The translations under genes and the position numbers were made by a program. DNA of 60,226 nucleotides from Paludibacter sp. (GTDB taxonomy: Bacteria > Bacteroidota > Bacteroidia > Bacteroidales > Paludibacteraceae): the NCBI GenBank assembly GCA_017882285.1, contig JADGPS010000008.1:1-60226 (forward strand), read 5' to 3'. This document shows, piece after piece, positions 1 to 60,226 of the stretch (its first letter is position 1; each line of letters begins with the position of its first letter). The notes under the pieces are model-generated. The model was not told where the DNA came from and did no database searches. It saw only the letters and a list, made by a program, of their open reading frames with translations.

Positions 1-362
1 CGTTACCAATGCGGCGGGATGTACTTCAGCAGCATCAGCTAATGTGGTGATCGGTGCACAACCGGTAACTCCATACGCTCCAATAGTAGGCACTATTACG
101 CAACCGACCTGTTCAACAGCAACCGGAAGTGTTATATTGAGTGGTTTACCTTCTGGTAACTGGACGATTAATCCGGGGGCTATAACAGGTTCAACTGCAA
201 GTACGACCCTATCAGGTTTAACTGCAAGTACAACCTACAATTACACCGTTACCAATGCCGCAGGGTGTACTTCAGCAGCTTCGACCAATGTGGTGATCGA
301 TGCACAACCTGTAACTCCATCCGCTCCAATAGTAGGCACTATTACTCAACCGACTTGTTCAG
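1..362 (+). repeat. 246-bp tandem repeat inside the adhesin gene
   Basis: Bases 1-116 recur at 247-362 with roughly 85-90% identity by eye. Both copies carry the VTNAAGCTSAAS and APIVGTITQPTCS segments. The unit encodes one 82-residue Ig-like module. Since the first copy begins at the window edge, more units probably lie upstream. Confidence 0.85.
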
Positions 363-1198
363 TAGTTACAGGAACCATAACCGTTACGGTTCAAAATGCA
401 GGGGAAACCTATAGTTTTGATAATGGTGTAACTTTCCAATCCGGCAACAGTAAATCAGGCTTGGCAGCAGGAAGTTATAATGTGATGATAAAAAGTACAG
501 GCGGATGTACTTCCGCACCTTCAACTGTCACTCTTGCTGTACCAAATTGTAATAACATTGATTTAGTGGTCGTTGAAACGGTCAATGCTACGATTGTTAT
601 TGTCGGACAAACGGTAATATTTACAATTGTGTCAACTAATAATGGTCCTGATAATGCAACCGGAACATTAGTTGCGGTCAAATTACCAAGTGGATATACT
701 TTTGTTTCATCATCAACAACGACAGGAACTTATGACCCTTCAACCGGTGAGTGGAAAATTGGGAATCTGAATAATGGAGCAACTGAAACTTTAACCATAA
801 CAGCAATAGTTAATTCAACAGGAATTTATGCTATTACTTCAGTAATTCAAAGTAATCAAGCAGAAACTACTTATGTTAATAATACTTCAATGGTTGAACT
901 AATACCAACGGATTTCTTTTTTCCTGATGCTTTCTCTCCAAATGGTGATGGTTACAACGACAAATTTGTGATTATTCATGATGGATCACTGAAATTAGAT
1001 TTTGAAGTCTATAACCGGTGGGGAAATTCAGTTTATAAAAGTTCTGATTATCAAAATGACTGGGATGGCAAGGGAACAGGGAATTTCTTAGGAACTGATC
1101 TTCCGAATGGTACTTATTATTGTACGTATAAGGTAATTAAAATTGCAACTGGAGAATTTATTCTTAATGGGATAAAATATATAACATTACGTCGTTAA
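1..1198 (+). CDS. T9SS type B (CHU_C) adhesin-like protein, 3' part
   Basis: The reading frame is open to the left edge (frame from base 2), so this is the C-terminal part of a larger secreted protein. The visible part starts with Thr/Ser/Gly/Pro-rich Ig-like repeats of 82 residues (246 bp). A DUF11-like domain follows (about bases 560-900), recognisable by a 'NNGPDNATG' stretch. The last ~95 residues, with FSPNGDGYNDKF and a YNRWGNSVY motif, are the gliding-motility-associated CHU_C domain, the type B signal for T9SS export. Such proteins are surface adhesins or filament proteins. The next two genes encode a PorP/SprF protein and a PorE-like protein on the same strand, a usual arrangement for type B cargo. 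Family confident; exact role unknown because the N-terminus is missing. Confidence 0.9.
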   Translation, partial: VTNAAGCTSAASANVVIGAQPVTPYAPIVGTITQPTCSTATGSVILSGLPSGNWTINPGAITGSTASTTLSGLTASTTYNYTVTNAAGCTSAASTNVVIDAQPVTPSAPIVGTITQPTCSVVTGTITVTVQNAGETYSFDNGVTFQSGNSKSGLAAGSYNVMIKSTGGCTSAPSTVTLAVPNCNNIDLVVVETVNATIVIVGQTVIFTIVSTNNGPDNATGTLVAVKLPSGYTFVSSSTTTGTYDPSTGEWKIGNLNNGATETLTITAIVNSTGIYAITSVIQSNQAETTYVNNTSMVELIPTDFFFPDAFSPNGDGYNDKFVIIHDGSLKLDFEVYNRWGNSVYKSSDYQNDWDGKGTGNFLGTDLPNGTYYCTYKVIKIATGEFILNGIKYITLRR

Positions 1199-1257
1199 GA
1201 AAAACCTAAATTCCCTGAAGGGAAGTTTAAAAAAAAGTTACTAACCGAATAAAAAGC

Positions 1258-2223
1258 ATGGTAATGTTACACGATATAATTTCAAACTTGCTGATTTCGC
1301 TAAATTTGCCGAAAATTCGGTTAATGCTTTGTTTCTGTCTGCTGTTTGTAGTCAATTCGATGAAAGCACAACAAGAACCGATGTATTCGCAATACATGTT
1401 CAATATGTTGCATATAAATCCTGCCTACGCCGGTAATCGTGCCGTAGATAATATCACTACTTTGTATCGAAAGCAATGGGTAGCAATTGAAGGTGCCCCT
1501 ACCACCGCTTCTTTATCGTGGGACAGACGACAAGAGGGAAGCAATGTAGGTTATGGTTTGCAAATTTATAACGACCAATTAGGAATTGAGTCTACATCAG
1601 GTGTTCAGGCTTTTTATTCCTATCGTATCCCATTCGAAAAGTCATTTTTATCTTTTGGTTTGAGCGGAGGTGTATTAAACTACCGCGCTGCGTTTTCACA
1701 AACATCAACAACACAGAGTGGCGACCCTTTATTTCAAGATGATGTAAACGGTTGGCTTCCTACTATAGGCTTCGGTATTTTATATGCAACGGAAAACTGG
1801 TATGCGGGGCTTTCAGTACCGGCTTTATTGGAAACTAAAATAAATGCAGATAACCAGCAAGTCACAACCGGTGCCAACAATCATTATTTTCTAACAGGAG
1901 GATATATTTTTGATGTATCAGAAATACTCAAACTTAAACCTTCCATTTTACTCAAAGCTGTTAGAGGTGCTCCTTTCGAATATGATATTAATTTGAATGC
2001 ATGGATTCAAAATATTATGGGATTAGGTGTAAGTTATCGAACAGGCGATGCAATCGTGGCAATGTTTGAGCTTCAGATTTTTCCTGAATTCCGACTCGGA
2101 TATGCTTACGATTACACTATTTCGAATCTTAAACCGTACAGTAAAGGTACTCACGAGCTAATGCTGAGATACGAATTTGGTAATAAAAAGAATCAACGCG
2201 TTTTATCGCCTCGTTATTATTAA
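1258..2223 (+). CDS. PorP/SprF family type IX secretion membrane protein
   Basis: A 321-residue outer-membrane beta-barrel protein. After the signal peptide it has the family hallmark QQEPMYSQYMFNMLHINPAYAG, given here in two parts as QEPMYSQYMFN and INPAYAG, followed by alternating barrel strands and a late 'FRLGYAYDYTIS' strand. PorP/SprF proteins help type B T9SS cargo such as SprB reach or stay on the surface. It lies 59 bp after the CHU_C gene and 50 bp before the PorE-like gene, so the three probably form one unit. An internal ATG at 1324 would give a more compact signal peptide and is a plausible alternative start. The family call is firm; a specific partner is inferred from adjacency. 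Confidence 0.92.
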   Translation: MVMLHDIISNLLISLNLPKIRLMLCFCLLFVVNSMKAQQEPMYSQYMFNMLHINPAYAGNRAVDNITTLYRKQWVAIEGAPTTASLSWDRRQEGSNVGYGLQIYNDQLGIESTSGVQAFYSYRIPFEKSFLSFGLSGGVLNYRAAFSQTSTTQSGDPLFQDDVNGWLPTIGFGILYATENWYAGLSVPALLETKINADNQQVTTGANNHYFLTGGYIFDVSEILKLKPSILLKAVRGAPFEYDINLNAWIQNIMGLGVSYRTGDAIVAMFELQIFPEFRLGYAYDYTISNLKPYSKGTHELMLRYEFGNKKNQRVLSPRYY

Positions 2224-2273
2224 GTGCTTGAAATTCAAATTGTAAAAATACGAATTTAAATAGTTATACCGAA

Positions 2274-4493
2274 ATGAAACTATCAACAATAATAAGGGTT
2301 GCTTTTGCGATTTGTATGCTAACCTCCGGTATACTTAATGCACAAATAAACACCAATAAAAAGGCACCAATAAAGTATAGCATATTATTAAAAAAGGCTG
2401 ATATTGCCTATCAGGATTCTAAATATGCTATTGCAGCAGATTATTATGAAACCTACTTACAAAATCCGGTAAATTCTCATAATATTGTTTTATCAAAATT
2501 AGCCGATTGTTATTGGCAAATGAGAGAATACGATAAAGCTTTACGGATATATAAACTTATCTCTCCAAATGGAAATCAAGGAGCAAGTCAGCAATATCAA
2601 CATCGAATAGCTGAATTGTATGCACGAAACGGTCAATATCAGCAGGCGTCAGAATGGTTGAAAGGTGTAGCGGGATACCAATTGAAAGCCCAAGTATACA
2701 ATGAAAAGGAAACCCTGAATAAAATAAAAAAAGATTCCCTCAACTGGAAGTTGGGGTTTTTGAATGTTAATACAGCATTTAGAGAATTTTCTCCTTTTTT
2801 ATCAAATAACACCTTGTTTTTCAGTAGCAATAAACCACTTCTCACCAAAAAGAAAGCTTATGGGTGGGATGCTAAAAACTATGCCCGTTTGTGGGAAATA
2901 CCTTTATCAAGCCTCGATACAATTCCATATATAAAGCTAAAAAACACTGCTTTAAATAAAAACCAATCAAACCAAAAAACCAAAAATCTGGCCGGAATTT
3001 ACGAATGTGGAGATACGAAACCAGGTAGCAGCACCATCCGTCTAGTTATTAATAAACCAACTATGAACGGTGATTTAAATCCGGCTGGCACTGTCGTTAA
3101 AGGTCTCGAAAAGATTCAGTTGAATGCCGGTGCAATCTCGATTGATAAAAATAATCACTTCTATTTTTCAGCCAATTATGCAAAAGCCGATAAAAAAGGT
3201 GTTAATCGTATTTGTTTAATGGAGGGAATTTATACTACTTCAGGAATTACAACGATTCAAAAATTGCCTTTTGGCGATGCCAATACTTATTCGGTTATGC
3301 ATCCGGCAATAAATCTCGATGGAACCCTTTTGGTGTGTAGCAGCGATAAAGCAGGTGGAAAAGGCGGTTACGACCTGTATTATTCAAAACGTAGCGATAT
3401 AAATCAACCGTGGGATACGCTCAAAACTTTTGGTAACAATCTAAATACTATTGGAAATGAGGTTTTTCCGAGTATTACACCTGACGGATATTTGTATTTT
3501 AGTAGCGATAATATTCCTGGTTTAGGCGGATTGGATATTTACCGGATTCTCCTTCATGATGCCATTGCCGGAAGGGGAGAAATTGAACATTTAAGTTATC
3601 CGGTTAATAGTTCGGCTGATGATTTCGGTTGGACACAACAAGACATCACCGGTGTGAAAGGATTTTTTACTTCCGACCGTTTGAACAGCGATGACAATTT
3701 ATACAGTTATTCGTATAATCCGATTAAAACGTTAAAACGTGCCAAAAAATCATTTATCGAAGGTTTTGTTCTTGAAAAACAATCATTAAAACCAATTATG
3801 GGTGCAACACTCTTTTTGTATAATATCCGGGAAGACACAGTGTACGTTGCCAAAGCCGACAAAAACGGAAAATATCATTTCCCCGTTCTTACAACCAGCG
3901 ATATAATAATTAAAGCCGTTAATAAAAAATATATAAACGACTGCTTATCAGCGAATATTCTTTACGAACCTCAACCGAAGGATACTATTCAAAAAGCTCC
4001 GCGCGATTTATTGCTCGATAAATTTAAGGTTGGTTTTAAATGGAAATTGAGCAATATCCATTACGATTTTGATAAATGGAACATACGCGCTGATGCTATG
4101 CCAATTTTAGATAGTTTAATTATGATATTAAACAAAAACCCAATTACCGTAGAATTAGGTTCGCATACCGACTCCCGCGGATCGTTCAAATATAACGAAC
4201 GATTATCGCAACACCGTGCCGAATCTGCTGTTGCTTATCTTATTCAACACGGCATTGATTCCAAGCGAATTACAGCAAAAGGGTATGGTGAATATCAGCT
4301 GTTGAATCGGTGTTCAGATGGCGTACCGTGTACTGATGAAGAACATCAAGCTAACCGGCGCACCGAGGTAAAAGTAACCGGTTATACTACTCCTCAAAAA
4401 GTATCCGAGAATATAGATCCGGATAAATTCAAAGATGGAGAAAGAATTAACAAAAACGACTTGCCAAAAGATTTCTTCGAAGAATGTAAATAA
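2274..4493 (+). CDS. PorE-like OmpA-family protein (TPR, PD40 propeller, CRD, OmpA)
   Basis: 739 residues. Order of parts: signal peptide (1-23, ending LNAQ), TPR-like helices (about 30-145), WD40/PD40-like propeller blades (about 160-470; repeated 'LDGTLLVCSSDKAGG' and 'PDGYLYFSSDN' type motifs), a carboxypeptidase-regulatory-like beta sandwich (about 494-565) and an OmpA peptidoglycan-binding domain (about 600-715; HTDSRG from residue 631 and a C-terminal NRRTEV). This is the architecture of PorE of the Porphyromonas T9SS, which tethers the machinery to peptidoglycan. Many Bacteroidota have several paralogs beside PorP/SprF genes, so this may be an accessory copy serving the upstream adhesin. 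A terminator follows. Confidence 0.88.
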   Translation: MKLSTIIRVAFAICMLTSGILNAQINTNKKAPIKYSILLKKADIAYQDSKYAIAADYYETYLQNPVNSHNIVLSKLADCYWQMREYDKALRIYKLISPNGNQGASQQYQHRIAELYARNGQYQQASEWLKGVAGYQLKAQVYNEKETLNKIKKDSLNWKLGFLNVNTAFREFSPFLSNNTLFFSSNKPLLTKKKAYGWDAKNYARLWEIPLSSLDTIPYIKLKNTALNKNQSNQKTKNLAGIYECGDTKPGSSTIRLVINKPTMNGDLNPAGTVVKGLEKIQLNAGAISIDKNNHFYFSANYAKADKKGVNRICLMEGIYTTSGITTIQKLPFGDANTYSVMHPAINLDGTLLVCSSDKAGGKGGYDLYYSKRSDINQPWDTLKTFGNNLNTIGNEVFPSITPDGYLYFSSDNIPGLGGLDIYRILLHDAIAGRGEIEHLSYPVNSSADDFGWTQQDITGVKGFFTSDRLNSDDNLYSYSYNPIKTLKRAKKSFIEGFVLEKQSLKPIMGATLFLYNIREDTVYVAKADKNGKYHFPVLTTSDIIIKAVNKKYINDCLSANILYEPQPKDTIQKAPRDLLLDKFKVGFKWKLSNIHYDFDKWNIRADAMPILDSLIMILNKNPITVELGSHTDSRGSFKYNERLSQHRAESAVAYLIQHGIDSKRITAKGYGEYQLLNRCSDGVPCTDEEHQANRRTEVKVTGYTTPQKVSENIDPDKFKDGERINKNDLPKDFFEECK

Positions 4494-4528
4494 TTATTGA
4501 AAGAAAACAGTAAGAAATTTCATTTCAA

Positions 4529-4567
4529 AAACCTCCTCAATCAATCCGATTTGGGGAGGTTTCTTGT
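4529..4567 (+). terminator. Rho-independent terminator after the adhesin/PorP/PorE unit
   Basis: Inverted repeat AAACCTCC (4529-4536) and GGAGGTTT (4555-4562), followed by CTTGTTGT. It lies 35 bp after the PorE-like stop codon. Confidence 0.75.
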
Positions 4568-4944
4568 TGTACCGCACATACCGATTTCGGGATTTTCAGT
4601 CATAAAGTAGTTTTTGCATAAACAGGTTACGAACGATAAATTTTTTTGGATATATCTATAGCTTTAATATGCTTAAAAACGAATCTTTATTTTTTCGTTT
4701 AAAAAAAGCATTTATTGGGTGCAAAACCATTGATTGTATCTAAATGAAGTGTTTATAGCACTAATAGTAGATTTTAATGTTCGTTTTTATCTGAATATCA
4801 GAAGATTAATAAAGTTTTAAATATTAATATTTTTAGCAATTGATTTTATGGTATATTTATTAGTCTAATATACAATAAAGTAACTCTTTGAGTACTTAAA
4901 AATTATTCGTTTTAGTTTAGAAAACTTTATAAATTAATGGATTG
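4568..4944. other. AT-rich intergenic region without a recognisable gene
   Basis: About 380 bp with no supported ORF. It holds a loose inverted repeat (AAAACGAA at 4677-4684 against TTCGTTT at 4694-4700) and a single half-site TAGCACT (4756-4762) resembling the right half of the Rrf2-type dyads downstream. No further structure was recognised. Confidence 0.5.
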
Positions 4945-4967
4945 AATACTACACTTGTTATAGCATT
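4945..4967 (+). promoter_or_regulatory. Putative Rrf2 operator, site 1
   Basis: Imperfect dyad AATACTA-N9-TAGCATT, placed just upstream of the regulator's own -7 box. It is one of four copies with identical spacing in this locus, as expected for autoregulation by an Rrf2 dimer. Confidence 0.6.
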
Positions 4968-4980
4968 GATTTTTTTGCTT

Positions 4981-4988
4981 TACATTTG
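4981..4988 (+). promoter_or_regulatory. Bacteroidota -7 promoter element of the Rrf2 gene
   Basis: TACATTTG fits TAnnTTTG and lies 18 bp before the chosen ATG. Operator site 1 ends 13 bp upstream, over the expected -33 region, so a bound regulator could block the polymerase. Confidence 0.6.
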
Positions 4989-5006
4989 CGGAAATATTTC
5001 TTTAAT

Positions 5007-5444
5007 ATGAATGTAAACACGAAAATTCGGTACGGTTTAAGAACAATGATCGAAATTGCTAGTTCGACGGAATCGAGTGGTATGTTGCAAAAAGATATTG
5101 CTAAAAATCAACATATTTCACTAAAATACTTAGATCCAATAATTTCGGCCTTAAAATTAAAAGGAGTGATTGCCAATTCCAAAGGAAGAGGCAGCGGATA
5201 CAGATTGACACGACCAGCCGAAGAGATTACTATGTATGAGATATATACAGCATTTGAGCAGATAACAATAATAGAATGTATAAATAACTGTGGTTTTTGC
5301 GAAAGATCTATTCACGATTGTAAAGCGAAAAATTATTGGAGTGAGTTTAGAGCGGATTTTATTCAGCTTTTACAAAAAAAGAATCTTCAACAAATTATTG
5401 AAGAAACCTATTATGAATGTAAAGATTTGGTTATTAGCGAATAA
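5007..5444 (+). CDS. Rrf2-family transcriptional regulator, probable Fe-S or thiol sensor
   Basis: 145 residues from ATG 5007. The upstream TTG at 4986 falls inside the promoter, so it is not the start. An N-terminal winged helix has the family pattern KIRYGLRTMIEIA, 'QHISLKYLDPIIS' for the recognition helix and a 'KGRGSGYRLTRP' wing. Near the C-terminus four cysteines (C91, C95, C98, C105) occupy the region where IscR/NsrR-type Rrf2 proteins bind an Fe-S cluster, with spacing C-X3-C-X2-C-X6-C. It probably senses redox state, nitric oxide or cluster supply. Four matching dyads flank the gene, one over its promoter and three between it and the YceI gene, supporting autoregulation and control of the downstream genes. 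Ligand and effector are not determined. Confidence 0.9.
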   Translation: MNVNTKIRYGLRTMIEIASSTESSGMLQKDIAKNQHISLKYLDPIISALKLKGVIANSKGRGSGYRLTRPAEEITMYEIYTAFEQITIIECINNCGFCERSIHDCKAKNYWSEFRADFIQLLQKKNLQQIIEETYYECKDLVISE

Positions 5445-5516
5445 ATTGATATTACAATCGGTATGTTATATAAGAAAAAGAGAATCAAACGAAAAAATTT
5501 ATTTTTTTTCAAGTTA

Positions 5517-5539
5517 AATACTACTATAGTTATAGCATA
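5517..5539 (+). promoter_or_regulatory. Putative Rrf2 operator, site 2
   Basis: AATACTA-N9-TAGCATA, 73 bp after the regulator's stop codon. Same half-site spacing as the other three copies. Confidence 0.6.
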
Positions 5540-5554
5540 TATTTTTTAAAAATG

Positions 5555-5577
5555 AATACAATTTAAGTTATAGCATT
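5555..5577 (+). promoter_or_regulatory. Putative Rrf2 operator, site 3
   Basis: AATACAA-N9-TAGCATT. The left half is degenerate and the right half exact. It begins 38 bp after site 2 begins. Confidence 0.55.
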
Positions 5578-5620
5578 TGTAATATAATTACAGAATAATT
5601 TTTTATTTTTTTTCAAAATT

Positions 5621-5643
5621 AATACTACTTGTATTATAGCACT
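5621..5643 (+). promoter_or_regulatory. Putative Rrf2 operator, site 4
   Basis: AATACTA-N9-TAGCACT, 60 bp before the YceI start codon and so over the likely YceI promoter. A T-rich stretch (TATTTTTT) just downstream could be a weak -7 box. Confidence 0.6.
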
Positions 5644-5703
5644 TGTATTTTTTTTCTTAAAATATTATCAATACGTTCAACAACAATTAATAAAAATAAA
5701 ATT

Positions 5704-6312
5704 ATGACAAAAGGACAATTATTAAAATCAGTTATGTTGCTAATTATTAGCTTCATGTTTATTGCTGGAAATAGTTTAAAGGCAGAAACTCTAAAAATAA
5801 ATCCTAAGAGGTCTTCCATTATTATTTCAGGAACTACGAATGTTCATAACTTTGAAAGTAAAGTTACCCAGGTTAACGGTGAACTTATTGTAAACAGTTC
5901 GAAACAAGTACAAAGTTTAGTAGTAGATATACCGGTTCGATCTATTAAAAGTGGAGAAAAACTAATGGATACAAAGACTTATGAGGCATTTTCAGTGGAG
6001 AAAAACCCCAATATCACCTTTAAAATGCTTGATGTTTCAGGTTTACAAATTTCAGGGGATAATATAAATGTAACAGTAACAGGGAATTTAACAATGGCCG
6101 GTATAACCAAAAAAGTCGTTTTAAGATCGTCGGGTAAAGTATTGAAACCGGGAGTTTATGAATTTAAAGGCAATGTAGCTCTTAAAATGACTGATTTTAA
6201 AATGAGCCCACCTACAGCTATGTTAGGAGTAATGAAAGTTGGCGATGCTGTTACATTGAAATTTGATGTAACAGTAGAAGGTAATTCTAATTTGTTAAGT
6301 GAAAACAAATAA
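5704..6312 (+). CDS. YceI family protein, exported lipid/isoprenoid-binding fold
   Basis: 202 residues from ATG 5704; the longer frame from 5629 would begin within operator site 4 and lacks an export signal. A hydrophobic signal peptide (about 1-27, LLIISFMFIAGNSLKA) is followed by a YceI beta-barrel. Typical family segments are 'TTNVHNFESKV' near the N-terminus, 'VDIPVRSIKSGEKLMD' and 'VTGNLTMAGITKKV'. YceI proteins bind amphiphilic ligands such as polyisoprenoids in the periplasm, and several respond to stress. Three putative Rrf2 operators lie in front and a porin-like gene follows 67 bp later, so the regulator, this protein and the porin form a small regulon. The ligand is unknown. Confidence 0.9.
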   Translation: MTKGQLLKSVMLLIISFMFIAGNSLKAETLKINPKRSSIIISGTTNVHNFESKVTQVNGELIVNSSKQVQSLVVDIPVRSIKSGEKLMDTKTYEAFSVEKNPNITFKMLDVSGLQISGDNINVTVTGNLTMAGITKKVVLRSSGKVLKPGVYEFKGNVALKMTDFKMSPPTAMLGVMKVGDAVTLKFDVTVEGNSNLLSENK

Positions 6313-6379
6313 TTAAATATCATTTTTTTTATGATTCTATCAATTAAAACAATTTGAAAACAAACAAAAAAAAACAGAA

Positions 6380-7738
6380 ATGAAGAAATCGATTTTTACA
6401 GTAGCAGCTGCACTTTTAGTTAGTAGCGCAATGTTCGGTCAGTTAAGACCAACCGATCAAACGGGAGTTAATGTATTTGAAACTCCTAAAACGGACACTC
6501 AGTTTACAGGACCAAAAGTAGAATTTGGTGGTTCAATTGCAATGCCATATATTGCATTAACCAACAGCAACGCTGTAACAGAACAAAATCCGGCAAAAAA
6601 CTCACAGGCATTATTCAAAAATTCTCCAAACTTTGCCTTGTCAATGGCAAATTTGGATATTAAAAGTTATTTAGCAGATGGCGTTTCATTGCAGGTAACT
6701 TTGTATCTTGCTTCAAAACATCACAACGAAACATGGGTAAAAGGTGGTTACGTTCAATTTGACAAAGTTCCGTTTATTAAACTGGACTTGTTGGATCAAA
6801 TAATGAAATACACTACTATTAAAGTAGGACAAATGGATGTAAACTATGGTGATGCTCACTTCCGTCGTTCTGATGGTGGTTGCGCTATCTACAATCCATT
6901 TATGGAAAACTACATCATGGACGAATTCGCAACTGAAATTGGTGCAGAAGCTGATGTAAATTACAATGGAATTATAGGTGTGCTTTCAGTAACCAATGGT
7001 AATTTGAACCCAAGTTTGGCTCTTATTGATACAACAGCGGCTAGCACCAAATATTCAAACGGTCTTCATAATCCATCATGGATTGCTAAAATTGGATATG
7101 ACAAACAGTTAACAGAAAAATTCCGTGCACGTATTACAGGTTCTGTTTATTTTACAGAAGGAGCTCTTTCAAACACATTGTTTGGTGGTGACCGCACAGG
7201 TTCTAACTATTCAGCAATTATGTACAACGCTGCTCCAGGAACAGGAACTGCCTTCGGAGGTCGTTTTAATCCTGGATTATCTGACAAACTTACAACACTC
7301 ATGGGTAACTTATTCCTGAAATACAAATTAACAGATGGTCTTGCTGTAGAATCTTTCAGTACAATTGAATCCGCTGCAGGACGTACTGCTGCAGAAGCTA
7401 CTGATCGTCATGCAAGTCAATTTGCAACTGATTTGATTTTCCGTTTTGGAAAAGCTGAAAACTTCTTCTTGGGAGTTCGTTATAATACTGTTACTGCCGA
7501 TGCGGTTGCAGTAAAAGCAGTTGCTCCTGTAGGAACAGTACTTGGTCAAGATGCGGTTCCTGCTTATTCAATCGGAATTAGCCGTTTGGCAATCAGCGGT
7601 GGCTGGTATGTTACCAAAAATATCATGGCTAAAGTTGAGTATGCAAACCAAAAATATAGTGGTGTTCCTAATGTAAATTATATCCTGAACGGTTATGAAT
7701 TCCACGGATTAAGCGCAGAAGCTGTAATTTCATTCTAA
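6380..7738 (+). CDS. Porin-like outer-membrane beta-barrel protein
   Basis: 452 residues with a signal peptide (1-20, SSAMFGQ). The protein ends in phenylalanine, as many outer-membrane barrels do. The body alternates aromatic and polar strands, for example 'TIKVGQMDVNYGDAHF' and 'WYVTKNIMAKVEYANQKY', with the asparagine/glycine-rich loops of phosphate-selective or DcaP-like porins. It probably forms a diffusion channel; the solute cannot be deduced. It follows the YceI gene by 67 bp, has no clear promoter of its own and ends at a strong terminator, so it is probably co-transcribed with yceI under the Rrf2 regulator. Confidence in a barrel is good, in a named porin family modest. Confidence 0.7.
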   Translation: MKKSIFTVAAALLVSSAMFGQLRPTDQTGVNVFETPKTDTQFTGPKVEFGGSIAMPYIALTNSNAVTEQNPAKNSQALFKNSPNFALSMANLDIKSYLADGVSLQVTLYLASKHHNETWVKGGYVQFDKVPFIKLDLLDQIMKYTTIKVGQMDVNYGDAHFRRSDGGCAIYNPFMENYIMDEFATEIGAEADVNYNGIIGVLSVTNGNLNPSLALIDTTAASTKYSNGLHNPSWIAKIGYDKQLTEKFRARITGSVYFTEGALSNTLFGGDRTGSNYSAIMYNAAPGTGTAFGGRFNPGLSDKLTTLMGNLFLKYKLTDGLAVESFSTIESAAGRTAAEATDRHASQFATDLIFRFGKAENFFLGVRYNTVTADAVAVKAVAPVGTVLGQDAVPAYSIGISRLAISGGWYVTKNIMAKVEYANQKYSGVPNVNYILNGYEFHGLSAEAVISF

Positions 7739-7764
7739 AAAATAATTTTTTAAAGTGTTTTATT

Positions 7765-7800
7765 AAACCGGTAAGAAATACTTACCGGTTTATTTTTTTT
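7765..7800 (+). terminator. Strong Rho-independent terminator after the porin gene
   Basis: A perfect 11-bp stem, AAACCGGTAAG (7765-7775) with CTTACCGGTTT (7781-7791), a 5-nt loop and a run of eight T. Confidence 0.92.
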
Positions 7801-7856
7801 AGAAAAAGGCAATTTTAATATTAAAGATTAACTCGAGTTGTTGGGATGGATTGATG

Positions 7857-7890
7857 ATAAAAAAGCCCTTTTCCAACAGGAAAAGGGCTT
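7857..7890 (-). terminator. Rho-independent terminator of rpsT (minus strand)
   Basis: A perfect 12-bp stem AAGCCCTTTTCC (7863-7874) with GGAAAAGGGCTT (7879-7890) and loop AACA. On the minus strand it runs into a T-rich tail. Confidence 0.88.
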
Positions 7891-7911
7891 CTATATTTTT
7901 ATAAGAAGCAA

Positions 7912-8166
7912 TTACGCCAATTTATTTACATAAACAGCCAATTTCGATTTCAGGTTACTGGCTTTGTTTTTGTGAATAATGTTTCGTTTAGCAAGTTTGT
8001 CGAGCATCGCGCTGATTTTCGGCAACATTTCTGTAGCTACAGTTTTGTCAGCAGTTGTACGCAATTTACGAACAGCATTACGAGCAGTTTTTGCAAAATA
8101 ACGATTGTGCAATTTTTTCTTGTCAGCCTGACGAATTCTTTTAAGTGATGATTTGTGATTTGCCAT
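7912..8166 (-). CDS. rpsT: 30S ribosomal protein S20
   Basis: 84 residues, the usual length. It begins [17 protein letters not shown], the typical S20 N-terminus, and is rich in Lys, Arg and Ala throughout, as expected for a helical 16S rRNA binder ([25 protein letters not shown]). It assembles early in the small subunit. It lies 43 bp downstream of tRNA-Glu on the same strand, and I see no separate promoter between them, so the two are probably transcribed together from the promoter at 8327-8357. The terminator at 7857-7890 closes the unit. The call is secure. Confidence 0.98.
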
Positions 8167-8209
8167 CTCAATCTTAATTTATTGTCTTTTAATTTATTGT
8201 TTTTTTTTG

Positions 8210-8281
8210 TAGTCCATAGGGGAGTCGAACCCCTCTTTCCAGGATGAAAACCTGGCGTCCTAACCGATAGACGAATGGACC
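8210..8281 (-). tRNA. tRNA-Glu (anticodon TTC)
   Basis: A 72-nt cloverleaf on the minus strand. The acceptor stem GGTCCAT pairs with ATGGACT (one G-T pair at the end) and A is the discriminator base. The anticodon arm is CCAGG-TTTTCAT-CCTGG, giving anticodon TTC. The T arm is AGGGG-TTCGACT-CCCCT. CCA is not encoded. Confidence 0.96.
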
Positions 8282-8326
8282 ATTTGGCCATTTTTTATAG
8301 AAAATTCGTATTCTCAAATGCGGGTG

Positions 8327-8357
8327 CAAATATACGGCACTTTTTTGAATTGGCAAA
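8327..8357 (-). promoter_or_regulatory. Promoter of tRNA-Glu / rpsT
   Basis: On the minus strand TTTG (8354-8357), 19 nt, then TATATTTG (8327-8334). This is a near-ideal Bacteroidota primary-sigma promoter, 46 bp before the tRNA 5' end. Confidence 0.8.
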
Positions 8358-8470
8358 GGCTTTCAGCCAAATATTTTGTTTTTTTCATAAATCCTTATTT
8401 ATCAGTAAATCAGATTAAATTCATCATCTGATTTTATGTTCAATTATCGGTTTTTAAACGATATTTTTGT

Positions 8471-8478
8471 TATATTTG
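8471..8478 (+). promoter_or_regulatory. -7 element of the recO promoter
   Basis: TATATTTG, 19 bp before the recO ATG. I do not see a convincing -33 element. Confidence 0.55.
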
Positions 8479-8497
8479 TGGTCTTAATGAATAATTT

Positions 8498-9220
8498 ATG
8501 CAGGCTAAAACCACGGGAATTGTAATTCATTCAATCAAATACAGTGATTCTTCTACCATTGTTACGGTTTACACGCGGCAGTTTGGTCGTGTTTCGTATA
8601 TGGTACATGGAGTGAACAAAAAGCGATCAGTTTTTCGTGCTGCATTTTTACAACCGCTTTCTATTCTCGAATTGGATGTTATTCATTCGCCGGGAAAAGA
8701 AATTCAGCGTATTAAAGACATCCAGCTGGAACACCCGTTTATTGATATTCCTTACAATCCAGTCAAAAATGCATTGGCGTTATTTTTATCGGAAATGCTT
8801 TTCAGGACTTTACGTCAAACTGAACCGGATGACAACTTATTTCTTTTTCTCGAAAACTCGATTAAGCAACTTGATTTCTGTGAAAAAGGAATTCCAAACT
8901 TTCATCTCGTTTTTCTACTTAAACTGACCCGCTATCTGGGCTTTGAGCCAAATAAGGAAGAAGAAAACGGGAAATACTTTGATTTGATGAATGGCGTTTT
9001 TTTGAAAGATAAGCCTTTACACGTGCATTTTCTATTGCCGGAAACGACGACCGATTTTGCCGGTTTGCTGGATGCAGATTATTCTAGTATGGATTCAATG
9101 ATTTTAAGCAGGAATAAACGAACTAATTTACTCAATAGCATAGTTGAGTACTATCGACTACATATCCCCGAATTTCACGGCTTACATTCGCTTGCAGTAC
9201 TGCAAAGTTTGTTTGATTAA
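8498..9220 (+). CDS. recO: DNA repair protein RecO
   Basis: 240 residues, normal for the family. The N-terminal OB fold (about 1-80) has the typical start 'AKTTGIVIHSIKYSDSSTIV' and the 'YTRQFGRVSYMVHGVNKKRS' strand-loop; a helical C-terminal domain follows. RecO anneals SSB-coated single strands and with RecR loads RecA in RecF-pathway gap repair. It acts in the cytoplasm. It is a single gene, divergent from tRNA-Glu/rpsT and convergent with the NlpC/P60 gene, whose stop codon is only 10 bp away. The zinc-finger cysteines seen in some RecO proteins are not evident here. High confidence. Confidence 0.93.
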   Translation: MQAKTTGIVIHSIKYSDSSTIVTVYTRQFGRVSYMVHGVNKKRSVFRAAFLQPLSILELDVIHSPGKEIQRIKDIQLEHPFIDIPYNPVKNALALFLSEMLFRTLRQTEPDDNLFLFLENSIKQLDFCEKGIPNFHLVFLLKLTRYLGFEPNKEEENGKYFDLMNGVFLKDKPLHVHFLLPETTTDFAGLLDADYSSMDSMILSRNKRTNLLNSIVEYYRLHIPEFHGLHSLAVLQSLFD

Positions 9221-9230
9221 AAACGAGCTT

Positions 9231-10721
9231 TTATTCTGCTTTTTGATAGATAACGATCCTTTCACCGGCTTTAATTTTACTTCCGGTTTTTTTATTCCAA
9301 TCTTTTAACTCTTCTATTTTACAGCCATAAATTTTGGCAATGGAATAGAACGATTCGCCTGATTTCACTTTATGATGAATGATTTTCTGAGCACTTTCCT
9401 TTTTTACAGAAGGGTATTTTTGTGTTTCGGTTGCCTGAGTTATTTTTAATTCCTGACCAAAACGGATTTTTGTGCCGGTAAGATTATTGAGCTTCTTCAA
9501 ATCTTCAACCGATAAGTGATTCTCTTTAGCAATACTAATAAGACTTTCGCCCTTTTTTATTTTGTGAATCCGGGTTTTGGCTATATTTTCTGTTTTAATA
9601 GTTTGGTTGTTCTCAATTTTAGTCTCAGTTTTCTCGGTAATCACGTTGGTTGTTGGAGAATTGTTACTTTGAGCGAGCTTAATTTTCTGTCCAAATCGAA
9701 GTTTACTACTTATCGGCTTGTTGATTTTTTTCAATTGCTCTACTGAAGTATTGTATAATTTTGAAATGCTGAATAAAGTTTCGCCTTTCTTTACTGAATG
9801 CAAAATATTGGTTTGATTCACAGGCAATTCCTGTTCAGCTTTTGGTATTTCAGTTTGATTTTCAGTCAATTCTGATGCACTATTAACAGGTGTTTTTACT
9901 GTTTCAACCAATAAAATCGATTCTTCATCCTTTACTTTTATTCGCTGTTTTGGATTTATTTTATTGCCTTTGATATTGTTTTTTCGTTTAAGCCCGGCAA
10001 GTGAAATTCCATATTTCAAAGCAATTGATGAAAGAGTTTCACCCTTTTTAACCTGGTGATATTCGGCAGGAATAACTTTTTTTGTTTGGATGGCGGAACT
10101 TGAAATTGTTGCCGGATAATTATCCGCAAAGTTTTCTGAAAGGTTTTTTTTAGGTATTGACACATAGGGCGAAACTACGAGCATTTGATCGTTGAAAATT
10201 ACGCGACCGGCTTTTATAAAACGCTGGGTATAATATGGCTCGTCTGAATTGGAAATAATAACGCCATTGTGTACCGATGCATGAATGAAATTAAATTTCC
10301 CATCTTCTTTAGCAGAGACAACAATTCCAACATGCCCAACAAGTTTGCTTCGGTGCCGACCGGAAAAAAACACCAAATCGCCTGTTTTAAGATTATGACG
10401 ATCAATGGTATCAACTTGTTTTGCCTGATCAAAAGAAGATCGCTGCAAGTCGTATCCAAAATTTCGATAAACAAACGAAGTGAAACCAGAGCAATCGAAC
10501 GAATTTACTCCTGAAGAACCGCTGTGATAAGGCGTGTTCAAAAAGAGTTTTCCATAATTAATAATTGAATCAGTAATAGCAATGTGATTTGGTCCCAAAT
10601 AATTGATTTTTGTAGAATCGGATGCATAAAAACGCGAGACTTCCGAATGCAATTGTGCCATCGAAAAAACAGAAGAAAACAGAAAGTAGGGAATAAAAAG
10701 AATTTGTTTTTGCAAAGACAT
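9231..10721 (-). CDS. Secreted NlpC/P60 peptidoglycan endopeptidase with four LysM domains
   Basis: 496 residues. A signal peptide (1-22, ending SMAQ) precedes an NlpC/P60 catalytic domain (about 50-175) with nucleophile Cys77 in NSFDCSGF, His130 in VGHVGIVV and a downstream polar residue around 147. Four LysM modules follow at about 221-265, 313-357, 383-427 and 451-494, each starting with a V/I-K-K/S-G-E pattern; linkers are Thr/Lys/Glu-rich. LysM binds the glycan chains, so the enzyme probably cuts stem peptides while held on the sacculus, in growth or daughter-cell separation. The next gene in the same direction upstream is an LD-carboxypeptidase, also a muropeptide enzyme. A -7 box lies at 10751-10758. 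Confidence 0.93.
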   Translation of the reverse strand: MSLQKQILFIPYFLFSSVFSMAQLHSEVSRFYASDSTKINYLGPNHIAITDSIINYGKLFLNTPYHSGSSGVNSFDCSGFTSFVYRNFGYDLQRSSFDQAKQVDTIDRHNLKTGDLVFFSGRHRSKLVGHVGIVVSAKEDGKFNFIHASVHNGVIISNSDEPYYTQRFIKAGRVIFNDQMLVVSPYVSIPKKNLSENFADNYPATISSSAIQTKKVIPAEYHQVKKGETLSSIALKYGISLAGLKRKNNIKGNKINPKQRIKVKDEESILLVETVKTPVNSASELTENQTEIPKAEQELPVNQTNILHSVKKGETLFSISKLYNTSVEQLKKINKPISSKLRFGQKIKLAQSNNSPTTNVITEKTETKIENNQTIKTENIAKTRIHKIKKGESLISIAKENHLSVEDLKKLNNLTGTKIRFGQELKITQATETQKYPSVKKESAQKIIHHKVKSGESFYSIAKIYGCKIEELKDWNKKTGSKIKAGERIVIYQKAE

Positions 10722-10750
10722 AATTAATGTGTCTGATAATTAACCTATTG

Positions 10751-10758
10751 CAAAGATA
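10751..10758 (-). promoter_or_regulatory. -7 element for the NlpC/P60 gene
   Basis: TATCTTTG on the minus strand, 29 bp before the start codon. The -33 element is unclear. Confidence 0.5.
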
Positions 10759-10829
10759 CTTTTTTTGGGGCAATAAATCAGGAGCAATTTTTTCTTTTTA
10801 ATAAAAAAAGAGATTCTTTTCAGAAACCC

Positions 10830-11723
10830 CTAAAAAATTAGTTTAGCTTCGGTTTCGTTAACTTCTAACTTTACATTCGTTCCCATCACGAGTGGCAAAT
10901 TGTTATCGACATGACCGGCAGGGAAATTGAAGCAAACCGGATAAGTAAATTCACTCACGGCATCCGAAATAATTTCGGAAATAGTTTGCATCATGAGCGG
11001 ATCTTCTTCACAATCAGTAAATTGGCCAACGATAAGTCCCGAAAGTTGACCTAACACACCGCTGAAACGCAGGTTCTGCATCATTCGGTCGATGTGATAA
11101 GGCATTTCGGCAATGTCTTCAATAAATAAAATGGCATTCTTATAATCCAAATCGAACTGACTGCCACGCAAACCCATAAGTACCGACAAATTACCTCCGA
11201 TTAGTTTTCCGGTTGCTTTTCCAATTTTATTCTGTGCGTGAGAAGGAACTGAATAGGTTGGCAATTTTCCGAATAGGATTTTACACAATTGCACCGAAGG
11301 TTCCGCATCGGTCGGTATTTCGGTGAGATGTTTGCCCATAATGCCATGAATGGACGTAACTCCCAAATTGGTAATGGTATTGTGCAAAATGGTTATATCA
11401 CTAAAACCAATCAGCCATTTCGGGGATTTCTTAAAATAAGAAAAATCTATTTTGTCAATAATTTGAGAAATACCATAACCGCCTCTACTACACAAAATTG
11501 CTTTCACACTTTTGTCATCCAATGCTTGTTGCAAGTCCGATATTCTTTCTGCTTTAGTACCGGCAAAACGACCATATTCTGCACGGGCATACTTTCCTTC
11601 AGTAACTTGCAAACCCCAATTGGATAGCACAATTTTTGCGTCATCGATGTAGTCAGGATCGATTGCTCCTGAAGGTGAAATGATGCGAATTTGATCGTCT
11701 GGTTTTAAAAATGGAGGTAACAT
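10830..11723 (-). CDS. LD-carboxypeptidase (MEROPS S66)
   Basis: 297 residues, typical of LdcA/MccF-type serine peptidases. The N-terminal part has the oxyanion-side motif SRGGYG (79-84) and catalytic Ser108 in IGFSDIT. The C-terminal part carries Glu202 (LFIEDI) and His271 (PAGHVDNN), completing the Ser-Glu-His triad. LD-carboxypeptidases remove the terminal D-Ala from tetrapeptide muropeptides during cell-wall recycling in the cytoplasm; some relatives cleave microcin C. No signal peptide is present, which fits recycling. It is followed in the same direction by the NlpC/P60 endopeptidase. The family is secure; the substrate is inferred. Confidence 0.92.
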   Translation of the reverse strand: MLPPFLKPDDQIRIISPSGAIDPDYIDDAKIVLSNWGLQVTEGKYARAEYGRFAGTKAERISDLQQALDDKSVKAILCSRGGYGISQIIDKIDFSYFKKSPKWLIGFSDITILHNTITNLGVTSIHGIMGKHLTEIPTDAEPSVQLCKILFGKLPTYSVPSHAQNKIGKATGKLIGGNLSVLMGLRGSQFDLDYKNAILFIEDIAEMPYHIDRMMQNLRFSGVLGQLSGLIVGQFTDCEEDPLMMQTISEIISDAVSEFTYPVCFNFPAGHVDNNLPLVMGTNVKLEVNETEAKLIF

Positions 11724-11784
11724 TTTGGTAATTTTTAAAATTTCGAATACAAATCTTTTAAAAAATAAATTTAATAAGTCAAAC

Positions 11785-12222
11785 TTATTTTGGAGCTTGA
11801 TAATCTTTAATCACCAGGTATTTAAGCTCTGTATCACCCACATTACTGATGCCATGTTCTATCATGGTAGGACAATAAAAACTGGTTAGTGGCCCGCAAA
11901 TAATGGAATCGCCATTGAGATAAAATTTTGCTTTACCCTCCAACACGAAAAAAAATTCATCTTCCACGTGTTTGTGAGGTGGATGAGTGGCATCGTGTGG
12001 TGCAACCACACTCATTTTCAACGTGCGACCATTTATAAAATCCTTGTCGGCAAACCAATACTGATAGCCAACTTTGGTGGGTACGGCTTTATCTTTCGAA
12101 AATTGGTTTACACAATTGCCTATGTTCCACTTTGTTTGTGTTGAATCTTTTTTCTGAGCTGATACAACAAAACTACAAACGATTATTAATAAGAAAACTA
12201 ATGCTGTTTTAAATTTGCTCAT
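11785..12222 (-). CDS. Exported cupin-domain protein
   Basis: 145 residues: a signal peptide (about 1-22, ending VVSAQ) and one cupin_2 barrel. Cupin motif 1 is seen as HPPHKHVEDEFFFVLEG (His83, His85, Glu89) and motif 2 ends with His123 in MIEHGISN. These four residues are the usual metal ligands, so it should bind a divalent metal. Exported single cupins have no shared reaction: isomerases, dioxygenases and binding proteins all occur, and I do not assign one. It lies 61 bp upstream of the LD-carboxypeptidase on the same strand and 76 bp after the ABC permease. Confidence 0.88.
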   Translation of the reverse strand: MSKFKTALVFLLIIVCSFVVSAQKKDSTQTKWNIGNCVNQFSKDKAVPTKVGYQYWFADKDFINGRTLKMSVVAPHDATHPPHKHVEDEFFFVLEGKAKFYLNGDSIICGPLTSFYCPTMIEHGISNVGDTELKYLVIKDYQAPK

Positions 12223-12298
12223 GATTATTTAAATGAAAAATTGTTATTTGAATAGCATGCTTGAAATCACGGATTTACTTTTAAAAATACACCTTATA

Positions 12299-13615
12299 TC
12301 AATACCTCAGCCACTTGAACAATTCTTTCCATGTCACTTTCTTGCCATACATTAGGATTCCGGTACGATAAATTTTGCCTGCCATCCAGGTTGTGCCAAT
12401 AAACGATAATACCAAAATAGTCAACGAAAGAATAATTTGCCAGACCGGGACATCAAACGGAAGCCGCACCATCATTACTATGGGTGAAGTAAACGGAATC
12501 ATCGAACACCAGAACGCCAGCGGTCCATCGGGATTTTGAGCACTGTAAATGGCAGCATAAATGGCAAAAATGATAGGAAGCATTAATGGCAGAGAGAATT
12601 GCTGTGTGTCAGTTTCATTATCTACTGCCGAGCCTACAGCCGCAAAAAGAGACGCGTAAAGTAAATATCCACCCAGAAAATACACAATAAACAGGACTAT
12701 GATCTGAAGATAGTTCACTCCATTCAAAGCGGTAAATAAGCCCTGAATTTCGGGTGACATTGCATTAGTAGGAACGGTTTGCATTCCCATTTGTCCCATT
12801 TGATGTAATGAATTAACATCCACATTTCCACCAAATATCGCACCTGCCACAGTTGAAATTACTACGGTAAGAATCACCCACATTAGAAATTGAGTCAATC
12901 CAACCATGGCAATCCCAATGATTTTACCCATCATAAGCTCAAAAGGTTTTACCGACGAAATTATTACTTCCACAATTCTGTTGGTTTTTTCCTGAACGAC
13001 ACCATTCATTACCTGAGCTCCGTAAATAACGATAAACATGTAAATAATAAATGCCGACATCATTCCGATAATTAAAGCCAATTCGGCTGAACCTTCTTTT
13101 TCCTTGCCGTTTTCGCCCCATTTTATGGTTTTCAGATCTATGTCAGTGCGTGATTTTTCCACCATTTCTTTCAGGTTCGGAATGTTGTAAGTTGCCAGTT
13201 TTTGTTCCTCAATGTATTTATTTAACAAACTCGATACATATCTTTTCAATTCCAGATTCACTTGCTTTTCGGAATACAATGTAGCGGCTTTCGGATTGTC
13301 AACTAAATTATCGGTAATGTACAATAGCGCTGTAAACTGCTCATTATTTGTGTTTTGACTTTTGATTTTTTCAACCGGGGCATCTACAAACTGAAACGAA
13401 TAGTTTTCGTTACTTTTCAATACTTTCGTGTAAAGATGAGTTTTGTCAATCACAACAATAGTTTTAATCTTATCGTCTTTAATGCCACCTAACCAAACAA
13501 TTAGAAATAGCATTCCTACAAAAAGGATTGGAATCAAAAAAGTAAGCAGGATAAATGATTTTTTCATTACCCGCGTTGTATATTCACGTTTTATGATAAG
13601 GCTTATTTTGCTCAT
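12299..13615 (-). CDS. ABC-2 type exporter permease (NatB-like)
   Basis: 438 residues. One membrane helix lies near the N-terminus (about 19-42, ILLTFLIPILFVGMLFLIVW), followed by a ~140-residue extracytoplasmic domain and a cluster of about five helices from residue 178 onward. This is the ABC-2 layout of NatB and related export permeases. The motif NRIVEVIISSVKP is typical for the family. Its start overlaps the stop of the ATPase gene by 4 bp (ATGA), showing translational coupling. The pair probably exports a small molecule or ions; the Na+ role of NatAB is a family precedent only. Confidence 0.92.
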   Translation of the reverse strand: MSKISLIIKREYTTRVMKKSFILLTFLIPILFVGMLFLIVWLGGIKDDKIKTIVVIDKTHLYTKVLKSNENYSFQFVDAPVEKIKSQNTNNEQFTALLYITDNLVDNPKAATLYSEKQVNLELKRYVSSLLNKYIEEQKLATYNIPNLKEMVEKSRTDIDLKTIKWGENGKEKEGSAELALIIGMMSAFIIYMFIVIYGAQVMNGVVQEKTNRIVEVIISSVKPFELMMGKIIGIAMVGLTQFLMWVILTVVISTVAGAIFGGNVDVNSLHQMGQMGMQTVPTNAMSPEIQGLFTALNGVNYLQIIVLFIVYFLGGYLLYASLFAAVGSAVDNETDTQQFSLPLMLPIIFAIYAAIYSAQNPDGPLAFWCSMIPFTSPIVMMVRLPFDVPVWQIILSLTILVLSFIGTTWMAGKIYRTGILMYGKKVTWKELFKWLRY

Positions 13616-14505
13616 GCTTTCACTGTTTTTATGAAAATATCATTCATACTTGGCAACAACTCTTCGAAAGAGAGAATTTCGGTTTGTTTAATTAATGAAC
13701 TGAGCAAAGAATTATTGCTTTCGGTGACTTGCTTTTTGATTATGCTTTCAAAAACGCCATTTTGTGCCTTTTGTGAAATCAGTTCAAAATCAGTTTCATT
13801 TAGGGACGTTTTTGACCCAACAACGAACGTGTTGGTAGCATGTGAAGCCCTGATGTCGGCAACATTCCCTTGAAGTACAATTTTAGCCTGATTGACCAAC
13901 GAAATATTTTCACACAGGTCTTCGACCGTTTCCATATTATGGGTCGAAAATATGATGGTTGCACCTTTAGCACGCAAGTCCAATATTTCCCGCTTTATGA
14001 TATCTGTGTTTACCGGATCAAATCCGCTGAATGGTTCATCAAAAATCAATAGTTTTGGTTCATGGAGAATGGTGGTGATAAATTGTACTTTTTGTGCCAT
14101 TCCTTTCGAAAGTTCTTCCACTTTTTTGTCCCACCAAGCCTGAATCTCAAATTTTTCGAACCAGTATTTCAATGCTTTTAGTGCATCGTTTCGAGTCATT
14201 CCTTTTAGTTGAGCCAGATACAATGCTTGCTCACCGACTTTCATTTTTTTATACAATCCGCGTTCTTCGGGCAGATAACCAATCTGTTGCACATCAGCTG
14301 GAGTCATTCGTTTTCCATGCAGACGCACTTCGCCGCTATCGGGAGCTGTAATGCAATTGATTATACGAATCAACGTGGTTTTTCCGGCACCATTGGGTCC
14401 CAATAAACCATAAATCGTGTTTTCGGGTACGGTAAGACTAACGCTATCCAACGCCAAATGACCTGCAAATTGCTTAACTACCTTTTCTACTTCTAATAAT
14501 ATCAT
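13612..14505 (-). CDS. ABC transporter ATP-binding protein (NatA-like)
   Basis: 297 residues. Walker A GPNGAGKT (36-43), signature LSKGM (132-136) and Walker B LLIFDEP (152-158) are all intact, followed by a switch histidine in STHNMETVEDL. The C-terminal ~75 residues form the DUF4162-like tail common in NatA-type exporters. It energises the permease encoded immediately downstream with a 4-bp overlap. No substrate-binding protein is encoded nearby, as expected for an exporter. Confidence 0.95.
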   Translation of the reverse strand: MILLEVEKVVKQFAGHLALDSVSLTVPENTIYGLLGPNGAGKTTLIRIINCITAPDSGEVRLHGKRMTPADVQQIGYLPEERGLYKKMKVGEQALYLAQLKGMTRNDALKALKYWFEKFEIQAWWDKKVEELSKGMAQKVQFITTILHEPKLLIFDEPFSGFDPVNTDIIKREILDLRAKGATIIFSTHNMETVEDLCENISLVNQAKIVLQGNVADIRASHATNTFVVGSKTSLNETDFELISQKAQNGVFESIIKKQVTESNNSLLSSLIKQTEILSFEELLPSMNDIFIKTVKA

Positions 14506-14580
14506 GTTAATTAGTTAATTGGTTGACTATGTTATTTGAAAGATTCTTTCAATTGGCACATTAGCATATTAGCAAATTAT

Positions 14581-15282
14581 TTACATCTTTCCTTCATCGG
14601 CAAAACTATAATATTCACCGCGGGCAATGATAATATGATCGATGAATGAAATGCCAATGGCTTCACAACCGGTTTTTATTCGTTTTGTAATGATTTCGTC
14701 TTCGTGACTTGGTCGGTTTTGACCGGAAGGATGATTATGCGCCACCACAACAGCTTGTGCTGATTTTTCCAACGCCATTTTAAGTAACATGGCTACATCA
14801 ACCACCGTTTGCCTACTTCCACCTTGCGTCAACCGTTTTATTTCTATCACTTTATTGGCACCATTGAGGAAACCCAACCAAAATTCTTCATGCGGTAAAT
14901 CTATTAATTGAGGTTCAAAAAGTTCAAAAAGATCTTTACTCGAAGTTATTTTTTTTCGTTCCAGAATTTCGCTGGTTTTGCGTCTTTTCCCCAGTTCTAA
15001 TGCTGCCATAATGGTAATAGCTTTCGCTTCGCCGATTCCTTTAAAACGTTTACACAAATCGCCAATAGAAAGTTGTGCCAGTTCGTTCAGATTATCGTGG
15101 CATTCATGTAAAATCCGACGCGTAAGTTCAACGGCAGTTTCATTTTTATTGCCAATAGCAATCAGAATAGCCAATAACTCAGCATCCGAAAGACTTTGAG
15201 CGCCTTTACGAAGCATCTTCTCGCGCGGGCGGTCAGCTTCAGCCCAATCTCGAATTGTCAATCGTTTTTCGTCGGTTACCAT
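14581..15282 (-). CDS. radC: RadC family (JAB/MPN) protein
   Basis: 233 residues, normal for RadC. The N-terminal UPF0758 part has a helix-hairpin-helix (FKGIGEAKA, about 80-88). The C-terminal JAB domain carries the metal site HNHPSG (His182, His184) and Asp195 (PSHED), with an upstream Glu in HEEFW. Despite the name, a role in DNA repair has not held up for the E. coli protein, and the true substrate is unknown; the JAB fold suggests a metal-dependent peptidase or nuclease-like enzyme. It is transcribed alone, between the sppA terminator and the ABC operon. Confidence 0.94.
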   Translation of the reverse strand: MVTDEKRLTIRDWAEADRPREKMLRKGAQSLSDAELLAILIAIGNKNETAVELTRRILHECHDNLNELAQLSIGDLCKRFKGIGEAKAITIMAALELGKRRKTSEILERKKITSSKDLFELFEPQLIDLPHEEFWLGFLNGANKVIEIKRLTQGGSRQTVVDVAMLLKMALEKSAQAVVVAHNHPSGQNRPSHEDEIITKRIKTGCEAIGISFIDHIIIARGEYYSFADEGKM

Positions 15283-15334
15283 GTGTCAAAAATACTAAAA
15301 ATTTTCTTTTTCACAAATTTAGCAAGAATGGAAA

Positions 15335-15372
15335 TAAAAAAGCTGCTTCAAATCGGTGGTTGAAGCAGCTTT
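15335..15372 (-). terminator. Rho-independent terminator of sppA (minus strand)
   Basis: Stem AAAGCTGCTTCA (15339-15350) with TGAAGCAGCTTT (15361-15372), loop of 10. On the minus strand it continues into a T run. Confidence 0.85.
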
Positions 15373-15396
15373 AAGATAGAAGTATATTATTTTTTC

Positions 15397-17160
15397 TTAT
15401 TGAATTATAAGATCATAAGTCATTCGAGCTTGAATTCCATTAATTTTATCCAGATTTTTTATTTGTTTGAAGATAGTATATTGTTCGCCAAGTTGAGCTT
15501 TTACAAAACGAGTCTCAATATCTTTACTGAAATTTTTCATAAATCTGGTTGTAAAATCTTCTTTTACAGGATATTCGCTTATATTGTACGATTTCAATTT
15601 AGCCTTGTCCACTGCCAGTTTAATCGCATCTTTCAATCCCCCAATTTTATCAACCAGACCGATTTTCAATGCATCTTCCCCAGTCCAAACACGACCTTCG
15701 GCTATGGCTTTAATCTGTTCAATTTTCATTTTTCGTCCATCAGCACAGCGTTTCACAAACAATTCATAACCGCGGTTCACGTAGTTTTGCATCAAATCAC
15801 GTTCTTCGGGTGTAAATGGGCGATTTACTGAAATGGCATCGCTCATTTTGTTTGTTTTCACTCCATCATAAGTAAAACCAAGCTTTTCGTTCAGTCCTTT
15901 TATGTTTGGAATAACTCCGAATATCCCGATAGAACCGGTCAGAGTATTCGGTTGCGCCACAATTTGATCAGCCATACACGAAATGTAATAACCACCCGAA
16001 GCGGCGTAATCGCCCATAGAAACTATGAGTGGTTTTTTAGTTTTAAGCATACTCAAAGCATGCCAAATTTGCTCCGACCCGTAAGCACTTCCACCCGGTG
16101 AATTAACACGAAATACAACTGCTTTTACCGCTGAATCTTTTGCCACATCATTGATAGTTTTCACCATGTTTTTCGATACAATACCTTCACTTTCAGAATC
16201 AGTTATATCTCCGATAGCATAGATTACAGCCACTTTGTTTTTATCATACTTGTTTGTGTCGGGCAGTTTGATTAATGTTGAATGTTTCACAAAAGTCAAA
16301 TTATCAGATTTTTTAATATTTTTTGCATACTTACGAATAATACTGTCAACCTGATCGATATAAACCAACGAATCAACCAAACCATACTGTTTTGATTTTT
16401 CAGTTGGCTGAAACATCATCATTTCATCCGCATACATATTAAGTTTGTCTAAAGGAATTTTGCGTGAAGTAGAAATTTCTTTCAAAATTGTATTCCAGAT
16501 TGAATTCATGAAAACACTAACTTGCAGTCGGTTAGCATCACTCATCTTGGTATTTACAAACGGTTCTACTGCCGATTTGAAAGTGCCGACTTTCACAATT
16601 TGCATTTCAATTCCTAATTTGTCAAGCGTGTTTTTCAGAAACATGGTTTGGGTCGAAAGTCCTTTCAATTCTAACATTCCCTGCGGATTAATAAGAATTT
16701 TATCGGCACATGATACCAGATAATACATCCGTTGAGAATAATTATCGGCATAAGCCACCACGAATTTTCCGGTTTTTTTGAAATCAAGCAATGCATTTCT
16801 TACTTCTTTTATCGACGCAATTCCACCCGAAAGCATACCGCCTTTAAGATAAATACCTACGATGTTAGCATCATTCTTTGCTTTTTGAATATTGGCTAAC
16901 ACATCGTCCAATCCAATTGAATTTTCAGTAGAAAGTCCAAAAGCCTTTGAGTAAACTGATGAAAAAGGATCATCTTTGGATCGATCAATCAGATTTCCTT
17001 CAAGAGTAAGTTCATAAACCGAATTTGGTTTAAGCTTTGGTGTCGATTCACTTGCACCCGCTATAGCGCCTATTATTCCAAAGAAAATGAGCACGCCAAG
17101 CAACCAAACAATAAGAATACCCACGATAGTGGCTAAAGTAAATTTTAAAAACTGTTTCAT
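15397..17160 (-). CDS. sppA: Signal peptide peptidase SppA, long (67K) form
   Basis: 587 residues, matching the double-domain E. coli-type SppA. One N-terminal membrane anchor (about 8-34) precedes two ClpP-like halves. The general-base Lys195 lies in GTFKSAVEPF of the first half and nucleophile Ser388 in DYAASGGYY of the second half, the expected Lys/Ser pair. It degrades released signal peptides at the inner membrane from the periplasmic side. It has its own terminator downstream and a 572-bp region with an hsp20 remnant upstream. High confidence. Confidence 0.96.
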   Translation of the reverse strand: MKQFLKFTLATIVGILIVWLLGVLIFFGIIGAIAGASESTPKLKPNSVYELTLEGNLIDRSKDDPFSSVYSKAFGLSTENSIGLDDVLANIQKAKNDANIVGIYLKGGMLSGGIASIKEVRNALLDFKKTGKFVVAYADNYSQRMYYLVSCADKILINPQGMLELKGLSTQTMFLKNTLDKLGIEMQIVKVGTFKSAVEPFVNTKMSDANRLQVSVFMNSIWNTILKEISTSRKIPLDKLNMYADEMMMFQPTEKSKQYGLVDSLVYIDQVDSIIRKYAKNIKKSDNLTFVKHSTLIKLPDTNKYDKNKVAVIYAIGDITDSESEGIVSKNMVKTINDVAKDSAVKAVVFRVNSPGGSAYGSEQIWHALSMLKTKKPLIVSMGDYAASGGYYISCMADQIVAQPNTLTGSIGIFGVIPNIKGLNEKLGFTYDGVKTNKMSDAISVNRPFTPEERDLMQNYVNRGYELFVKRCADGRKMKIEQIKAIAEGRVWTGEDALKIGLVDKIGGLKDAIKLAVDKAKLKSYNISEYPVKEDFTTRFMKNFSKDIETRFVKAQLGEQYTIFKQIKNLDKINGIQARMTYDLIIQ

Positions 17161-17291
17161 AAAAAGATAATTGAGTGTTACAAACTTTGTGAAATTTCAC
17201 TACAAAGTAAAACATAATTTTTTGATTAACAATGCATAATAATGGTTTTGCTAAAAAATAATTACTCAAATTTCAACGTTAGACTTTATTG

Positions 17292-17329
17292 AAAAAAAAA
17301 ATGAGAGAAACATAAATTGTTTCCCTCAT
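17292..17329 (-). terminator. Orphan terminator of the hsp20 remnant
   Basis: ATGAGAGAAAC (17301-17311) and GTTTCCCTCAT (17319-17329) form a stem with one mismatch. On the minus strand it is followed by about nine T. It sits 22 bp after the stop codon of the hsp20 fragment and appears to be its original terminator. Confidence 0.65.
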
Positions 17330-17351
17330 AACTCACATTAATTCAGACTAA

Positions 17352-17440
17352 TTACTGAATTTCAATCATCCTTGATGGTTTGGGCTTTGCTTCTTCTTTT
17401 TTAGGAATACTGATTTTCAAAATCCCATTGTCATAAGATC
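17352..17440 (-). pseudogene. 3' remnant of a small heat-shock protein (Hsp20) gene
   Basis: On the minus strand the last ~28 codons before TAA at 17352 read SYDNGILKISIPKKEEAKP followed by KPSRMIEIQ. This matches the end of the alpha-crystallin domain and the C-terminal tail of Bacteroidota Hsp20 proteins. Just upstream (about 17441) the frame hits a stop and similarity ends abruptly, and I find no N-terminal Hsp20 sequence up to 17732. The fragment keeps a terminator downstream. It is best read as the scar of a deletion or replacement that removed the front of the gene. Confidence 0.75.
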
Positions 17441-17732
17441 TCTAAAGAATATACCAATGGCAAAAATAAGCCATTATGTCGCTCATTATCAAAACTATAA
17501 TGACATTTCCGTAGTTTGAAATTAACTGAAAAATAACGAAGGTCATTCAAACATTCTAATATTCAGAACTTTTATAAGTCTGCGAATTTAATCAACTGTT
17601 ATTGCCAGTACTGAAAAATTGTCACTATTTTATTAAAATACTTAGAAAAACAAATGAAAAAAAGCAAAATCAAAAATTATTACTACATTAGCCACCTTAT
17701 TTTATCAAATGATAAATTTACAATAACCAGAG
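17441..17732. other. Non-coding spacer between the hsp20 remnant and the protease gene
   Basis: About 290 bp without a supported gene. It has a short inverted repeat (AATGGC at 17456-17461 with GCCATT at 17470-17475) close to the hsp20 break. The promoter of the protease gene should lie in the last ~100 bp, but no clean TAnnTTTG box is visible. Confidence 0.4.
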
Positions 17733-20000
17733 ATGACTAAAAAAGCTATACTTTTGACACTTTCTGCCTTTCTATATTTAATAGGATATTTTCCCGTATA
17801 TGCTGTTAAAGCATATCCTTTTCCGGTTAGCATAACTCAACCGGACGGGACACAACTGACAATTTTGTTACAAGGCGATGAATGGCATCATTTTAAAACC
17901 AGCGAAGACGGGTATTTGCTGAAAGAAAATACTAAAGGTTTCCTGACTTATGCCACTGTTAATTCTGCTGGAGCTGTTGTTGAAAGTAATTTTATTGCTA
18001 AAAATGCTGCTAATCGCACAATCACTGAAATTCAGTTTTTGAAAACTATAAATAAATCGGCGGTCGTTCAGAGTGTTAAATCAGTTCCACACAGGAGCAA
18101 AGGATTGGTATCAGGATCATTACCGCAAAAGGCGTATCCTTTGTTAGGTTCTCCAAAATCGTTGGTTATCCTGGTGAATTTTACCGATACAAGCTTTGTA
18201 ACTTCTTCGCCGCTGATTGCTTATACCAATTTATTAAATCAAGATAGGTATAGTGCCAATGGCGGAACCGGTTCGGCTCGCGATTATTTTATGGCAAGTT
18301 CGTATGGCAAGTTCGCACCCACTTTCGATGTGTTTGGTCCGGTTAATTTACCACATACTATGGCTTATTATGGTGCAAATGATGCAAATGGAAACGATGT
18401 TAATCCGGTGCAAATGATTGTTGATGCGTGTACATTGGCCAATGCCGCGGGCGTGGATTTTTCTCAATACGATGCCGACAACAATGGAATTATAGACAAC
18501 GTATTCGTTTATTATGCCGGTTATAATGAAGCCGAACACGGTCCAGCAAATTCAATTTGGCCTCACAGTTGGGACATTCAGGTTGGATACAATTATTCCG
18601 GCACCAAAGCTTCCATTACTTTTAACGGAAAGTTATTACAACATTATGCATGCACATCTGAGCTAAGAGGAAATACAGGCACCAACATGTGTGGCATAGG
18701 AACTTTTTGTCATGAATTTGGACATGTATTAGGACTTCCGGATTATTACGACACTTCAGGAACTCAAACTCACACTTTAGATTATTGGGATATTATGGAT
18801 GCCGGTGCTTACAATAATATCGGTCGCACTCCACCAACATATTCCGTTTATGAACGTTTTTTTCTGAATTATTTAACTCCGCAACAAGTAAATACAACAA
18901 ACAATTTGACTTTGCTGCCAATTTATCAAGGAACAACACAACCGCTAAACACGACTAATCAGGCATTTTTATTTTCGGCAACAACCCACAATTTAAATGG
19001 TGCAAGTCCAAGTCCTCCTGAATTTTTTATGGTTGAATATCGTAAAAAAACTGGTTGGGATACGTATTTGCCTGCTGAAGGTATGTGCGTTTGGCATATT
19101 GATTACGATCAAACTGCTTGGACTGATAATGTGCCTAATAATTACACCGGAACGACTCAAACAGCTGCCAGTCACATGCGGGTTTACTTAGTTCCACCTT
19201 CAGGTGTTGGAACTACTCCACCAACAACTGCCTTTACTTCAGGGTCAGTAACCCCAACAACCTGGTCAGGAATTGATATTAATCGTGCAATTACCAATAT
19301 TACTAAAACGACAAGTAATATTACCTTTAATTTTATGGCTCCAAAAATGTCGACTACAGGCAGTTTTACTGATTTTTCAACTACTTTGGGAGCTACTTCA
19401 ACAACTCAAAGTCTCAACGTTTCAGCATTAAATTTAACGGGAAATTTAAGTGTGACTTTGCAAAACAGCACTAATTTCGATATTAAACTTTCAACCGATG
19501 CTAGTTGGAGTAAAAGTTTAAGTTTAATACCAGTCTCAGGAAGTGTTACTGCAACTATACAAGTTCGTCTTAATCCAAAAGTAACAGGATATTTGACTGA
19601 TCAACTTAATATTTCGGGCTCAGGTTTAACAACAATAAACTTTAACTTGAGTGGTACAGTTACGATCGGACCTAATTCACCGGTAATTTTTGCAGGTAAA
19701 ATTGATAACACTTTAGCATTTTCAGCTACGAAAGTAAATACGACTAATACAAAAACAATCAATCTCAAATCAACTGACTTAAATAACAATTTGAATTTGG
19801 TAATTACAGGAGCAAATGCTGCCATGTTTAATGTTTCAATTAGCTCAGTTGCCAAAGACATAGCAAATGGTATAACCGGAACAAATATTACAATAAGTTA
19901 TATGCCAACTTCAACCGGAAGTCATAGCGCAACACTAACAATATCAGGTGGCGGACTTAATCCAAGCAAAGTAATTACGCTGAGTGGTATCGGATTGTAA
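17733..20000 (+). CDS. Secreted M6-family metalloprotease (immune inhibitor A-like)
   Basis: 755 residues with a signal peptide (about 1-25). The catalytic domain (about 130-420) holds the zinc motif HEFGH (327-331) extended to LGLPDYYD, the M6 signature, and a later 'DIMDAGAY' Met-turn-like segment. The C-terminal ~210 residues are two Ser/Thr/Asn-rich beta-sandwich modules, each ending in an L-S-G-x-G/V pattern. The protein stops in such a module (VITLSGIGL) and I do not see a normal T9SS sorting domain, so it may be periplasmic, use another route, or have lost its tail. It stands alone with a strong terminator downstream. Confidence 0.9.
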   Translation: MTKKAILLTLSAFLYLIGYFPVYAVKAYPFPVSITQPDGTQLTILLQGDEWHHFKTSEDGYLLKENTKGFLTYATVNSAGAVVESNFIAKNAANRTITEIQFLKTINKSAVVQSVKSVPHRSKGLVSGSLPQKAYPLLGSPKSLVILVNFTDTSFVTSSPLIAYTNLLNQDRYSANGGTGSARDYFMASSYGKFAPTFDVFGPVNLPHTMAYYGANDANGNDVNPVQMIVDACTLANAAGVDFSQYDADNNGIIDNVFVYYAGYNEAEHGPANSIWPHSWDIQVGYNYSGTKASITFNGKLLQHYACTSELRGNTGTNMCGIGTFCHEFGHVLGLPDYYDTSGTQTHTLDYWDIMDAGAYNNIGRTPPTYSVYERFFLNYLTPQQVNTTNNLTLLPIYQGTTQPLNTTNQAFLFSATTHNLNGASPSPPEFFMVEYRKKTGWDTYLPAEGMCVWHIDYDQTAWTDNVPNNYTGTTQTAASHMRVYLVPPSGVGTTPPTTAFTSGSVTPTTWSGIDINRAITNITKTTSNITFNFMAPKMSTTGSFTDFSTTLGATSTTQSLNVSALNLTGNLSVTLQNSTNFDIKLSTDASWSKSLSLIPVSGSVTATIQVRLNPKVTGYLTDQLNISGSGLTTINFNLSGTVTIGPNSPVIFAGKIDNTLAFSATKVNTTNTKTINLKSTDLNNNLNLVITGANAAMFNVSISSVAKDIANGITGTNITISYMPTSTGSHSATLTISGGGLNPSKVITLSGIGL

Positions 20001-20019
20001 GAACTCAACTCTTAACATA

Positions 20020-20056
20020 AAAGAGGCTGTCATGTTTAGACAGCCTCTTTTGTGTT
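20020..20056 (+). terminator. Rho-independent terminator after the M6 protease gene
   Basis: Perfect 12-bp stem AAAGAGGCTGTC (20020-20031) with GACAGCCTCTTT (20039-20050), then TGTGTTTTG. Confidence 0.88.
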
Positions 20057-20105
20057 TTGTAGTTGTTTGTGCAAATCTGTTTACTAATCTGCACAAGTCA
20101 TTCTA

Positions 20106-20306
20106 TTAAGTCAGGCGGCTTACGAATAATTCGCCTTCAACTTCGTTGAATTTTACTTTTCCTTCGCGTGCTAACCAGCCTAGAGCTAAGTTCAAATCTT
20201 TTTCTGTTAGTTTGGTTACTTGTTTAACAATTTTAACGTTTGATTCACCGCCCTCTAAAGCTGTCCAAATTAAACCTGCATTGATACCAATTTTTTCTAT
20301 AAACAT
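20106..20306 (-). CDS. Small winged-helix protein (PF10771-like)
   Basis: 66 residues forming one winged helix-turn-helix. It begins MFIEKIGINAGLIWTALEGG; the middle KLTEKDLNLALGWLAREGKV looks like the recognition helix and wing. This family is conserved in Bacteroidota as a stand-alone small protein with no assigned function. It may be a DNA-binding factor, but no effector domain exists. TACTTTTG on the minus strand at 20351-20358 is a likely -7 promoter box. It is monocistronic, between the protease gene (convergent) and the acyl-CoA synthetase gene. Confidence 0.85.
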   Translation of the reverse strand: MFIEKIGINAGLIWTALEGGESNVKIVKQVTKLTEKDLNLALGWLAREGKVKFNEVEGELFVSRLT

Positions 20307-20350
20307 AATGATTTGGTTTAAAAGTTAGTTTTATCATAACAATTTCGGCG

Positions 20351-20358
20351 CAAAAGTA
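20351..20358 (-). promoter_or_regulatory. -7 element for the winged-helix gene
   Basis: TACTTTTG on the minus strand, 44 bp before the start codon; no -33 element at normal spacing. Confidence 0.45.
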
Positions 20359-20445
20359 CAAAAAATATATTATAAAACATAATAATGACAAAAAAGATTT
20401 TTTATTCCAAAATTCATTGGTTATTCATTATAAATTCTCCGGTTT

Positions 20446-22257
20446 TTAGAAAGCACTATTCGCGTACATTTCATCAATAAGTGTTTTGTATTTTTGCATG
20501 ATTACAGCACGACGGATTTTCAACGTATTTGTAAGTTCACCCGTTTCTATGGCAAAACCTTTTCGAATGAGAGTGAATTTTTTTATCTGTTCATAATTAG
20601 CCATGTCTTTTTGCAGCTCAACTATACGATTTTGTATTAAAACGTATATTTCAGGCGATTTCAGTAAGTCATCAACGTCATCATAATTAATTTTATTCTT
20701 TTTGGCGTAAACTTCCAAAGCAGGAATCGAAGGTGCAATAATTGCTGTAACATAATTACGTTCATCACCAATAACAGCCACTTGTTCAATATATTTATCC
20801 ACTCCAAGCCTTGTTTCAATTTCCTGAGGCGCTATGTATTTACCATTCGAAGTTTTAAATAAATCTTTGATGCGCTCAGTCATTATAACTGCATTGTCTT
20901 TGATATAACCTGCATCGCCTGTTTTAAACCAACCATCTTCAGTGAATGCTGCAGCAGTGGCTTCAGGATTATTGTAATAGCCGGGGAAAATTGTTTTTCC
21001 TTTGAGTTGAATTTCACTTTCTTCGCCAATTCTGACTTTTAAATCGGGCATAATAGTTCCAACTGTTCCGACTTCATAACCCTCATAATCAAAACAAGTT
21101 ACAGTTGCAGTACTTTCAGTTAAGCCATAACCATAAATAATGGGAATACCAATACTTTTGAAAAAAACCAAAATTTCGTCGGAAAGTTTTGCACCTGCAA
21201 CCGGAAGCATATTGGCATTTTCAATTCCCAGTGTTTGTTTTACTTTCGAAAATATCAGTTTGTCGGCGATTTGATATTTTAATTGCAGGAAAACATCTGG
21301 CTTCTTGCCAACGCGAAGATAATCAATATTATACTTATATCCGGTTGCAATTGCCCAAGTAACAATTCCTTTCATTAGAGGGGAAAATTTTAAGATATTT
21401 TCCTGAACTCCGGTATATACTTTTTCCCAAAAACGTGGCACAGCACACATAAGAGTCGGGTGAACATCTTTGATCGTTTTTTGAATTTCAGTCGGATTCT
21501 GATTAATATAAATGGTAACCCCCCTGAAAAGACAGAAATAACTCCAGGTACGTTCGAAAACATGTGAAAGTGGCAGGAAGGCAATGGATACATCTTTGTC
21601 GGTTATACTAGTCAGTCTCAATGTATGAGTACGCATCGCTTCTCTAAAACAAGAATGTGGCAACATTACTCCTTTAGGGTTTCCGGTGGTTCCCGAAGTA
21701 TAGAGAATGCAGGATATATCTTTTCCAACAGCCTCGTTTTGACGTTGTTGCACTTCAAAGTGTTTAGTTGATTTTTCCCCAATTTTCAATAAATCGGAAT
21801 AATACATGGTATGTTCTGTGTCAGTAAATACAACTTTTTTATCAAAAACGATGATTTTTTTTAGGAACTTAGAATCCTCCAACACTTCTTTGGCAACATT
21901 ATATTGCTGTTGATCACCCACAAAAATAATTTCTATTTCGGCATCGTTGACAATGTATTCAACTTGCGAAACTGTGGAAGTGGCATACATAGGTACCATC
22001 ACGGCTCTGATCGCAAATAAAGCAAAATCTACAATCAGATTTTCAGTCTTGTTTTGCGAGAATTGTGCAACTCGTTGTTGTTCTACTACGCCTAATTCAA
22101 CAATGGCTTTTGCCAGAGTTGATACCTGATTAGCCATTGCAACCCAGGAGATTTTGGTCCATTCATCATCGGAGCTGTCACGATGGCACAAAGCCGTTCT
22201 TTCTCCATATTTCTTCGCTTGAGCAAATACTAATTGAGCAAAATGAAGTTTTTCCAT
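20446..22257 (-). CDS. Long-chain fatty acid-CoA ligase (AMP-binding)
   Basis: 603 residues. The P-loop-like motif YTSGTTGNPKG (about 186-196), the YGLTES motif, GWFKTGDAG and the C-terminal 'KDLFKTSNGKYIAP' hinge with its lysine are all present, defining the adenylate-forming family. It activates long-chain fatty acids with ATP and CoA. It lacks a signal or membrane span and is probably membrane-associated in the cytoplasm. It lies just after the acpP-fabF-rnc genes on the same strand but has its own promoter-like sequence at 22300-22334. FadD/Faa-type assignment is firm; chain-length preference is unknown. Confidence 0.94.
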   Translation of the reverse strand: MEKLHFAQLVFAQAKKYGERTALCHRDSSDDEWTKISWVAMANQVSTLAKAIVELGVVEQQRVAQFSQNKTENLIVDFALFAIRAVMVPMYATSTVSQVEYIVNDAEIEIIFVGDQQQYNVAKEVLEDSKFLKKIIVFDKKVVFTDTEHTMYYSDLLKIGEKSTKHFEVQQRQNEAVGKDISCILYTSGTTGNPKGVMLPHSCFREAMRTHTLRLTSITDKDVSIAFLPLSHVFERTWSYFCLFRGVTIYINQNPTEIQKTIKDVHPTLMCAVPRFWEKVYTGVQENILKFSPLMKGIVTWAIATGYKYNIDYLRVGKKPDVFLQLKYQIADKLIFSKVKQTLGIENANMLPVAGAKLSDEILVFFKSIGIPIIYGYGLTESTATVTCFDYEGYEVGTVGTIMPDLKVRIGEESEIQLKGKTIFPGYYNNPEATAAAFTEDGWFKTGDAGYIKDNAVIMTERIKDLFKTSNGKYIAPQEIETRLGVDKYIEQVAVIGDERNYVTAIIAPSIPALEVYAKKNKINYDDVDDLLKSPEIYVLIQNRIVELQKDMANYEQIKKFTLIRKGFAIETGELTNTLKIRRAVIMQKYKTLIDEMYANSAF

Positions 22258-22299
22258 AATTCATTATTTTTGTGATTTTTAAAAAGTATTTTCTGAATA

Positions 22300-22334
22300 C
22301 AAAGATAGATAAAAACATTCGAAAATTGCACAAA
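22300..22334 (-). promoter_or_regulatory. Promoter of the acyl-CoA ligase gene
   Basis: On the minus strand TTTG (22331-22334), 23 nt, then TATCTTTG (22300-22307), 43 bp before the start codon. Confidence 0.6.
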
Positions 22335-22381
22335 CCTGATTAAATTGTGCAATGTCAAAAATTTGTGAAGAAGATATTTTA

Positions 22382-23209
22382 TTATAAAACAACTGAATCT
22401 GTTGTTTGTTCCGAGTCTGCAGCAATATTTTCAGTGATTAGAGCTGTCTCTGATTTTAACTCTTCCAGAAAATCAGGATTGGTTTGGATATGCTCAAATG
22501 CGATATGAGATGCATTCTGTTGCGATTCCTTTTTACTTGCGCCAGTGGCTTCGCAAATCGTTTTTCCGCTAATGATAAGCCGTGATAGAAAAATGTGTTT
22601 GTTACTCTTGTTCGATATTTCGCTAACTAAAACAAATTCGTTTTCAAGTCGATTTTTTTGACACCATTCAATTAATTTTGATTTAAAATTCACCTCATTT
22701 TCAGCCACTTTGTCCAAATTTACAAAAGTGCGAATCAGCCGCTGTTCCACAAAGGTCTTGCATTGTTTGTAGCCGTAATCCAGATAAATAGCTCCCATCA
22801 ACGCTTCAAGTGCATTGCCGTAGATATTATTATTAGTATGCGTGTTGACGTACATGGTTACTTTGACTAGTTTGTCAAGACCAATTTCCACTGCAAGTTG
22901 ATTTAAAGAATCACGTTTTACAATTTTTGAACGGGTATTAGTAAGGAATCCTTCGCGTTCATCTTGGTAACGGCGATAGAGAATGTCGGTTACAACGGAA
23001 TTCAGCACTGCATCGCCAAGAAATTCAAGACGTTCATTACTCAGATTGTAACCGTTTTCGGTGGGGATAGATACTGACTTGTGGCGAACGGCCAGTTGGT
23101 AGTACTCAATCTTGTCGGGATAAAATCCCAACACTTTGTAAAACAACAAATAAGGCTCTTTCCGAGCATTCGAAAGGAGCCTTATTTTTCTTATAAGATT
23201 CTTAATCAC
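22382..23209 (-). CDS. rnc: Ribonuclease III
   Basis: 275 residues. The RNase III signature NERLEFLGDA (58-67) carries the acidic metal ligands, and a second acidic cluster is seen in GNALEALMGAIYLDYG. A double-stranded RNA-binding domain follows (about 175-245; ends 'GASKKESQQNASHIAFEH'). It cuts double-stranded RNA, including rRNA precursors. The gene starts 6 bp after fabF, so acpP-fabF-rnc is one operon, a gene order common in Bacteroidota. The ~25 residues after the dsRBD are Glu/Thr/Ser-rich and probably disordered. Confidence 0.97.
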   Translation of the reverse strand: MIKNLIRKIRLLSNARKEPYLLFYKVLGFYPDKIEYYQLAVRHKSVSIPTENGYNLSNERLEFLGDAVLNSVVTDILYRRYQDEREGFLTNTRSKIVKRDSLNQLAVEIGLDKLVKVTMYVNTHTNNNIYGNALEALMGAIYLDYGYKQCKTFVEQRLIRTFVNLDKVAENEVNFKSKLIEWCQKNRLENEFVLVSEISNKSNKHIFLSRLIISGKTICEATGASKKESQQNASHIAFEHIQTNPDFLEELKSETALITENIAADSEQTTDSVVL

Positions 23210-23215
23210 AAACTT

Positions 23216-24478
23216 TTATTTTGAGTATTTTTTTACTATTAAACTGGCATTGTGTCCTCCAAACCCGAAAGTGTTGGACAATGCGGCGTTTACTGTTCGT
23301 TTTTGAGCCTTATTAAAGGTGAAATTAAGATGGTAATCGATGTCGGGGTCTTCGTCTCCTTCGGTAAAGTTTATAGTTGGAGGAACTATATCGTTTACGA
23401 CCGACAAAACTGAAATAATAGCTTCAATAGCTCCTGCAGCACCTAATAAGTGACCAGTCATGGATTTAGTCGAACTGATATTGAGTTTATACGCATGTTC
23501 GCCGAAAACTTTCTTGATCGCTTTGGTTTCGGAGATGTCTCCTACCGGAGTAGATGTTCCGTGAACATTAATATAATCAATATCTTCTGTACTTAATCCG
23601 GCATCTTTCAATGCGCGTTTCATAGCCAATATTGCACCAAGACCTTCAGGGTGTGTAGCCGTCAAGTGATATGCATCGGCTGACATGCCGCCTCCAACAA
23701 CTTCGCAAAGAATATGGGCACCACGTGCAATAGCATGTTCCAGTTCTTCAAGAACCAAACATCCTGCTCCTTCACCCATTACAAAGCCATCGCGGCTTTT
23801 GCTGAAAGGACGTGAAGCTTTTGTTGGTTCATCATTGCGTGTTGACAAAGCTGTCATTGCATTAAAACCACCTACACCACCCGGTGTAATAGCAGCTTCG
23901 GCACCACCTGCCAGAATCATATTGGCTTTTCCCAATCGGATATTATTAAATGCATCGATAATGGCATTCGTTGAAGAAGCACAAGCCGAAGCGGTAGAAT
24001 AATTAGGCCCGCGGAAACCATACAGGATGGAAATCTGACCTGCAGCAATATCCGAAATCATTTTTGGAATGAAGAACGGATTAAACTTAGGCCCTTGTTC
24101 TTTGTTTGTATAATAGTATGCAATTTCTTGTTCAAAAGTTTGAATACCGCCAATACCTGCAGCAAAAATAACTCCTACTTCGTCTTTATCAATTTTTTCT
24201 AAATCTACCCCACAGTTATCGATGGCTTCCTTTGCAGCTGCAATAGCATACTGCGCGTAAATATCCAGCTTGCGCGCTTCTTTACGGTCGAAATATTTCG
24301 AAGGATCGAAATCTTTTACCTCGCAGGCAAATTTGGTTTTAAATTGAGAAGCATCGAAATGAGTAATAGGTCCGGCTCCGCTAACGCCATGTTGGATATT
24401 CTCCCACAATTCTGGAACAGAACATCCTAATGGCGAGATAGCACCTAAACCTGTTACTACAACTCTTTTCAATTCCAT
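23216..24478 (-). CDS. fabF: Beta-ketoacyl-ACP synthase II
   Basis: 420 residues, normal for KAS II. The nucleophile Cys166 lies in TASACASS. The two active-site histidines are His306 (NVHGTSTPVGD) and His343 (MTGHLLGAAGA), with Lys338 nearby. It condenses malonyl-ACP with acyl-ACP in type II fatty acid elongation. It lies 22 bp downstream of acpP and 6 bp upstream of rnc. Confidence 0.98.
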   Translation of the reverse strand: MELKRVVVTGLGAISPLGCSVPELWENIQHGVSGAGPITHFDASQFKTKFACEVKDFDPSKYFDRKEARKLDIYAQYAIAAAKEAIDNCGVDLEKIDKDEVGVIFAAGIGGIQTFEQEIAYYYTNKEQGPKFNPFFIPKMISDIAAGQISILYGFRGPNYSTASACASSTNAIIDAFNNIRLGKANMILAGGAEAAITPGGVGGFNAMTALSTRNDEPTKASRPFSKSRDGFVMGEGAGCLVLEELEHAIARGAHILCEVVGGGMSADAYHLTATHPEGLGAILAMKRALKDAGLSTEDIDYINVHGTSTPVGDISETKAIKKVFGEHAYKLNISSTKSMTGHLLGAAGAIEAIISVLSVVNDIVPPTINFTEGDEDPDIDYHLNFTFNKAQKRTVNAALSNTFGFGGHNASLIVKKYSK

Positions 24479-24500
24479 AATAAATTATTGTGGAATAAGA

Positions 24501-24737
24501 TTATTTTTGTAAAGCTTCGATATGAGCGATAGCGTCGCCTACAGTAGAAATTTTTTCTGCTTGTTCGTCCGGAATAGAAATACCAAATTCTTTTTCGAAT
24601 TCCATAATCAATTCTACAGTATCCAATGAATCTGCACCAAGGTCATTTGTAAAACTTGCAGTTGCTACTACATCTGATTCTTCTACGCCTAATTTGTCTA
24701 CAATAATGGCTTTTACTTTAGCTTCTACTTCTGACAT
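24501..24737 (-). CDS. acpP: Acyl carrier protein
   Basis: 78 residues from the ATG at 24737 ([18 protein letters not shown]). The longer frame up to 24800 has an atypical hydrophobic extension and no family support. Ser37 in [10 protein letters not shown] receives the 4'-phosphopantetheine arm. The protein is acidic, as ACPs are. It carries growing acyl chains for FabF, encoded just downstream. It is divergent from purN, sharing a ~150-bp promoter region; a weak TTTCTTTG box lies on the minus strand near 24790. Confidence 0.98.
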
Positions 24738-24840
24738 AATTTTTGTTTTTAAGTTTATAAATAGAAATTGTTTTATAATTTTGAGGTGCAAAGAAAACAC
24801 ATTTTATCGACATAACCTCATTTTTCAAGAAAAAAAATGT

Positions 24841-24848
24841 TATTTTTG
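24841..24848 (+). promoter_or_regulatory. -7 element of the purN promoter
   Basis: TATTTTTG, 40 bp before the purN ATG. Confidence 0.5.
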
Positions 24849-24888
24849 CACAAAAATCTTACAATTGTGCAAGTATAAACCCATTTCA

Positions 24889-25455
24889 ATGCCTTTAAAG
24901 ATAGCACTTTTTGCCTCCGGTTCCGGCTCAAATGCGGAAAATATTATTCAATATTTTTCACATAGTACAACATTCCTTTTCCCAGTTATAATTTCCAATA
25001 AATCGGATGCCTTTGTTCATGAACGTGCCAAGACATTTCAGATTCCATCTGTCACTTTTTCGCGCGAAGATTTCTCTAAAGGAGATGAAATTCTTGGCTT
25101 ATTGAAAGAATATAATATTGATTGTATTGTGTTGGCGGGATTTTTACTTAAAGTCCCGGAAGTGCTGCTTCAAGCTTTCCCCAATAAAATTATCAATATT
25201 CATCCGGCTTTGCTCCCCAAATTCGGAGGGAAAGGAATGTACGGTCATTATGTTCATGAGGCAATAGCAGCAGCAGGTGAAACTGAATCAGGCATTACCA
25301 TTCATTATGTAAATAGTAATTACGACGAAGGGGATATCATTTTTCAGGCAAAATGCCGTATTTTACCTTCCGACACACCCGATATGATTGCCGAAAAAGT
25401 TCATAAACTTGAATATGAATATTTTCCGAGAGTGATTGCTGAACTTTGGAGGTAA
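24889..25455 (+). CDS. purN: Phosphoribosylglycinamide formyltransferase
   Basis: 188 residues from ATG 24889 (MPLKIALFASGSGSN); in-frame codons upstream run through the acpP promoter and are not family-like. The phosphate-binding SGSGSN loop (10-15), catalytic Asn103 and His105 in INIHPALLP, and Asp146 in NYDEGD are present. The enzyme transfers a formyl group from 10-formyl-THF to GAR in purine synthesis. The pair of divergent purN and acpP-fabF is a conserved Bacteroidota arrangement. Confidence 0.97.
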   Translation: MPLKIALFASGSGSNAENIIQYFSHSTTFLFPVIISNKSDAFVHERAKTFQIPSVTFSREDFSKGDEILGLLKEYNIDCIVLAGFLLKVPEVLLQAFPNKIINIHPALLPKFGGKGMYGHYVHEAIAAAGETESGITIHYVNSNYDEGDIIFQAKCRILPSDTPDMIAEKVHKLEYEYFPRVIAELWR

Positions 25456-25517
25456 TACGTTCTTGTTCTGTTTTTCAGTGTCGTTGATTTTGAGTTTTTA
25501 GCTTCGACTTTTTGTCG

Positions 25518-25561
25518 TACCTTTGCACTCCGAAGATGTTGAGCTGTTTATCACACTCAAC
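25518..25561 (+). promoter_or_regulatory. ychF promoter -7 box and leader hairpin
   Basis: TACCTTTG (25518-25525) is a good -7 box. The leader then holds GTTGAG (25538-25543) and CTCAAC (25556-25561) as an inverted repeat, followed by a T-rich stretch before the ATG at 25603. Confidence 0.45.
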
Positions 25562-25602
25562 TTTTCTAACTTTTTATCTTTCAACTTTCAAACTTAAATA
25601 AC

Positions 25603-26703
25603 ATGGCTCTTCAATGTGGTATCGTGGGGTTGCCCAATGTTGGTAAATCTACTTTATTCAACTGTCTTTCAACTGCTAAAGCACAGGCGGCAAACTTCCC
25701 TTTTTGTACAATAGAACCCAATGTAGGTGTTATCACTGTACCCGACGAACGACTGAATAAATTAGCCGAACTGGTTCATCCGCATCGTATTATTCCAACT
25801 TCAGTTGAAATTGTTGACATTGCCGGATTGGTAAAAGGTGCCAGCAAAGGTGAAGGATTGGGAAATAAATTTTTGGCAAACATTCGCGAAACAAACGCAA
25901 TTTTGCATGTCTTGCGTTGCTTTGACAACGATAATGTAACTCATGTAGATGGAAGTATAAACCCGGTTCGCGACAAAGAAATTGTTGATACAGAATTGCA
26001 GTTGAAAGACCTTGAAACAGTAGAAAGTCGAATCAATAAAGTGCAAAAACAAGCCCAAACCGGAGGTGATAAACAAGCCCAATCCATTTATGATATTCTG
26101 GTTAAATATCGCGCCGCTTTATTACAAGGAAAGTCGGCAAGAACAGTGAAATTGGATCCTTTAAATAAAAAACTGGTAAAAGATTTATATTTGCTTACCG
26201 ACAAACCCGTGATGTATATTTGCAACGTGGATGAAGCTTCGGCTAAGAGTGGAAATGGGTATGTAGATGCACTACGTGAATCGGTAAAAGAAGAAAATGC
26301 CGAAATTTTGGTGGTTGCAGCTGCTACCGAAGCCGATATTGCCGAATTGGAAACTTACGAAGAACGTCAAATGTTTTTGGAAGAAGCAGGGTTAATTGAA
26401 TCCGGCGTTACACGTTTAATCAGAGCGGCTTATCACTTATTAGACCTTCAAACTTATTTCACTGCCGGTTTGCCGGAAGTTCGTGCCTGGACTTTTGAAA
26501 AAGGTTGGAAAGCCCCGCAATGTGCCGGTGTAATTCATACCGATTTTGAAAAAGGATTTATCCGTGCGGAAGTAATTAAATACCAAGATTACATCGTTTT
26601 AGGGTCGGAGGCCGCTTGTAAAGAAGCCGGTAAAATGAACGTAGAAGGGAAAGAATATGTGGTGCATGATGGTGATATTATGCATTTTAGGTTTAATGTT
26701 TAA
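25603..26703 (+). CDS. ychF: Ribosome-binding GTPase/ATPase YchF
   Basis: 366 residues, the usual length. The G1 loop GLPNVGKS (9-16), a G3-like DIAGLVKGASKGEGLG segment and the C-terminal TGS domain (about 280-364, 'LLDLQTYFTAGLPEVRAWTF') mark YchF/OLA1. The family is a TRAFAC GTPase that hydrolyses ATP; a changed G4 motif (CNVDEAS) fits this. It binds ribosomes and is linked to oxidative-stress responses. A dyad ACAATTCCTA (26714-26723)/TAGGAATTGT (26744-26753) follows the stop but has no T run. Confidence 0.97.
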   Translation: MALQCGIVGLPNVGKSTLFNCLSTAKAQAANFPFCTIEPNVGVITVPDERLNKLAELVHPHRIIPTSVEIVDIAGLVKGASKGEGLGNKFLANIRETNAILHVLRCFDNDNVTHVDGSINPVRDKEIVDTELQLKDLETVESRINKVQKQAQTGGDKQAQSIYDILVKYRAALLQGKSARTVKLDPLNKKLVKDLYLLTDKPVMYICNVDEASAKSGNGYVDALRESVKEENAEILVVAAATEADIAELETYEERQMFLEEAGLIESGVTRLIRAAYHLLDLQTYFTAGLPEVRAWTFEKGWKAPQCAGVIHTDFEKGFIRAEVIKYQDYIVLGSEAACKEAGKMNVEGKEYVVHDGDIMHFRFNV

Positions 26704-26782
26704 TCACTAAACAACAATTCCTAAAAAACCAGTAAAGATTTTCTAGGAATTGTCATTGGAATTTCAATATTTGTGAATCAAA

Positions 26783-28777
26783 TTATTTTGTAAGAACTAT
26801 TTTGAGGGTTCCGCTATTACTTTTCACAAAATAGAATCCTTTGGGATTAGTTCCCATATTTATATTCTCTTTTGATCTGATAACCAGACGACCTAATGCA
26901 TCGATTACTTGTAAATCCAATTGATTTTCATTGTGAATAATTTGACCATCAAATGTTACGCCAGGTAGTTTGATTAAATTCAAACCAGTTCCTTGTCCAT
27001 CAATTTTTAAATATCCCAATGTAAAAGCGGTTGCTTCGGTAGCATTAATACCGATGATTGTTGGTGTAGTTGCATTTACTGCGTAAGCAAGTGTTGCTAA
27101 GGTGTATCCGGCAGTGCTTGGGAGGCTTGTTACAACAGTTCCGTTTACAAGCAAATTAAATGTGCGCGTTCCGGTTGCTGAAAGTCCTGCAGTAATATTC
27201 GTACAATTCGAAACATAAAATTCAATGGTAGTAGCTGATGAAGCACGTATTACCGATGCAGTAGCAGCAGCTGTTTCAGTTACGTTATCATACCAAAGCC
27301 CTTTGTCCATTCCGGATGTACCTGCCCCATAAGGTTCAACAAATGAAATACTTCCAACAGTTGCGCTCATCCACTCCGGAATCACATAGCCACTCGGGAA
27401 ATTGGTTTCATAAGGAAAAGGACCGGTAAATTTCATATCAGCCAATACTACAGTAACAGTATAGGTTTTTTGCGTACCATCTTCAGCTGTGACAACATAA
27501 TTTACAGGATTTGTAAAATTCTGAGCCCCTGCCGGAGAATAAGTTGCCAAACTTGAGACGACTAATGTCGGCGTTAAGCTGGTAACATCTGTATTTAATT
27601 GCATTCTTACTACTATATTAGGATCTGTAATAACTCCTACTTTAGCATTAATTTTGAAAGAAGTAATGTCACAGGCAGTGCTTGCAGTTGTTCGTGTAAA
27701 ATTAACAGTATAAACCTTTACAGAGTTATCCTGAGCAGTAACAGTAACTGTTGCAGAACCTGGAATAGCCGATGTTTGTGAAATAACCTGACCGGCTGTA
27801 ATATCATTAACAGTTGAACTAATGACAGGAATTCCAGTGTAAATAAAAGGTAAAGTTACATTGTAAGTTAAAATTGCAGCACTAAAACCGGCAACAGTTG
27901 TTCCATCAACTTTCAAATCACTTAAAGTAGCATCGCTGCTGGCAGAAGTAACTGTTGTTAATGTTACAGCATAGTTAGTTGAGGCACCACCTCCGGTAGC
28001 AGTATAGGTTACTGCACCTGCCGAAAAATTTGTTGCTCCTGTTGGAGTATAACTTGTTGCAGTTCCTCCAAGTGTTACAACCGGTGTGATGGCTGAAAGA
28101 TTTGTCCCGTAAGGTAATGTTGCTTTTATAGTTTTGTTAACCTGATCAATAACAGCAGCTTGTCCGTTTACAGTGAATGAAGTGATTGATGCCAGATTTG
28201 GAGTTGTATACACATCAATGTGTGAAATCCTGTTTTGACCGGTTGTAGAAGTTGAAGATCCACAAGTTGCCCCGCAAACTATGACTGCAAATTTAGCACC
28301 TGGAGTGGGTGTAAAAGCATAAGAAATGGCAGTATTTGTTGTTGTTGTACCTATTTCACAGCCATTTGTGGAAGTTGAGGTACTGCCAATAGCTGTTGGA
28401 CTGGTATTATATCCGACATAGGGATTGCTTGACTTTGTGCTGCCCGATGAAGCATAAGTTATTACAATAGATGAAATATAATCGGTCGCAGATGTAATTG
28501 TTAATGCTGCAGCAGTTGCCAGGCTTAAATCCAAACTTGCATTTGCACTGCTAATATTAATATATGCCCCAATTGTGGCTGCAGAACCAATTTGTTGGAA
28601 TTTAATACCATTAGCATCTTTTATTACTTGTGGTCCGGTTGTCGTTGTCCACGCTGCTAAAATTTCACTTTTATCCCACGTAAAAGTAGGTGCTGCAGGC
28701 GTTTCGCCATTAGCGTTCAAAGTTCCAACCAACAAAATAAAAGTTAGCGAGAGAAGTTTTGTAAAAATTGTTTTCAT
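26783..28777 (-). CDS. T9SS type A secreted protein with Ig/cadherin-like domains
   Basis: 664 residues with a signal peptide (about 1-24). A ~175-residue N-terminal jelly-roll-like region is followed by several ~75-residue beta-sandwich modules (about 195-455). Segments such as 'SDATLSDLKVDGTTVAGF' and repeated 'YTVNFTRT/YTVTVV' endings resemble cadherin-like and DUF5018-type modules. The end (VIDALGRLVIRS … NPKGFYFVKS) is a T9SS type A sorting domain. No catalytic motif is visible; it may bind glycan on the surface. Its promoter region strikingly resembles that of SusC 24 kb away, which ties it to the PUL. It is separated from the gene upstream by this regulatory region, so it forms its own unit. 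Confidence 0.82.
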   Translation of the reverse strand: MKTIFTKLLSLTFILLVGTLNANGETPAAPTFTWDKSEILAAWTTTTGPQVIKDANGIKFQQIGSAATIGAYINISSANASLDLSLATAAALTITSATDYISSIVITYASSGSTKSSNPYVGYNTSPTAIGSTSTSTNGCEIGTTTTNTAISYAFTPTPGAKFAVIVCGATCGSSTSTTGQNRISHIDVYTTPNLASITSFTVNGQAAVIDQVNKTIKATLPYGTNLSAITPVVTLGGTATSYTPTGATNFSAGAVTYTATGGGASTNYAVTLTTVTSASSDATLSDLKVDGTTVAGFSAAILTYNVTLPFIYTGIPVISSTVNDITAGQVISQTSAIPGSATVTVTAQDNSVKVYTVNFTRTTASTACDITSFKINAKVGVITDPNIVVRMQLNTDVTSLTPTLVVSSLATYSPAGAQNFTNPVNYVVTAEDGTQKTYTVTVVLADMKFTGPFPYETNFPSGYVIPEWMSATVGSISFVEPYGAGTSGMDKGLWYDNVTETAAATASVIRASSATTIEFYVSNCTNITAGLSATGTRTFNLLVNGTVVTSLPSTAGYTLATLAYAVNATTPTIIGINATEATAFTLGYLKIDGQGTGLNLIKLPGVTFDGQIIHNENQLDLQVIDALGRLVIRSKENINMGTNPKGFYFVKSNSGTLKIVLTK

Positions 28778-28850
28778 AATAATTTGAGTTTGAATGATGT
28801 TTTTTTATTTTTTATTTTTAACAGGGAAATATTTACCTAATTGTGCATGT

Positions 28851-28930
28851 TTTGGTAGACCAAAAGTAGTCTTTTTGTATCTAAAAAAATACATATTTAA
28901 CTATTATTTTTGGAACGTGTTGCAGAACAT
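28851..28930 (-). promoter_or_regulatory. Promoter/operator module A, shared with the SusC promoter
   Basis: On the plus-strand coordinates: dyad TTTGGT-AG-ACCAAA (28851-28864), minus-strand -7 box TACTTTTG (28861-28868), AT blocks at 28895-28900 and 28903-28912, and an upstream imperfect dyad GTGTTGCAGAACAT (28917-28930). The SusC promoter has the same parts in the same order with nearly identical spacing. The -7 box lies 84 bp before the start codon. Confidence 0.65.
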
Positions 28931-28947
28931 AATATTAAATTATTCTT

Positions 28948-29397
28948 TTATAAATTTTGCTCCATTACAGATAACGCTTTTGTTACTATTTCTATATCTG
29001 TAACGCCTCGAAAACCGCTAAATCCGACAGAAAATATTGTTCCATCATTTAATGTGATTGGTTGTCCGCCTATCCAACCAATATAATCGGGTTTTCTGAT
29101 GCCATATGTTGCTTCATCTATTTCATTATTAAATACGCACTTTTCAAATTCACCGGTTGGCATTCCGGTAATCCAAACCTGACTGGCTTTTGTCCATGCC
29201 ACTCTAAAACATTCTCGTGCTCTTATTTTATCGGTTCCAAAAACTTTTCCGCTTACAACACCGTCATTGTCAATGATACAAAGTGCAACATTTCCATTAG
29301 CTTTCGCCCGATCCTCTTCATTTTGCATGTAAACGGGAATCAGTTTTTCAATTTCAATAATTAGTTGATTAATAATTTCTTGATGTTCTTTTTTCAT
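28948..29397 (-). CDS. GlcG/HbpS-like heme-binding family protein
   Basis: 149 residues without a signal peptide. The profilin-like fold of the GlcG/HbpS (DUF336) family is suggested by VALCIIDNDGVVSGKVFG near the middle, a 'RARECFRVAWTKASQV' helix and a C-terminal GTIFSVGFSGFRG stretch. Family members bind heme or act as accessory proteins in catabolic operons; the binding residue here is unclear. It starts 6 bp after the preceding T9SS cargo gene, so it is the last gene of the long PUL transcript. Confidence 0.7.
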   Translation of the reverse strand: MKKEHQEIINQLIIEIEKLIPVYMQNEEDRAKANGNVALCIIDNDGVVSGKVFGTDKIRARECFRVAWTKASQVWITGMPTGEFEKCVFNNEIDEATYGIRKPDYIGWIGGQPITLNDGTIFSVGFSGFRGVTDIEIVTKALSVMEQNL

Positions 29398-29403
29398 AAT
29401 AGA

Positions 29404-30804
29404 TTAGTAAAGAATCATTTTTTTAGTTTCTACAATTGAACCGGTTAGTAATTGGTAAAAATACATTCCACTCATATGGTTTTTAGCATTCCAACTTACT
29501 GAATAAGTGCCGGGAAGTTTATTTTCACTCAACAAAGTTACTATTTTCATTCCGTTGGCGTTGAAAATAGTTATTGAAACAAACGCTTCATCAGTTATTC
29601 TAAATGAAATATTTGTCGACGAATGAAATGGATTCGGACTATTTTGCAAAAATGAGTTCGAACCATTTTGGATATTCTGAACCGAAGTTGTATTTGTAGT
29701 CCATCGTAAATCACCGATAGGACCACCATCAGTGCCGGCTTTTAGCAGGGGCGAATTCAATGGTAAAGTAAAATCGCCAATTGATGCATTTCTATAATGC
29801 GGATCGAGGGTCATTGAATCCTGAAACTGATAACCAATCCATAGTTTTCCTCCAACATAGGAATTAGGCGGAGCGCATTTCCAAAAACACGTATTTTTTA
29901 TAATGACAGCCGTTTGTACAAAAGGAGTCAGAAAATATAACGCCGGTTGATTATATTGTTGCTGATTTGTAACAATACAATTCGAAATTGTTAGCGTATT
30001 GAATGCATTATCTTCTTGAACATGACCATGAATATCGCCCAAATCGTTCATAGTGCAATGGTCAATAAAACCGGTTGGAGTAATGGTGGAGTCAGTCAAC
30101 GGAATATACGGTTTCTGCGGATGCAAAAGTACACACCGATAGCCGATTTTGCCAATTTTTAACGCCAATCCCTTGAGACTATAAACTGTAGAATTTGACA
30201 TTTCTAAATGATGTAACGATACATGTTTGTATTGCAGAAAATGATTTGCATGATAAGCTATCACATTCTTGACAAAAACTGTATCCTGTTGTGAACCTCT
30301 GGCTTCATCATCCTTCATACCATTAACAATGCAGTCTGTAAAATCATGAAATGTACAATTTTCAAAACGAAAATTACCAAATTTTGAATGGGACGGATCA
30401 GGACTGGCATCGAACATAATCATACTTGCTGCAACTGCAGTGTCTTTCAAAAAGCCGCTGACTTCAAGGTTTTTCAACGTTAAAGCAGCACCATTATTTA
30501 CCACAAAATAATAGTACTTTTTGGCGGTTGAAGAACCGGGTGCCAGCTTTATAATTGCCTTTTGAGTTGATCCTTCTTTAGCCTGAATAGTCAGCGGTTT
30601 ATTAATGCTGCCAAAGCTTGATGCACTTGATGAAAGTGTATATTCAGCACCACCGGTTAATTGTAGAATATCACCTGAATTACTCGACTTTATGGCGTTT
30701 TCAAGCGTGCCATTGCCGGGCAAAACATCAACAATCGTTTGAGCTGTTAAGATATTTGTTGAAAAGAGTAAGAAAAGAGAAGAATTGAGTAAAAATTTCA
30801 TCAT
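29404..30804 (-). CDS. Secreted beta-helix protein with T9SS type A sorting domain
   Basis: 466 residues if started at the ATG at 30804 (a second ATG follows directly at 30801; longer frames lack a good signal). The signal peptide ends near NILTAQ. The body is a right-handed parallel beta-helix: it opens with 'GNGTLENAIKSSNSGDILQL', as PL6/chondroitinase-B-like proteins do, and has repeated N-C/N-S turns. Near residue 360 there is a 'GGPIGDLRW' motif of DUF4957/DUF5123-type proteins. The end (ISGMYFYQL-like SGMYFYQLLTG … KKMILY) is a type A sorting domain. It may be a polysaccharide lyase or glycan-binding helix; catalytic Lys/Arg cannot be assigned by eye. Confidence 0.78.
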   Translation of the reverse strand: MMKFLLNSSLFLLFSTNILTAQTIVDVLPGNGTLENAIKSSNSGDILQLTGGAEYTLSSSASSFGSINKPLTIQAKEGSTQKAIIKLAPGSSTAKKYYYFVVNNGAALTLKNLEVSGFLKDTAVAASMIMFDASPDPSHSKFGNFRFENCTFHDFTDCIVNGMKDDEARGSQQDTVFVKNVIAYHANHFLQYKHVSLHHLEMSNSTVYSLKGLALKIGKIGYRCVLLHPQKPYIPLTDSTITPTGFIDHCTMNDLGDIHGHVQEDNAFNTLTISNCIVTNQQQYNQPALYFLTPFVQTAVIIKNTCFWKCAPPNSYVGGKLWIGYQFQDSMTLDPHYRNASIGDFTLPLNSPLLKAGTDGGPIGDLRWTTNTTSVQNIQNGSNSFLQNSPNPFHSSTNISFRITDEAFVSITIFNANGMKIVTLLSENKLPGTYSVSWNAKNHMSGMYFYQLLTGSIVETKKMILY

Positions 30805-30853
30805 AGTTATGTTGTATATTAGAATAAAATCGGGTAACAATTAAATCTGTGAA

Positions 30854-31858
30854 TTATAATTTTACCCAAGCGTCTTTTTCGGCACTTTCCACTATTGCGT
30901 CAACCACTTTCATATTTCCAATTGTGTCATTTAAAGAAAATTGAATTTCACTGTCATTCAATATAGCTTCAGAAAAATAATCGCCCTGCAAACTATACTG
31001 GTCAACCGGTTCAATGATAATTTCTTGAGAATTATTTTTTGTATGAACCCAAATATGAGTTGGTGCATTGATTGGTGTATTTACCGGAATTTCAATTTCG
31101 ATACGACCTTCAGTTCCAATAATATGTACACGCTGAAACGGCATTAACTGCGTAGAACAGGTAAAAGTTGAAGTGATTCCATTCGAAAAATCAAGAATTC
31201 CGGAAGTTATTCTATCCGTTTTCATTTTTGGATCAAAATCCATAATTCCTAAAGCACGAACCGGTTCTGCATCAAAAATAAACCGTGGAAAAGAAATGCA
31301 ATAGCACCCAATATCCATAAGCGAACCGCCATTTACATCTGTTTTATTGCGAATGTTAGTTGGATCGACGTTATAATAAGAAAAAAATGAATGAATGGTT
31401 TTAACTTCACCGATGGTATTTTCGGCAATAATAGATTTTACTTTTTGCCATTGCGGATGAAAATGATACATAAATGCTTCCATGATTTTCAAGTGAGGAA
31501 AATCATTCGCCACTTTTTGTAATTTTTCAGCTTCATCGGCTGAAATTCCAATGGGTTTTTCGCACAACACATGTTTTCCGGCTTGAAGCGACTTAATGGC
31601 CCATTCAACGTGCATATTATTGGGAAGCGGAATATAAATGGCTTCAATTTCCGAATCGCTTAATAATTCTTCGTAAGAACCGTAAGCTTTTTCTATATTT
31701 AAAAGTGATGCCGTACTTTTTGCTTGCTCAATATTCCTTGAAGCAATGGCAACAACCTGACAGTGATTACTTTTCTGTAACCCCGGAATCACTTTTTCAC
31801 GACCAATTTTGGCGGTACTGAGAATTCCCCAGCGTATTTTTTTTTCTATAATTTCCAT
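30854..31858 (-). CDS. Gfo/Idh/MocA family oxidoreductase, cytoplasmic
   Basis: 334 residues. An N-terminal Rossmann fold with 'WGILSTAKIGREKVIPGL' and the family motif CEKPIG (about 94-100) binds NAD(P). A C-terminal alpha/beta domain carries the substrate site, with 'GGSLMDIGCYCI' (conserved Asp/His-region of the family). No signal peptide. Members oxidise or reduce sugars, inositols and sugar acids; several act in 3-keto-glycoside routes. It lies 5 bp after the GT39-like gene, so the two are tightly coupled. Substrate unknown. Confidence 0.9.
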   Translation of the reverse strand: MEIIEKKIRWGILSTAKIGREKVIPGLQKSNHCQVVAIASRNIEQAKSTASLLNIEKAYGSYEELLSDSEIEAIYIPLPNNMHVEWAIKSLQAGKHVLCEKPIGISADEAEKLQKVANDFPHLKIMEAFMYHFHPQWQKVKSIIAENTIGEVKTIHSFFSYYNVDPTNIRNKTDVNGGSLMDIGCYCISFPRFIFDAEPVRALGIMDFDPKMKTDRITSGILDFSNGITSTFTCSTQLMPFQRVHIIGTEGRIEIEIPVNTPINAPTHIWVHTKNNSQEIIIEPVDQYSLQGDYFSEAILNDSEIQFSLNDTIGNMKVVDAIVESAEKDAWVKL

Positions 31859-31863
31859 CTAAT

Positions 31864-33411
31864 TTATTTCAAAGTTTGAACTTCATCAGCTGATCCTTTA
31901 TGAAAATAAAGACCTCCTTCGAGACAAGAAACCACTTGAGTTAATTTATAATTTTTCAACAAGGTATCCAGGCTAAGTAATTCACTATCTTCATTATCAA
32001 TAAACCAGGCAATATAATAATCATCTTTTTGATTCACTTTAAATTCTTCATTGTCTTTTACTGATTCTACATGAGGAACCAGATCGCCTCTCAAACCGGT
32101 AAACAAATAAACAGCTTCATTCCCATCGGAGTAAAACCGGGTACCTTCTTTAAAGGTGTGTTTATTTTCATTTAAATAATTCAGTATTGGCGACTTTCTC
32201 CAACACTCCTCAGCATAACCGGGTATTCCTGAATTTTTGGCCATTACATATAATTCATTGTTTTCTTTGTATTGAGAATAGCTAATTCCACCAAATGCTA
32301 AAATGAACACTGAAATTAAACTATATCTCTTCCAGCCGCTCAATCTGGAAATCAACCACGAAACATAAAAGGTAAATGGCAATAAACAAGCTAAATAAAG
32401 AGGTGATAATAATCTGAAATTCAATGTTTCAAACCTTGAAAAAGTTGCAGACAAAAGAATGAAAACGGTATAAGTGATAAAGTATGCAACACAGATATTC
32501 AGAAAGTTATAGTATTTGTCGGTTTTAAAAAGGGTACGAATGAAGGTGAAACCATAGAAAATGATGAAGGAAATTCCAATGAAAATTATAACCGTTTGCG
32601 GCAAACTGCTGTAACGGAAAAACTCACTGAAAACTGATGCATAATTTTGAATATTTTCGAATAACGAAGTGAGACTTTTCTCTCTATCTCCGGTAAAAAG
32701 CCCCATTATCAGATGATTTCTTAAAAGGTTTCCCACTAAAAAGGCAATGCCGATGATTCCAAAAATCAAGATATGCTTTATTTTTAAATCGATCTTCAGT
32801 TTTTTATCAAATAAAATCATCAATCCACCGGCACCAACCAATGTAACACCGGCATAGCGAACAACACACGATAATCCGGCTATCACGGCAACAAGTAGTA
32901 AAGCATTCATCGTTTTTTTCTGACCATATTGATGAAGAGCTATAAAGAATAGCAGAATCATAACCAGAAATAACGTTTCGGACATTAATACAGTGTACAC
33001 GTTCAGAAGTGTCGGACTGAATACAATCAGAAGCAGAAAAGCAATCTTAATCCATTTGTTTTTAGGTGCAATCTGATTAATAATACAGCCGCTCAAATAT
33101 ATCAAAATAAAATAAAGGATCATGTTGATGATATGAGCACTTTGTAAAATATCAACTCGTGAGATAAACTGTATAATGCCCAAAAAAGCAGGATAACCTA
33201 TCGGGAAATCAATGACCGGAATTCCTTCAAACTCAAAAAATCCACCACCCAACGCTGCGCTTCGTGCTGTGCTGAGATAAACAATCGAATCGGGTTCCAA
33301 TCCGATTCCACCGTGCCGCGTGAATAAGAAAATCAATAATGCGCCCAAGATCCCGACAATAGCGGAATCATAATTATGTTTCAGGGCGAAGATATTAAAA
33401 TTTGAGTTCAT
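31864..33411 (-). CDS. GT39/ArnT-like polytopic membrane protein
   Basis: 515 residues. About ten to twelve hydrophobic segments span the first ~390 residues, followed by a soluble tail of ~120. The first loop contains 'EPDSIVYLSTARSAALGG', including the acidic residue after the first helix that is typical of GT-C/ArnT/PMT glycosyltransferases. Such enzymes move sugars from polyprenyl-phosphate donors on the outer face of the inner membrane. It is unusual to find one in the middle of a degradative operon, 5 bp from an oxidoreductase gene. Its acceptor is not predictable. Confidence 0.72.
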   Translation of the reverse strand: MNSNFNIFALKHNYDSAIVGILGALLIFLFTRHGGIGLEPDSIVYLSTARSAALGGGFFEFEGIPVIDFPIGYPAFLGIIQFISRVDILQSAHIINMILYFILIYLSGCIINQIAPKNKWIKIAFLLLIVFSPTLLNVYTVLMSETLFLVMILLFFIALHQYGQKKTMNALLLVAVIAGLSCVVRYAGVTLVGAGGLMILFDKKLKIDLKIKHILIFGIIGIAFLVGNLLRNHLIMGLFTGDREKSLTSLFENIQNYASVFSEFFRYSSLPQTVIIFIGISFIIFYGFTFIRTLFKTDKYYNFLNICVAYFITYTVFILLSATFSRFETLNFRLLSPLYLACLLPFTFYVSWLISRLSGWKRYSLISVFILAFGGISYSQYKENNELYVMAKNSGIPGYAEECWRKSPILNYLNENKHTFKEGTRFYSDGNEAVYLFTGLRGDLVPHVESVKDNEEFKVNQKDDYYIAWFIDNEDSELLSLDTLLKNYKLTQVVSCLEGGLYFHKGSADEVQTLK

Positions 33412-33453
33412 AACGTCTTATTGTGAATTCTATGAATCGATTTTTTTAAATAT

Positions 33454-34872
33454 TTATTTTCCTTTCAACGCCAGTTTCAAGGCACTCGTTGTGGTATAAT
33501 ATTTTGCAATCATATTCGGCACTTCCCATTCCGGCAGTTTTCCATCTTTCAAATAACCAAGGAATTTCTCAGTAACCTGACCAAAATGCGCTTCATGACC
33601 TACTTTATATTTATCAGGGATATTCACCTTCCAGGTTGAAGCATTCACATTTTCAAAAGTAAGTCCGGTGGTTTTTTTGTTCATCACAATTGCTTTTTCC
33701 AGAGCATCTTTTAAAAGTGCAAGATCAGCGCCATTGTTTGCTTTGATATAAAGTATCGGACTGTAATTTTCTTCTTTTCCCTGACGGATTTCAAGCGTAC
33801 AATTGGTGCCACGCATAATTGAGAAATACGTGTCGCCGGTTTCTTCGGGCGCTTTGTATTTCCATTCGGCGGTAAGTTTTACGTGAACTCCTTTCAGCTT
33901 ATAAAGCATTTCACCGTTGGCAAATTCATCAAGTTTTCCATCTTTGATAACTTTTTTAAGATATTCCGGAAACTCGTTCATTTTAGTAACTTCTGAAAAC
34001 TCATTTAACGTTATAACCGTTGGCCAGCGTTTTGCAGAAAGCATTTCAATATCTGATTTTTTGATGATTTGTTCCGGAAAACATCCCCATTGAACTAAAT
34101 CGACAAGGTGAGTTGCCACATCCACAAGCGCTTCGCCTTGCTGATTGACATCAAAAGCCCACGCCGGACGAACCAGCGTATTTCCTGAAACGGATTTATA
34201 GAAAAAATGAACACTTATATTCTCAACTGCCGGTTTTTCGGGAGTTCCTTTTTGAAGTTTTCCGAAAATGGCCGGATTTTGCGATAATTCTTTCTGTAAA
34301 ACCGATGTGATTTCGTTCCGCTCGGTCATAATGTCGTACAACAAAACATTTTTTTCTTTGGCAATTTTAAACGCTTCCTCCAATTCTGCAAACTTTTCGG
34401 GAGTAATCACCATCGGTTTGTCAGCCAATACATTTAATCCGGCTTCGACCGATTTTTTGATATAATCTGTTTTGATTCTGTTATTTCCGGCAATCACAAC
34501 CACATTTCCAGGTTTTTCTGAAAGCATTTTTTCAAAATAATCCGTTCCGGTATACACTTTTTCATTCCAAAAAGTTGGTTTGTCGGTTCTGGTATTGTAA
34601 CCTTCAATCCTTTTTAAATGCAAGTCCAGATCGGCACTTGCCGGTGCAAAAACAAAAACTTCAGGACTAATCTGAGTGTACATGTTTTTTTGAACCAATG
34701 CAGCATGAAAATGTCCCGGATCAAGCGTCATTATTTTCACTTCGCCAGTTGCAACGGAAAATTTACTGGTGGCATTTTCTTCGGTCGTTTTATTTGTTTT
34801 TGCGCTTATTCCCATAAAAGAAGTTGCTGCCAATGAGGCAATTATCAATGTTACAGAAAAAATATTTTTCAT
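33454..34872 (-). CDS. Exported Gfo/Idh/MocA oxidoreductase with Oxidoreduct_C domain
   Basis: 472 residues with a Sec-type signal peptide (about 1-24, SLAATSFMGISAK); no twin-arginine motif. The nucleotide-binding part contains 'VVIAGNNRIKTDYIKKSVEAG' (here shortened as VVIAGNNRIKTDY) and ADKPMVI in place of the usual EKP motif. The C-terminal part matches the 'putative oxidoreductase C-terminal domain' type common in Bacteroidota PULs. An exported NAD-fold enzyme must keep its cofactor tightly bound and hand electrons on, as in glucose-fructose oxidoreductase. It may oxidise sugar units in the periplasm. Neighbours are the MFS transporter gene and the GT39-like gene. Confidence 0.85.
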   Translation of the reverse strand: MKNIFSVTLIIASLAATSFMGISAKTNKTTEENATSKFSVATGEVKIMTLDPGHFHAALVQKNMYTQISPEVFVFAPASADLDLHLKRIEGYNTRTDKPTFWNEKVYTGTDYFEKMLSEKPGNVVVIAGNNRIKTDYIKKSVEAGLNVLADKPMVITPEKFAELEEAFKIAKEKNVLLYDIMTERNEITSVLQKELSQNPAIFGKLQKGTPEKPAVENISVHFFYKSVSGNTLVRPAWAFDVNQQGEALVDVATHLVDLVQWGCFPEQIIKKSDIEMLSAKRWPTVITLNEFSEVTKMNEFPEYLKKVIKDGKLDEFANGEMLYKLKGVHVKLTAEWKYKAPEETGDTYFSIMRGTNCTLEIRQGKEENYSPILYIKANNGADLALLKDALEKAIVMNKKTTGLTFENVNASTWKVNIPDKYKVGHEAHFGQVTEKFLGYLKDGKLPEWEVPNMIAKYYTTTSALKLALKGK

Positions 34873-34915
34873 TTTTTTGAATCTAAAATTTCATTTTTAC
34901 AGAAACCGTATTGTT

Positions 34916-36202
34916 TTAAATATTAATCGGTTTCATCTTTTTGGTTAGAAGATGAATAATTAATATCGCCAAAAGATATGTACTGCCGGCTATGATAAAT
35001 AATACATTGTAACCAGCGGTTATGTGCCCTAAATTTTTGTAATATGCCAAAAGAGTACCAACCAGCAAAGGAAAAAGTGTTGATGCTATTGATCCGGACA
35101 TACCACCAATACCAACAACTGAACTGACAGCCTTTTTGGGAACTATATCCGAAACAATCGTAAATATATTGGAACTCCATGACTGATGAGCAGCTGTAGC
35201 AATGCTTATAATGGCAACTGCGACCCAAATATCTGTTGCAAATCTTGCTAAAAAAATAGGAGTGACTGCGATGGCTGAAATAAGCAATGTTATTTTTCGT
35301 GCCTTTAATACAGGCCAACCCATTTTAATAAGTTTTGAAGAAAGATACCCCCCACCTATGCTTCCAAATGTAGTTGCAACATAAACGACAACCAACTGCC
35401 AACTTGGTTTTGTGAGATCAAGTTTAAACGCATCAGCAAAATAAGAAGGTAACCAGAATAAGAAGAACCACCAGATTGGATCAGTTAACACTTTTCCAAC
35501 GATAAATACCCAAGTTTGGCGAAAACCAATTAATTGATGCCATTTTATCTTAACCCCTGTTTCCACTGCAGTTTCATCAACGTCGCTGTTAATATATTCA
35601 AGTTCAGGTTGTTTTAGTCGTTTTTGCTTTGATGGAATTTCATAAAAAATCAACCAAAATACCAACCAGATAAAGCCTAACGAACCGGTTATCAAAAATG
35701 CTTCCCGCCAACCATAAACGCCTAAAATCCAAGGAACTAAAATTGGAGCAACTACTGCACCAATGCTGGTTCCGGAATTAAAAATACCGGTTGCTAAAGC
35801 ACGTTCTTTCTTCGGAAACCATTCTGCAACTGCTTTTACTCCTGCAGGAAAGTTACCTGATTCCGATAAACCCAATAACCCTCTGACAAAACCAAAACCA
35901 AGTGTGCTCTTTACAACAGCATGCAACATGGCTGAAACACTCCAAACAAAAACTGAAATAGTATAACCAATCTTTGATCCGACTTTATCAATTAAACTTC
36001 CAAAAACAAGGTATCCTAAAGCATACATGGCCGCAAAAGCCATAACAATATAGCTATAATCTACTTCTGTCCAGTTAAATTCAAGTGCCAAAGTGGGTTT
36101 TAATAAACCGATAACTTGTCTGTCGACATAATTAATTGTTGTTGCAAAAAAGAGTAATCCACAAACTACCCAACGATAATTTCCATTTTTAGATTTTTCC
36201 AT
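34916..36202 (-). CDS. MFS transporter, hexuronate (ExuT/ACS) family
   Basis: 428 residues from the ATG at 36202 (MEKSKNGNYRWVVCGLLF); the longer frame adds a non-hydrophobic, unlikely N-terminus. Twelve membrane helices. The first helix region 'TTINYVDRQVIGLLKP' and 'GLSESGNFPAGVKAVAEWFP' are hallmarks of the anion:cation symporter (ACS) family with ExuT. Substrates of relatives are hexuronates and other organic anions, imported with protons. In this locus it would take up the monomers or oxidised products released in the periplasm. It lies between two Gfo/Idh/MocA genes with short gaps. Family firm; uronate specificity inferred. Confidence 0.92.
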   Translation of the reverse strand: MEKSKNGNYRWVVCGLLFFATTINYVDRQVIGLLKPTLALEFNWTEVDYSYIVMAFAAMYALGYLVFGSLIDKVGSKIGYTISVFVWSVSAMLHAVVKSTLGFGFVRGLLGLSESGNFPAGVKAVAEWFPKKERALATGIFNSGTSIGAVVAPILVPWILGVYGWREAFLITGSLGFIWLVFWLIFYEIPSKQKRLKQPELEYINSDVDETAVETGVKIKWHQLIGFRQTWVFIVGKVLTDPIWWFFLFWLPSYFADAFKLDLTKPSWQLVVVYVATTFGSIGGGYLSSKLIKMGWPVLKARKITLLISAIAVTPIFLARFATDIWVAVAIISIATAAHQSWSSNIFTIVSDIVPKKAVSSVVGIGGMSGSIASTLFPLLVGTLLAYYKNLGHITAGYNVLFIIAGSTYLLAILIIHLLTKKMKPINI

Positions 36203-36236
36203 TTTTAGATTTTTCCAGTTTATTGATATTGTGATT

Positions 36237-37421
36237 TTATTTGCAGATATTGATATTGACTTCTGCACCGTTACGCTCTGCCGAAACATAACCGGCATAA
36301 ATCGTGGCAATTACATCTGCAGCCAGAGCGCTATTACTTTCAATCGGTTCTCCGTAAGCCGACGAACGGTAAAAAGCATCCATTTCATGTTGATAACCGT
36401 TGAACCAGCCTTCGTCGGGCGAAATATGCGACCAACCTTGTTTTGTTCCTGTTTTTTCGACCACATAAATGTCTTTGAAATTTTCGTCAACCGGATTATA
36501 GGTTTCCATGGCATTATTTGGCGTAATGTTGCAAATCGTTCGATGGTTGTTGGCATGAACTTCCACATAATTTTTAACGCCACCATGTAGCAACTCACTG
36601 GCAACAATATCGGCAATTGTTCCGTCTTCAAAAACGATATGCGTGAAAGCATAATCCTCAACATCAGTATATGAATCTTTTAAATGTCCCTCATTTATAA
36701 AGTTATCCATTCTGGTAATGGCATGCGTTCTGGCTGAGATTGTTTTGGGATGAATCGGTTTTCCAAAACGCACTTTGCCTTCGACATGTTTAAAATAAAT
36801 AGCGGTGGTCAACGGATGACAACCTTTGCCCATTAAAGAACCGCCGCCTGACATTCTCCATTTTCCATAATCGAGCGAATGTGAACCGGAATGTGATTGT
36901 TGTGCCTGAATCCAAAGAATTTGAGCTTTTGTTTTTTCAATCACTTCTCTTTCTTTCTGAACAGCAGGTGCATAAACCCAATTTTCAGCGTACATAATAG
37001 AACCTTTGCTGTTTTTTTCGGCTTCCAACAAGCGGTTGATGCTTGCAATTGCTTGTTCAAGACCTTTTTCTCTTGGGAAAGTATCGCCATTAAATTCGGG
37101 AGTTCTATCACCAAAATAACCGGTAAACGGCTTTTCGATAATAACATCCTTGTCTTGTTTCAACACTTCGATGGCTATTGGTTCGTGAGTTACCGGCGGT
37201 GTGCAAACGTGCAAAATATCAGATGCTGCAATCAGTTCTTCCATGCTGTCGAAAGCCAGAAGTCCGCGTGTTTCGCAAAGTTCTTTTAATTCTTCGGGAC
37301 TTTTGGAATAAACTCCTGCAATTTCAACTTTTGTACTGAATACGCGTTGCAAAGCATCCAAATGAAATTTTGCCGCAAATCCGGAACCAATTATTCCGGC
37401 TCTAATAACTTTTTTTTCCAT
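36237..37421 (-). CDS. Gfo/Idh/MocA family oxidoreductase, cytoplasmic
   Basis: 394 residues. The N-terminal Rossmann fold has GIIGSGFAAKFHLDALQ and the EKPFTG motif (about 95-100). The catalytic half includes 'GGGSLMGKGCHPLTTAIYF', where the family's active-site histidine sits. No signal peptide. It may act on the sugar or sugar acid brought in by the MFS transporter encoded next to it (34 bp gap). It belongs to a different subgroup than the other two oxidoreductases, judging by length and motifs. Substrate unknown. Confidence 0.92.
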   Translation of the reverse strand: MEKKVIRAGIIGSGFAAKFHLDALQRVFSTKVEIAGVYSKSPEELKELCETRGLLAFDSMEELIAASDILHVCTPPVTHEPIAIEVLKQDKDVIIEKPFTGYFGDRTPEFNGDTFPREKGLEQAIASINRLLEAEKNSKGSIMYAENWVYAPAVQKEREVIEKTKAQILWIQAQQSHSGSHSLDYGKWRMSGGGSLMGKGCHPLTTAIYFKHVEGKVRFGKPIHPKTISARTHAITRMDNFINEGHLKDSYTDVEDYAFTHIVFEDGTIADIVASELLHGGVKNYVEVHANNHRTICNITPNNAMETYNPVDENFKDIYVVEKTGTKQGWSHISPDEGWFNGYQHEMDAFYRSSAYGEPIESNSALAADVIATIYAGYVSAERNGAEVNINICK

Positions 37422-37500
37422 GATTTATTATTGTGTCAAGCCTAAAAGAAATTTTCATTCTTTCATTCTTTTAAAATATTAAAAATTCAAATTTTCAATT

Positions 37501-39213
37501 CTATTTTTTCTCTTTCGGTTGATCTTTTTTTGGTAAAGGTGTGACTTTCAGAAACGGTTGAACCTTTTCTTCAGGTGCCGGATACTCATTGGCAATAGCT
37601 TTTTTAAGTTCTTTCAAAAGTGCAGGAACCATTATTTCAGCATCGTAAGGTCTATACGGAAATTCTGGTTTTGGTTGTCCTTTCAATACTTTATCTCCGA
37701 GCGTTTCAATTGGCAAATAACCACGGTAACCACTGTTATTTACAATTCTCAACAAGCGTGGCATGTCAATCCGGATGCGACTTAAAACCCCAAACGGACT
37801 TTCTTTTACCTGATAATTAACAGCATAAGGCATTACTTTCTCAACTTCCAAATAAGGATCGTCGGTGATGAAATAACCGGTGTCAACAATAATTCCAAAC
37901 CAATCATTATCAACCATTTTTACAAGTTTAATACATTGGTCGGCTGTTTTCAGGAAATCTCCGTGATTTTGAACACCCACTAATACACCTCTTAGTTTAC
38001 CATATTCGGCAATTTCTTTGTAGCAAGGAGCCATATAAGTTGCCATTGAATCCCATTTATTTTCATACCCTGCAGGAATTGGTCCGGCAAAAGTCCTCAT
38101 TACAGGTGCGCCTAATTTTACTGCAACGTCAATCCATTCTTTTACGTGTTTTACATCAGCTGCTCTTTTAACAGGATCGGCATCTGCAAAACTGTTTCTG
38201 ACACCTGTACCGCTGATGTCAATGCCCATTTTAAAAGCATGTCTTTTTAAATTATTGATATATTCATCACTAGGAACTTTTGGATATCCGGGGAAATAAT
38301 ATCCTGTAAGATCCACAGCATCAAAACCATGCAATGCAGCATAATCAATCAGGTCAAAAAGTGTCATTTCTTTGCTGTTCAATTTTTTAGCAAATGAAAA
38401 TGCGTTCAGACTGGTTTTTACGGCTGAAGTGGTTTTCTTTTTAGTTAAATCCTGATTTGGTTTGTTCAAATCTGCAGTATTTTGAGTAAGATCCTGAATG
38501 ATCATGTTTTTAAAGTAAACATGCATTGGTTTTGGATCTTTTGTTGCATGAACCTGAAGTCCGATAAAACCGGACGGTGTCATATCATCAAAAACTGCTG
38601 CACACAAAACGCCATTCAACCAGGTATAAATTCTATAACCCGATGCTTCAATTCTGAAATGGTTCCATTCGCCCGGTTTAAAAGCTTTTCTGGCTTCTTC
38701 GTTATGCGTCAGGTCGTTTAACCAACCGCGGCGTTTTTCGTCATAAATTCCACCCGTCCAGCTTCGTGGAGCAGTTCCGGAAGGAACAGCCACGCCTTCT
38801 TTTGTATAATTCAGGGGTTCTTTTGTATACATTTCCGATTTAAGCGGATCTATTTCAACCTGATAACCATGAACGATACCATTGTTATAATTAGGGTCGA
38901 TTATACTGCGGAATTGAATACCGGAGTTTAAACCTTCGTCAACTTTAAAATCTAATTCGAGAAGAAAATTGCTGTAGTGTTTTTTAGTTGCTAAAAAACT
39001 GTTTGGAGAAGTAAGATCTGTGGCTGTTGTTCCCACAATCATTCCATCTTTTGCTTCGTATTTTGCCGAACCCTGAACCTGTTCCCAACCGTTTAATGTC
39101 TTGCCATCAAAAAGGCTTTCCTTTTTTATATTATCCTGAGCAAAAATGAAATTAGCTGTTGAAGCTAAAAACACTACTGCCAGTAGGTTGAAATAATTAA
39201 TTTGTTTTTTCAT
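37501..39213 (-). CDS. Exported fusion: DUF1080 domain + TIM-barrel isomerase/epimerase-like domain
   Basis: 570 residues. A signal peptide (1-25, ending FIFAQ) is followed by a DUF1080/3-keto-disaccharide hydrolase jelly roll (about 30-245; '[14 protein letters not shown]', 'NSGIQFRS', 'EWNHFRIEA'). A short linker leads to an AP_endonuc_2-type TIM barrel (about 265-545). The barrel carries the same motifs as its three neighbours: [21 protein letters not shown] and LPIETL, whose His, Asp and Glu are candidate metal ligands. The fusion links in one chain two activities seen as separate genes in 3-keto-glycoside loci. The tail is Lys/Pro-rich ([10 protein letters not shown]). Reaction inferred, not shown. 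Confidence 0.9.
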
Positions 39214-39259
39214 TGTTTAAACTGTTTTTTTTTATTGAAAACCAGAAATTTTGGTTTAA

Positions 39260-40408
39260 TTACATGTCAAATGCTTCTTTTTGAGCAGCTTTCACTTTTG
39301 TCATAAAAGCTGGAACTACCGTAAACGGATCATAAGAAGGACGTTCTCTTAAACCGGATGCAACTTTTGGAGTTGATTCGGTTCTACCAACATTTTCAGA
39401 CTTACCGGATTTTCCGGATTTGCCAGACTTGCCGGATTTACCACCTGTTGATGCAAAATTATCTGATTTACCTGATTTACCTGACTTACCGCCCATTTCA
39501 TATCCACCAGCAGCCGCCATTTCCTTTTTCTTTTTATTTCCACCAACCGGCGAAAGTGTTTCAATTGGAATATATCCTCTGTAACCAGAATTTTTAAGTA
39601 TTTCCATGATTCTTGGTAAATCAATTTTTATCGGACTTGCGGCTCCAAATACACTTTCTTTCAACTGAAAGTTTACTGTATAAGGCATACACTTTGCAAT
39701 ATCAACATAAGGATCTTCGGTGATAAAATAACCGGTATCATTGATTATACCAAGCCAGTCTGAATTTACCATTTTCACAAGTTTGATGGTTTGATCGGCA
39801 GTTTTCAGGAAATCACCGTGATTTTGAACACCCACCAAAACACCTCTTAACTTACCGTATTCGGCACATTCTCTTAAACTTTCCGACATATATTTGGCGA
39901 TATCATCCCAACGGTTTTCATATCCGGCAGGAATTGGTCCCGAAAAAACCCTGATAACCGGAGCTCCGAGTTTTACGGCTACATCAATCCATTCTTTTAC
40001 ATGTTTCACGTCAGCAGCTCTTTTGGCAGGATCGGGATCGGCAAAATCATTACGCACGCCGGTTCCACTGATATCAAGACCCAACTGAAAAGCATATTTT
40101 TTAATGCTGTTGATGTACTCATCGCTTGGCACTTCGGGATAACCCGGAAAGAAATAACCAGTTAAATCTACCGCATCAAAACCATTTTCAGCCGCCCAAT
40201 CCATCAACTGAAATATAGTCATTCCGCTTTGTCCATTTCCACGACCTTTGGCAAAATCCAAAAGAGGTTTTGTAAACGAATAGGCATTCAAACTGACTTT
40301 AATCCTTGCACCACCAGTTCTAACAATTTGCAAATTGTCCTGAGCAAAAAGCGATGTAGCTGATAATAAGATCATTGCCATCAGGACATTTAATGATTTC
40401 TTTTTCAT
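39260..40408 (-). CDS. Exported TIM-barrel sugar isomerase/epimerase-like protein, paralog 2
   Basis: 382 residues with a signal peptide (1-22, SLFAQ). The barrel shares most residues with the other three paralogs ([43 protein letters not shown]). After the last barrel motif there is an insertion of about 55 residues (~300-355) made of Gly-Lys-Ser repeats, encoded by a 9-bp tandem repeat at 39400-39490. The barrel then ends with a short segment (PSYDPFTVVPAFM) present in the paralogs, so the repeat interrupts the C-terminal part. Role in periplasmic sugar conversion is inferred from context. Confidence 0.9.
   Translation of the reverse strand: MKKKSLNVLMAMILLSATSLFAQDNLQIVRTGGARIKVSLNAYSFTKPLLDFAKGRGNGQSGMTIFQLMDWAAENGFDAVDLTGYFFPGYPEVPSDEYINSIKKYAFQLGLDISGTGVRNDFADPDPAKRAADVKHVKEWIDVAVKLGAPVIRVFSGPIPAGYENRWDDIAKYMSESLRECAEYGKLRGVLVGVQNHGDFLKTADQTIKLVKMVNSDWLGIINDTGYFITEDPYVDIAKCMPYTVNFQLKESVFGAASPIKIDLPRIMEILKNSGYRGYIPIETLSPVGGNKKKKEMAAAGGYEMGGKSGKSGKSDNFASTGGKSGKSGKSGKSGKSENVGRTESTPKVASGLRERPSYDPFTVVPAFMTKVKAAQKEAFDM
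39400..39490. repeat. 9-bp tandem repeats encoding (Gly-Lys-Ser)n
   Basis: Two blocks (about 39400-39443 and 39462-39490) of a degenerate 9-bp unit. On the minus strand it encodes GKSGKSGKS. Codon variation between units shows that it is not very recent. Confidence 0.8.
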
Positions 40409-40426
40409 ATATCTTTTGTTTGTAAT

Positions 40427-41395
40427 TTATTTATATTCGTTTTGAATGGCGGATTTTAATTCTTTAAAAAATATTGGTATTACTTTCAGAGGTTCATAAG
40501 GAACATCTCCCGGACGTGGTGTACCTTTATATTGTAAAGTTTCAATTGGCAAATAACCTCTGTAACCGCTATTTTTAATGATTTTCATTAATCGTGGTAA
40601 ATCAGTTTTTACGGAACTGCCCGGACCAACCGGACTTTCTTTGATTTGCAAATTAACTGCATAAGGAAGCGTTTTTGCCACATCAACGTACGGATCAGGA
40701 GTTAAGAATTTTCCGGTATCCACGATTAAACCGAACCATTCAGAATTAACTCGTTTGACCATATCAATTGCCTGATCGCCGGTCTGTAAAAAGTCACCAT
40801 GATTTTGAACACCAACCAACACGCCGCGAAGCTTGCCATAAGCGGCACATTCTTTTAAACATTCGGCCATATAAGTTGCCACTTCGTTGCGTTTATTTTC
40901 ATATCCTTTTGGAATTTCTCCGGCAAAAACACGAATAACCGGCGCGCCCAGTTTAACGGCAACGTCGATCCATTGTTTTGCAAGTTTAACATCTGCAGCA
41001 CGTTTTGCAGGATCAGGATTTGCAAAATCGTTTTTTATTCCAGTTCCGCTGATATCAAGTCCCAATTCAAAAGCTCTTTTTTTCACGTCATTAATTTCCT
41101 GATCGGTAGGGACTTGTGGATAGCTTGGGAAAAAATATCCGGTAATATCAATAGCGTCGAAGTTGTTTTGCGCAGTAAAATCCAGCAATTCAAAAAGTGT
41201 CATTCCATTCGGTTTTCCCTTAATATGGTTGCTTAACATTTCGTTGAATGAATAGGCGTTTAAGCTGGTTTTAACCATAGAAGAAAATTTTCTTTCAAAC
41301 GCTTTTTGCGCGGATAAACTTAAACTAAGTAACAATAACGCCGTCAGCGATAAGCTTTTGCAAATTGTTCCGTTTAAAATTGATTTTGATTTCAT
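40427..41395 (-). CDS. Exported TIM-barrel sugar isomerase/epimerase-like protein, paralog 3
   Basis: 322 residues, the shortest and most canonical copy. A signal peptide (about 1-29, LLLLSLSLSAQ) precedes the barrel. Shared motifs are FDAIDITGYFFPSYP, SGTGIKNDF, VQNHGDF, IVDTGKF (Lys for the Tyr of the other copies), IKESPVG and LPIETL. The Tyr-to-Lys change next to the candidate metal-ligand Asp is the clearest active-site difference among the four and hints at a different substrate. The gene starts 35 bp after paralog 4 ends and is 18 bp before paralog 2. Confidence 0.9.
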   Translation of the reverse strand: MKSKSILNGTICKSLSLTALLLLSLSLSAQKAFERKFSSMVKTSLNAYSFNEMLSNHIKGKPNGMTLFELLDFTAQNNFDAIDITGYFFPSYPQVPTDQEINDVKKRAFELGLDISGTGIKNDFANPDPAKRAADVKLAKQWIDVAVKLGAPVIRVFAGEIPKGYENKRNEVATYMAECLKECAAYGKLRGVLVGVQNHGDFLQTGDQAIDMVKRVNSEWFGLIVDTGKFLTPDPYVDVAKTLPYAVNLQIKESPVGPGSSVKTDLPRLMKIIKNSGYRGYLPIETLQYKGTPRPGDVPYEPLKVIPIFFKELKSAIQNEYK

Positions 41396-41430
41396 AAATA
41401 TTAATTTTTTTCGTTTGTGTTTTTTGTTGT

Positions 41431-42408
41431 TTATTTTCCAAATTCGGTTGCTGTAGCAGTTTTTACCATTTTTAAAAAGACTGGAACTGCTGTATAAGGA
41501 TCATATCCTGATTTTGCACCATCGGTTTTTGTTTTATCTTTCGAAGGAGTTCTTGCAGAAAGTGTTTCCAGATTCACAAAACCTCTGTAATTATTATCAC
41601 GAAGGATTTTCATGATTTTTGGAAGGTCAATTCTAACCGGACTTCCGAGAGGAATCGGACTTTCTTTTAAAAGGAAATTAACGGTGTAAGGCATTACTTT
41701 TGCAATATCAGAGTATGGATCGTCAGTCAGAAAATAGCCGGTATCGTTAATTATACCAAACCAATCGGAATTTACCAACTTCACCAATTTGATTGTTTCA
41801 TCGGCAGTTTTTAGAAAATCTCCGTGGTTTTGAACCGCAATCATAATTCCGCGTTCTTTTGCATAAGCCACGCATTCTTTGATATCAGCCGCCATATAAT
41901 TTGCTACCGAATCCCATTTATTTTCAGAACCTTCCGGAAGTTTGGCACCCGAAAAAATACGAACTACCGGTGCGCCCATTTTTACAGCCACATCAACCCA
42001 TTCTTTCACATGTTTTACGTCGGCCGCTCTTTTTGCAGGATCAGGATTTGAAAAATCGTTTCTCACACCGGTTCCGCTTATCGAAAGGCCTAATTCATAA
42101 GCTCTTCTTTTGACATCATAAATAAATTCGTCGGTTGGTAATTTGTCAGGATATCCGGGAAAATAATAGTCTGTAAGATCTACAGCATCAAAATTATTCT
42201 CGGCGCAAAAATCCATTAAATCGTACAATGACATTCCTTTTCCACGTCCTTTTACATTGTCATTCAAGAGTTTATTAAAAGCATAGGACTGCAACGATAT
42301 TCTAAAATATGTACCGCCTTTTCTTTGAATCGGACTTTGTGCGAAAGTTGCGTCATTATTAACAAGCAATATTCCAGCAATAAAAGAAATGAGTAATAGC
42401 TTTTTCAT
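41431..42408 (-). CDS. Exported TIM-barrel sugar isomerase/epimerase-like protein, paralog 4
   Basis: 325 residues from the ATG at 42408 (MKKLLLISFIAGILLV); the longer frame to 42453 lacks a proper signal. The barrel has FDAVDLTDYYFPGYP (Asp for Gly in the first motif), SGTGVRNDF, VQNHGDF, INDTGYF, LLKESPIP and VNLETL (Asn-Leu where others have Pro-Ile). It is the most divergent of the four copies. It is first of the tandem array in transcription order, 150 bp after the DUF1080-lyase gene, the largest gap in this part of the operon. No promoter was recognised in that gap. Confidence 0.9.
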   Translation of the reverse strand: MKKLLLISFIAGILLVNNDATFAQSPIQRKGGTYFRISLQSYAFNKLLNDNVKGRGKGMSLYDLMDFCAENNFDAVDLTDYYFPGYPDKLPTDEFIYDVKRRAYELGLSISGTGVRNDFSNPDPAKRAADVKHVKEWVDVAVKMGAPVVRIFSGAKLPEGSENKWDSVANYMAADIKECVAYAKERGIMIAVQNHGDFLKTADETIKLVKLVNSDWFGIINDTGYFLTDDPYSDIAKVMPYTVNFLLKESPIPLGSPVRIDLPKIMKILRDNNYRGFVNLETLSARTPSKDKTKTDGAKSGYDPYTAVPVFLKMVKTATATEFGK

Positions 42409-42558
42409 AAAATGACAATAAAAACTTTGTTTCTTCTTATTTAAAATGGACAAATTTGCATTTCAATAATAAACCTTTGATAGTTATATAATTGACTCAT
42501 TATAATCCTATCAAAGATTTATTCTTTTTATTCAACAAATTTATTCACAAACTTTTAA

Positions 42559-45021
42559 TTATTTTGCTAATGCAGGAAGACCAACCGCGCCCATTTCGCC
42601 GTGAGTCAATGTTTCCCAAATTACATGATGATTACCTTCTGATGGTCGGGCAAAAGGAAGTGCAGCAGCCATTTTTGGTAAATTGAAAGCCATTCGGTTA
42701 TGAAAATGATTATAAGCTACTTCCCAGGTTGAATTTAATGCAAAAGTCAGATTTGCGGGAGCAGGAACATTGTTTGGTTTTACATATTGAGCTTCAAATT
42801 CGATAGCTGCCATAATGCGTTTTCCTTGCTCTTTATATAAATCAACTCCCTGAATATAAGCTGTTTCGGCAGCATTGCACATGGAAGCAAAAGCCATTGT
42901 CGGGTGATGGGAATCGCGTGCAGTTTCCTGTAAAATTCCATCAACAAATTCCGGAACTAAACCTTTATTTCCCCAAATGGCAGCACCGCAACCGGGAGGT
43001 TCAATAGGTGCAGGACCATCAGTTTTTAAATAAATATATGCCGGAGTTCTACCACGCCACATTTTAACGCCAAGATCAAAAACAGAACGATCGTCAATAA
43101 ATACACCGATATTGATAAGTGCTTCGCACATTGCAAGTTCCTTATTGCCATTCTCGCAATCACCATGAATAATGGTTGGTAAATATTGAGTTCTTAACAT
43201 GTTCTGGAATTTTGCGATATCAGCATCCGACCATCCTTTATAAGTATAACGAATAATTTCTGCTGCACGTGGCCAAACTGATCCACACCAAGCTGCCTGA
43301 ACTGGTCCATTGGCATAATTATGTCCACCTTTAAGCGTATACGACCATGCATTCATAATTTTTATAGCATTTTCGGCATAGGTTTTATTTCCGGTTGCAG
43401 CCCAAAGCAAAGCTTGAGTATAAGCTGCATCAGAATCGCCTTGTTCGTCTTTACAGCCGAGATCAGGATTTGAGTGAGGACCACATGAAACAACATCAGC
43501 TGGATTTGGTTTATAATCAATTGCAGCAAATAGACTTTTCAAAACTGATTCAAAAGCTGATTTTTGGGGTTCTAAGCCTTTATTAACGCGAGTTTTTATT
43601 AATTCCAATTGACCTGCAGTTACAAAAACTCCCGGATGATTAAAAACAGATTTTGCCGGTGTTCCGGAAGGATCTGCAGTCAGCACAACAGTAGTGGAAG
43701 CGTAAGCTGGATTAGCTTCCGCATCGTAAGAAGTTTCTACACTTTTTCCACCAGTGTATTTGGCAATTTTGTTTGTAGTTACACCTTCTTCATCGGTATT
43801 TTTAGAACCACCTTTTTTGCCACCTTTTTTTGCTGGTTGAACATCTAACAATGCAGTATCACTTTCGACTGAAGTACTTTTAGAGCCACCTTTTTTACCG
43901 CCTTTTTTGCCACCACTTTTCTTTTCACCATTTCCTTTTTCAGAACTATCTTTTTTAACAGACTCTTTATCAGTAGGAGCAACAATACCTGCTGCTGCTG
44001 CTTGTGCAGCTGCATTACCAAATTTCTCAGTTCCTTTTAATGTTTTATCAATTACCCAAATGTTTCTAAACTGATATTCAGAACCATGTTCCTGGAGATA
44101 AATTGGACCAACACCGGCATCTCCTAATTTACCTGTAGATCCTTTTACTCCTTCTAACTCAAAATCTTTATAAATAGTTACTCCATTATGTACCACTGTC
44201 ATACGGGCGTTTTCAACTTTAGTTGTTCCTGATGTGTCAAACCGTGGTGCTCTGAAATCAATATCAAATGTCTGCCATTCCATAGGTGGAAAAGCCATAT
44301 TTACTGATGGATTTAGTTCACTTTTAGAACTTACAACATTTCCAAATGCAATGGGTGTACCACCTACCTGGCCATAAGCATCTTTAATATTCATTTCATA
44401 ACGTGCCATAAAATAAACTCCACCGTTAGTCACCTGACCCAAAAGACGGAACTCCACATGCAATTTGCAATCACCAAATTTTTGTTTTGAAATAATAGAT
44501 TCAAATTTACCTACAGCGTGAGGAACAACATCTAAAATTCCTCCAGGAAGAATCTTAAAATTATCAGCTGGTTGTCCACCAATAATCCAGTTTTTTTCTT
44601 CAACTTTCCACCATGCATCAAGGTTTTTTCCATCAAATAACACAATTGCACCTTTTGGAGGAACTGCATTCAATGTTGGAGAGGTCCGATAAAAGTGCTT
44701 CATTTCGAGCATTTCAGTTCCTTTAGTTATGCTTAATTTCCCATTTTCAATCTTACCAATCCAGCCTTCGCCGCTTAAATTAAGAGCAGTTTCACTTACC
44801 TTTTCTCCCGTAAGTACAGCTAAAGGGGTTGCTTTTGAAGTAAGATCAGTTATAAGATTGGCTTTATAAGCCCCATCTTTTGAAATATATAGCTGAGCAA
44901 AAGTTTTGCCACCTTTTACTTGCCAATCACCCATAAATGGATCTGCTTTTACAGTTTTTTGTGCAAAAACAGAGCAACTGATTAGCATTAGAAATAAAAT
45001 TGATTTAAATAATTTCTTCAT
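42559..45021 (-). CDS. Exported fusion: DUF1080 domain + alginate-lyase-like (PF05426) domain
   Basis: 820 residues. The signal peptide ends near VFAQ (1-21). A ~100-residue beta domain precedes a DUF1080 jelly roll (about 120-335; 'IVLFDGKNLDAWW', 'NGGVYFMARYEM', 'PIYLQEHGSEYQFRNIWV'). A linker of about 130 residues (~345-470) is rich in Lys-Gly-Gly repeats (KKGGKKGGSK twice). The C-terminal part (about 470-815) is an alpha/alpha-toroid alginate lyase family domain, recognised by NGNKELAMCEALINIGVF, 'WRGRTPAY' and a late NHFHNRMAF with candidate catalytic His. It probably cleaves uronate-containing glycan, with DUF1080 acting on a 3-keto sugar. The combination is unusual. It is the first enzyme gene after the Sus genes. 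Confidence 0.87.
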   Translation of the reverse strand: MKKLFKSILFLMLISCSVFAQKTVKADPFMGDWQVKGGKTFAQLYISKDGAYKANLITDLTSKATPLAVLTGEKVSETALNLSGEGWIGKIENGKLSITKGTEMLEMKHFYRTSPTLNAVPPKGAIVLFDGKNLDAWWKVEEKNWIIGGQPADNFKILPGGILDVVPHAVGKFESIISKQKFGDCKLHVEFRLLGQVTNGGVYFMARYEMNIKDAYGQVGGTPIAFGNVVSSKSELNPSVNMAFPPMEWQTFDIDFRAPRFDTSGTTKVENARMTVVHNGVTIYKDFELEGVKGSTGKLGDAGVGPIYLQEHGSEYQFRNIWVIDKTLKGTEKFGNAAAQAAAAGIVAPTDKESVKKDSSEKGNGEKKSGGKKGGKKGGSKSTSVESDTALLDVQPAKKGGKKGGSKNTDEEGVTTNKIAKYTGGKSVETSYDAEANPAYASTTVVLTADPSGTPAKSVFNHPGVFVTAGQLELIKTRVNKGLEPQKSAFESVLKSLFAAIDYKPNPADVVSCGPHSNPDLGCKDEQGDSDAAYTQALLWAATGNKTYAENAIKIMNAWSYTLKGGHNYANGPVQAAWCGSVWPRAAEIIRYTYKGWSDADIAKFQNMLRTQYLPTIIHGDCENGNKELAMCEALINIGVFIDDRSVFDLGVKMWRGRTPAYIYLKTDGPAPIEPPGCGAAIWGNKGLVPEFVDGILQETARDSHHPTMAFASMCNAAETAYIQGVDLYKEQGKRIMAAIEFEAQYVKPNNVPAPANLTFALNSTWEVAYNHFHNRMAFNLPKMAAALPFARPSEGNHHVIWETLTHGEMGAVGLPALAK
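43800..43935. repeat. Low-complexity tract encoding the Lys/Gly-rich linker
   Basis: Two clusters (about 43806-43838 and 43880-43935) of degenerate 'ccaccttttttgcc'-type units that encode KKGGKKGG on the minus strand. The resulting linker is strongly positively charged. Confidence 0.7.
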
Positions 45022-45055
45022 TTTGTTTTATATTAATGTATTTGTTAATTATTAC

Positions 45056-47311
45056 TTATTTAACTTCACCATAAATTGCCAACCCTCGAGACGTACTGGA
45101 ACCATTAATACCCCACTTAGCTGCGGCGTTTGTATTTACCGGAACAATACGGAATGTCACTGTCGTACCTTCAACAACATTCTTCAATGCCGGGAATTTT
45201 CCAAGATTGATTGTTGTTGGTAATGTGGAGAAGGAAGCTATAGTACTATAGCTAATTTCCACAAAATTAGTTCCATCAAATGAGTATTGGATACTTACCT
45301 GAGAGTCGCCACCATTTGTACGACAAGCAATATCCATACCACTCAGTTGGAGTATTTTACCTGCAGGAACTTTTAAGGTTGTTGTCAAATAACGTGATGG
45401 ATTTGAAAGTCTGCTTGCATCAGTATTCTGATCACAACCCGTAGTTGCAAAATCCTTAGCGTATTTGGTAGTTGAAGATGAACCGTTGAAGTTTGTTGCC
45501 ACAAGGTTGGATACAGTAATTGCATTATTAGAGTTTGTTGTCCAGGCCATTGTAGTTGCATAATTACAAGTCGAAACATTCCAAACTACTTCAAAGTTGC
45601 CAACTATCGGCACTTCTGGTTTAATTACAGTAGTTGTAACGGTTCTAATTGAGATAAAGGGATCAAAACCAATAATAGTGAAAGTAATATCACCTTCTAC
45701 TGTTGGAGTCCCAGTAACTTTTAATACTAATGATCCTATTCCATTACCAACAGTTGGGTTAATAATACCAGAAACACTAAGACCAACAGAGGCAGCGCCA
45801 CTCATTGTTGCTGAAATTTCGGCTTCGACAGTGCTACTATCACCGTTTTTATAAGGAATAGAAATAGAGCTGGTTGAAGCCTCATTAAGAGTTAATACGC
45901 CATTGAATACAGGAGTAAGAAATCGAAGTCCAAGCATCGATATGAAGCGGGTATTTGTCAAACCTGCAACGTCAGATGCTGAACTTGGACTTAACAAATA
46001 ACCGATTTGACCAGAAGCAACAATACCATTCAAGGTTCCGCTACCAGTAAGCACTGGGTCACTCGCAAAAGATGCTCCGTTAGGAAGCTGCATCAAGTAT
46101 GATTCTTCACTTCCATTCACCTCCATTGTGAAAAGTGTATTGCCCCACGATGGATAAGTACTCTTATTGAGATAGGATTTTGTAATCTGTGTATTCTCGA
46201 TGGCAACATACATAGCCAGATAGTTACTAAGTTCCGTATGAACAACTTTAACAGGAGTAAGAATTGCTCCGGTAGAAGTAATCGTTATATTTTTCAGATT
46301 TCTAATTGCAAATAAAGGGTTACCTTTAATGTTTGATAAGAGAGCTCCTTTGGAACGAATAGTCAATACTTCACCTGTCTTATATACACCTCTGGTTGTT
46401 GAATCTGATACGATTGTAGCTGTAATACCATAATTCGCAACACTTTTACCGGCTGCTATATCAGCCGAGCAATCATTATCAACCAGAGAAAGAGTGATAA
46501 CGTCGGTTGCCTCAACCACATTTGAAATCGAAACAACAATATATTCACTTTCTGTAAGTTCTTTTGAACCTCCAACTGACAATGCCTTAGCCCGTGCAAC
46601 TAAATCCTTAATTGCCAGATGCACAGGGGGAACATCAGTTGTGAATGATTTCTCCAATCCGAAGAAATAGTCTCCTGTCGAAGTCTTCACATACGATTTG
46701 TAAAGATACTTTGTTGCACTTAACAAATTGCTTATTTTACCTGAAAAAATCCCTTGCGTAATCGAATCTCTAACGAGTTTATAATTAGTGTAAATACCTG
46801 TTGATTCAGGAGCAACTGCAAAACCAATTTCAGTCACCTCAATTTTGCCGGAGTAATACCATGCACCTGATAAAGTAACATTAGCCTCATCTATAAAAGT
46901 AGAATCCGCAGTTTTAACAACGGGTTTACCTGATTGCATGATAGGAATTTCCTTACCCGTAGCCGAACTATTTAAAATAAGAAGTGCTTGACGATAGTCG
47001 CCATCCAAACTTTTTACTGTAATAGTGATAGTTTGGTTTCCGGCATCGCCGCTTTTGGATGAGATAGAACACCATTCAGTACTATCCGGGAGCAGATTGT
47101 TTGAAAGTGTGGCAGTCCACGCACGGTTTACATTGAATTCTATAGTCTGTTGACCGCCTTCAAGGCCGAACACCGCGAAATCTTTATTCGTTTTCAGTGT
47201 CGCTTTCACAGGCAATTCATATACACTATCACATGACCAAAGTCCAAAGATACTTACTAACATTGAAAGCATCATAAACTTTGTCAAAGTTTTCATTACT
47301 AGTTGTTTCAT
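45056..47311 (-). CDS. BACON/DUF5689 surface lipoprotein of the PUL
   Basis: 751 residues. The signal ends in a lipobox FGLWSC with Cys27 (Cys22 if the internal ATG at 47296 is used), so it is a lipoprotein. A BACON domain (about 35-130, ending 'IPIMQSGKP') is followed by a type-III-fibronectin-like module (about 135-225). A DUF5689 domain (about 230-420) with 'IVVSISNVVEATDVITL' comes next, then Ig-like and jelly-roll-like segments to the end. Proteins in this place, after SusD, are surface glycan-binding lipoproteins of SusE/F type. The gap from SusD (229 bp) contains a hairpin. Family architecture clear; ligand inferred. Confidence 0.85.
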   Translation of the reverse strand: MKQLVMKTLTKFMMLSMLVSIFGLWSCDSVYELPVKATLKTNKDFAVFGLEGGQQTIEFNVNRAWTATLSNNLLPDSTEWCSISSKSGDAGNQTITITVKSLDGDYRQALLILNSSATGKEIPIMQSGKPVVKTADSTFIDEANVTLSGAWYYSGKIEVTEIGFAVAPESTGIYTNYKLVRDSITQGIFSGKISNLLSATKYLYKSYVKTSTGDYFFGLEKSFTTDVPPVHLAIKDLVARAKALSVGGSKELTESEYIVVSISNVVEATDVITLSLVDNDCSADIAAGKSVANYGITATIVSDSTTRGVYKTGEVLTIRSKGALLSNIKGNPLFAIRNLKNITITSTGAILTPVKVVHTELSNYLAMYVAIENTQITKSYLNKSTYPSWGNTLFTMEVNGSEESYLMQLPNGASFASDPVLTGSGTLNGIVASGQIGYLLSPSSASDVAGLTNTRFISMLGLRFLTPVFNGVLTLNEASTSSISIPYKNGDSSTVEAEISATMSGAASVGLSVSGIINPTVGNGIGSLVLKVTGTPTVEGDITFTIIGFDPFISIRTVTTTVIKPEVPIVGNFEVVWNVSTCNYATTMAWTTNSNNAITVSNLVATNFNGSSSTTKYAKDFATTGCDQNTDASRLSNPSRYLTTTLKVPAGKILQLSGMDIACRTNGGDSQVSIQYSFDGTNFVEISYSTIASFSTLPTTINLGKFPALKNVVEGTTVTFRIVPVNTNAAAKWGINGSSTSRGLAIYGEVK

Positions 47312-47447
47312 ACTATTTAGATTTTTTATTATTCTTATCCAATATTATTTTCTGTAAAGGGTGTATTTCCTCAAAGTTGAATCAAATTACGCTAATTATG
47401 CCAAGTATCAAGATTGACTGAAAGAATTATTTGTGATTCTAAAGTCG

Positions 47448-47482
47448 TAAAGCCACTCTATTGTAAGGTGTAAACGGCTTTA
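47448..47482. other. Inverted repeat between susD and the lipoprotein gene
   Basis: TAAAGCC (47448-47454) and GGCTTTA (47476-47482), with an inner CAC/GTG pair. No T run follows on the minus strand. Such intercistronic hairpins often mark RNA processing or partial attenuation after susCD. Confidence 0.4.
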
Positions 47483-47540
47483 AAAGTAAATTAAGTATGG
47501 CATTTTTAAAAACAATTCAACTTTTATTGACCGGATTAAT

Positions 47541-49316
47541 TTAAAATCCAGGATTTTGTTCCATTGGAATTGTGACATTGGCATCAATTACACTTTGTGG
47601 AATAGGAAACAATGTATCTCGAAGTGCTATATTTTTGTCCCTGCCATTGCGTGAAGAAATCCATTCAATGAAATCACTACCGGGCATTGTGCGAAGCAAT
47701 GTATAGCGACGTTGTTCTTCACCCATTAATTCACGGGCACGTTCTTCGAGAATAAGGGAAAGCGAGATGTCTGAATCGGTTATCGTACGGGCATGTGAAC
47801 GCAGACGCAACTCATTTATATCACTTGTGGCCTGAGGTATATTACCAAGTTTCATTGCCGCTTCGGCTCGCAATAAATAGGTTTCGGCCAAACGAGCATA
47901 TACTTGATCTTGATGAGAAGCGTTATTTTTTGGATAACCCGTATCACAAAAGCTGTATTTCAATGTGTAAGGCCAGTTGTAAGTATCACCCTCCGAAGCA
48001 CCAGACTTTAGATTTTGAAAACCGGTTATCGTACCTTGAGTTCGATCATCACATTGAGCAATAGTCGGGCAACCAATCCAAACAGTGTCACCAACACTCC
48101 ATGGTGTCCCAGTAAGACTTTTTGTCCCGGAAAACGTATCGAACTTGCCCAATATGTAATACTTGGCAACAGCGTACTGCGAACCCCTGTCATCAATAAT
48201 TCCATTTGCATAGTCACTCGATGAATTGTATAAGTATAAAGCCCATTTTGTAAGAGCAGCACGTGCAAAACCACGTCCTCCGCGAGTTTCATCATAGAAA
48301 GAGATAGTTACGGTAGGTCCTATCTTATTCGCTCCATCAAACTTTGGACGGAGGGAGAAACGCATTAAGTTGGCTCCGCCGCCAATCACGTTTTTTTCCC
48401 ATTGCATTACCCACAGAGCTTCTTTATTCCCGGATTCAATGTTTACGGTGTTAGGATTAAACATGTCCATGAATGCACTACCTGAACCACTCCCTAATCT
48501 ATTCTTGACCAAAGCATAAGGACCTTCATTAATACATTTGTCTGCAAATAAGTAAGCCGAATCTAATTTTGTTCTATCATAACTTCCTACAACTTTACCC
48601 GCCTCAGTCAAATACATTTCCGCAAGATAATTCAGTACAACTCCCTTAGATGCACGACCAATTTGAGAAGGTTTCCAATCCATTCTTGGTTCTGCATACA
48701 AAAGGTCATCTATAATCTGTCGACGAATCTTGTTAACATCGTCACGAACATAGTCTGTTCGAAAATTATCTCCGGTAACCTCATCAACCACTAAAGGTAC
48801 TTTGCCCCACACATATGTTAAATGACGATAAGACCAGGCACGAATAAAGCGAGCTTCTGCTACAATACGCTCTTTAGTTGCTTCGTCGGTCCATTTGATT
48901 GCAGGATTCTCCGAACGTTTTATAAGAAGATTTGCCCCCAGTACTGTCTGATATAACCACTCAAATACACTTTTCAAGCTTTTATCTGTCGGGACATTGG
49001 CTTTTGACCAATCCGAATAGATAACAGAGAACTCGCCTGTGGCTGATGCACTGGCGTTAATTACATCGGTTCCGCCCATATTCATTAATGCACGTAAACC
49101 CGTTTCACCAAACGAATCCGTATTGCCGTATCCTTCACGTTCCTGACGAACCAAAGCATAGAGCCCATTGAGTCCTGATTCAAATCCAGGCTGAGAATTA
49201 TACAATTGATCTGCCGTTAGAAAGGTGTCGGGATGTTCATTAAGTAATTCTGAACTACATCCTGAAAATGTCATAAAGCCTGCTATGACAACCAAAATTA
49301 TTAATATCTTTTTCAT
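47541..49316 (-). CDS. SusD/RagB-family glycan-binding lipoprotein
   Basis: 591 residues. The lipobox FSGC gives acylated Cys20. The SusD/RagB fold shows the early 'LNEHPDTFLTADQLYNS' segment, TPR-like helices ('AEARFIRAWSYRHLTYVWG', 'YLAEMYLTEAGKVVG') and the late 'ETYLLRAEAAMKLGN' and 'LILEERARELMGEEQRR' motifs. It caps the SusC channel and delivers oligosaccharides. It follows SusC by 41 bp and ends before a 229-bp gap. Substrate cannot be read from sequence, but the downstream enzymes suggest a uronate-containing or 3-keto-processed glycan. Confidence 0.96.
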   Translation of the reverse strand: MKKILIILVVIAGFMTFSGCSSELLNEHPDTFLTADQLYNSQPGFESGLNGLYALVRQEREGYGNTDSFGETGLRALMNMGGTDVINASASATGEFSVIYSDWSKANVPTDKSLKSVFEWLYQTVLGANLLIKRSENPAIKWTDEATKERIVAEARFIRAWSYRHLTYVWGKVPLVVDEVTGDNFRTDYVRDDVNKIRRQIIDDLLYAEPRMDWKPSQIGRASKGVVLNYLAEMYLTEAGKVVGSYDRTKLDSAYLFADKCINEGPYALVKNRLGSGSGSAFMDMFNPNTVNIESGNKEALWVMQWEKNVIGGGANLMRFSLRPKFDGANKIGPTVTISFYDETRGGRGFARAALTKWALYLYNSSSDYANGIIDDRGSQYAVAKYYILGKFDTFSGTKSLTGTPWSVGDTVWIGCPTIAQCDDRTQGTITGFQNLKSGASEGDTYNWPYTLKYSFCDTGYPKNNASHQDQVYARLAETYLLRAEAAMKLGNIPQATSDINELRLRSHARTITDSDISLSLILEERARELMGEEQRRYTLLRTMPGSDFIEWISSRNGRDKNIALRDTLFPIPQSVIDANVTIPMEQNPGF

Positions 49317-49357
49317 AAATTTTATCTGCTTATTTCTTATAAAGTTACACTTTTTGT

Positions 49358-52300
49358 CTATAATGTGAAGTTAATACCAAAAATAAACTCCCGCTGAAGT
49401 GGTATTGCACGCTGGTCACCAAGTTCCGGATCCATACCTGTGTACTGTGTGAACGTTACAAGATTCTTACCGGTGACATATACTTTTGCCTCTGTTACAC
49501 CTAATTTCGAGAGTAACTTTTTGGGCATTTTATAAGAAAGTGAAACATCTTTAATACGCCAAAAGTCCGCTTTCTCGTAGTATGCGGGTGAAATCGTCTT
49601 GGCAGCAATATATGTATTGGAATTAGCGTCAGTTGACCACATAATATTAGATGGATTGTTTACAGTCCAAAAATTTTGTGATACATAGTAGTTTTTTGCC
49701 TTGAAAGGGTCTACTTTAACTGATCCATTAGTGCCATAGAGGTAAATATTGAGTTGGAATGATCCTAAGTCGAATGTGTTATTCAAACTCCATGTGAAGT
49801 TCGGTTCCGTTGAACCAATAATTTGGCGGTCACCTGCATCATAAACGCCATTGTTATTTAAATCGTCGTATTTCGCATAACCGGGTAGTGCCCCGTATTG
49901 TGCTGCAAGATTCGCTTCATTGTTTTGCCACACGCCGGTAGTGTAATAGTCATAAGCTACTTTTACAGGTTTTCCAATGAACCATCCGTTAGTAAGATCA
50001 TCTTTGCCATCGCCATAAAGATCAATAATTTGTGTGCGAAGGAGTGTCAAGTTCAATGCACTCTTCCAACCAAAAATTTTAGTACGGATATTATCTGACA
50101 CGATTGAGAACTCGATACCTTGATTGCGTGTCTTACCTATATTCTGAAAGATAGATGATACACCATTTACTGCAGATATACTACGGCTAAGCAAAAGGTC
50201 ACGCGTATCGTTCTGATAAACGTTGATCTCACCCGATATTCTGGAATCAAGAAAAGCATAATCTAACCCGATATTCGCTGAGCGGGTAGTTTCCCACGAT
50301 AGACTTGGAGTACCCAAAGTAGTTGGGATATAACCTGCCGCAAGACTGCTTCCATTGAGATAGCCCATATCCCCTAATTTTGAAATCGTTTGAAAAGCTG
50401 AAATTGCCTGATTACCAGCTTCTCCATAAGACAATCGTAATTTAAAATTATTCATTACGCTTTTAATGGAACTGAAAAACGATTCGTTTGCAATATTCCA
50501 GCCCAACGCCAATGATGGAAATACACCATACTTGTTATTTGCACCAAATCCTGAATACCCATCCCTTCGAGCGGTTGCTGTTAATAAATAGCGGCTGTCA
50601 TAAGAGTAATTGATACGAAACATCTGTGAAATGAGAGCTGTTTGCCAATTTTTAAACGTATTTGTAACCAATCCGGCTGAGGGCATTCCCCAATAGGAAA
50701 GTAAGTCATTCGGAAAGTTTTGACCTTCTTGCAATCTTTCACGCTGTGTTTCGGACTCAAATGAATATAATCCGGTCAGAAATAAATGATGTTTACCAAA
50801 CTCGCGCTGGTAATTTACAATATTCTCTATTGCATAAGAGTATTTCATTGTATTATCAATCGATGCCCAACCATTAACGCTTTTTTTGGCACCTGTATTA
50901 AGTCCTTGATACTGATTATCGTCCGTATTGCTATACTGAACATCTGTATTAAGAGTATAGGTCAGACCTTTAGCAAGAGTTGCTACAAATGATATATTTG
51001 ATGTCAAACTATAACCCACATTATAATCATCGTATAGCAAACTCTCAATTGGATTGAAACGTTTCTCATTATCCGCATCCGGCATAATATTAATTGAACC
51101 GTCCGGATTGAAAGGGCGCATAAGTGGTGACTTGTTGAACACGTCGACAAAACTTGGTTTAGCTCCACTTTTATCCTTCCAGGTCAGCATATTGCTTGAA
51201 GTCATATTTAACCAGTCTGTAATTTTTGCCTGAAGGTTCACACGATTAGTAACACGTGTATATTTGTCATTGATTACAATACCCTTTGTCGACAAGTAGC
51301 TTGTCGCTACATTATATTTAAAATCCTTGGTACCACCTGAAACGGTAAGGTTATGACGTGTACTTTCACCCATTTGGGTAATCAGACCTTTCCAAGTCCA
51401 GGTTTTCCAACTGCCATCAGCATACACAGCTCGCTCAGAATTTGAAAGCCCCATTAATGCATCGTCAGGATTTGAAAAATCAGTCCAATTGTTTTTAAAA
51501 GCAAGATATTCAGCGCCATCCATAATATGAGGGAAGTTGGCAACGTTTTGAATTGAGTAAAAACCATCATACTTCACAACAGTTTTACCTTCTTTGCCTT
51601 TTTTGGTAGTGATCAGGATTACTCCATTCGATCCACGAGAACCATAGATAGCTACTGATGAAGCATCCTTCAAAACCTCAATCGAAGCCACGTCATCCGG
51701 AGAAATATCTGATATCGCACCATGGTATGGCATACCGTCGAGTACCAAAAGTGGTGTAGTACTTGCTGAAATTGAGTTTCGACCCCGAATCAACATTACA
51801 GCACTCTGACCGTCGGGATCTGCACCTGCTGCTGTGGCCATGACAGTCAAACCAGGGACGGAACCTTGTATCATCTGAGCAATATCGGTTACAGCCATAT
51901 TGTCGATACGATCTTTGGCAACCGAACCCACAGCCCCGGTAATATCACTTTTCTTCTGGGTACCATAACCTACAACGACTACTTCATCCAAATTATTCAA
52001 CGACTGATTAAGTGAAATTTCAAATGAAGTTTTATTAGATATTGAAACCAATTGAGTCTCATATCCAACAAAAGAAATTCGTAACTGACCTTCTTCAGGT
52101 GATTCAAGCGAAAAGTGTCCATTGATATCGGTTAAAGTTCCAATACTGGTACCTTTTAACAACACGCTGGCACCTATAACCGGTTGATTACTCTCATCGG
52201 TTACCGTGCCGTTAATTTTTACTTTTTTAATTGAAGATTTAGATTTTCCTAAACCCTCTTTTGTCTTTGTTGTAATGTAAATTTGTTTCCCTTCTATTTT

Positions 52301-52603
52301 ATAAGCATTGGAACTGTTTTTGAAGAGTTCATCGAGAACTTGAGTGATAAGTTGATCTTTTAAGTCCAGGGTTACAATACGATTAAGTTCTACATCTTTG
52401 TCATTGTAAAAGAAAACCATCTCACTCTTTTTCTCAATTATTTTTAAAATCTCTTGAACGGTTTTGTTTTTTACTTGTACAGTCAATTTTGTTGTTTGCG
52501 CGTAACTTACACTCAATAGCGACGATGCAAACAACAACACTATCAGACCTGTTAATCGTTGAATTTTACTTTTCAGTAATTTGCGTTTTGTTGTGTTTTT
52601 CAT
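49358..52603 (-). CDS. SusC/RagA-family TonB-dependent transporter with STN domain
   Basis: 1081 residues. After the signal (about 1-36, ending SVSYAQ) comes a secretin/TonB N-terminal (STN) domain (about 38-115), then a carboxypeptidase-regulatory-like domain (about 128-215; 'VIGASVLLKGTSIGTLTD'). A plug with the SusC signature (DEVVVVGYGTQKKSDITGA, about 205-223; 'SRGSNGVILITTKKG') and a long beta-barrel follow, ending in a strand FIFGINFTL. It imports oligosaccharides with energy from TonB. STN domains usually contact anti-sigma factors, but none is encoded here; a hybrid two-component sensor is. Two candidate promoters lie upstream. Confidence 0.96.
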   Translation of the reverse strand: MKNTTKRKLLKSKIQRLTGLIVLLFASSLLSVSYAQTTKLTVQVKNKTVQEILKIIEKKSEMVFFYNDKDVELNRIVTLDLKDQLITQVLDELFKNSSNAYKIEGKQIYITTKTKEGLGKSKSSIKKVKINGTVTDESNQPVIGASVLLKGTSIGTLTDINGHFSLESPEEGQLRISFVGYETQLVSISNKTSFEISLNQSLNNLDEVVVVGYGTQKKSDITGAVGSVAKDRIDNMAVTDIAQMIQGSVPGLTVMATAAGADPDGQSAVMLIRGRNSISASTTPLLVLDGMPYHGAISDISPDDVASIEVLKDASSVAIYGSRGSNGVILITTKKGKEGKTVVKYDGFYSIQNVANFPHIMDGAEYLAFKNNWTDFSNPDDALMGLSNSERAVYADGSWKTWTWKGLITQMGESTRHNLTVSGGTKDFKYNVATSYLSTKGIVINDKYTRVTNRVNLQAKITDWLNMTSSNMLTWKDKSGAKPSFVDVFNKSPLMRPFNPDGSINIMPDADNEKRFNPIESLLYDDYNVGYSLTSNISFVATLAKGLTYTLNTDVQYSNTDDNQYQGLNTGAKKSVNGWASIDNTMKYSYAIENIVNYQREFGKHHLFLTGLYSFESETQRERLQEGQNFPNDLLSYWGMPSAGLVTNTFKNWQTALISQMFRINYSYDSRYLLTATARRDGYSGFGANNKYGVFPSLALGWNIANESFFSSIKSVMNNFKLRLSYGEAGNQAISAFQTISKLGDMGYLNGSSLAAGYIPTTLGTPSLSWETTRSANIGLDYAFLDSRISGEINVYQNDTRDLLLSRSISAVNGVSSIFQNIGKTRNQGIEFSIVSDNIRTKIFGWKSALNLTLLRTQIIDLYGDGKDDLTNGWFIGKPVKVAYDYYTTGVWQNNEANLAAQYGALPGYAKYDDLNNNGVYDAGDRQIIGSTEPNFTWSLNNTFDLGSFQLNIYLYGTNGSVKVDPFKAKNYYVSQNFWTVNNPSNIMWSTDANSNTYIAAKTISPAYYEKADFWRIKDVSLSYKMPKKLLSKLGVTEAKVYVTGKNLVTFTQYTGMDPELGDQRAIPLQREFIFGINFTL

Positions 52604-52801
52604 ATAGTTGAAACAATTTAAAATAGTATTGTTAGTAACAGTTTGTACTTTCTTGCTTTTTTACAATTAGATTTGGAAGATAACCAGGTATCTGGTATTT
52701 CCTATTCAAAAATTTGTTTTAAAGTGGGTTCTAAAAATTCATTTATAATAAAATTTCTAAAAAACATCAAGAACCCATTAACTGTTTTAAGAAACGATTT
52801 C

Positions 52802-52882
52802 TTTGGTTGACCAAAAGTAGTGTGTTCGCACACAATAAAAAAATTATTTAAGCATTATTTTTGAAAATATGTTGTACAACAT
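52802..52882 (-). promoter_or_regulatory. Promoter/operator module B of susC
   Basis: Dyad TTTGGT-TG-ACCAAA (52802-52815), minus-strand -7 box TACTTTTG (52812-52819), AT blocks at 52846-52851 and 52854-52863, and the perfect 14-bp palindrome ATGTTGTACAACAT (52869-52882). Parts and spacing match module A (28851-28930). A start near 52805 would give a leader of about 200 nt. Confidence 0.7.
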
Positions 52883-52914
52883 AAATAAATATAGAAATTA
52901 CCGACAGTCTTTTT

Positions 52915-52961
52915 GGGTTTCTTCAAAAATGAAACCCCATATATTTTTTCAATATATGGGG
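52915..52961 (-). other. Two mutually exclusive hairpins in the upstream susC region
   Basis: CCCCATATATT (52935-52945) pairs with AATATATGGGG (52951-52961); GGGTTTC (52915-52921) pairs with GAAACCC (52931-52937). They share bases 52935-52937, so only one can form. They lie between the box at 52974 and module B. Confidence 0.5.
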
Positions 52962-52973
52962 CTTATAGTGCTG

Positions 52974-52981
52974 CAAATATA
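52974..52981 (-). promoter_or_regulatory. Second -7-like element upstream of susC
   Basis: TATATTTG on the minus strand, 371 bp before the susC start. A transcript from here would begin just ahead of the hairpin pair. A TTTG lies 26 nt upstream, beyond the usual spacing. Confidence 0.45.
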
Positions 52982-53086
52982 CGTCATTTAAAATTATTTC
53001 ATGTGGACAAATTACTTGAAACAGTTCACTTTTCTGTCAATAAACAAAAAGATAACCTAGTTTTATTCGGCATCAAATCATAAAAC

Positions 53087-53123
53087 ACAAAAAGCGGGCA
53101 TGACCCGAAGTCATGCCCGCTTT
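53087..53123 (-). terminator. Rho-independent terminator of the beta-helix cargo gene
   Basis: Perfect 14-bp stem AAAGCGGGCATGAC (53091-53104) with GTCATGCCCGCTTT (53110-53123), loop CCGAA, followed on the minus strand by TTGTGTTTTA. It separates the gene upstream from susC. Confidence 0.88.
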
Positions 53124-53152
53124 GAAAAGAAAATTATTTTATTGAATCATAG

Positions 53153-54424
53153 TTAGATACAAATCTTCAAAGAACTATTCACTCCGGAAGCCCTGACAAT
53201 ATAAATTCCCTTTTGGAAATTAACTGTAGGAATGGAAGTCATTGAGCTGGCAACCTTTTTGCCTAACACATTATATACTTCAAGAGCCAAACCGTTGTTG
53301 TTTAAAATTTCAGTACCGTTAAATGATACTCCTTGATCAGAAAGAACAGGATTGATTACGCTTGCTGGATACCACCGCGGGTCACCGGCAGAGGTTTTTC
53401 CTGCAAAGGATAGATCTTTAATATGGTAATCACCTACTGTGGTTGAATAAGGTGCTGCAACGGTTGAAACAGAAACAGTCGTAAATAAATCTGTTGATAA
53501 ACCAGTATAAGCTATTAACGAACCTGTAATACCACCTGTAGCAGTAGGTGCTGTAGCTAACCAGTCAGTCGTATAATATGTATTTGTAAGCGTAAGAGTT
53601 CCTCCGGTACTTAAATATTTGGCAGTAATAACAGTTTTGCCCAAGATACAATTAGTGATAGTAACCGGTACTACCAATGATTTTAAATCCACCAGATATT
53701 TTGTTGATACATTCATTATATTGTCAAATGTACAATCTGATATATCTACACTTGTAGCATTGGATTGTAAGGCAAACACACTTGCGCCAAAACCGTAAAA
53801 AGTAGATTTTGAAATTTTCACTATTCCAAAAGTAGGTCCGTTTGTAGTAATACTGCAATACAACACTCCATAATCTGCAAAGTTATGAGCTATGCTGTTG
53901 TTGATGATAACATTATTAACGCCTTGAGGGGCAGTTAATGAGTTAGATGTTCCTTGAAAACGTATGACTGAGCGTAAAGTGGATAAATTGCAATTATCTA
54001 CCACAAATGAATCGATCACGGCAGCATTAGCAGCAGCTTGATTAACAACATAATTTACTGTTGGATCAGTTGTTGCACCGGTTATAGTCAAATCTCTAAA
54101 AGCAATTTTTGATAGTGCTGCCGGTAATGTAATGGCTTTAAACTTAACTAATGGCATTGACCCATCACCTTTGATGGTGATTTTAGTGCTAGCTGTAAGA
54201 TTAGTTAGCTTACTCAAGTCAATCGAATTTGGAGTACCATCAGTAGTAGAATTAATCGGATTTGTGTAACCGTTAGGTATAACTAAAACAATGTCATTCC
54301 CGGCGTATGTTCTTAACGGAGTAATGATACTGTCATTTACACCTAATGTTACTACATCTGTCGCCCTGACAGAAGAAAAGCATAAAGCTCCGAAGATGAA
54401 TACGAAAAGTAATGTTTTTTTCAT
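53153..54424 (-). CDS. Secreted DUF4957/DUF5123 beta-helix protein, T9SS type A
   Basis: 423 residues with a signal peptide (about 1-22). A parallel beta-helix body (about 30-330) has repeated N-x-I/V-x-N-C/S turns ('FVVDNCNLSTLRSVIRF', 'VDISDCTFDNIM'). It contains the 'SAGDPRW' motif also seen as GDLRW in the cargo at 29404. The end (LEVYNVLGKKVASS … KGIYIVRASG) is a T9SS type A sorting domain. Such proteins accompany SusCD loci for uronate-rich glycans and may bind or cleave them. It has its own terminator and a TATATTTG -7 box (54472-54479), so it is a separate unit between the sensor gene and susC. Confidence 0.83.
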   Translation of the reverse strand: MKKTLLFVFIFGALCFSSVRATDVVTLGVNDSIITPLRTYAGNDIVLVIPNGYTNPINSTTDGTPNSIDLSKLTNLTASTKITIKGDGSMPLVKFKAITLPAALSKIAFRDLTITGATTDPTVNYVVNQAAANAAVIDSFVVDNCNLSTLRSVIRFQGTSNSLTAPQGVNNVIINNSIAHNFADYGVLYCSITTNGPTFGIVKISKSTFYGFGASVFALQSNATSVDISDCTFDNIMNVSTKYLVDLKSLVVPVTITNCILGKTVITAKYLSTGGTLTLTNTYYTTDWLATAPTATGGITGSLIAYTGLSTDLFTTVSVSTVAAPYSTTVGDYHIKDLSFAGKTSAGDPRWYPASVINPVLSDQGVSFNGTEILNNNGLALEVYNVLGKKVASSMTSIPTVNFQKGIYIVRASGVNSSLKICI

Positions 54425-54471
54425 GATGACTGTTTTTTTAACTGTTTGTAAAATTGTTTTAAATAGTGACG

Positions 54472-54479
54472 CAAATATA
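54472..54479 (-). promoter_or_regulatory. -7 element for the beta-helix cargo gene
   Basis: TATATTTG on the minus strand, 47 bp before the start codon at 54424. Confidence 0.5.
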
Positions 54480-54563
54480 TAGCAATTAATTTAATCAGAT
54501 GTGGAAAATTAAATTAAATCCGTGCAATTTTTGACGGATATTTTAAAAATCGGATAAATAATG

Positions 54564-54593
54564 TAACTTTGAGCTATCTATTCTTTATTTTTG
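54564..54593 (+). promoter_or_regulatory. Candidate -7 elements for the hybrid sensor gene
   Basis: TAACTTTG (54564-54571) and TATTTTTG (54586-54593) both fit TAnnTTTG and lie 58 and 36 bp before the ATG. I cannot choose between them. Confidence 0.35.
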
Positions 54594-54629
54594 CATAAGA
54601 TTATGCCTTATTTCTATTAAATTTGTAAG

Positions 54630-57600
54630 ATGAAAAAATTGTTTCTGCTAATCAGCATTTTAATATTTGCCTGTTCGACAAACGCTCAATATCACTTCTC
54701 CTTCTCCCATTTTACTTCCGATAATGGTTTGTCGCAAAACAGCATTACCACTATGATGAAGGACAGGAAAGGTTATCTGTGGTTTGGTACGCGTGATGGA
54801 TTGAATAAGTTCGATGGATACAATTTCACTTTGTATAATTCAAAACCAGATAAAAAATTTTCGATGCTGAGTAACCGTATTTTAGAAATTAAAGAAGATA
54901 AATGGGGTTATATTTGGGTTAAAACGTATGACGAAATAGTTTATCGGTTAAACCAGTGGACGGAAGAATTAAATCGTATTGAGAAGCCCAACGGCGAATT
55001 TGTAAATGATAAGATCAGCGAAATTTACACGTTAACTTCAGGTACAATTTGGCTAACGACTTTCGATAAAGGTTGTTATAAAGTACAAACTGACGTAACC
55101 TCACATAATCTGACCGTCACACTTTTCAATCAGGAAAATCACTTATTACCCCATAACATCGTAAAATCGGTTTTTGAAGACAAAGAACATAACACATGGT
55201 TTCTGACTCAAAGCGGATTGAGTTGCATTGAACCAAACAGCAAAACGATTGTATATTTTAGCAAACAGGCTTTTTATTCGTATATCGAAAACGACAAGCG
55301 AATCATGTTTGGAAGCGGAGGTAAAATTTTTCAATACGAAAAAAGAACAAAAATATTCAAAACTATTGATTTACGCGATCAGGTTATTGTAACAAATCTG
55401 GCAAGTTTCAGTCCTAATAATTATCTTTTTGCTACACAAGGCAAAGGATTTTTTATTTATGATGTATTGCAGGGCAATCTTAAACAGTTTTCGAAGGAAA
55501 AATATCCTGAAATGAAAACCAATGATATCCAAAGCATTTACATTGACAGAGCCGGGGATGCATGGCTCGAAGTCAGATTATCAGGCGTTTTGCACTTTAC
55601 TCCGCAAACAAATAAAATTGTTTACTTTGAAACCAAAATGAACGAAGGGCAAGTTACGAATCCGAATTTTCTTATTTTCGAAGATGAAAAAGACATATTG
55701 TGGATTCAACCTTATCTTGGCTTTTTCTCCTGGTTCGACAGAGCAAATAATCGCTTAGTTCCTTTTTACAGCGCCTATAATGAAGATATTAATACGCTGT
55801 TTTCGTACGGCATAAACCATTTTTTATCCGATTCGCAAGGTGTATTATGGATTAGCACCAACCGTGGGAATGGATTTTTTAAATGTACTTTCCTGCCCGA
55901 TTATTTTAATCATTATTTGTTCCGGAATCATTCGGTTTACAGTATTTCCAACGAAACAAGAGCCATTTTTGAAGATAATAATAATCGTCTTTGGGTAGGT
56001 TGCAGGGACGGTTTGGTGCATGTTTTCGATCAAAATAAAAGAGAAATCGGAACATTGAATCGAGATGGAAGAATTGCGTTTGGAGGAGATATGGATGTGT
56101 TGGTTTATAATTTTTTTCAAGATAAATCAGGGAATATCTGGTTAGCTACTAAAAAACGAGGACTGTTCCGACTAAAACCTCAAGGTTCGGGTAACGCTTT
56201 CAGAATGGAAAATTTTGTTCATAATCCGAAGGATATTTATTCTCCGGCAAACAATGACTTCTATTCTGTCGTTCAGGACAATAACGGTAGAATATGGGCA
56301 GGGAGTTATGGCGGCGGTTTACATTTGATTGATGAGCAAAAAGGGAAAATCCGCTTTCTTCATTCCAAAAACGAACTTGTAAACTATCCGATTGCTAATT
56401 GTTCGAAAGTCAGACAGGTTTTTGCTGATTCAAAACAACATATCTGGGTTGCCAATACTGAAGGTTTCGTTGTATTCAATGCTAATTTTAAAACCCTTAA
56501 AGATATAAAATACAATTATTTTCACAAAAAAGATGATGATTTCAAAAGTTTGAAAGCTAACGATGTTTATTGTATTTTTGAAGATACTGAATCTACTATG
56601 TGGTTTGGAACTTTTGGTGGCGGATTAAATAAACTGAAAACAAAAATTGCAGATAATAAGCAACTTGAGTTTGAAGTGTATGATCGAGCCAAAGGAATGC
56701 CCAACAATGTGATTTATACTATTATTGACGACAATCAGGGAAATTTATGGCTGACAACCGAAAATTCCATTGTAAAATTCAATAAAAAAACGGCTAAAAT
56801 AGAAGCATTTGGCAAAGGAAACGAATTGGAAAATGTTGAATTTTCAGAGGCTTCGGCTTGTTTACTTCAATCAGGTGAAATTTGTGTTGGTTCTAAATCG
56901 GGTTTCTATTCCTTCAACCCCGATGCGGTAAAACGAAGAGTAATTAATGCTCCATTGGTATTTACCCGCTTATTGCTTTTCAACAAAGAAGTGGAAATAG
57001 GCGAAAAAGAATCGATACTTCAAACTCAATTGGACAAAACTTCAAAGATTGAATTTAATTACAAACAAAACGTTTTTACCATCGAATTTGCCACGCTCGA
57101 CATGCGGGCTCCGGAGAAAATTCAATACGCTTATAAACTCGACGGCTTCGATCCCGATTGGAACAAAGTGCAAACCAAGCATTTTGCTACTTATACCGCG
57201 TTACCTCAGGGCACTTATACTTTTCGCGTAAAATCAACCGACAGCGAAGGTATTTGGCTTAATAATGAGCGTCAGGTTGAAGTGAAAATTCTACCTTCGT
57301 TCTGGCAATCCGGTTTTGCAAAGTTTTTGTATATCCTGTTGATTATCTTATTGTTTTTAACTACTCTGTATATTTTTATAACCATCTTCAAGTTGAAAAA
57401 CAATGTGCTACTCGAAAAGCAAATGACCGATATGAAACTTCGTTTCTTTACCGACATTTCGCACGAATTGCGTACGCCTCTTACCTTGATTTCACTTCCG
57501 GTTGATAATATTCTTCAGGAGAATCTGGATCCATACATTAAAGAACAACTCACCGTTGTTCGCCGAAATTTAGACCGTGTTATGGGATTAATTAATCAGA

Positions 57601-58991
57601 TTCTCGATTTCCGCAAGGTGCAAAACAATAAAATGCGGTTGACGGTTGAAGAAATTGATTTTGCTGATTTTACACGACTTTGCAGCAGTAACTTTTTAGA
57701 AGTTGCTCATTCTAAGAATATCGGGTTCCATTTAATCGACGAAACAAATCATGCTAAAATATGGGTTGATCCTGAAAGGTATGAGTCTATCATCTCCAAT
57801 TTACTTTCCAACGCGTTTAAATTTACGCCAGCTGATAAAAATATTACGGTTAAAACAACCCTGAATCAAGATATGGCAGTGCTTTCGGTTATCGATGAAG
57901 GAATTGGAATCGCGCAGGGGAAAATTAATTTTATTTTCGATCGTTTTTTTAGTAGTTCCACGTTGCGCAATATCACTCAGAAAAGTACCGGTATCGGACT
58001 TGATTTGGTAAAGAAAATGGTCGATTTGCATCACGGAACTATTCATGTGGAAAGTCAGGTAGGTAAAGGATCCACGTTCGAAATAGGATTTAAACTCGGA
58101 ACCGACCATTACAATGCTGATGTAGATTTGATTCTTTCGGATGAAACAAAGCCACTTTCTGATTTGAATGTGCTAGAACCCTCGTCAGATAACGAAAAAA
58201 CAGAATATGTAAAAGTTTCTCCTTTGATTCTGGTTGTCGAAGACAACGATGAACTGCGTCATTTCTTAAAGAAAAGTCTGAAAAAGAATTATCGGGTGAC
58301 GGAAGCTGAAAATGGGTTAGTCGGATGGAAGAAAGTGGAACATTTAATCCCCGATCTTATCATTGCTGACTTGATGATGCCCGAAATGGATGGTCTGGAA
58401 TTGACTACAAAAATAAAATCTGATTCCCGCACTTCGCATATTCCGGTTATTCTGCTTACTGCTGTAACTGATATGGAAAGTAAATTGGCCGGAATGAAAG
58501 CCGGTGCCGACGATTATATTACCAAACCGTTCAGCTCTGAGTTTCTACATGCCCGAATTGAAAACCTGATGACTCAACGTCTTCAATTACAGCATTTTTA
58601 TCGGTCGCAATATATAACATCAAAACCTGATTTTACGTTGCCACCATTGGAAGTCAAATCACCCGAAGAGCTGTTTATGCAAAATCTGATTAAGTTGATG
58701 AATGAAAATATCGAAAACTTCGATTTAAATATCGACTTACTGGCTTCAGAATTAAACATGAGTCGCACCGTTTTCTTCAACAAACTGAAGAGTTTAACTG
58801 GATTTTCGCCGGTTGAGTTTGTGCGCGAAGTCCGATTAGAAAGAGCCGCCGAATATATGCGCGAAACTCAACTTACTGTTTCGGAAATTTCGTATAGAGT
58901 GGGTATTGAAGATCCACGTTATTTTAGTCGCTGTTTTAAACAAAAATTTAGTACAACACCTTCCGAATACCGCGCACAACATGAAGTTTAA
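54630..58991 (+). CDS. Hybrid two-component system sensor/regulator (HTCS)
   Basis: 1453 residues. A signal peptide (1-20) precedes a periplasmic sensor made of two Reg_prop beta-propellers (about 25-790; many 'GNLWL/GYLWFGT' repeats) and a Y_Y_Y domain (about 810-875). One membrane helix (about 895-917) follows. The cytoplasmic part has HisKA with His945 (DISHELRTPL), HATPase_c (N box NLLSNAFKF near 1057; DEGIGI), a receiver domain with Asp1247 (IIADLMMPEMDG) and an AraC-type HTH (about 1350-1450). All catalytic residues are intact. HTCS proteins bind a glycan fragment in the periplasm and activate their PUL. It is divergent from the beta-helix gene and the susC operon, its likely targets. 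Confidence 0.97.
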   Translation: MKKLFLLISILIFACSTNAQYHFSFSHFTSDNGLSQNSITTMMKDRKGYLWFGTRDGLNKFDGYNFTLYNSKPDKKFSMLSNRILEIKEDKWGYIWVKTYDEIVYRLNQWTEELNRIEKPNGEFVNDKISEIYTLTSGTIWLTTFDKGCYKVQTDVTSHNLTVTLFNQENHLLPHNIVKSVFEDKEHNTWFLTQSGLSCIEPNSKTIVYFSKQAFYSYIENDKRIMFGSGGKIFQYEKRTKIFKTIDLRDQVIVTNLASFSPNNYLFATQGKGFFIYDVLQGNLKQFSKEKYPEMKTNDIQSIYIDRAGDAWLEVRLSGVLHFTPQTNKIVYFETKMNEGQVTNPNFLIFEDEKDILWIQPYLGFFSWFDRANNRLVPFYSAYNEDINTLFSYGINHFLSDSQGVLWISTNRGNGFFKCTFLPDYFNHYLFRNHSVYSISNETRAIFEDNNNRLWVGCRDGLVHVFDQNKREIGTLNRDGRIAFGGDMDVLVYNFFQDKSGNIWLATKKRGLFRLKPQGSGNAFRMENFVHNPKDIYSPANNDFYSVVQDNNGRIWAGSYGGGLHLIDEQKGKIRFLHSKNELVNYPIANCSKVRQVFADSKQHIWVANTEGFVVFNANFKTLKDIKYNYFHKKDDDFKSLKANDVYCIFEDTESTMWFGTFGGGLNKLKTKIADNKQLEFEVYDRAKGMPNNVIYTIIDDNQGNLWLTTENSIVKFNKKTAKIEAFGKGNELENVEFSEASACLLQSGEICVGSKSGFYSFNPDAVKRRVINAPLVFTRLLLFNKEVEIGEKESILQTQLDKTSKIEFNYKQNVFTIEFATLDMRAPEKIQYAYKLDGFDPDWNKVQTKHFATYTALPQGTYTFRVKSTDSEGIWLNNERQVEVKILPSFWQSGFAKFLYILLIILLFLTTLYIFITIFKLKNNVLLEKQMTDMKLRFFTDISHELRTPLTLISLPVDNILQENLDPYIKEQLTVVRRNLDRVMGLINQILDFRKVQNNKMRLTVEEIDFADFTRLCSSNFLEVAHSKNIGFHLIDETNHAKIWVDPERYESIISNLLSNAFKFTPADKNITVKTTLNQDMAVLSVIDEGIGIAQGKINFIFDRFFSSSTLRNITQKSTGIGLDLVKKMVDLHHGTIHVESQVGKGSTFEIGFKLGTDHYNADVDLILSDETKPLSDLNVLEPSSDNEKTEYVKVSPLILVVEDNDELRHFLKKSLKKNYRVTEAENGLVGWKKVEHLIPDLIIADLMMPEMDGLELTTKIKSDSRTSHIPVILLTAVTDMESKLAGMKAGADDYITKPFSSEFLHARIENLMTQRLQLQHFYRSQYITSKPDFTLPPLEVKSPEELFMQNLIKLMNENIENFDLNIDLLASELNMSRTVFFNKLKSLTGFSPVEFVREVRLERAAEYMRETQLTVSEISYRVGIEDPRYFSRCFKQKFSTTPSEYRAQHEV

Positions 58992-59269
58992 CTAATTAGT
59001 TATCTATATTTTAATTCACCCCGTGTGATTTATATTGAAGTGGTTAATGGTTTAAAGTCACAATTTGCAAATAGGTGAATTGTGATTTTATGGTTAATTA
59101 TGTATGTATCAATCGCAAATGATTTCATTTTTTATAGTCTGGTTGAAAAGACTGACAAATGGCGATTATATCAAAAATAAAGTCATTTTATTGAACAAAA
59201 TCTTGTTTTTAAAGTTATAGATAGACTAATAAAAATGTATTAAAAACGAGTTAGAATAAAAGTATCCAA
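58992..59269. other. Spacer between the HTCS gene and the hemerythrin gene
   Basis: About 280 bp, AT-rich. I see no ORF, strong terminator or clear TAnnTTTG promoter; only a weak AGTCTGG/AAGACT inverted repeat near 59138-59155. Confidence 0.35.
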
Positions 59270-59806
59270 ATGAAAACTGCAACACAAAATCTGGAAAACG
59301 ATCACGACTATATCCTTCGATTGATAGATGTAATGGAAAAAATGATGACAAAATTCAACACAGATTTGACTCATATAGAGTTGGTTGTAAGTCTGATAAT
59401 GAATTATGCCGACGGAATTCATCATTTTAAGGAAGAAAATTTGTTTTTCCCGCTTATGATAGAAAAAGGCTTTTCGAATCCGATTTCGGCGATGCTTCAC
59501 GACCATGAAGAAGGCCGGAATTTTGTAAAGGGAATGAATGATGGCATTGAAAAATACAAACAGAGGAATGAATCCGCTTTACCCGAAATTTACCGGAACA
59601 TGCAAGGTTATATCGATTTACTTCGGGCACATATCGGGAAAGAGAATAATGTTCTTTTCCGCATGGCTGACAGAGTACTTAGTGCCAACGAACAAGAACA
59701 CATGCTTTTGAAATTTGCTGAGGCGGAAAGGACAAATTCTGGAGTCGGACAAATGCAACAATTTATCACCGAAATAGAAGGTTTGGAAGCAATATATAAC
59801 GGTTAG
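59270..59806 (+). CDS. Hemerythrin-domain protein
   Basis: 178 residues forming a four-helix bundle. The spacing of candidate di-iron ligands fits hemerythrin_HHE proteins: His12 (ENDHDYI), His51/His52 and Glu56 (IHHFKEEN), His77/His79-Glu80 (LHDHEEG), and His121 with Glu125 (AHIGKEN). Such proteins bind oxygen or respond to NO and oxidative stress, and some relate to Fe-S repair. It is cytoplasmic, and is not obviously linked to the PUL; it simply follows the HTCS gene by 278 bp. Specific function unknown. Confidence 0.9.
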   Translation: MKTATQNLENDHDYILRLIDVMEKMMTKFNTDLTHIELVVSLIMNYADGIHHFKEENLFFPLMIEKGFSNPISAMLHDHEEGRNFVKGMNDGIEKYKQRNESALPEIYRNMQGYIDLLRAHIGKENNVLFRMADRVLSANEQEHMLLKFAEAERTNSGVGQMQQFITEIEGLEAIYNG

Positions 59807-59833
59807 AACAGGATCGAAATCAAAGACATTATT

Positions 59834-59861
59834 GTAGAGACGCGATTTATCGCGTCTCTAC
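59834..59861. repeat. Perfect GTAGAGACGCGAT inverted repeat
   Basis: GTAGAGACGCGAT (59834-59846) and its exact complement ATCGCGTCTCTAC (59849-59861), loop TT. It is GC-rich in an AT-rich setting and lies 28 bp after the hemerythrin stop codon. It could act as a terminator-like structure, but no T run follows. A similar palindrome is, from memory, dispersed in several cyanobacterial and Bacteroidota genomes, suggesting a REP- or MITE-like element. Confidence 0.7.
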
Positions 59862-60226
59862 GTGTATAAAACCGGCAGTATCTAATTTTCCTGAATCAAA
59901 ATTGGTTATCAATTTCACATTTTGCAATTGATAATAAATGGATTCTAACCCTTCAATTTCCAATTTGGTATAATTTAATAGCTATTCATCAGTAAATTAT
60001 CCACATTTTAAGCAAATAAATCCACACTTAAAACGTTGTTTCCACCTTATATTTGCAGGGTCGAATGTTGTTCTTTTTGAAATGAAGAAAAAAATAAGAA
60101 TTAATATTTATTCTATTTTCTAAATAGCAATAGTTCGGTAAAAAATAATTAGCATTTAAGTGGCGATAGTTCCGTATAAGAGTAGCTCTTTGACATTTTG
60201 GTTATTTTTGAGTAAGTATGGTTTAA
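59862..60226. promoter_or_regulatory. 3'-edge non-coding region with promoter-like and boxA-like sequences
   Basis: About 365 bp with no supported gene. TATATTTG (60048-60055) is a good plus-strand -7 box. Two near-identical 14-nt blocks, GCAATAGTTCGGTA (60127-60140) and GCGATAGTTCCGTA (60163-60176), follow 36 nt apart. AGCTCTTTGACA (60184-60195) closely resembles the bacterial boxA antitermination signal. Together this looks like the leader of a long untranslated transcript, such as an rRNA operon, starting beyond the window. Confidence 0.45.

Follow-up and report, generated by a model that had tools for sequence, protein, structure and literature searches.

An inherited SusCD locus of Paludibacter sp. 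with DUF1080 proteins and exported barrels altered at the metal site

The 3-keto-glycoside route of Bacteroides thetaiotaomicron BT2156-BT2159 was reportedly described by Nasseri et al. (Nature 2024). It is treated in the available parts of PMC11300592, PMC12385236 and PMC9007349, which describe a periplasmic glycoside 3-dehydrogenase (PMC11300592) and BT2157 as a 3-ketotrehalose hydrolase (PMC9007349). According to the accessible text of PMC11501099, deletions of BT2157 and BT2158 caused no growth defect on raffinose-family sugars, which tempers the known route. The lac cluster of Caulobacter encodes LacABC and DUF1080 together with a transporter, epimerases and a reductase (PMC9007349, available part). 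The periplasmic 3-keto route itself is already known in B. thetaiotaomicron, or proposed in the case of Caulobacter LacABC with DUF1080. The Mn-dependent C-/O-glycoside eliminases AgCGD2, PuCGD/DgpB-C and AtOGE are also related, and their residue roles are taken here from the available sections of PMC8563793 and PMC10628242. In AtOGE, the H189A variant retains <0.1% activity, that is, loss of the His ligand abolishes a known eliminase (PMC10628242, same sections). No paper linking DUF1080, barrels and alginate lyase, or PF01261 and PF06439, was found in the open-access literature.

We analysed a 60,226-nucleotide stretch of a Paludibacter sp. contig (the window). It contains a run of 15 genes (28948..52603), all on the minus strand and, if the likely starts are used, 5 to 229 bases apart, in agreement with a preliminary description of a 15-gene minus-strand run with mostly short gaps from susC. 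The features are given below, with identities to homologues in related loci (L numbers).

28948..29397, minus: HbpS/GlcG-like protein (23.1 bits, under the Pfam cut-off of 25; homologues in L069, L079 and L081)
29404..30840, minus: secreted DUF4957-DUF5123 protein with a T9SS tail (Pfam; 52% to L060)
30854..31858, minus: GFOa, Gfo/Idh/MocA oxidoreductase, predicted cytosolic (58% to L069)
31864..33411, minus: membrane protein with weak likeness to LA_3751/LA_3752 glycosyltransferases (45 bits, cut-off 200)
33454..34872, minus: exported PF16490 oxidoreductase-like protein without GxGxxG (Rossmann match modest, 31.8 bits)
34916..36208, minus: MFS permease (longest ORF extends to 36310)
36237..37421, minus: GFOb, Gfo/Idh/MocA oxidoreductase, predicted cytosolic (GxGxxA and EKP present)
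37501..39213, minus: exported DUF1080::AP_endonuc_2 fusion (signature QHDQKE; 70% to L014)
39260..40408, minus: TIM1, exported AP_endonuc_2 barrel (QHDQKE; Gly-Lys-Ser repeat near the C terminus)
40427..41395, minus: TIM2, exported AP_endonuc_2 barrel (QHDQKE, i.e. Q197 H199 D226 Q250 K252 E285)
41431..42453, minus: TIM3, exported AP_endonuc_2 barrel (QHDLKE; likely start near 42408)
42559..45021, minus: exported DUF1080::PF05426 (alginate-lyase-like) fusion (Pfam)
45056..47311, minus: possible surface glycan-binding protein (DUF5689; BACON sub-threshold; 64% to L014)
47541..49316, minus: SusD-like protein, lipoprotein-like start (SusD_RagB, 97 bits; 77% to L014, 47% to L069)
49358..52603, minus: SusC-like TonB-dependent transporter, 1081 aa (Pfam STN/CarbopepD_reg_2/Plug; 72% to L014, 56% to L058, 50% to L069)
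53091..53123, minus: terminator-like hairpin of 15 pairs, lying between susC and the DUF4957 gene upstream of it (53153-54424)
54630..58991, plus: hybrid two-component system regulator (HTCS; Pfam), adjoining the run outside its span

With adjacent susC and susD, exported proteins and a regulator alongside, the run has the genes of a SusCD-type polysaccharide utilisation locus, and it is a genuine SusCD locus flanked by a hybrid two-component regulator. Pfam recognises SusC, SusD, DUF5689, two DUF1080 (PF06439) domains, PF05426, AP_endonuc_2 (PF01261-type) barrels, three Gfo/Idh/MocA proteins and an MFS permease, bearing out the domains listed earlier from the sequence, including those proposed for HMM searches. 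The label 'ExuT-like' given to the permease proved to be a guess, since its best NCBIfam match, to the galactonate transporters of TIGR00893, scores 241.9 bits, below the cut-off of 395. As had been noted, no classic glycoside hydrolase is recognised: none exceeds the Pfam cut-off in the 15 proteins, where a single sub-threshold match to GH97 (28.3 bits, cut-off 32.5) falls within a barrel. Many of the same genes lie together in related loci (L014/L059/L060, L013 with L058, and L069), so the run is more than chance. It is an inherited unit, and a chance string of genes is ruled out by L014, L013/L058 and L069.

DUF1080, Gfo/Idh/MocA proteins and xylose-isomerase-like barrels are indeed, as first proposed, parts of known 3-keto-glycoside pathways. 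The run shares DUF1080, Gfo/Idh/MocA proteins and exported enzymes with BT2156-BT2159, but it has no members of the BT_2158 or BT_2159 families, its barrels are multiplied and lack a full metal site, and SusCD lies within it. DUF1080, a transporter, epimerase-like barrels and reductase-like proteins are shared with the Caulobacter cluster, from which the window differs in having SusCD and an HTCS and in the absence of LacC from its genome.

The three free barrels score 100.6-105.8 bits against AP_endonuc_2 and the barrel of the DUF1080 fusion 83.6 bits. All four have signal-peptide-like starts, judged by eye and by a hydrophobicity scan on part of the barrel subfamily, compartments being readings of the N terminus; the barrels are thus expanded and exported, as the preliminary description had it. 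In predicted structures the barrel blocks mostly have pLDDT values of 84-98 (in the fusion the barrel alone is confident and the DUF1080 half is mixed), and Foldseek matches to 4ovx and 7drd point to a xylose-isomerase-like fold, which the Mn-dependent eliminases share. The subfamily is sharply bounded. The His, Asp, Lys and Glu that are catalytic in Mn-dependent 3-keto-glycoside eliminases are kept in all 52 members complete at the signature columns, but two metal ligands, essential in the eliminases characterised so far, are replaced in the same 52, Glu by Gln and His by Gln, Phe or Leu (Glu147 and His269 in AgCGD2 numbering, with the catalytic His149 kept). The subfamily thereby departs from the eliminase ligand set Glu/His, Asp, His, Glu at the first and third positions; it differs further in its signal-peptide-like starts, and the run has no recognisable CGD beta subunit. 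The alignment comprised 58 sequences, among them five uncounted canonical or outgroup barrels (two EEDHKE, two HHDHKE, one EHDQKE) and L058_8355, which is cut by a contig end and stands outside the 52; L059/L060, on the contig of L014, and L041, shortened by a stop, were left out. Residues were mapped to the puerarin-deglycosidase chain 7bvr, for which the whole sequence gives an E-value of 1.7e-13 and separate stretches are weak (i-Evalues 0.014-0.054). This mapping and the replacement of ligands in 52/52 members rule out mis-annotated canonical Mn enzymes. The best solved match, 4OVX (Planctomyces limnophilus xylose isomerase domain protein; 3e-24, TM 0.85 by target length), likewise has no ligand His at the aligned position but, unlike the window barrels, keeps the first Glu ligand. 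A plasmid search with TIM2 returned distant barrels only (23 records, all <60% identity).

Each of the four barrel lineages has an orthologue elsewhere, in a tree whose long outgroup branches were flagged by a warning, and dN is 0.04-0.10 against a dS of 0.52-0.64 in the three gene pairs tested. Strict conservation of the altered sites, together with a dN far below dS in these pairs, argues for a changed rather than a lost function. The preliminary description had made its pathway depend on conserved active-site residues; that dependence fails at the two metal ligands and holds for the catalytic His, Asp, Lys and Glu, the altered sites being conserved as well.

Oxidation in the periplasm by enzymes of the locus, also suggested earlier, is not supported by the oxidoreductases. 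Neither GFOa nor GFOb has a signal-peptide-like start; both begin directly in the Rossmann fold, as do all seven proteins of the GFOb family. In the exported protein at 33454 and its two relatives (3/3), LDPGHFHAAL replaces GxGxxG, and the GxGxxG/A motif and Tat signal of NAD-dependent exported Gfo/Idh/MocA proteins are absent from all three. None of the known 3-oxidising families has an exported dehydrogenase in the locus, the best scores of its oxidoreductases against the BT_2158 and BT_2159 families being 38.5 and 32.3 bits (cut-offs 750 and 650). Genome-wide, no BT_2158-family protein exceeds the cut-off (best 49.6 bits versus 750) and LacC (PF13618) has no match, the Caulobacter control being positive. 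A single Tat-like Gfo/Idh/MocA protein, encoded on contig C8 and unlinked to the locus, is one candidate source of 3-oxidation. The glycoside oxidoreductase DgpA is among the matches to the GFOb profile (8e-10, fifth among 53 matches listed). D3dgpA is reported to work with a 3-keto-glucoside as hydride acceptor (PMC11239390). With the window counted, GFOb is present in 7 and the MFS permease in 5 of 45 barrel loci. In one family, GFOb occurs in 4/17 barrel-positive versus 2/63 barrel-negative genomes (63 of 197 negatives sampled; one-sided Fisher p = 0.017, relatedness ignored), and three of the four lie close to the barrel, a modest association. In L068, a barrel with the ligand pattern reported for AtOGE, HHDH, shares one run with GFOb, an MFS permease and an exported PF16490 protein. 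In most of the 45 loci, GFOb and DUF1080::PF05426 are both missing within 6 kb of the barrel, which is therefore independent of them.

Asn-His and Tyr form the catalytic pattern of PF05426 alginate lyases. The structures 8bdq, 3nfv and 1hv6, which we take to be PL38/PL5-type alginate lyases in CAZy terms, share PF05426 with the window, where the domain scores a modest 51.3 bits (cut-off 22.2). N-N-H and Tyr are found in the lyase of L033 and in the two PDB relatives shown, whereas the window and five homologues (6/6) have N-G-N and His at these sites in a remote alignment, which speaks against the uronate-polymer lyase step assigned to the run at first. Homologues of the fusion, whose AlphaFold model has a mean pLDDT of 34, occur in L013, L014, L058 and L069, with an apparently broken copy in G302/L031. 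The DUF1080 domains score 142.5 bits (barrel fusion) and 117.8 bits (PF05426 fusion; cut-off 26.8). DUF1080 need not signal keto-sugar chemistry, since it is also found in an endo-xanthanase (PMC10881899, available part).

We tentatively favour an HTCS-type SusCD locus for an oligo- or polysaccharide, and infer its substrate, regulation, barrel and DUF1080 chemistry and order of steps as follows. SusCD would take up the glycan, and its cleavage in the periplasm would fall to the four altered barrels together with the two DUF1080 proteins. Keto/elimination chemistry is probable here, with carbonyl-assisted elimination or hydration as the likeliest form. The conserved His of the barrel may accept a proton while Lys/Gln/Gln, instead of a full metal site, would hold the carbonyl. 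Freed (keto-)sugars would then pass in through the MFS permease and be reduced or oxidised by cytosolic GFOb and GFOa. Related loci, the barrel residue pattern, lineages and dN/dS, the match of GFOb to DgpA and its association with barrels, and L068 speak for this reading; the missing exported dehydrogenase of a known family, the effect of His loss in AtOGE, the 45-locus survey and the DUF1080 of endo-xanthanase speak against it.

Alternatively, the barrels could act on polysaccharide lyase products (unsaturated or deoxy-uronates) instead of 3-keto-glycosides, making this a uronide locus. In L033 the barrel gene and that of a PF05426 lyase (279 bits; PDB relatives 3nfv and 8bdq) overlap, and in L038 the barrel shares its run with Ldh_2 and a PL28 ulvan lyase. 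Ldh_2-like genes adjoin the barrel in L088 and, along with a sulfatase, in L086; L074 has a GH28 nearby, and the permease is nearest to galactonate transporters. However, the window PF05426 lacks the lyase pattern, and other barrels, in a scan of 40 chosen neighbour proteins, lie beside GH5 (L079), GH1 (L093), an apiosidase-like enzyme (L085) and, in several loci, housekeeping or unrelated genes. A uniform uronate context is thus not upheld, and we are doubtful of a uronide locus. We also think it unlikely that the altered barrels serve a conventional locus as binding or scaffold proteins with no catalysis of their own: the two lost ligands and the fusion of a barrel to DUF1080, whose fold the accessible text of PMC10881899 describes as GH16-like, would fit, but the catalytic residues persist in 52/52 members, four separate lineages are kept, and dN is far below dS in the pairs tested.

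The full pathway first proposed, with lyase, 3-oxidation and keto-sugar cleavage acting jointly in the periplasm through the locus's own dehydrogenases, appears improbable. Co-inheritance, family make-up and the exported, multiplied barrels stand, and a periplasmic 3-dehydrogenase has its precedent in B. thetaiotaomicron, but oxidation by locus enzymes, the metal ligands and the lyase pattern do not, BT_2158-family proteins over the cut-off and LacC being absent from the genome. Periplasmic oxidation is only partly backed, because the exported barrels lost part of the metal site.

A bolder proposal, which we consider rather unlikely, sees in the exported barrels a new class of keto-glycoside lyases or hydratases that work without metal. 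Gln/Lys contacts would have taken the place of the Mn2+ site in the xylose-isomerase fold, and the barrels, multiplied and joined to DUF1080, would do the cleaving in a SusCD locus without a recognised glycoside hydrolase. Loci that lack such a hydrolase are difficult to annotate, and the six-residue signature of this conserved, exported subfamily of barrels offers a direct way in: it could mark such loci in Bacteroidota and allows one to ask if the fold does keto-sugar chemistry without metal.

The HTCS at 54630..58991 probably regulates the locus. In L059, an HTCS 30% identical to that of the window also adjoins susC.

The 15 minus-strand genes from susC (52603) to the HbpS-like gene (28948) lie 5–229 bases apart on contig C63 of a 3.18-Mb genome (143 contigs, 98.3% complete), and the gene run and domains named in the preliminary description are present in them. 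Its remark that no classic glycoside hydrolase was recognised in the run also holds, none of the run's proteins exceeding a glycoside hydrolase Pfam cut-off. The SusCD genes, together with the named relatives, suggest a Bacteroidota source. Beyond susC lie:

53123-53091, terminator-like hairpin in the interval that separates susC from the DUF4957 gene before it, one of the two strongest found
52964-52932, terminator-like hairpin in the same interval, the other of the two
54630-58991, + strand, hybrid two-component regulator (HTCS)

Terminator-like sites number 14 in 41000-55000 (shuffle mean 9.6) and 10 in 28700-42600 (shuffle mean 10.9). A 664-aa protein at 26783-28777 matches no Pfam family and, judged by eye, begins like a signal peptide.

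The run is a real, inherited unit, as seen in related loci retrieved by barrel searches from the genome_contigs collection (7 loci) and from sampled genomes. L014/L059/L060, from a Bacteroidales-titled MAG, hold in order HTCS, SusC (72% identity), SusD (77%), a surface protein (64%), DUF1080::PF05426 (66% in the PF05426 part), a barrel (67%), a redoxin, DUF1080::barrel (70%), a 214-aa protein, the oxidoreductase GFOb (80%), a 607-aa protein, an Nramp-like protein, a canonical-type AP_endonuc_2 barrel and a DUF4957-like protein (52%). L069, from another family of the same class, reads SusC (50%), SusD (47%), DUF1080::PF05426 (74% in the PF05426 part), two barrels, GFOb (66%), MFS (51%), the exported PF16490 protein (54%), HbpS-like (63%), a 149-aa protein, the oxidoreductase GFOa (58%) and an Ldh_2-like protein. 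Two contigs of one Flavobacteriaceae-titled MAG (L058 and L013) carry two copies of the DUF1080::PF05426-barrel part, between which the barrels TIM1 and TIM3 and the fusion differ by dN 0.04-0.10 and dS 0.52-0.64; dS is saturated in comparisons with window sequences.

The most interesting element is a subfamily of exported barrels whose conserved active site lacks some of the metal ligands. At E ≤1e-20 the barrel is found in 4/60 relatives, own genome included, and among 35 other genomes of the genus in G018 only, which makes gain by transfer likely. At E ≤1e-30 the subfamily occurs in 8/395 phylum genomes and, at E ≤1e-55, in 7/395 class genomes (own included in both, some genomes shared between samples), and at the same limit in 17/214 and 11/219 genomes of two families. 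The weakest match listed in both family searches is 7.7e-106, showing the subfamily to be sharply bounded. A tree of 58 barrels places the four window copies in four lineages nested in a 13-row clade (support 98/98); every copy has an orthologue in some other locus (100/92 to 100/99), so that barrel multiplication seems older than the separation of these loci. Gly-Lys-Ser repeats lie close to the C terminus of TIM1 (39260-40408).

Aligned to the puerarin deglycosidase chain 7bvr, with separate stretches weak (0.014-0.054), the window barrels retain His149, Asp179, Lys271 and Glu305, catalytic in AgCGD2 according to PMC8563793 and PMC10628242, and replace Glu147 by Gln and His269 by Gln, Phe or Leu. 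This altered pattern is found in all 52 subfamily sequences complete at these columns (36 Q, 13 F, 3 L; a 53rd is truncated where its contig stops). The five aligned barrels from outside the subfamily read EEDHKE (2), HHDHKE (2, the AtOGE arrangement) and EHDQKE (1). The AtOGE His ligand is essential, H189A retaining <0.1% activity according to PMC10628242; given this and the changed ligand positions, the window barrels are not assigned to the Mn-type eliminases, although they may still work like them. The HHDHKE barrels (L068:14925-15776, with a Tat-like start, and L070:5681-6520) share loci with altered barrels.

Support for the proposed joint pathway of periplasmic oxidation is only partial: the unit is real, but GFOb lacks a signal-peptide-like start, the PF16490 loop is altered, and neither LacC nor a BT_2158-family member over cut-off is present in the window's genome. 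GFOb carries GxGxxA and EKP and leaves no space for a signal peptide in 7/7 relatives; DgpA ranks fifth among the 53 chains of known structure that its profile matches. The exported PF16490 protein (56% identical to its L068 relative) has a Sec- or lipoprotein-like N terminus and the loop LDPGHFHAAL, as do its L068 and L069 relatives; the three BT_2158-family proteins compared with them instead show GVGVGG or GIGVGG at this loop and start with Tat signals of the SR(R/K) type. The genome has 12 PF01408 places, 3 of them within the window. Among the 9 outside it, five look cytosolic, three (C143, two on C53) have Sec-like starts and altered loops, and one (C8), with a Tat-like start and intact glycines, could possibly be an unlinked oxidant. 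C53 (L104, L106) encodes a second exported PF16490-like protein, by motif only (LAPGHFHADL), adjoining another exported Gfo/Idh/MocA-like protein. A second single-direction cluster on C48 (L064:8083-15368), encoding DUF1080, barrel-like, 410-aa and 343-aa proteins and two Gfo/Idh/MocA proteins, is closer than the run to known 3-keto-sugar clusters.

Alternatively, the barrels may act on uronides produced by lyases, mainly on the ground of their neighbourhoods elsewhere, which hold a PF05426 lyase, PL28, Ldh_2, sulfatase, GH28, GH5, Nramp-like or unrelated genes. The window's own PF05426 domain (51.3 bits) was compared with a good lyase in L033 and the PDB relatives 3nfv and 8bdq: it and five homologues have N-G-N for N-N-H and His for Tyr, and the apparent loss of the lyase pattern is an indication only, the alignment being remote. 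The DUF1080::PF05426 fusion is rare (2/395 phylum genomes including its own, the G302 copy appearing broken). Its window protein (42559-45021) has Lys/Gly-rich linkers; the linker is far longer in L013.

Within 6 kb of the barrel, among 45 loci including the window, GFOb occurs in 7, MFS in 5, a GFOa-like protein in 5, HbpS-like in 4 (window 28948-29397, L069, L079, L081) and DUF1080::PF05426 in 5, two from one genome and excluding L039, which matches by DUF1080 only. In one family GFOb is present in 4/17 barrel-positive against 2/63 barrel-negative genomes (p = 0.017, one-sided; 63/197 negatives examined); in three of those four positives it lies within about 5 kb of the barrel. The Nramp-like transporter recurs by barrels, adjoining a canonical one in L014 (18136-19599) and an HHDH-type one in L070 (6529-7878), the L070 transporter having homologues in L072 and L075.
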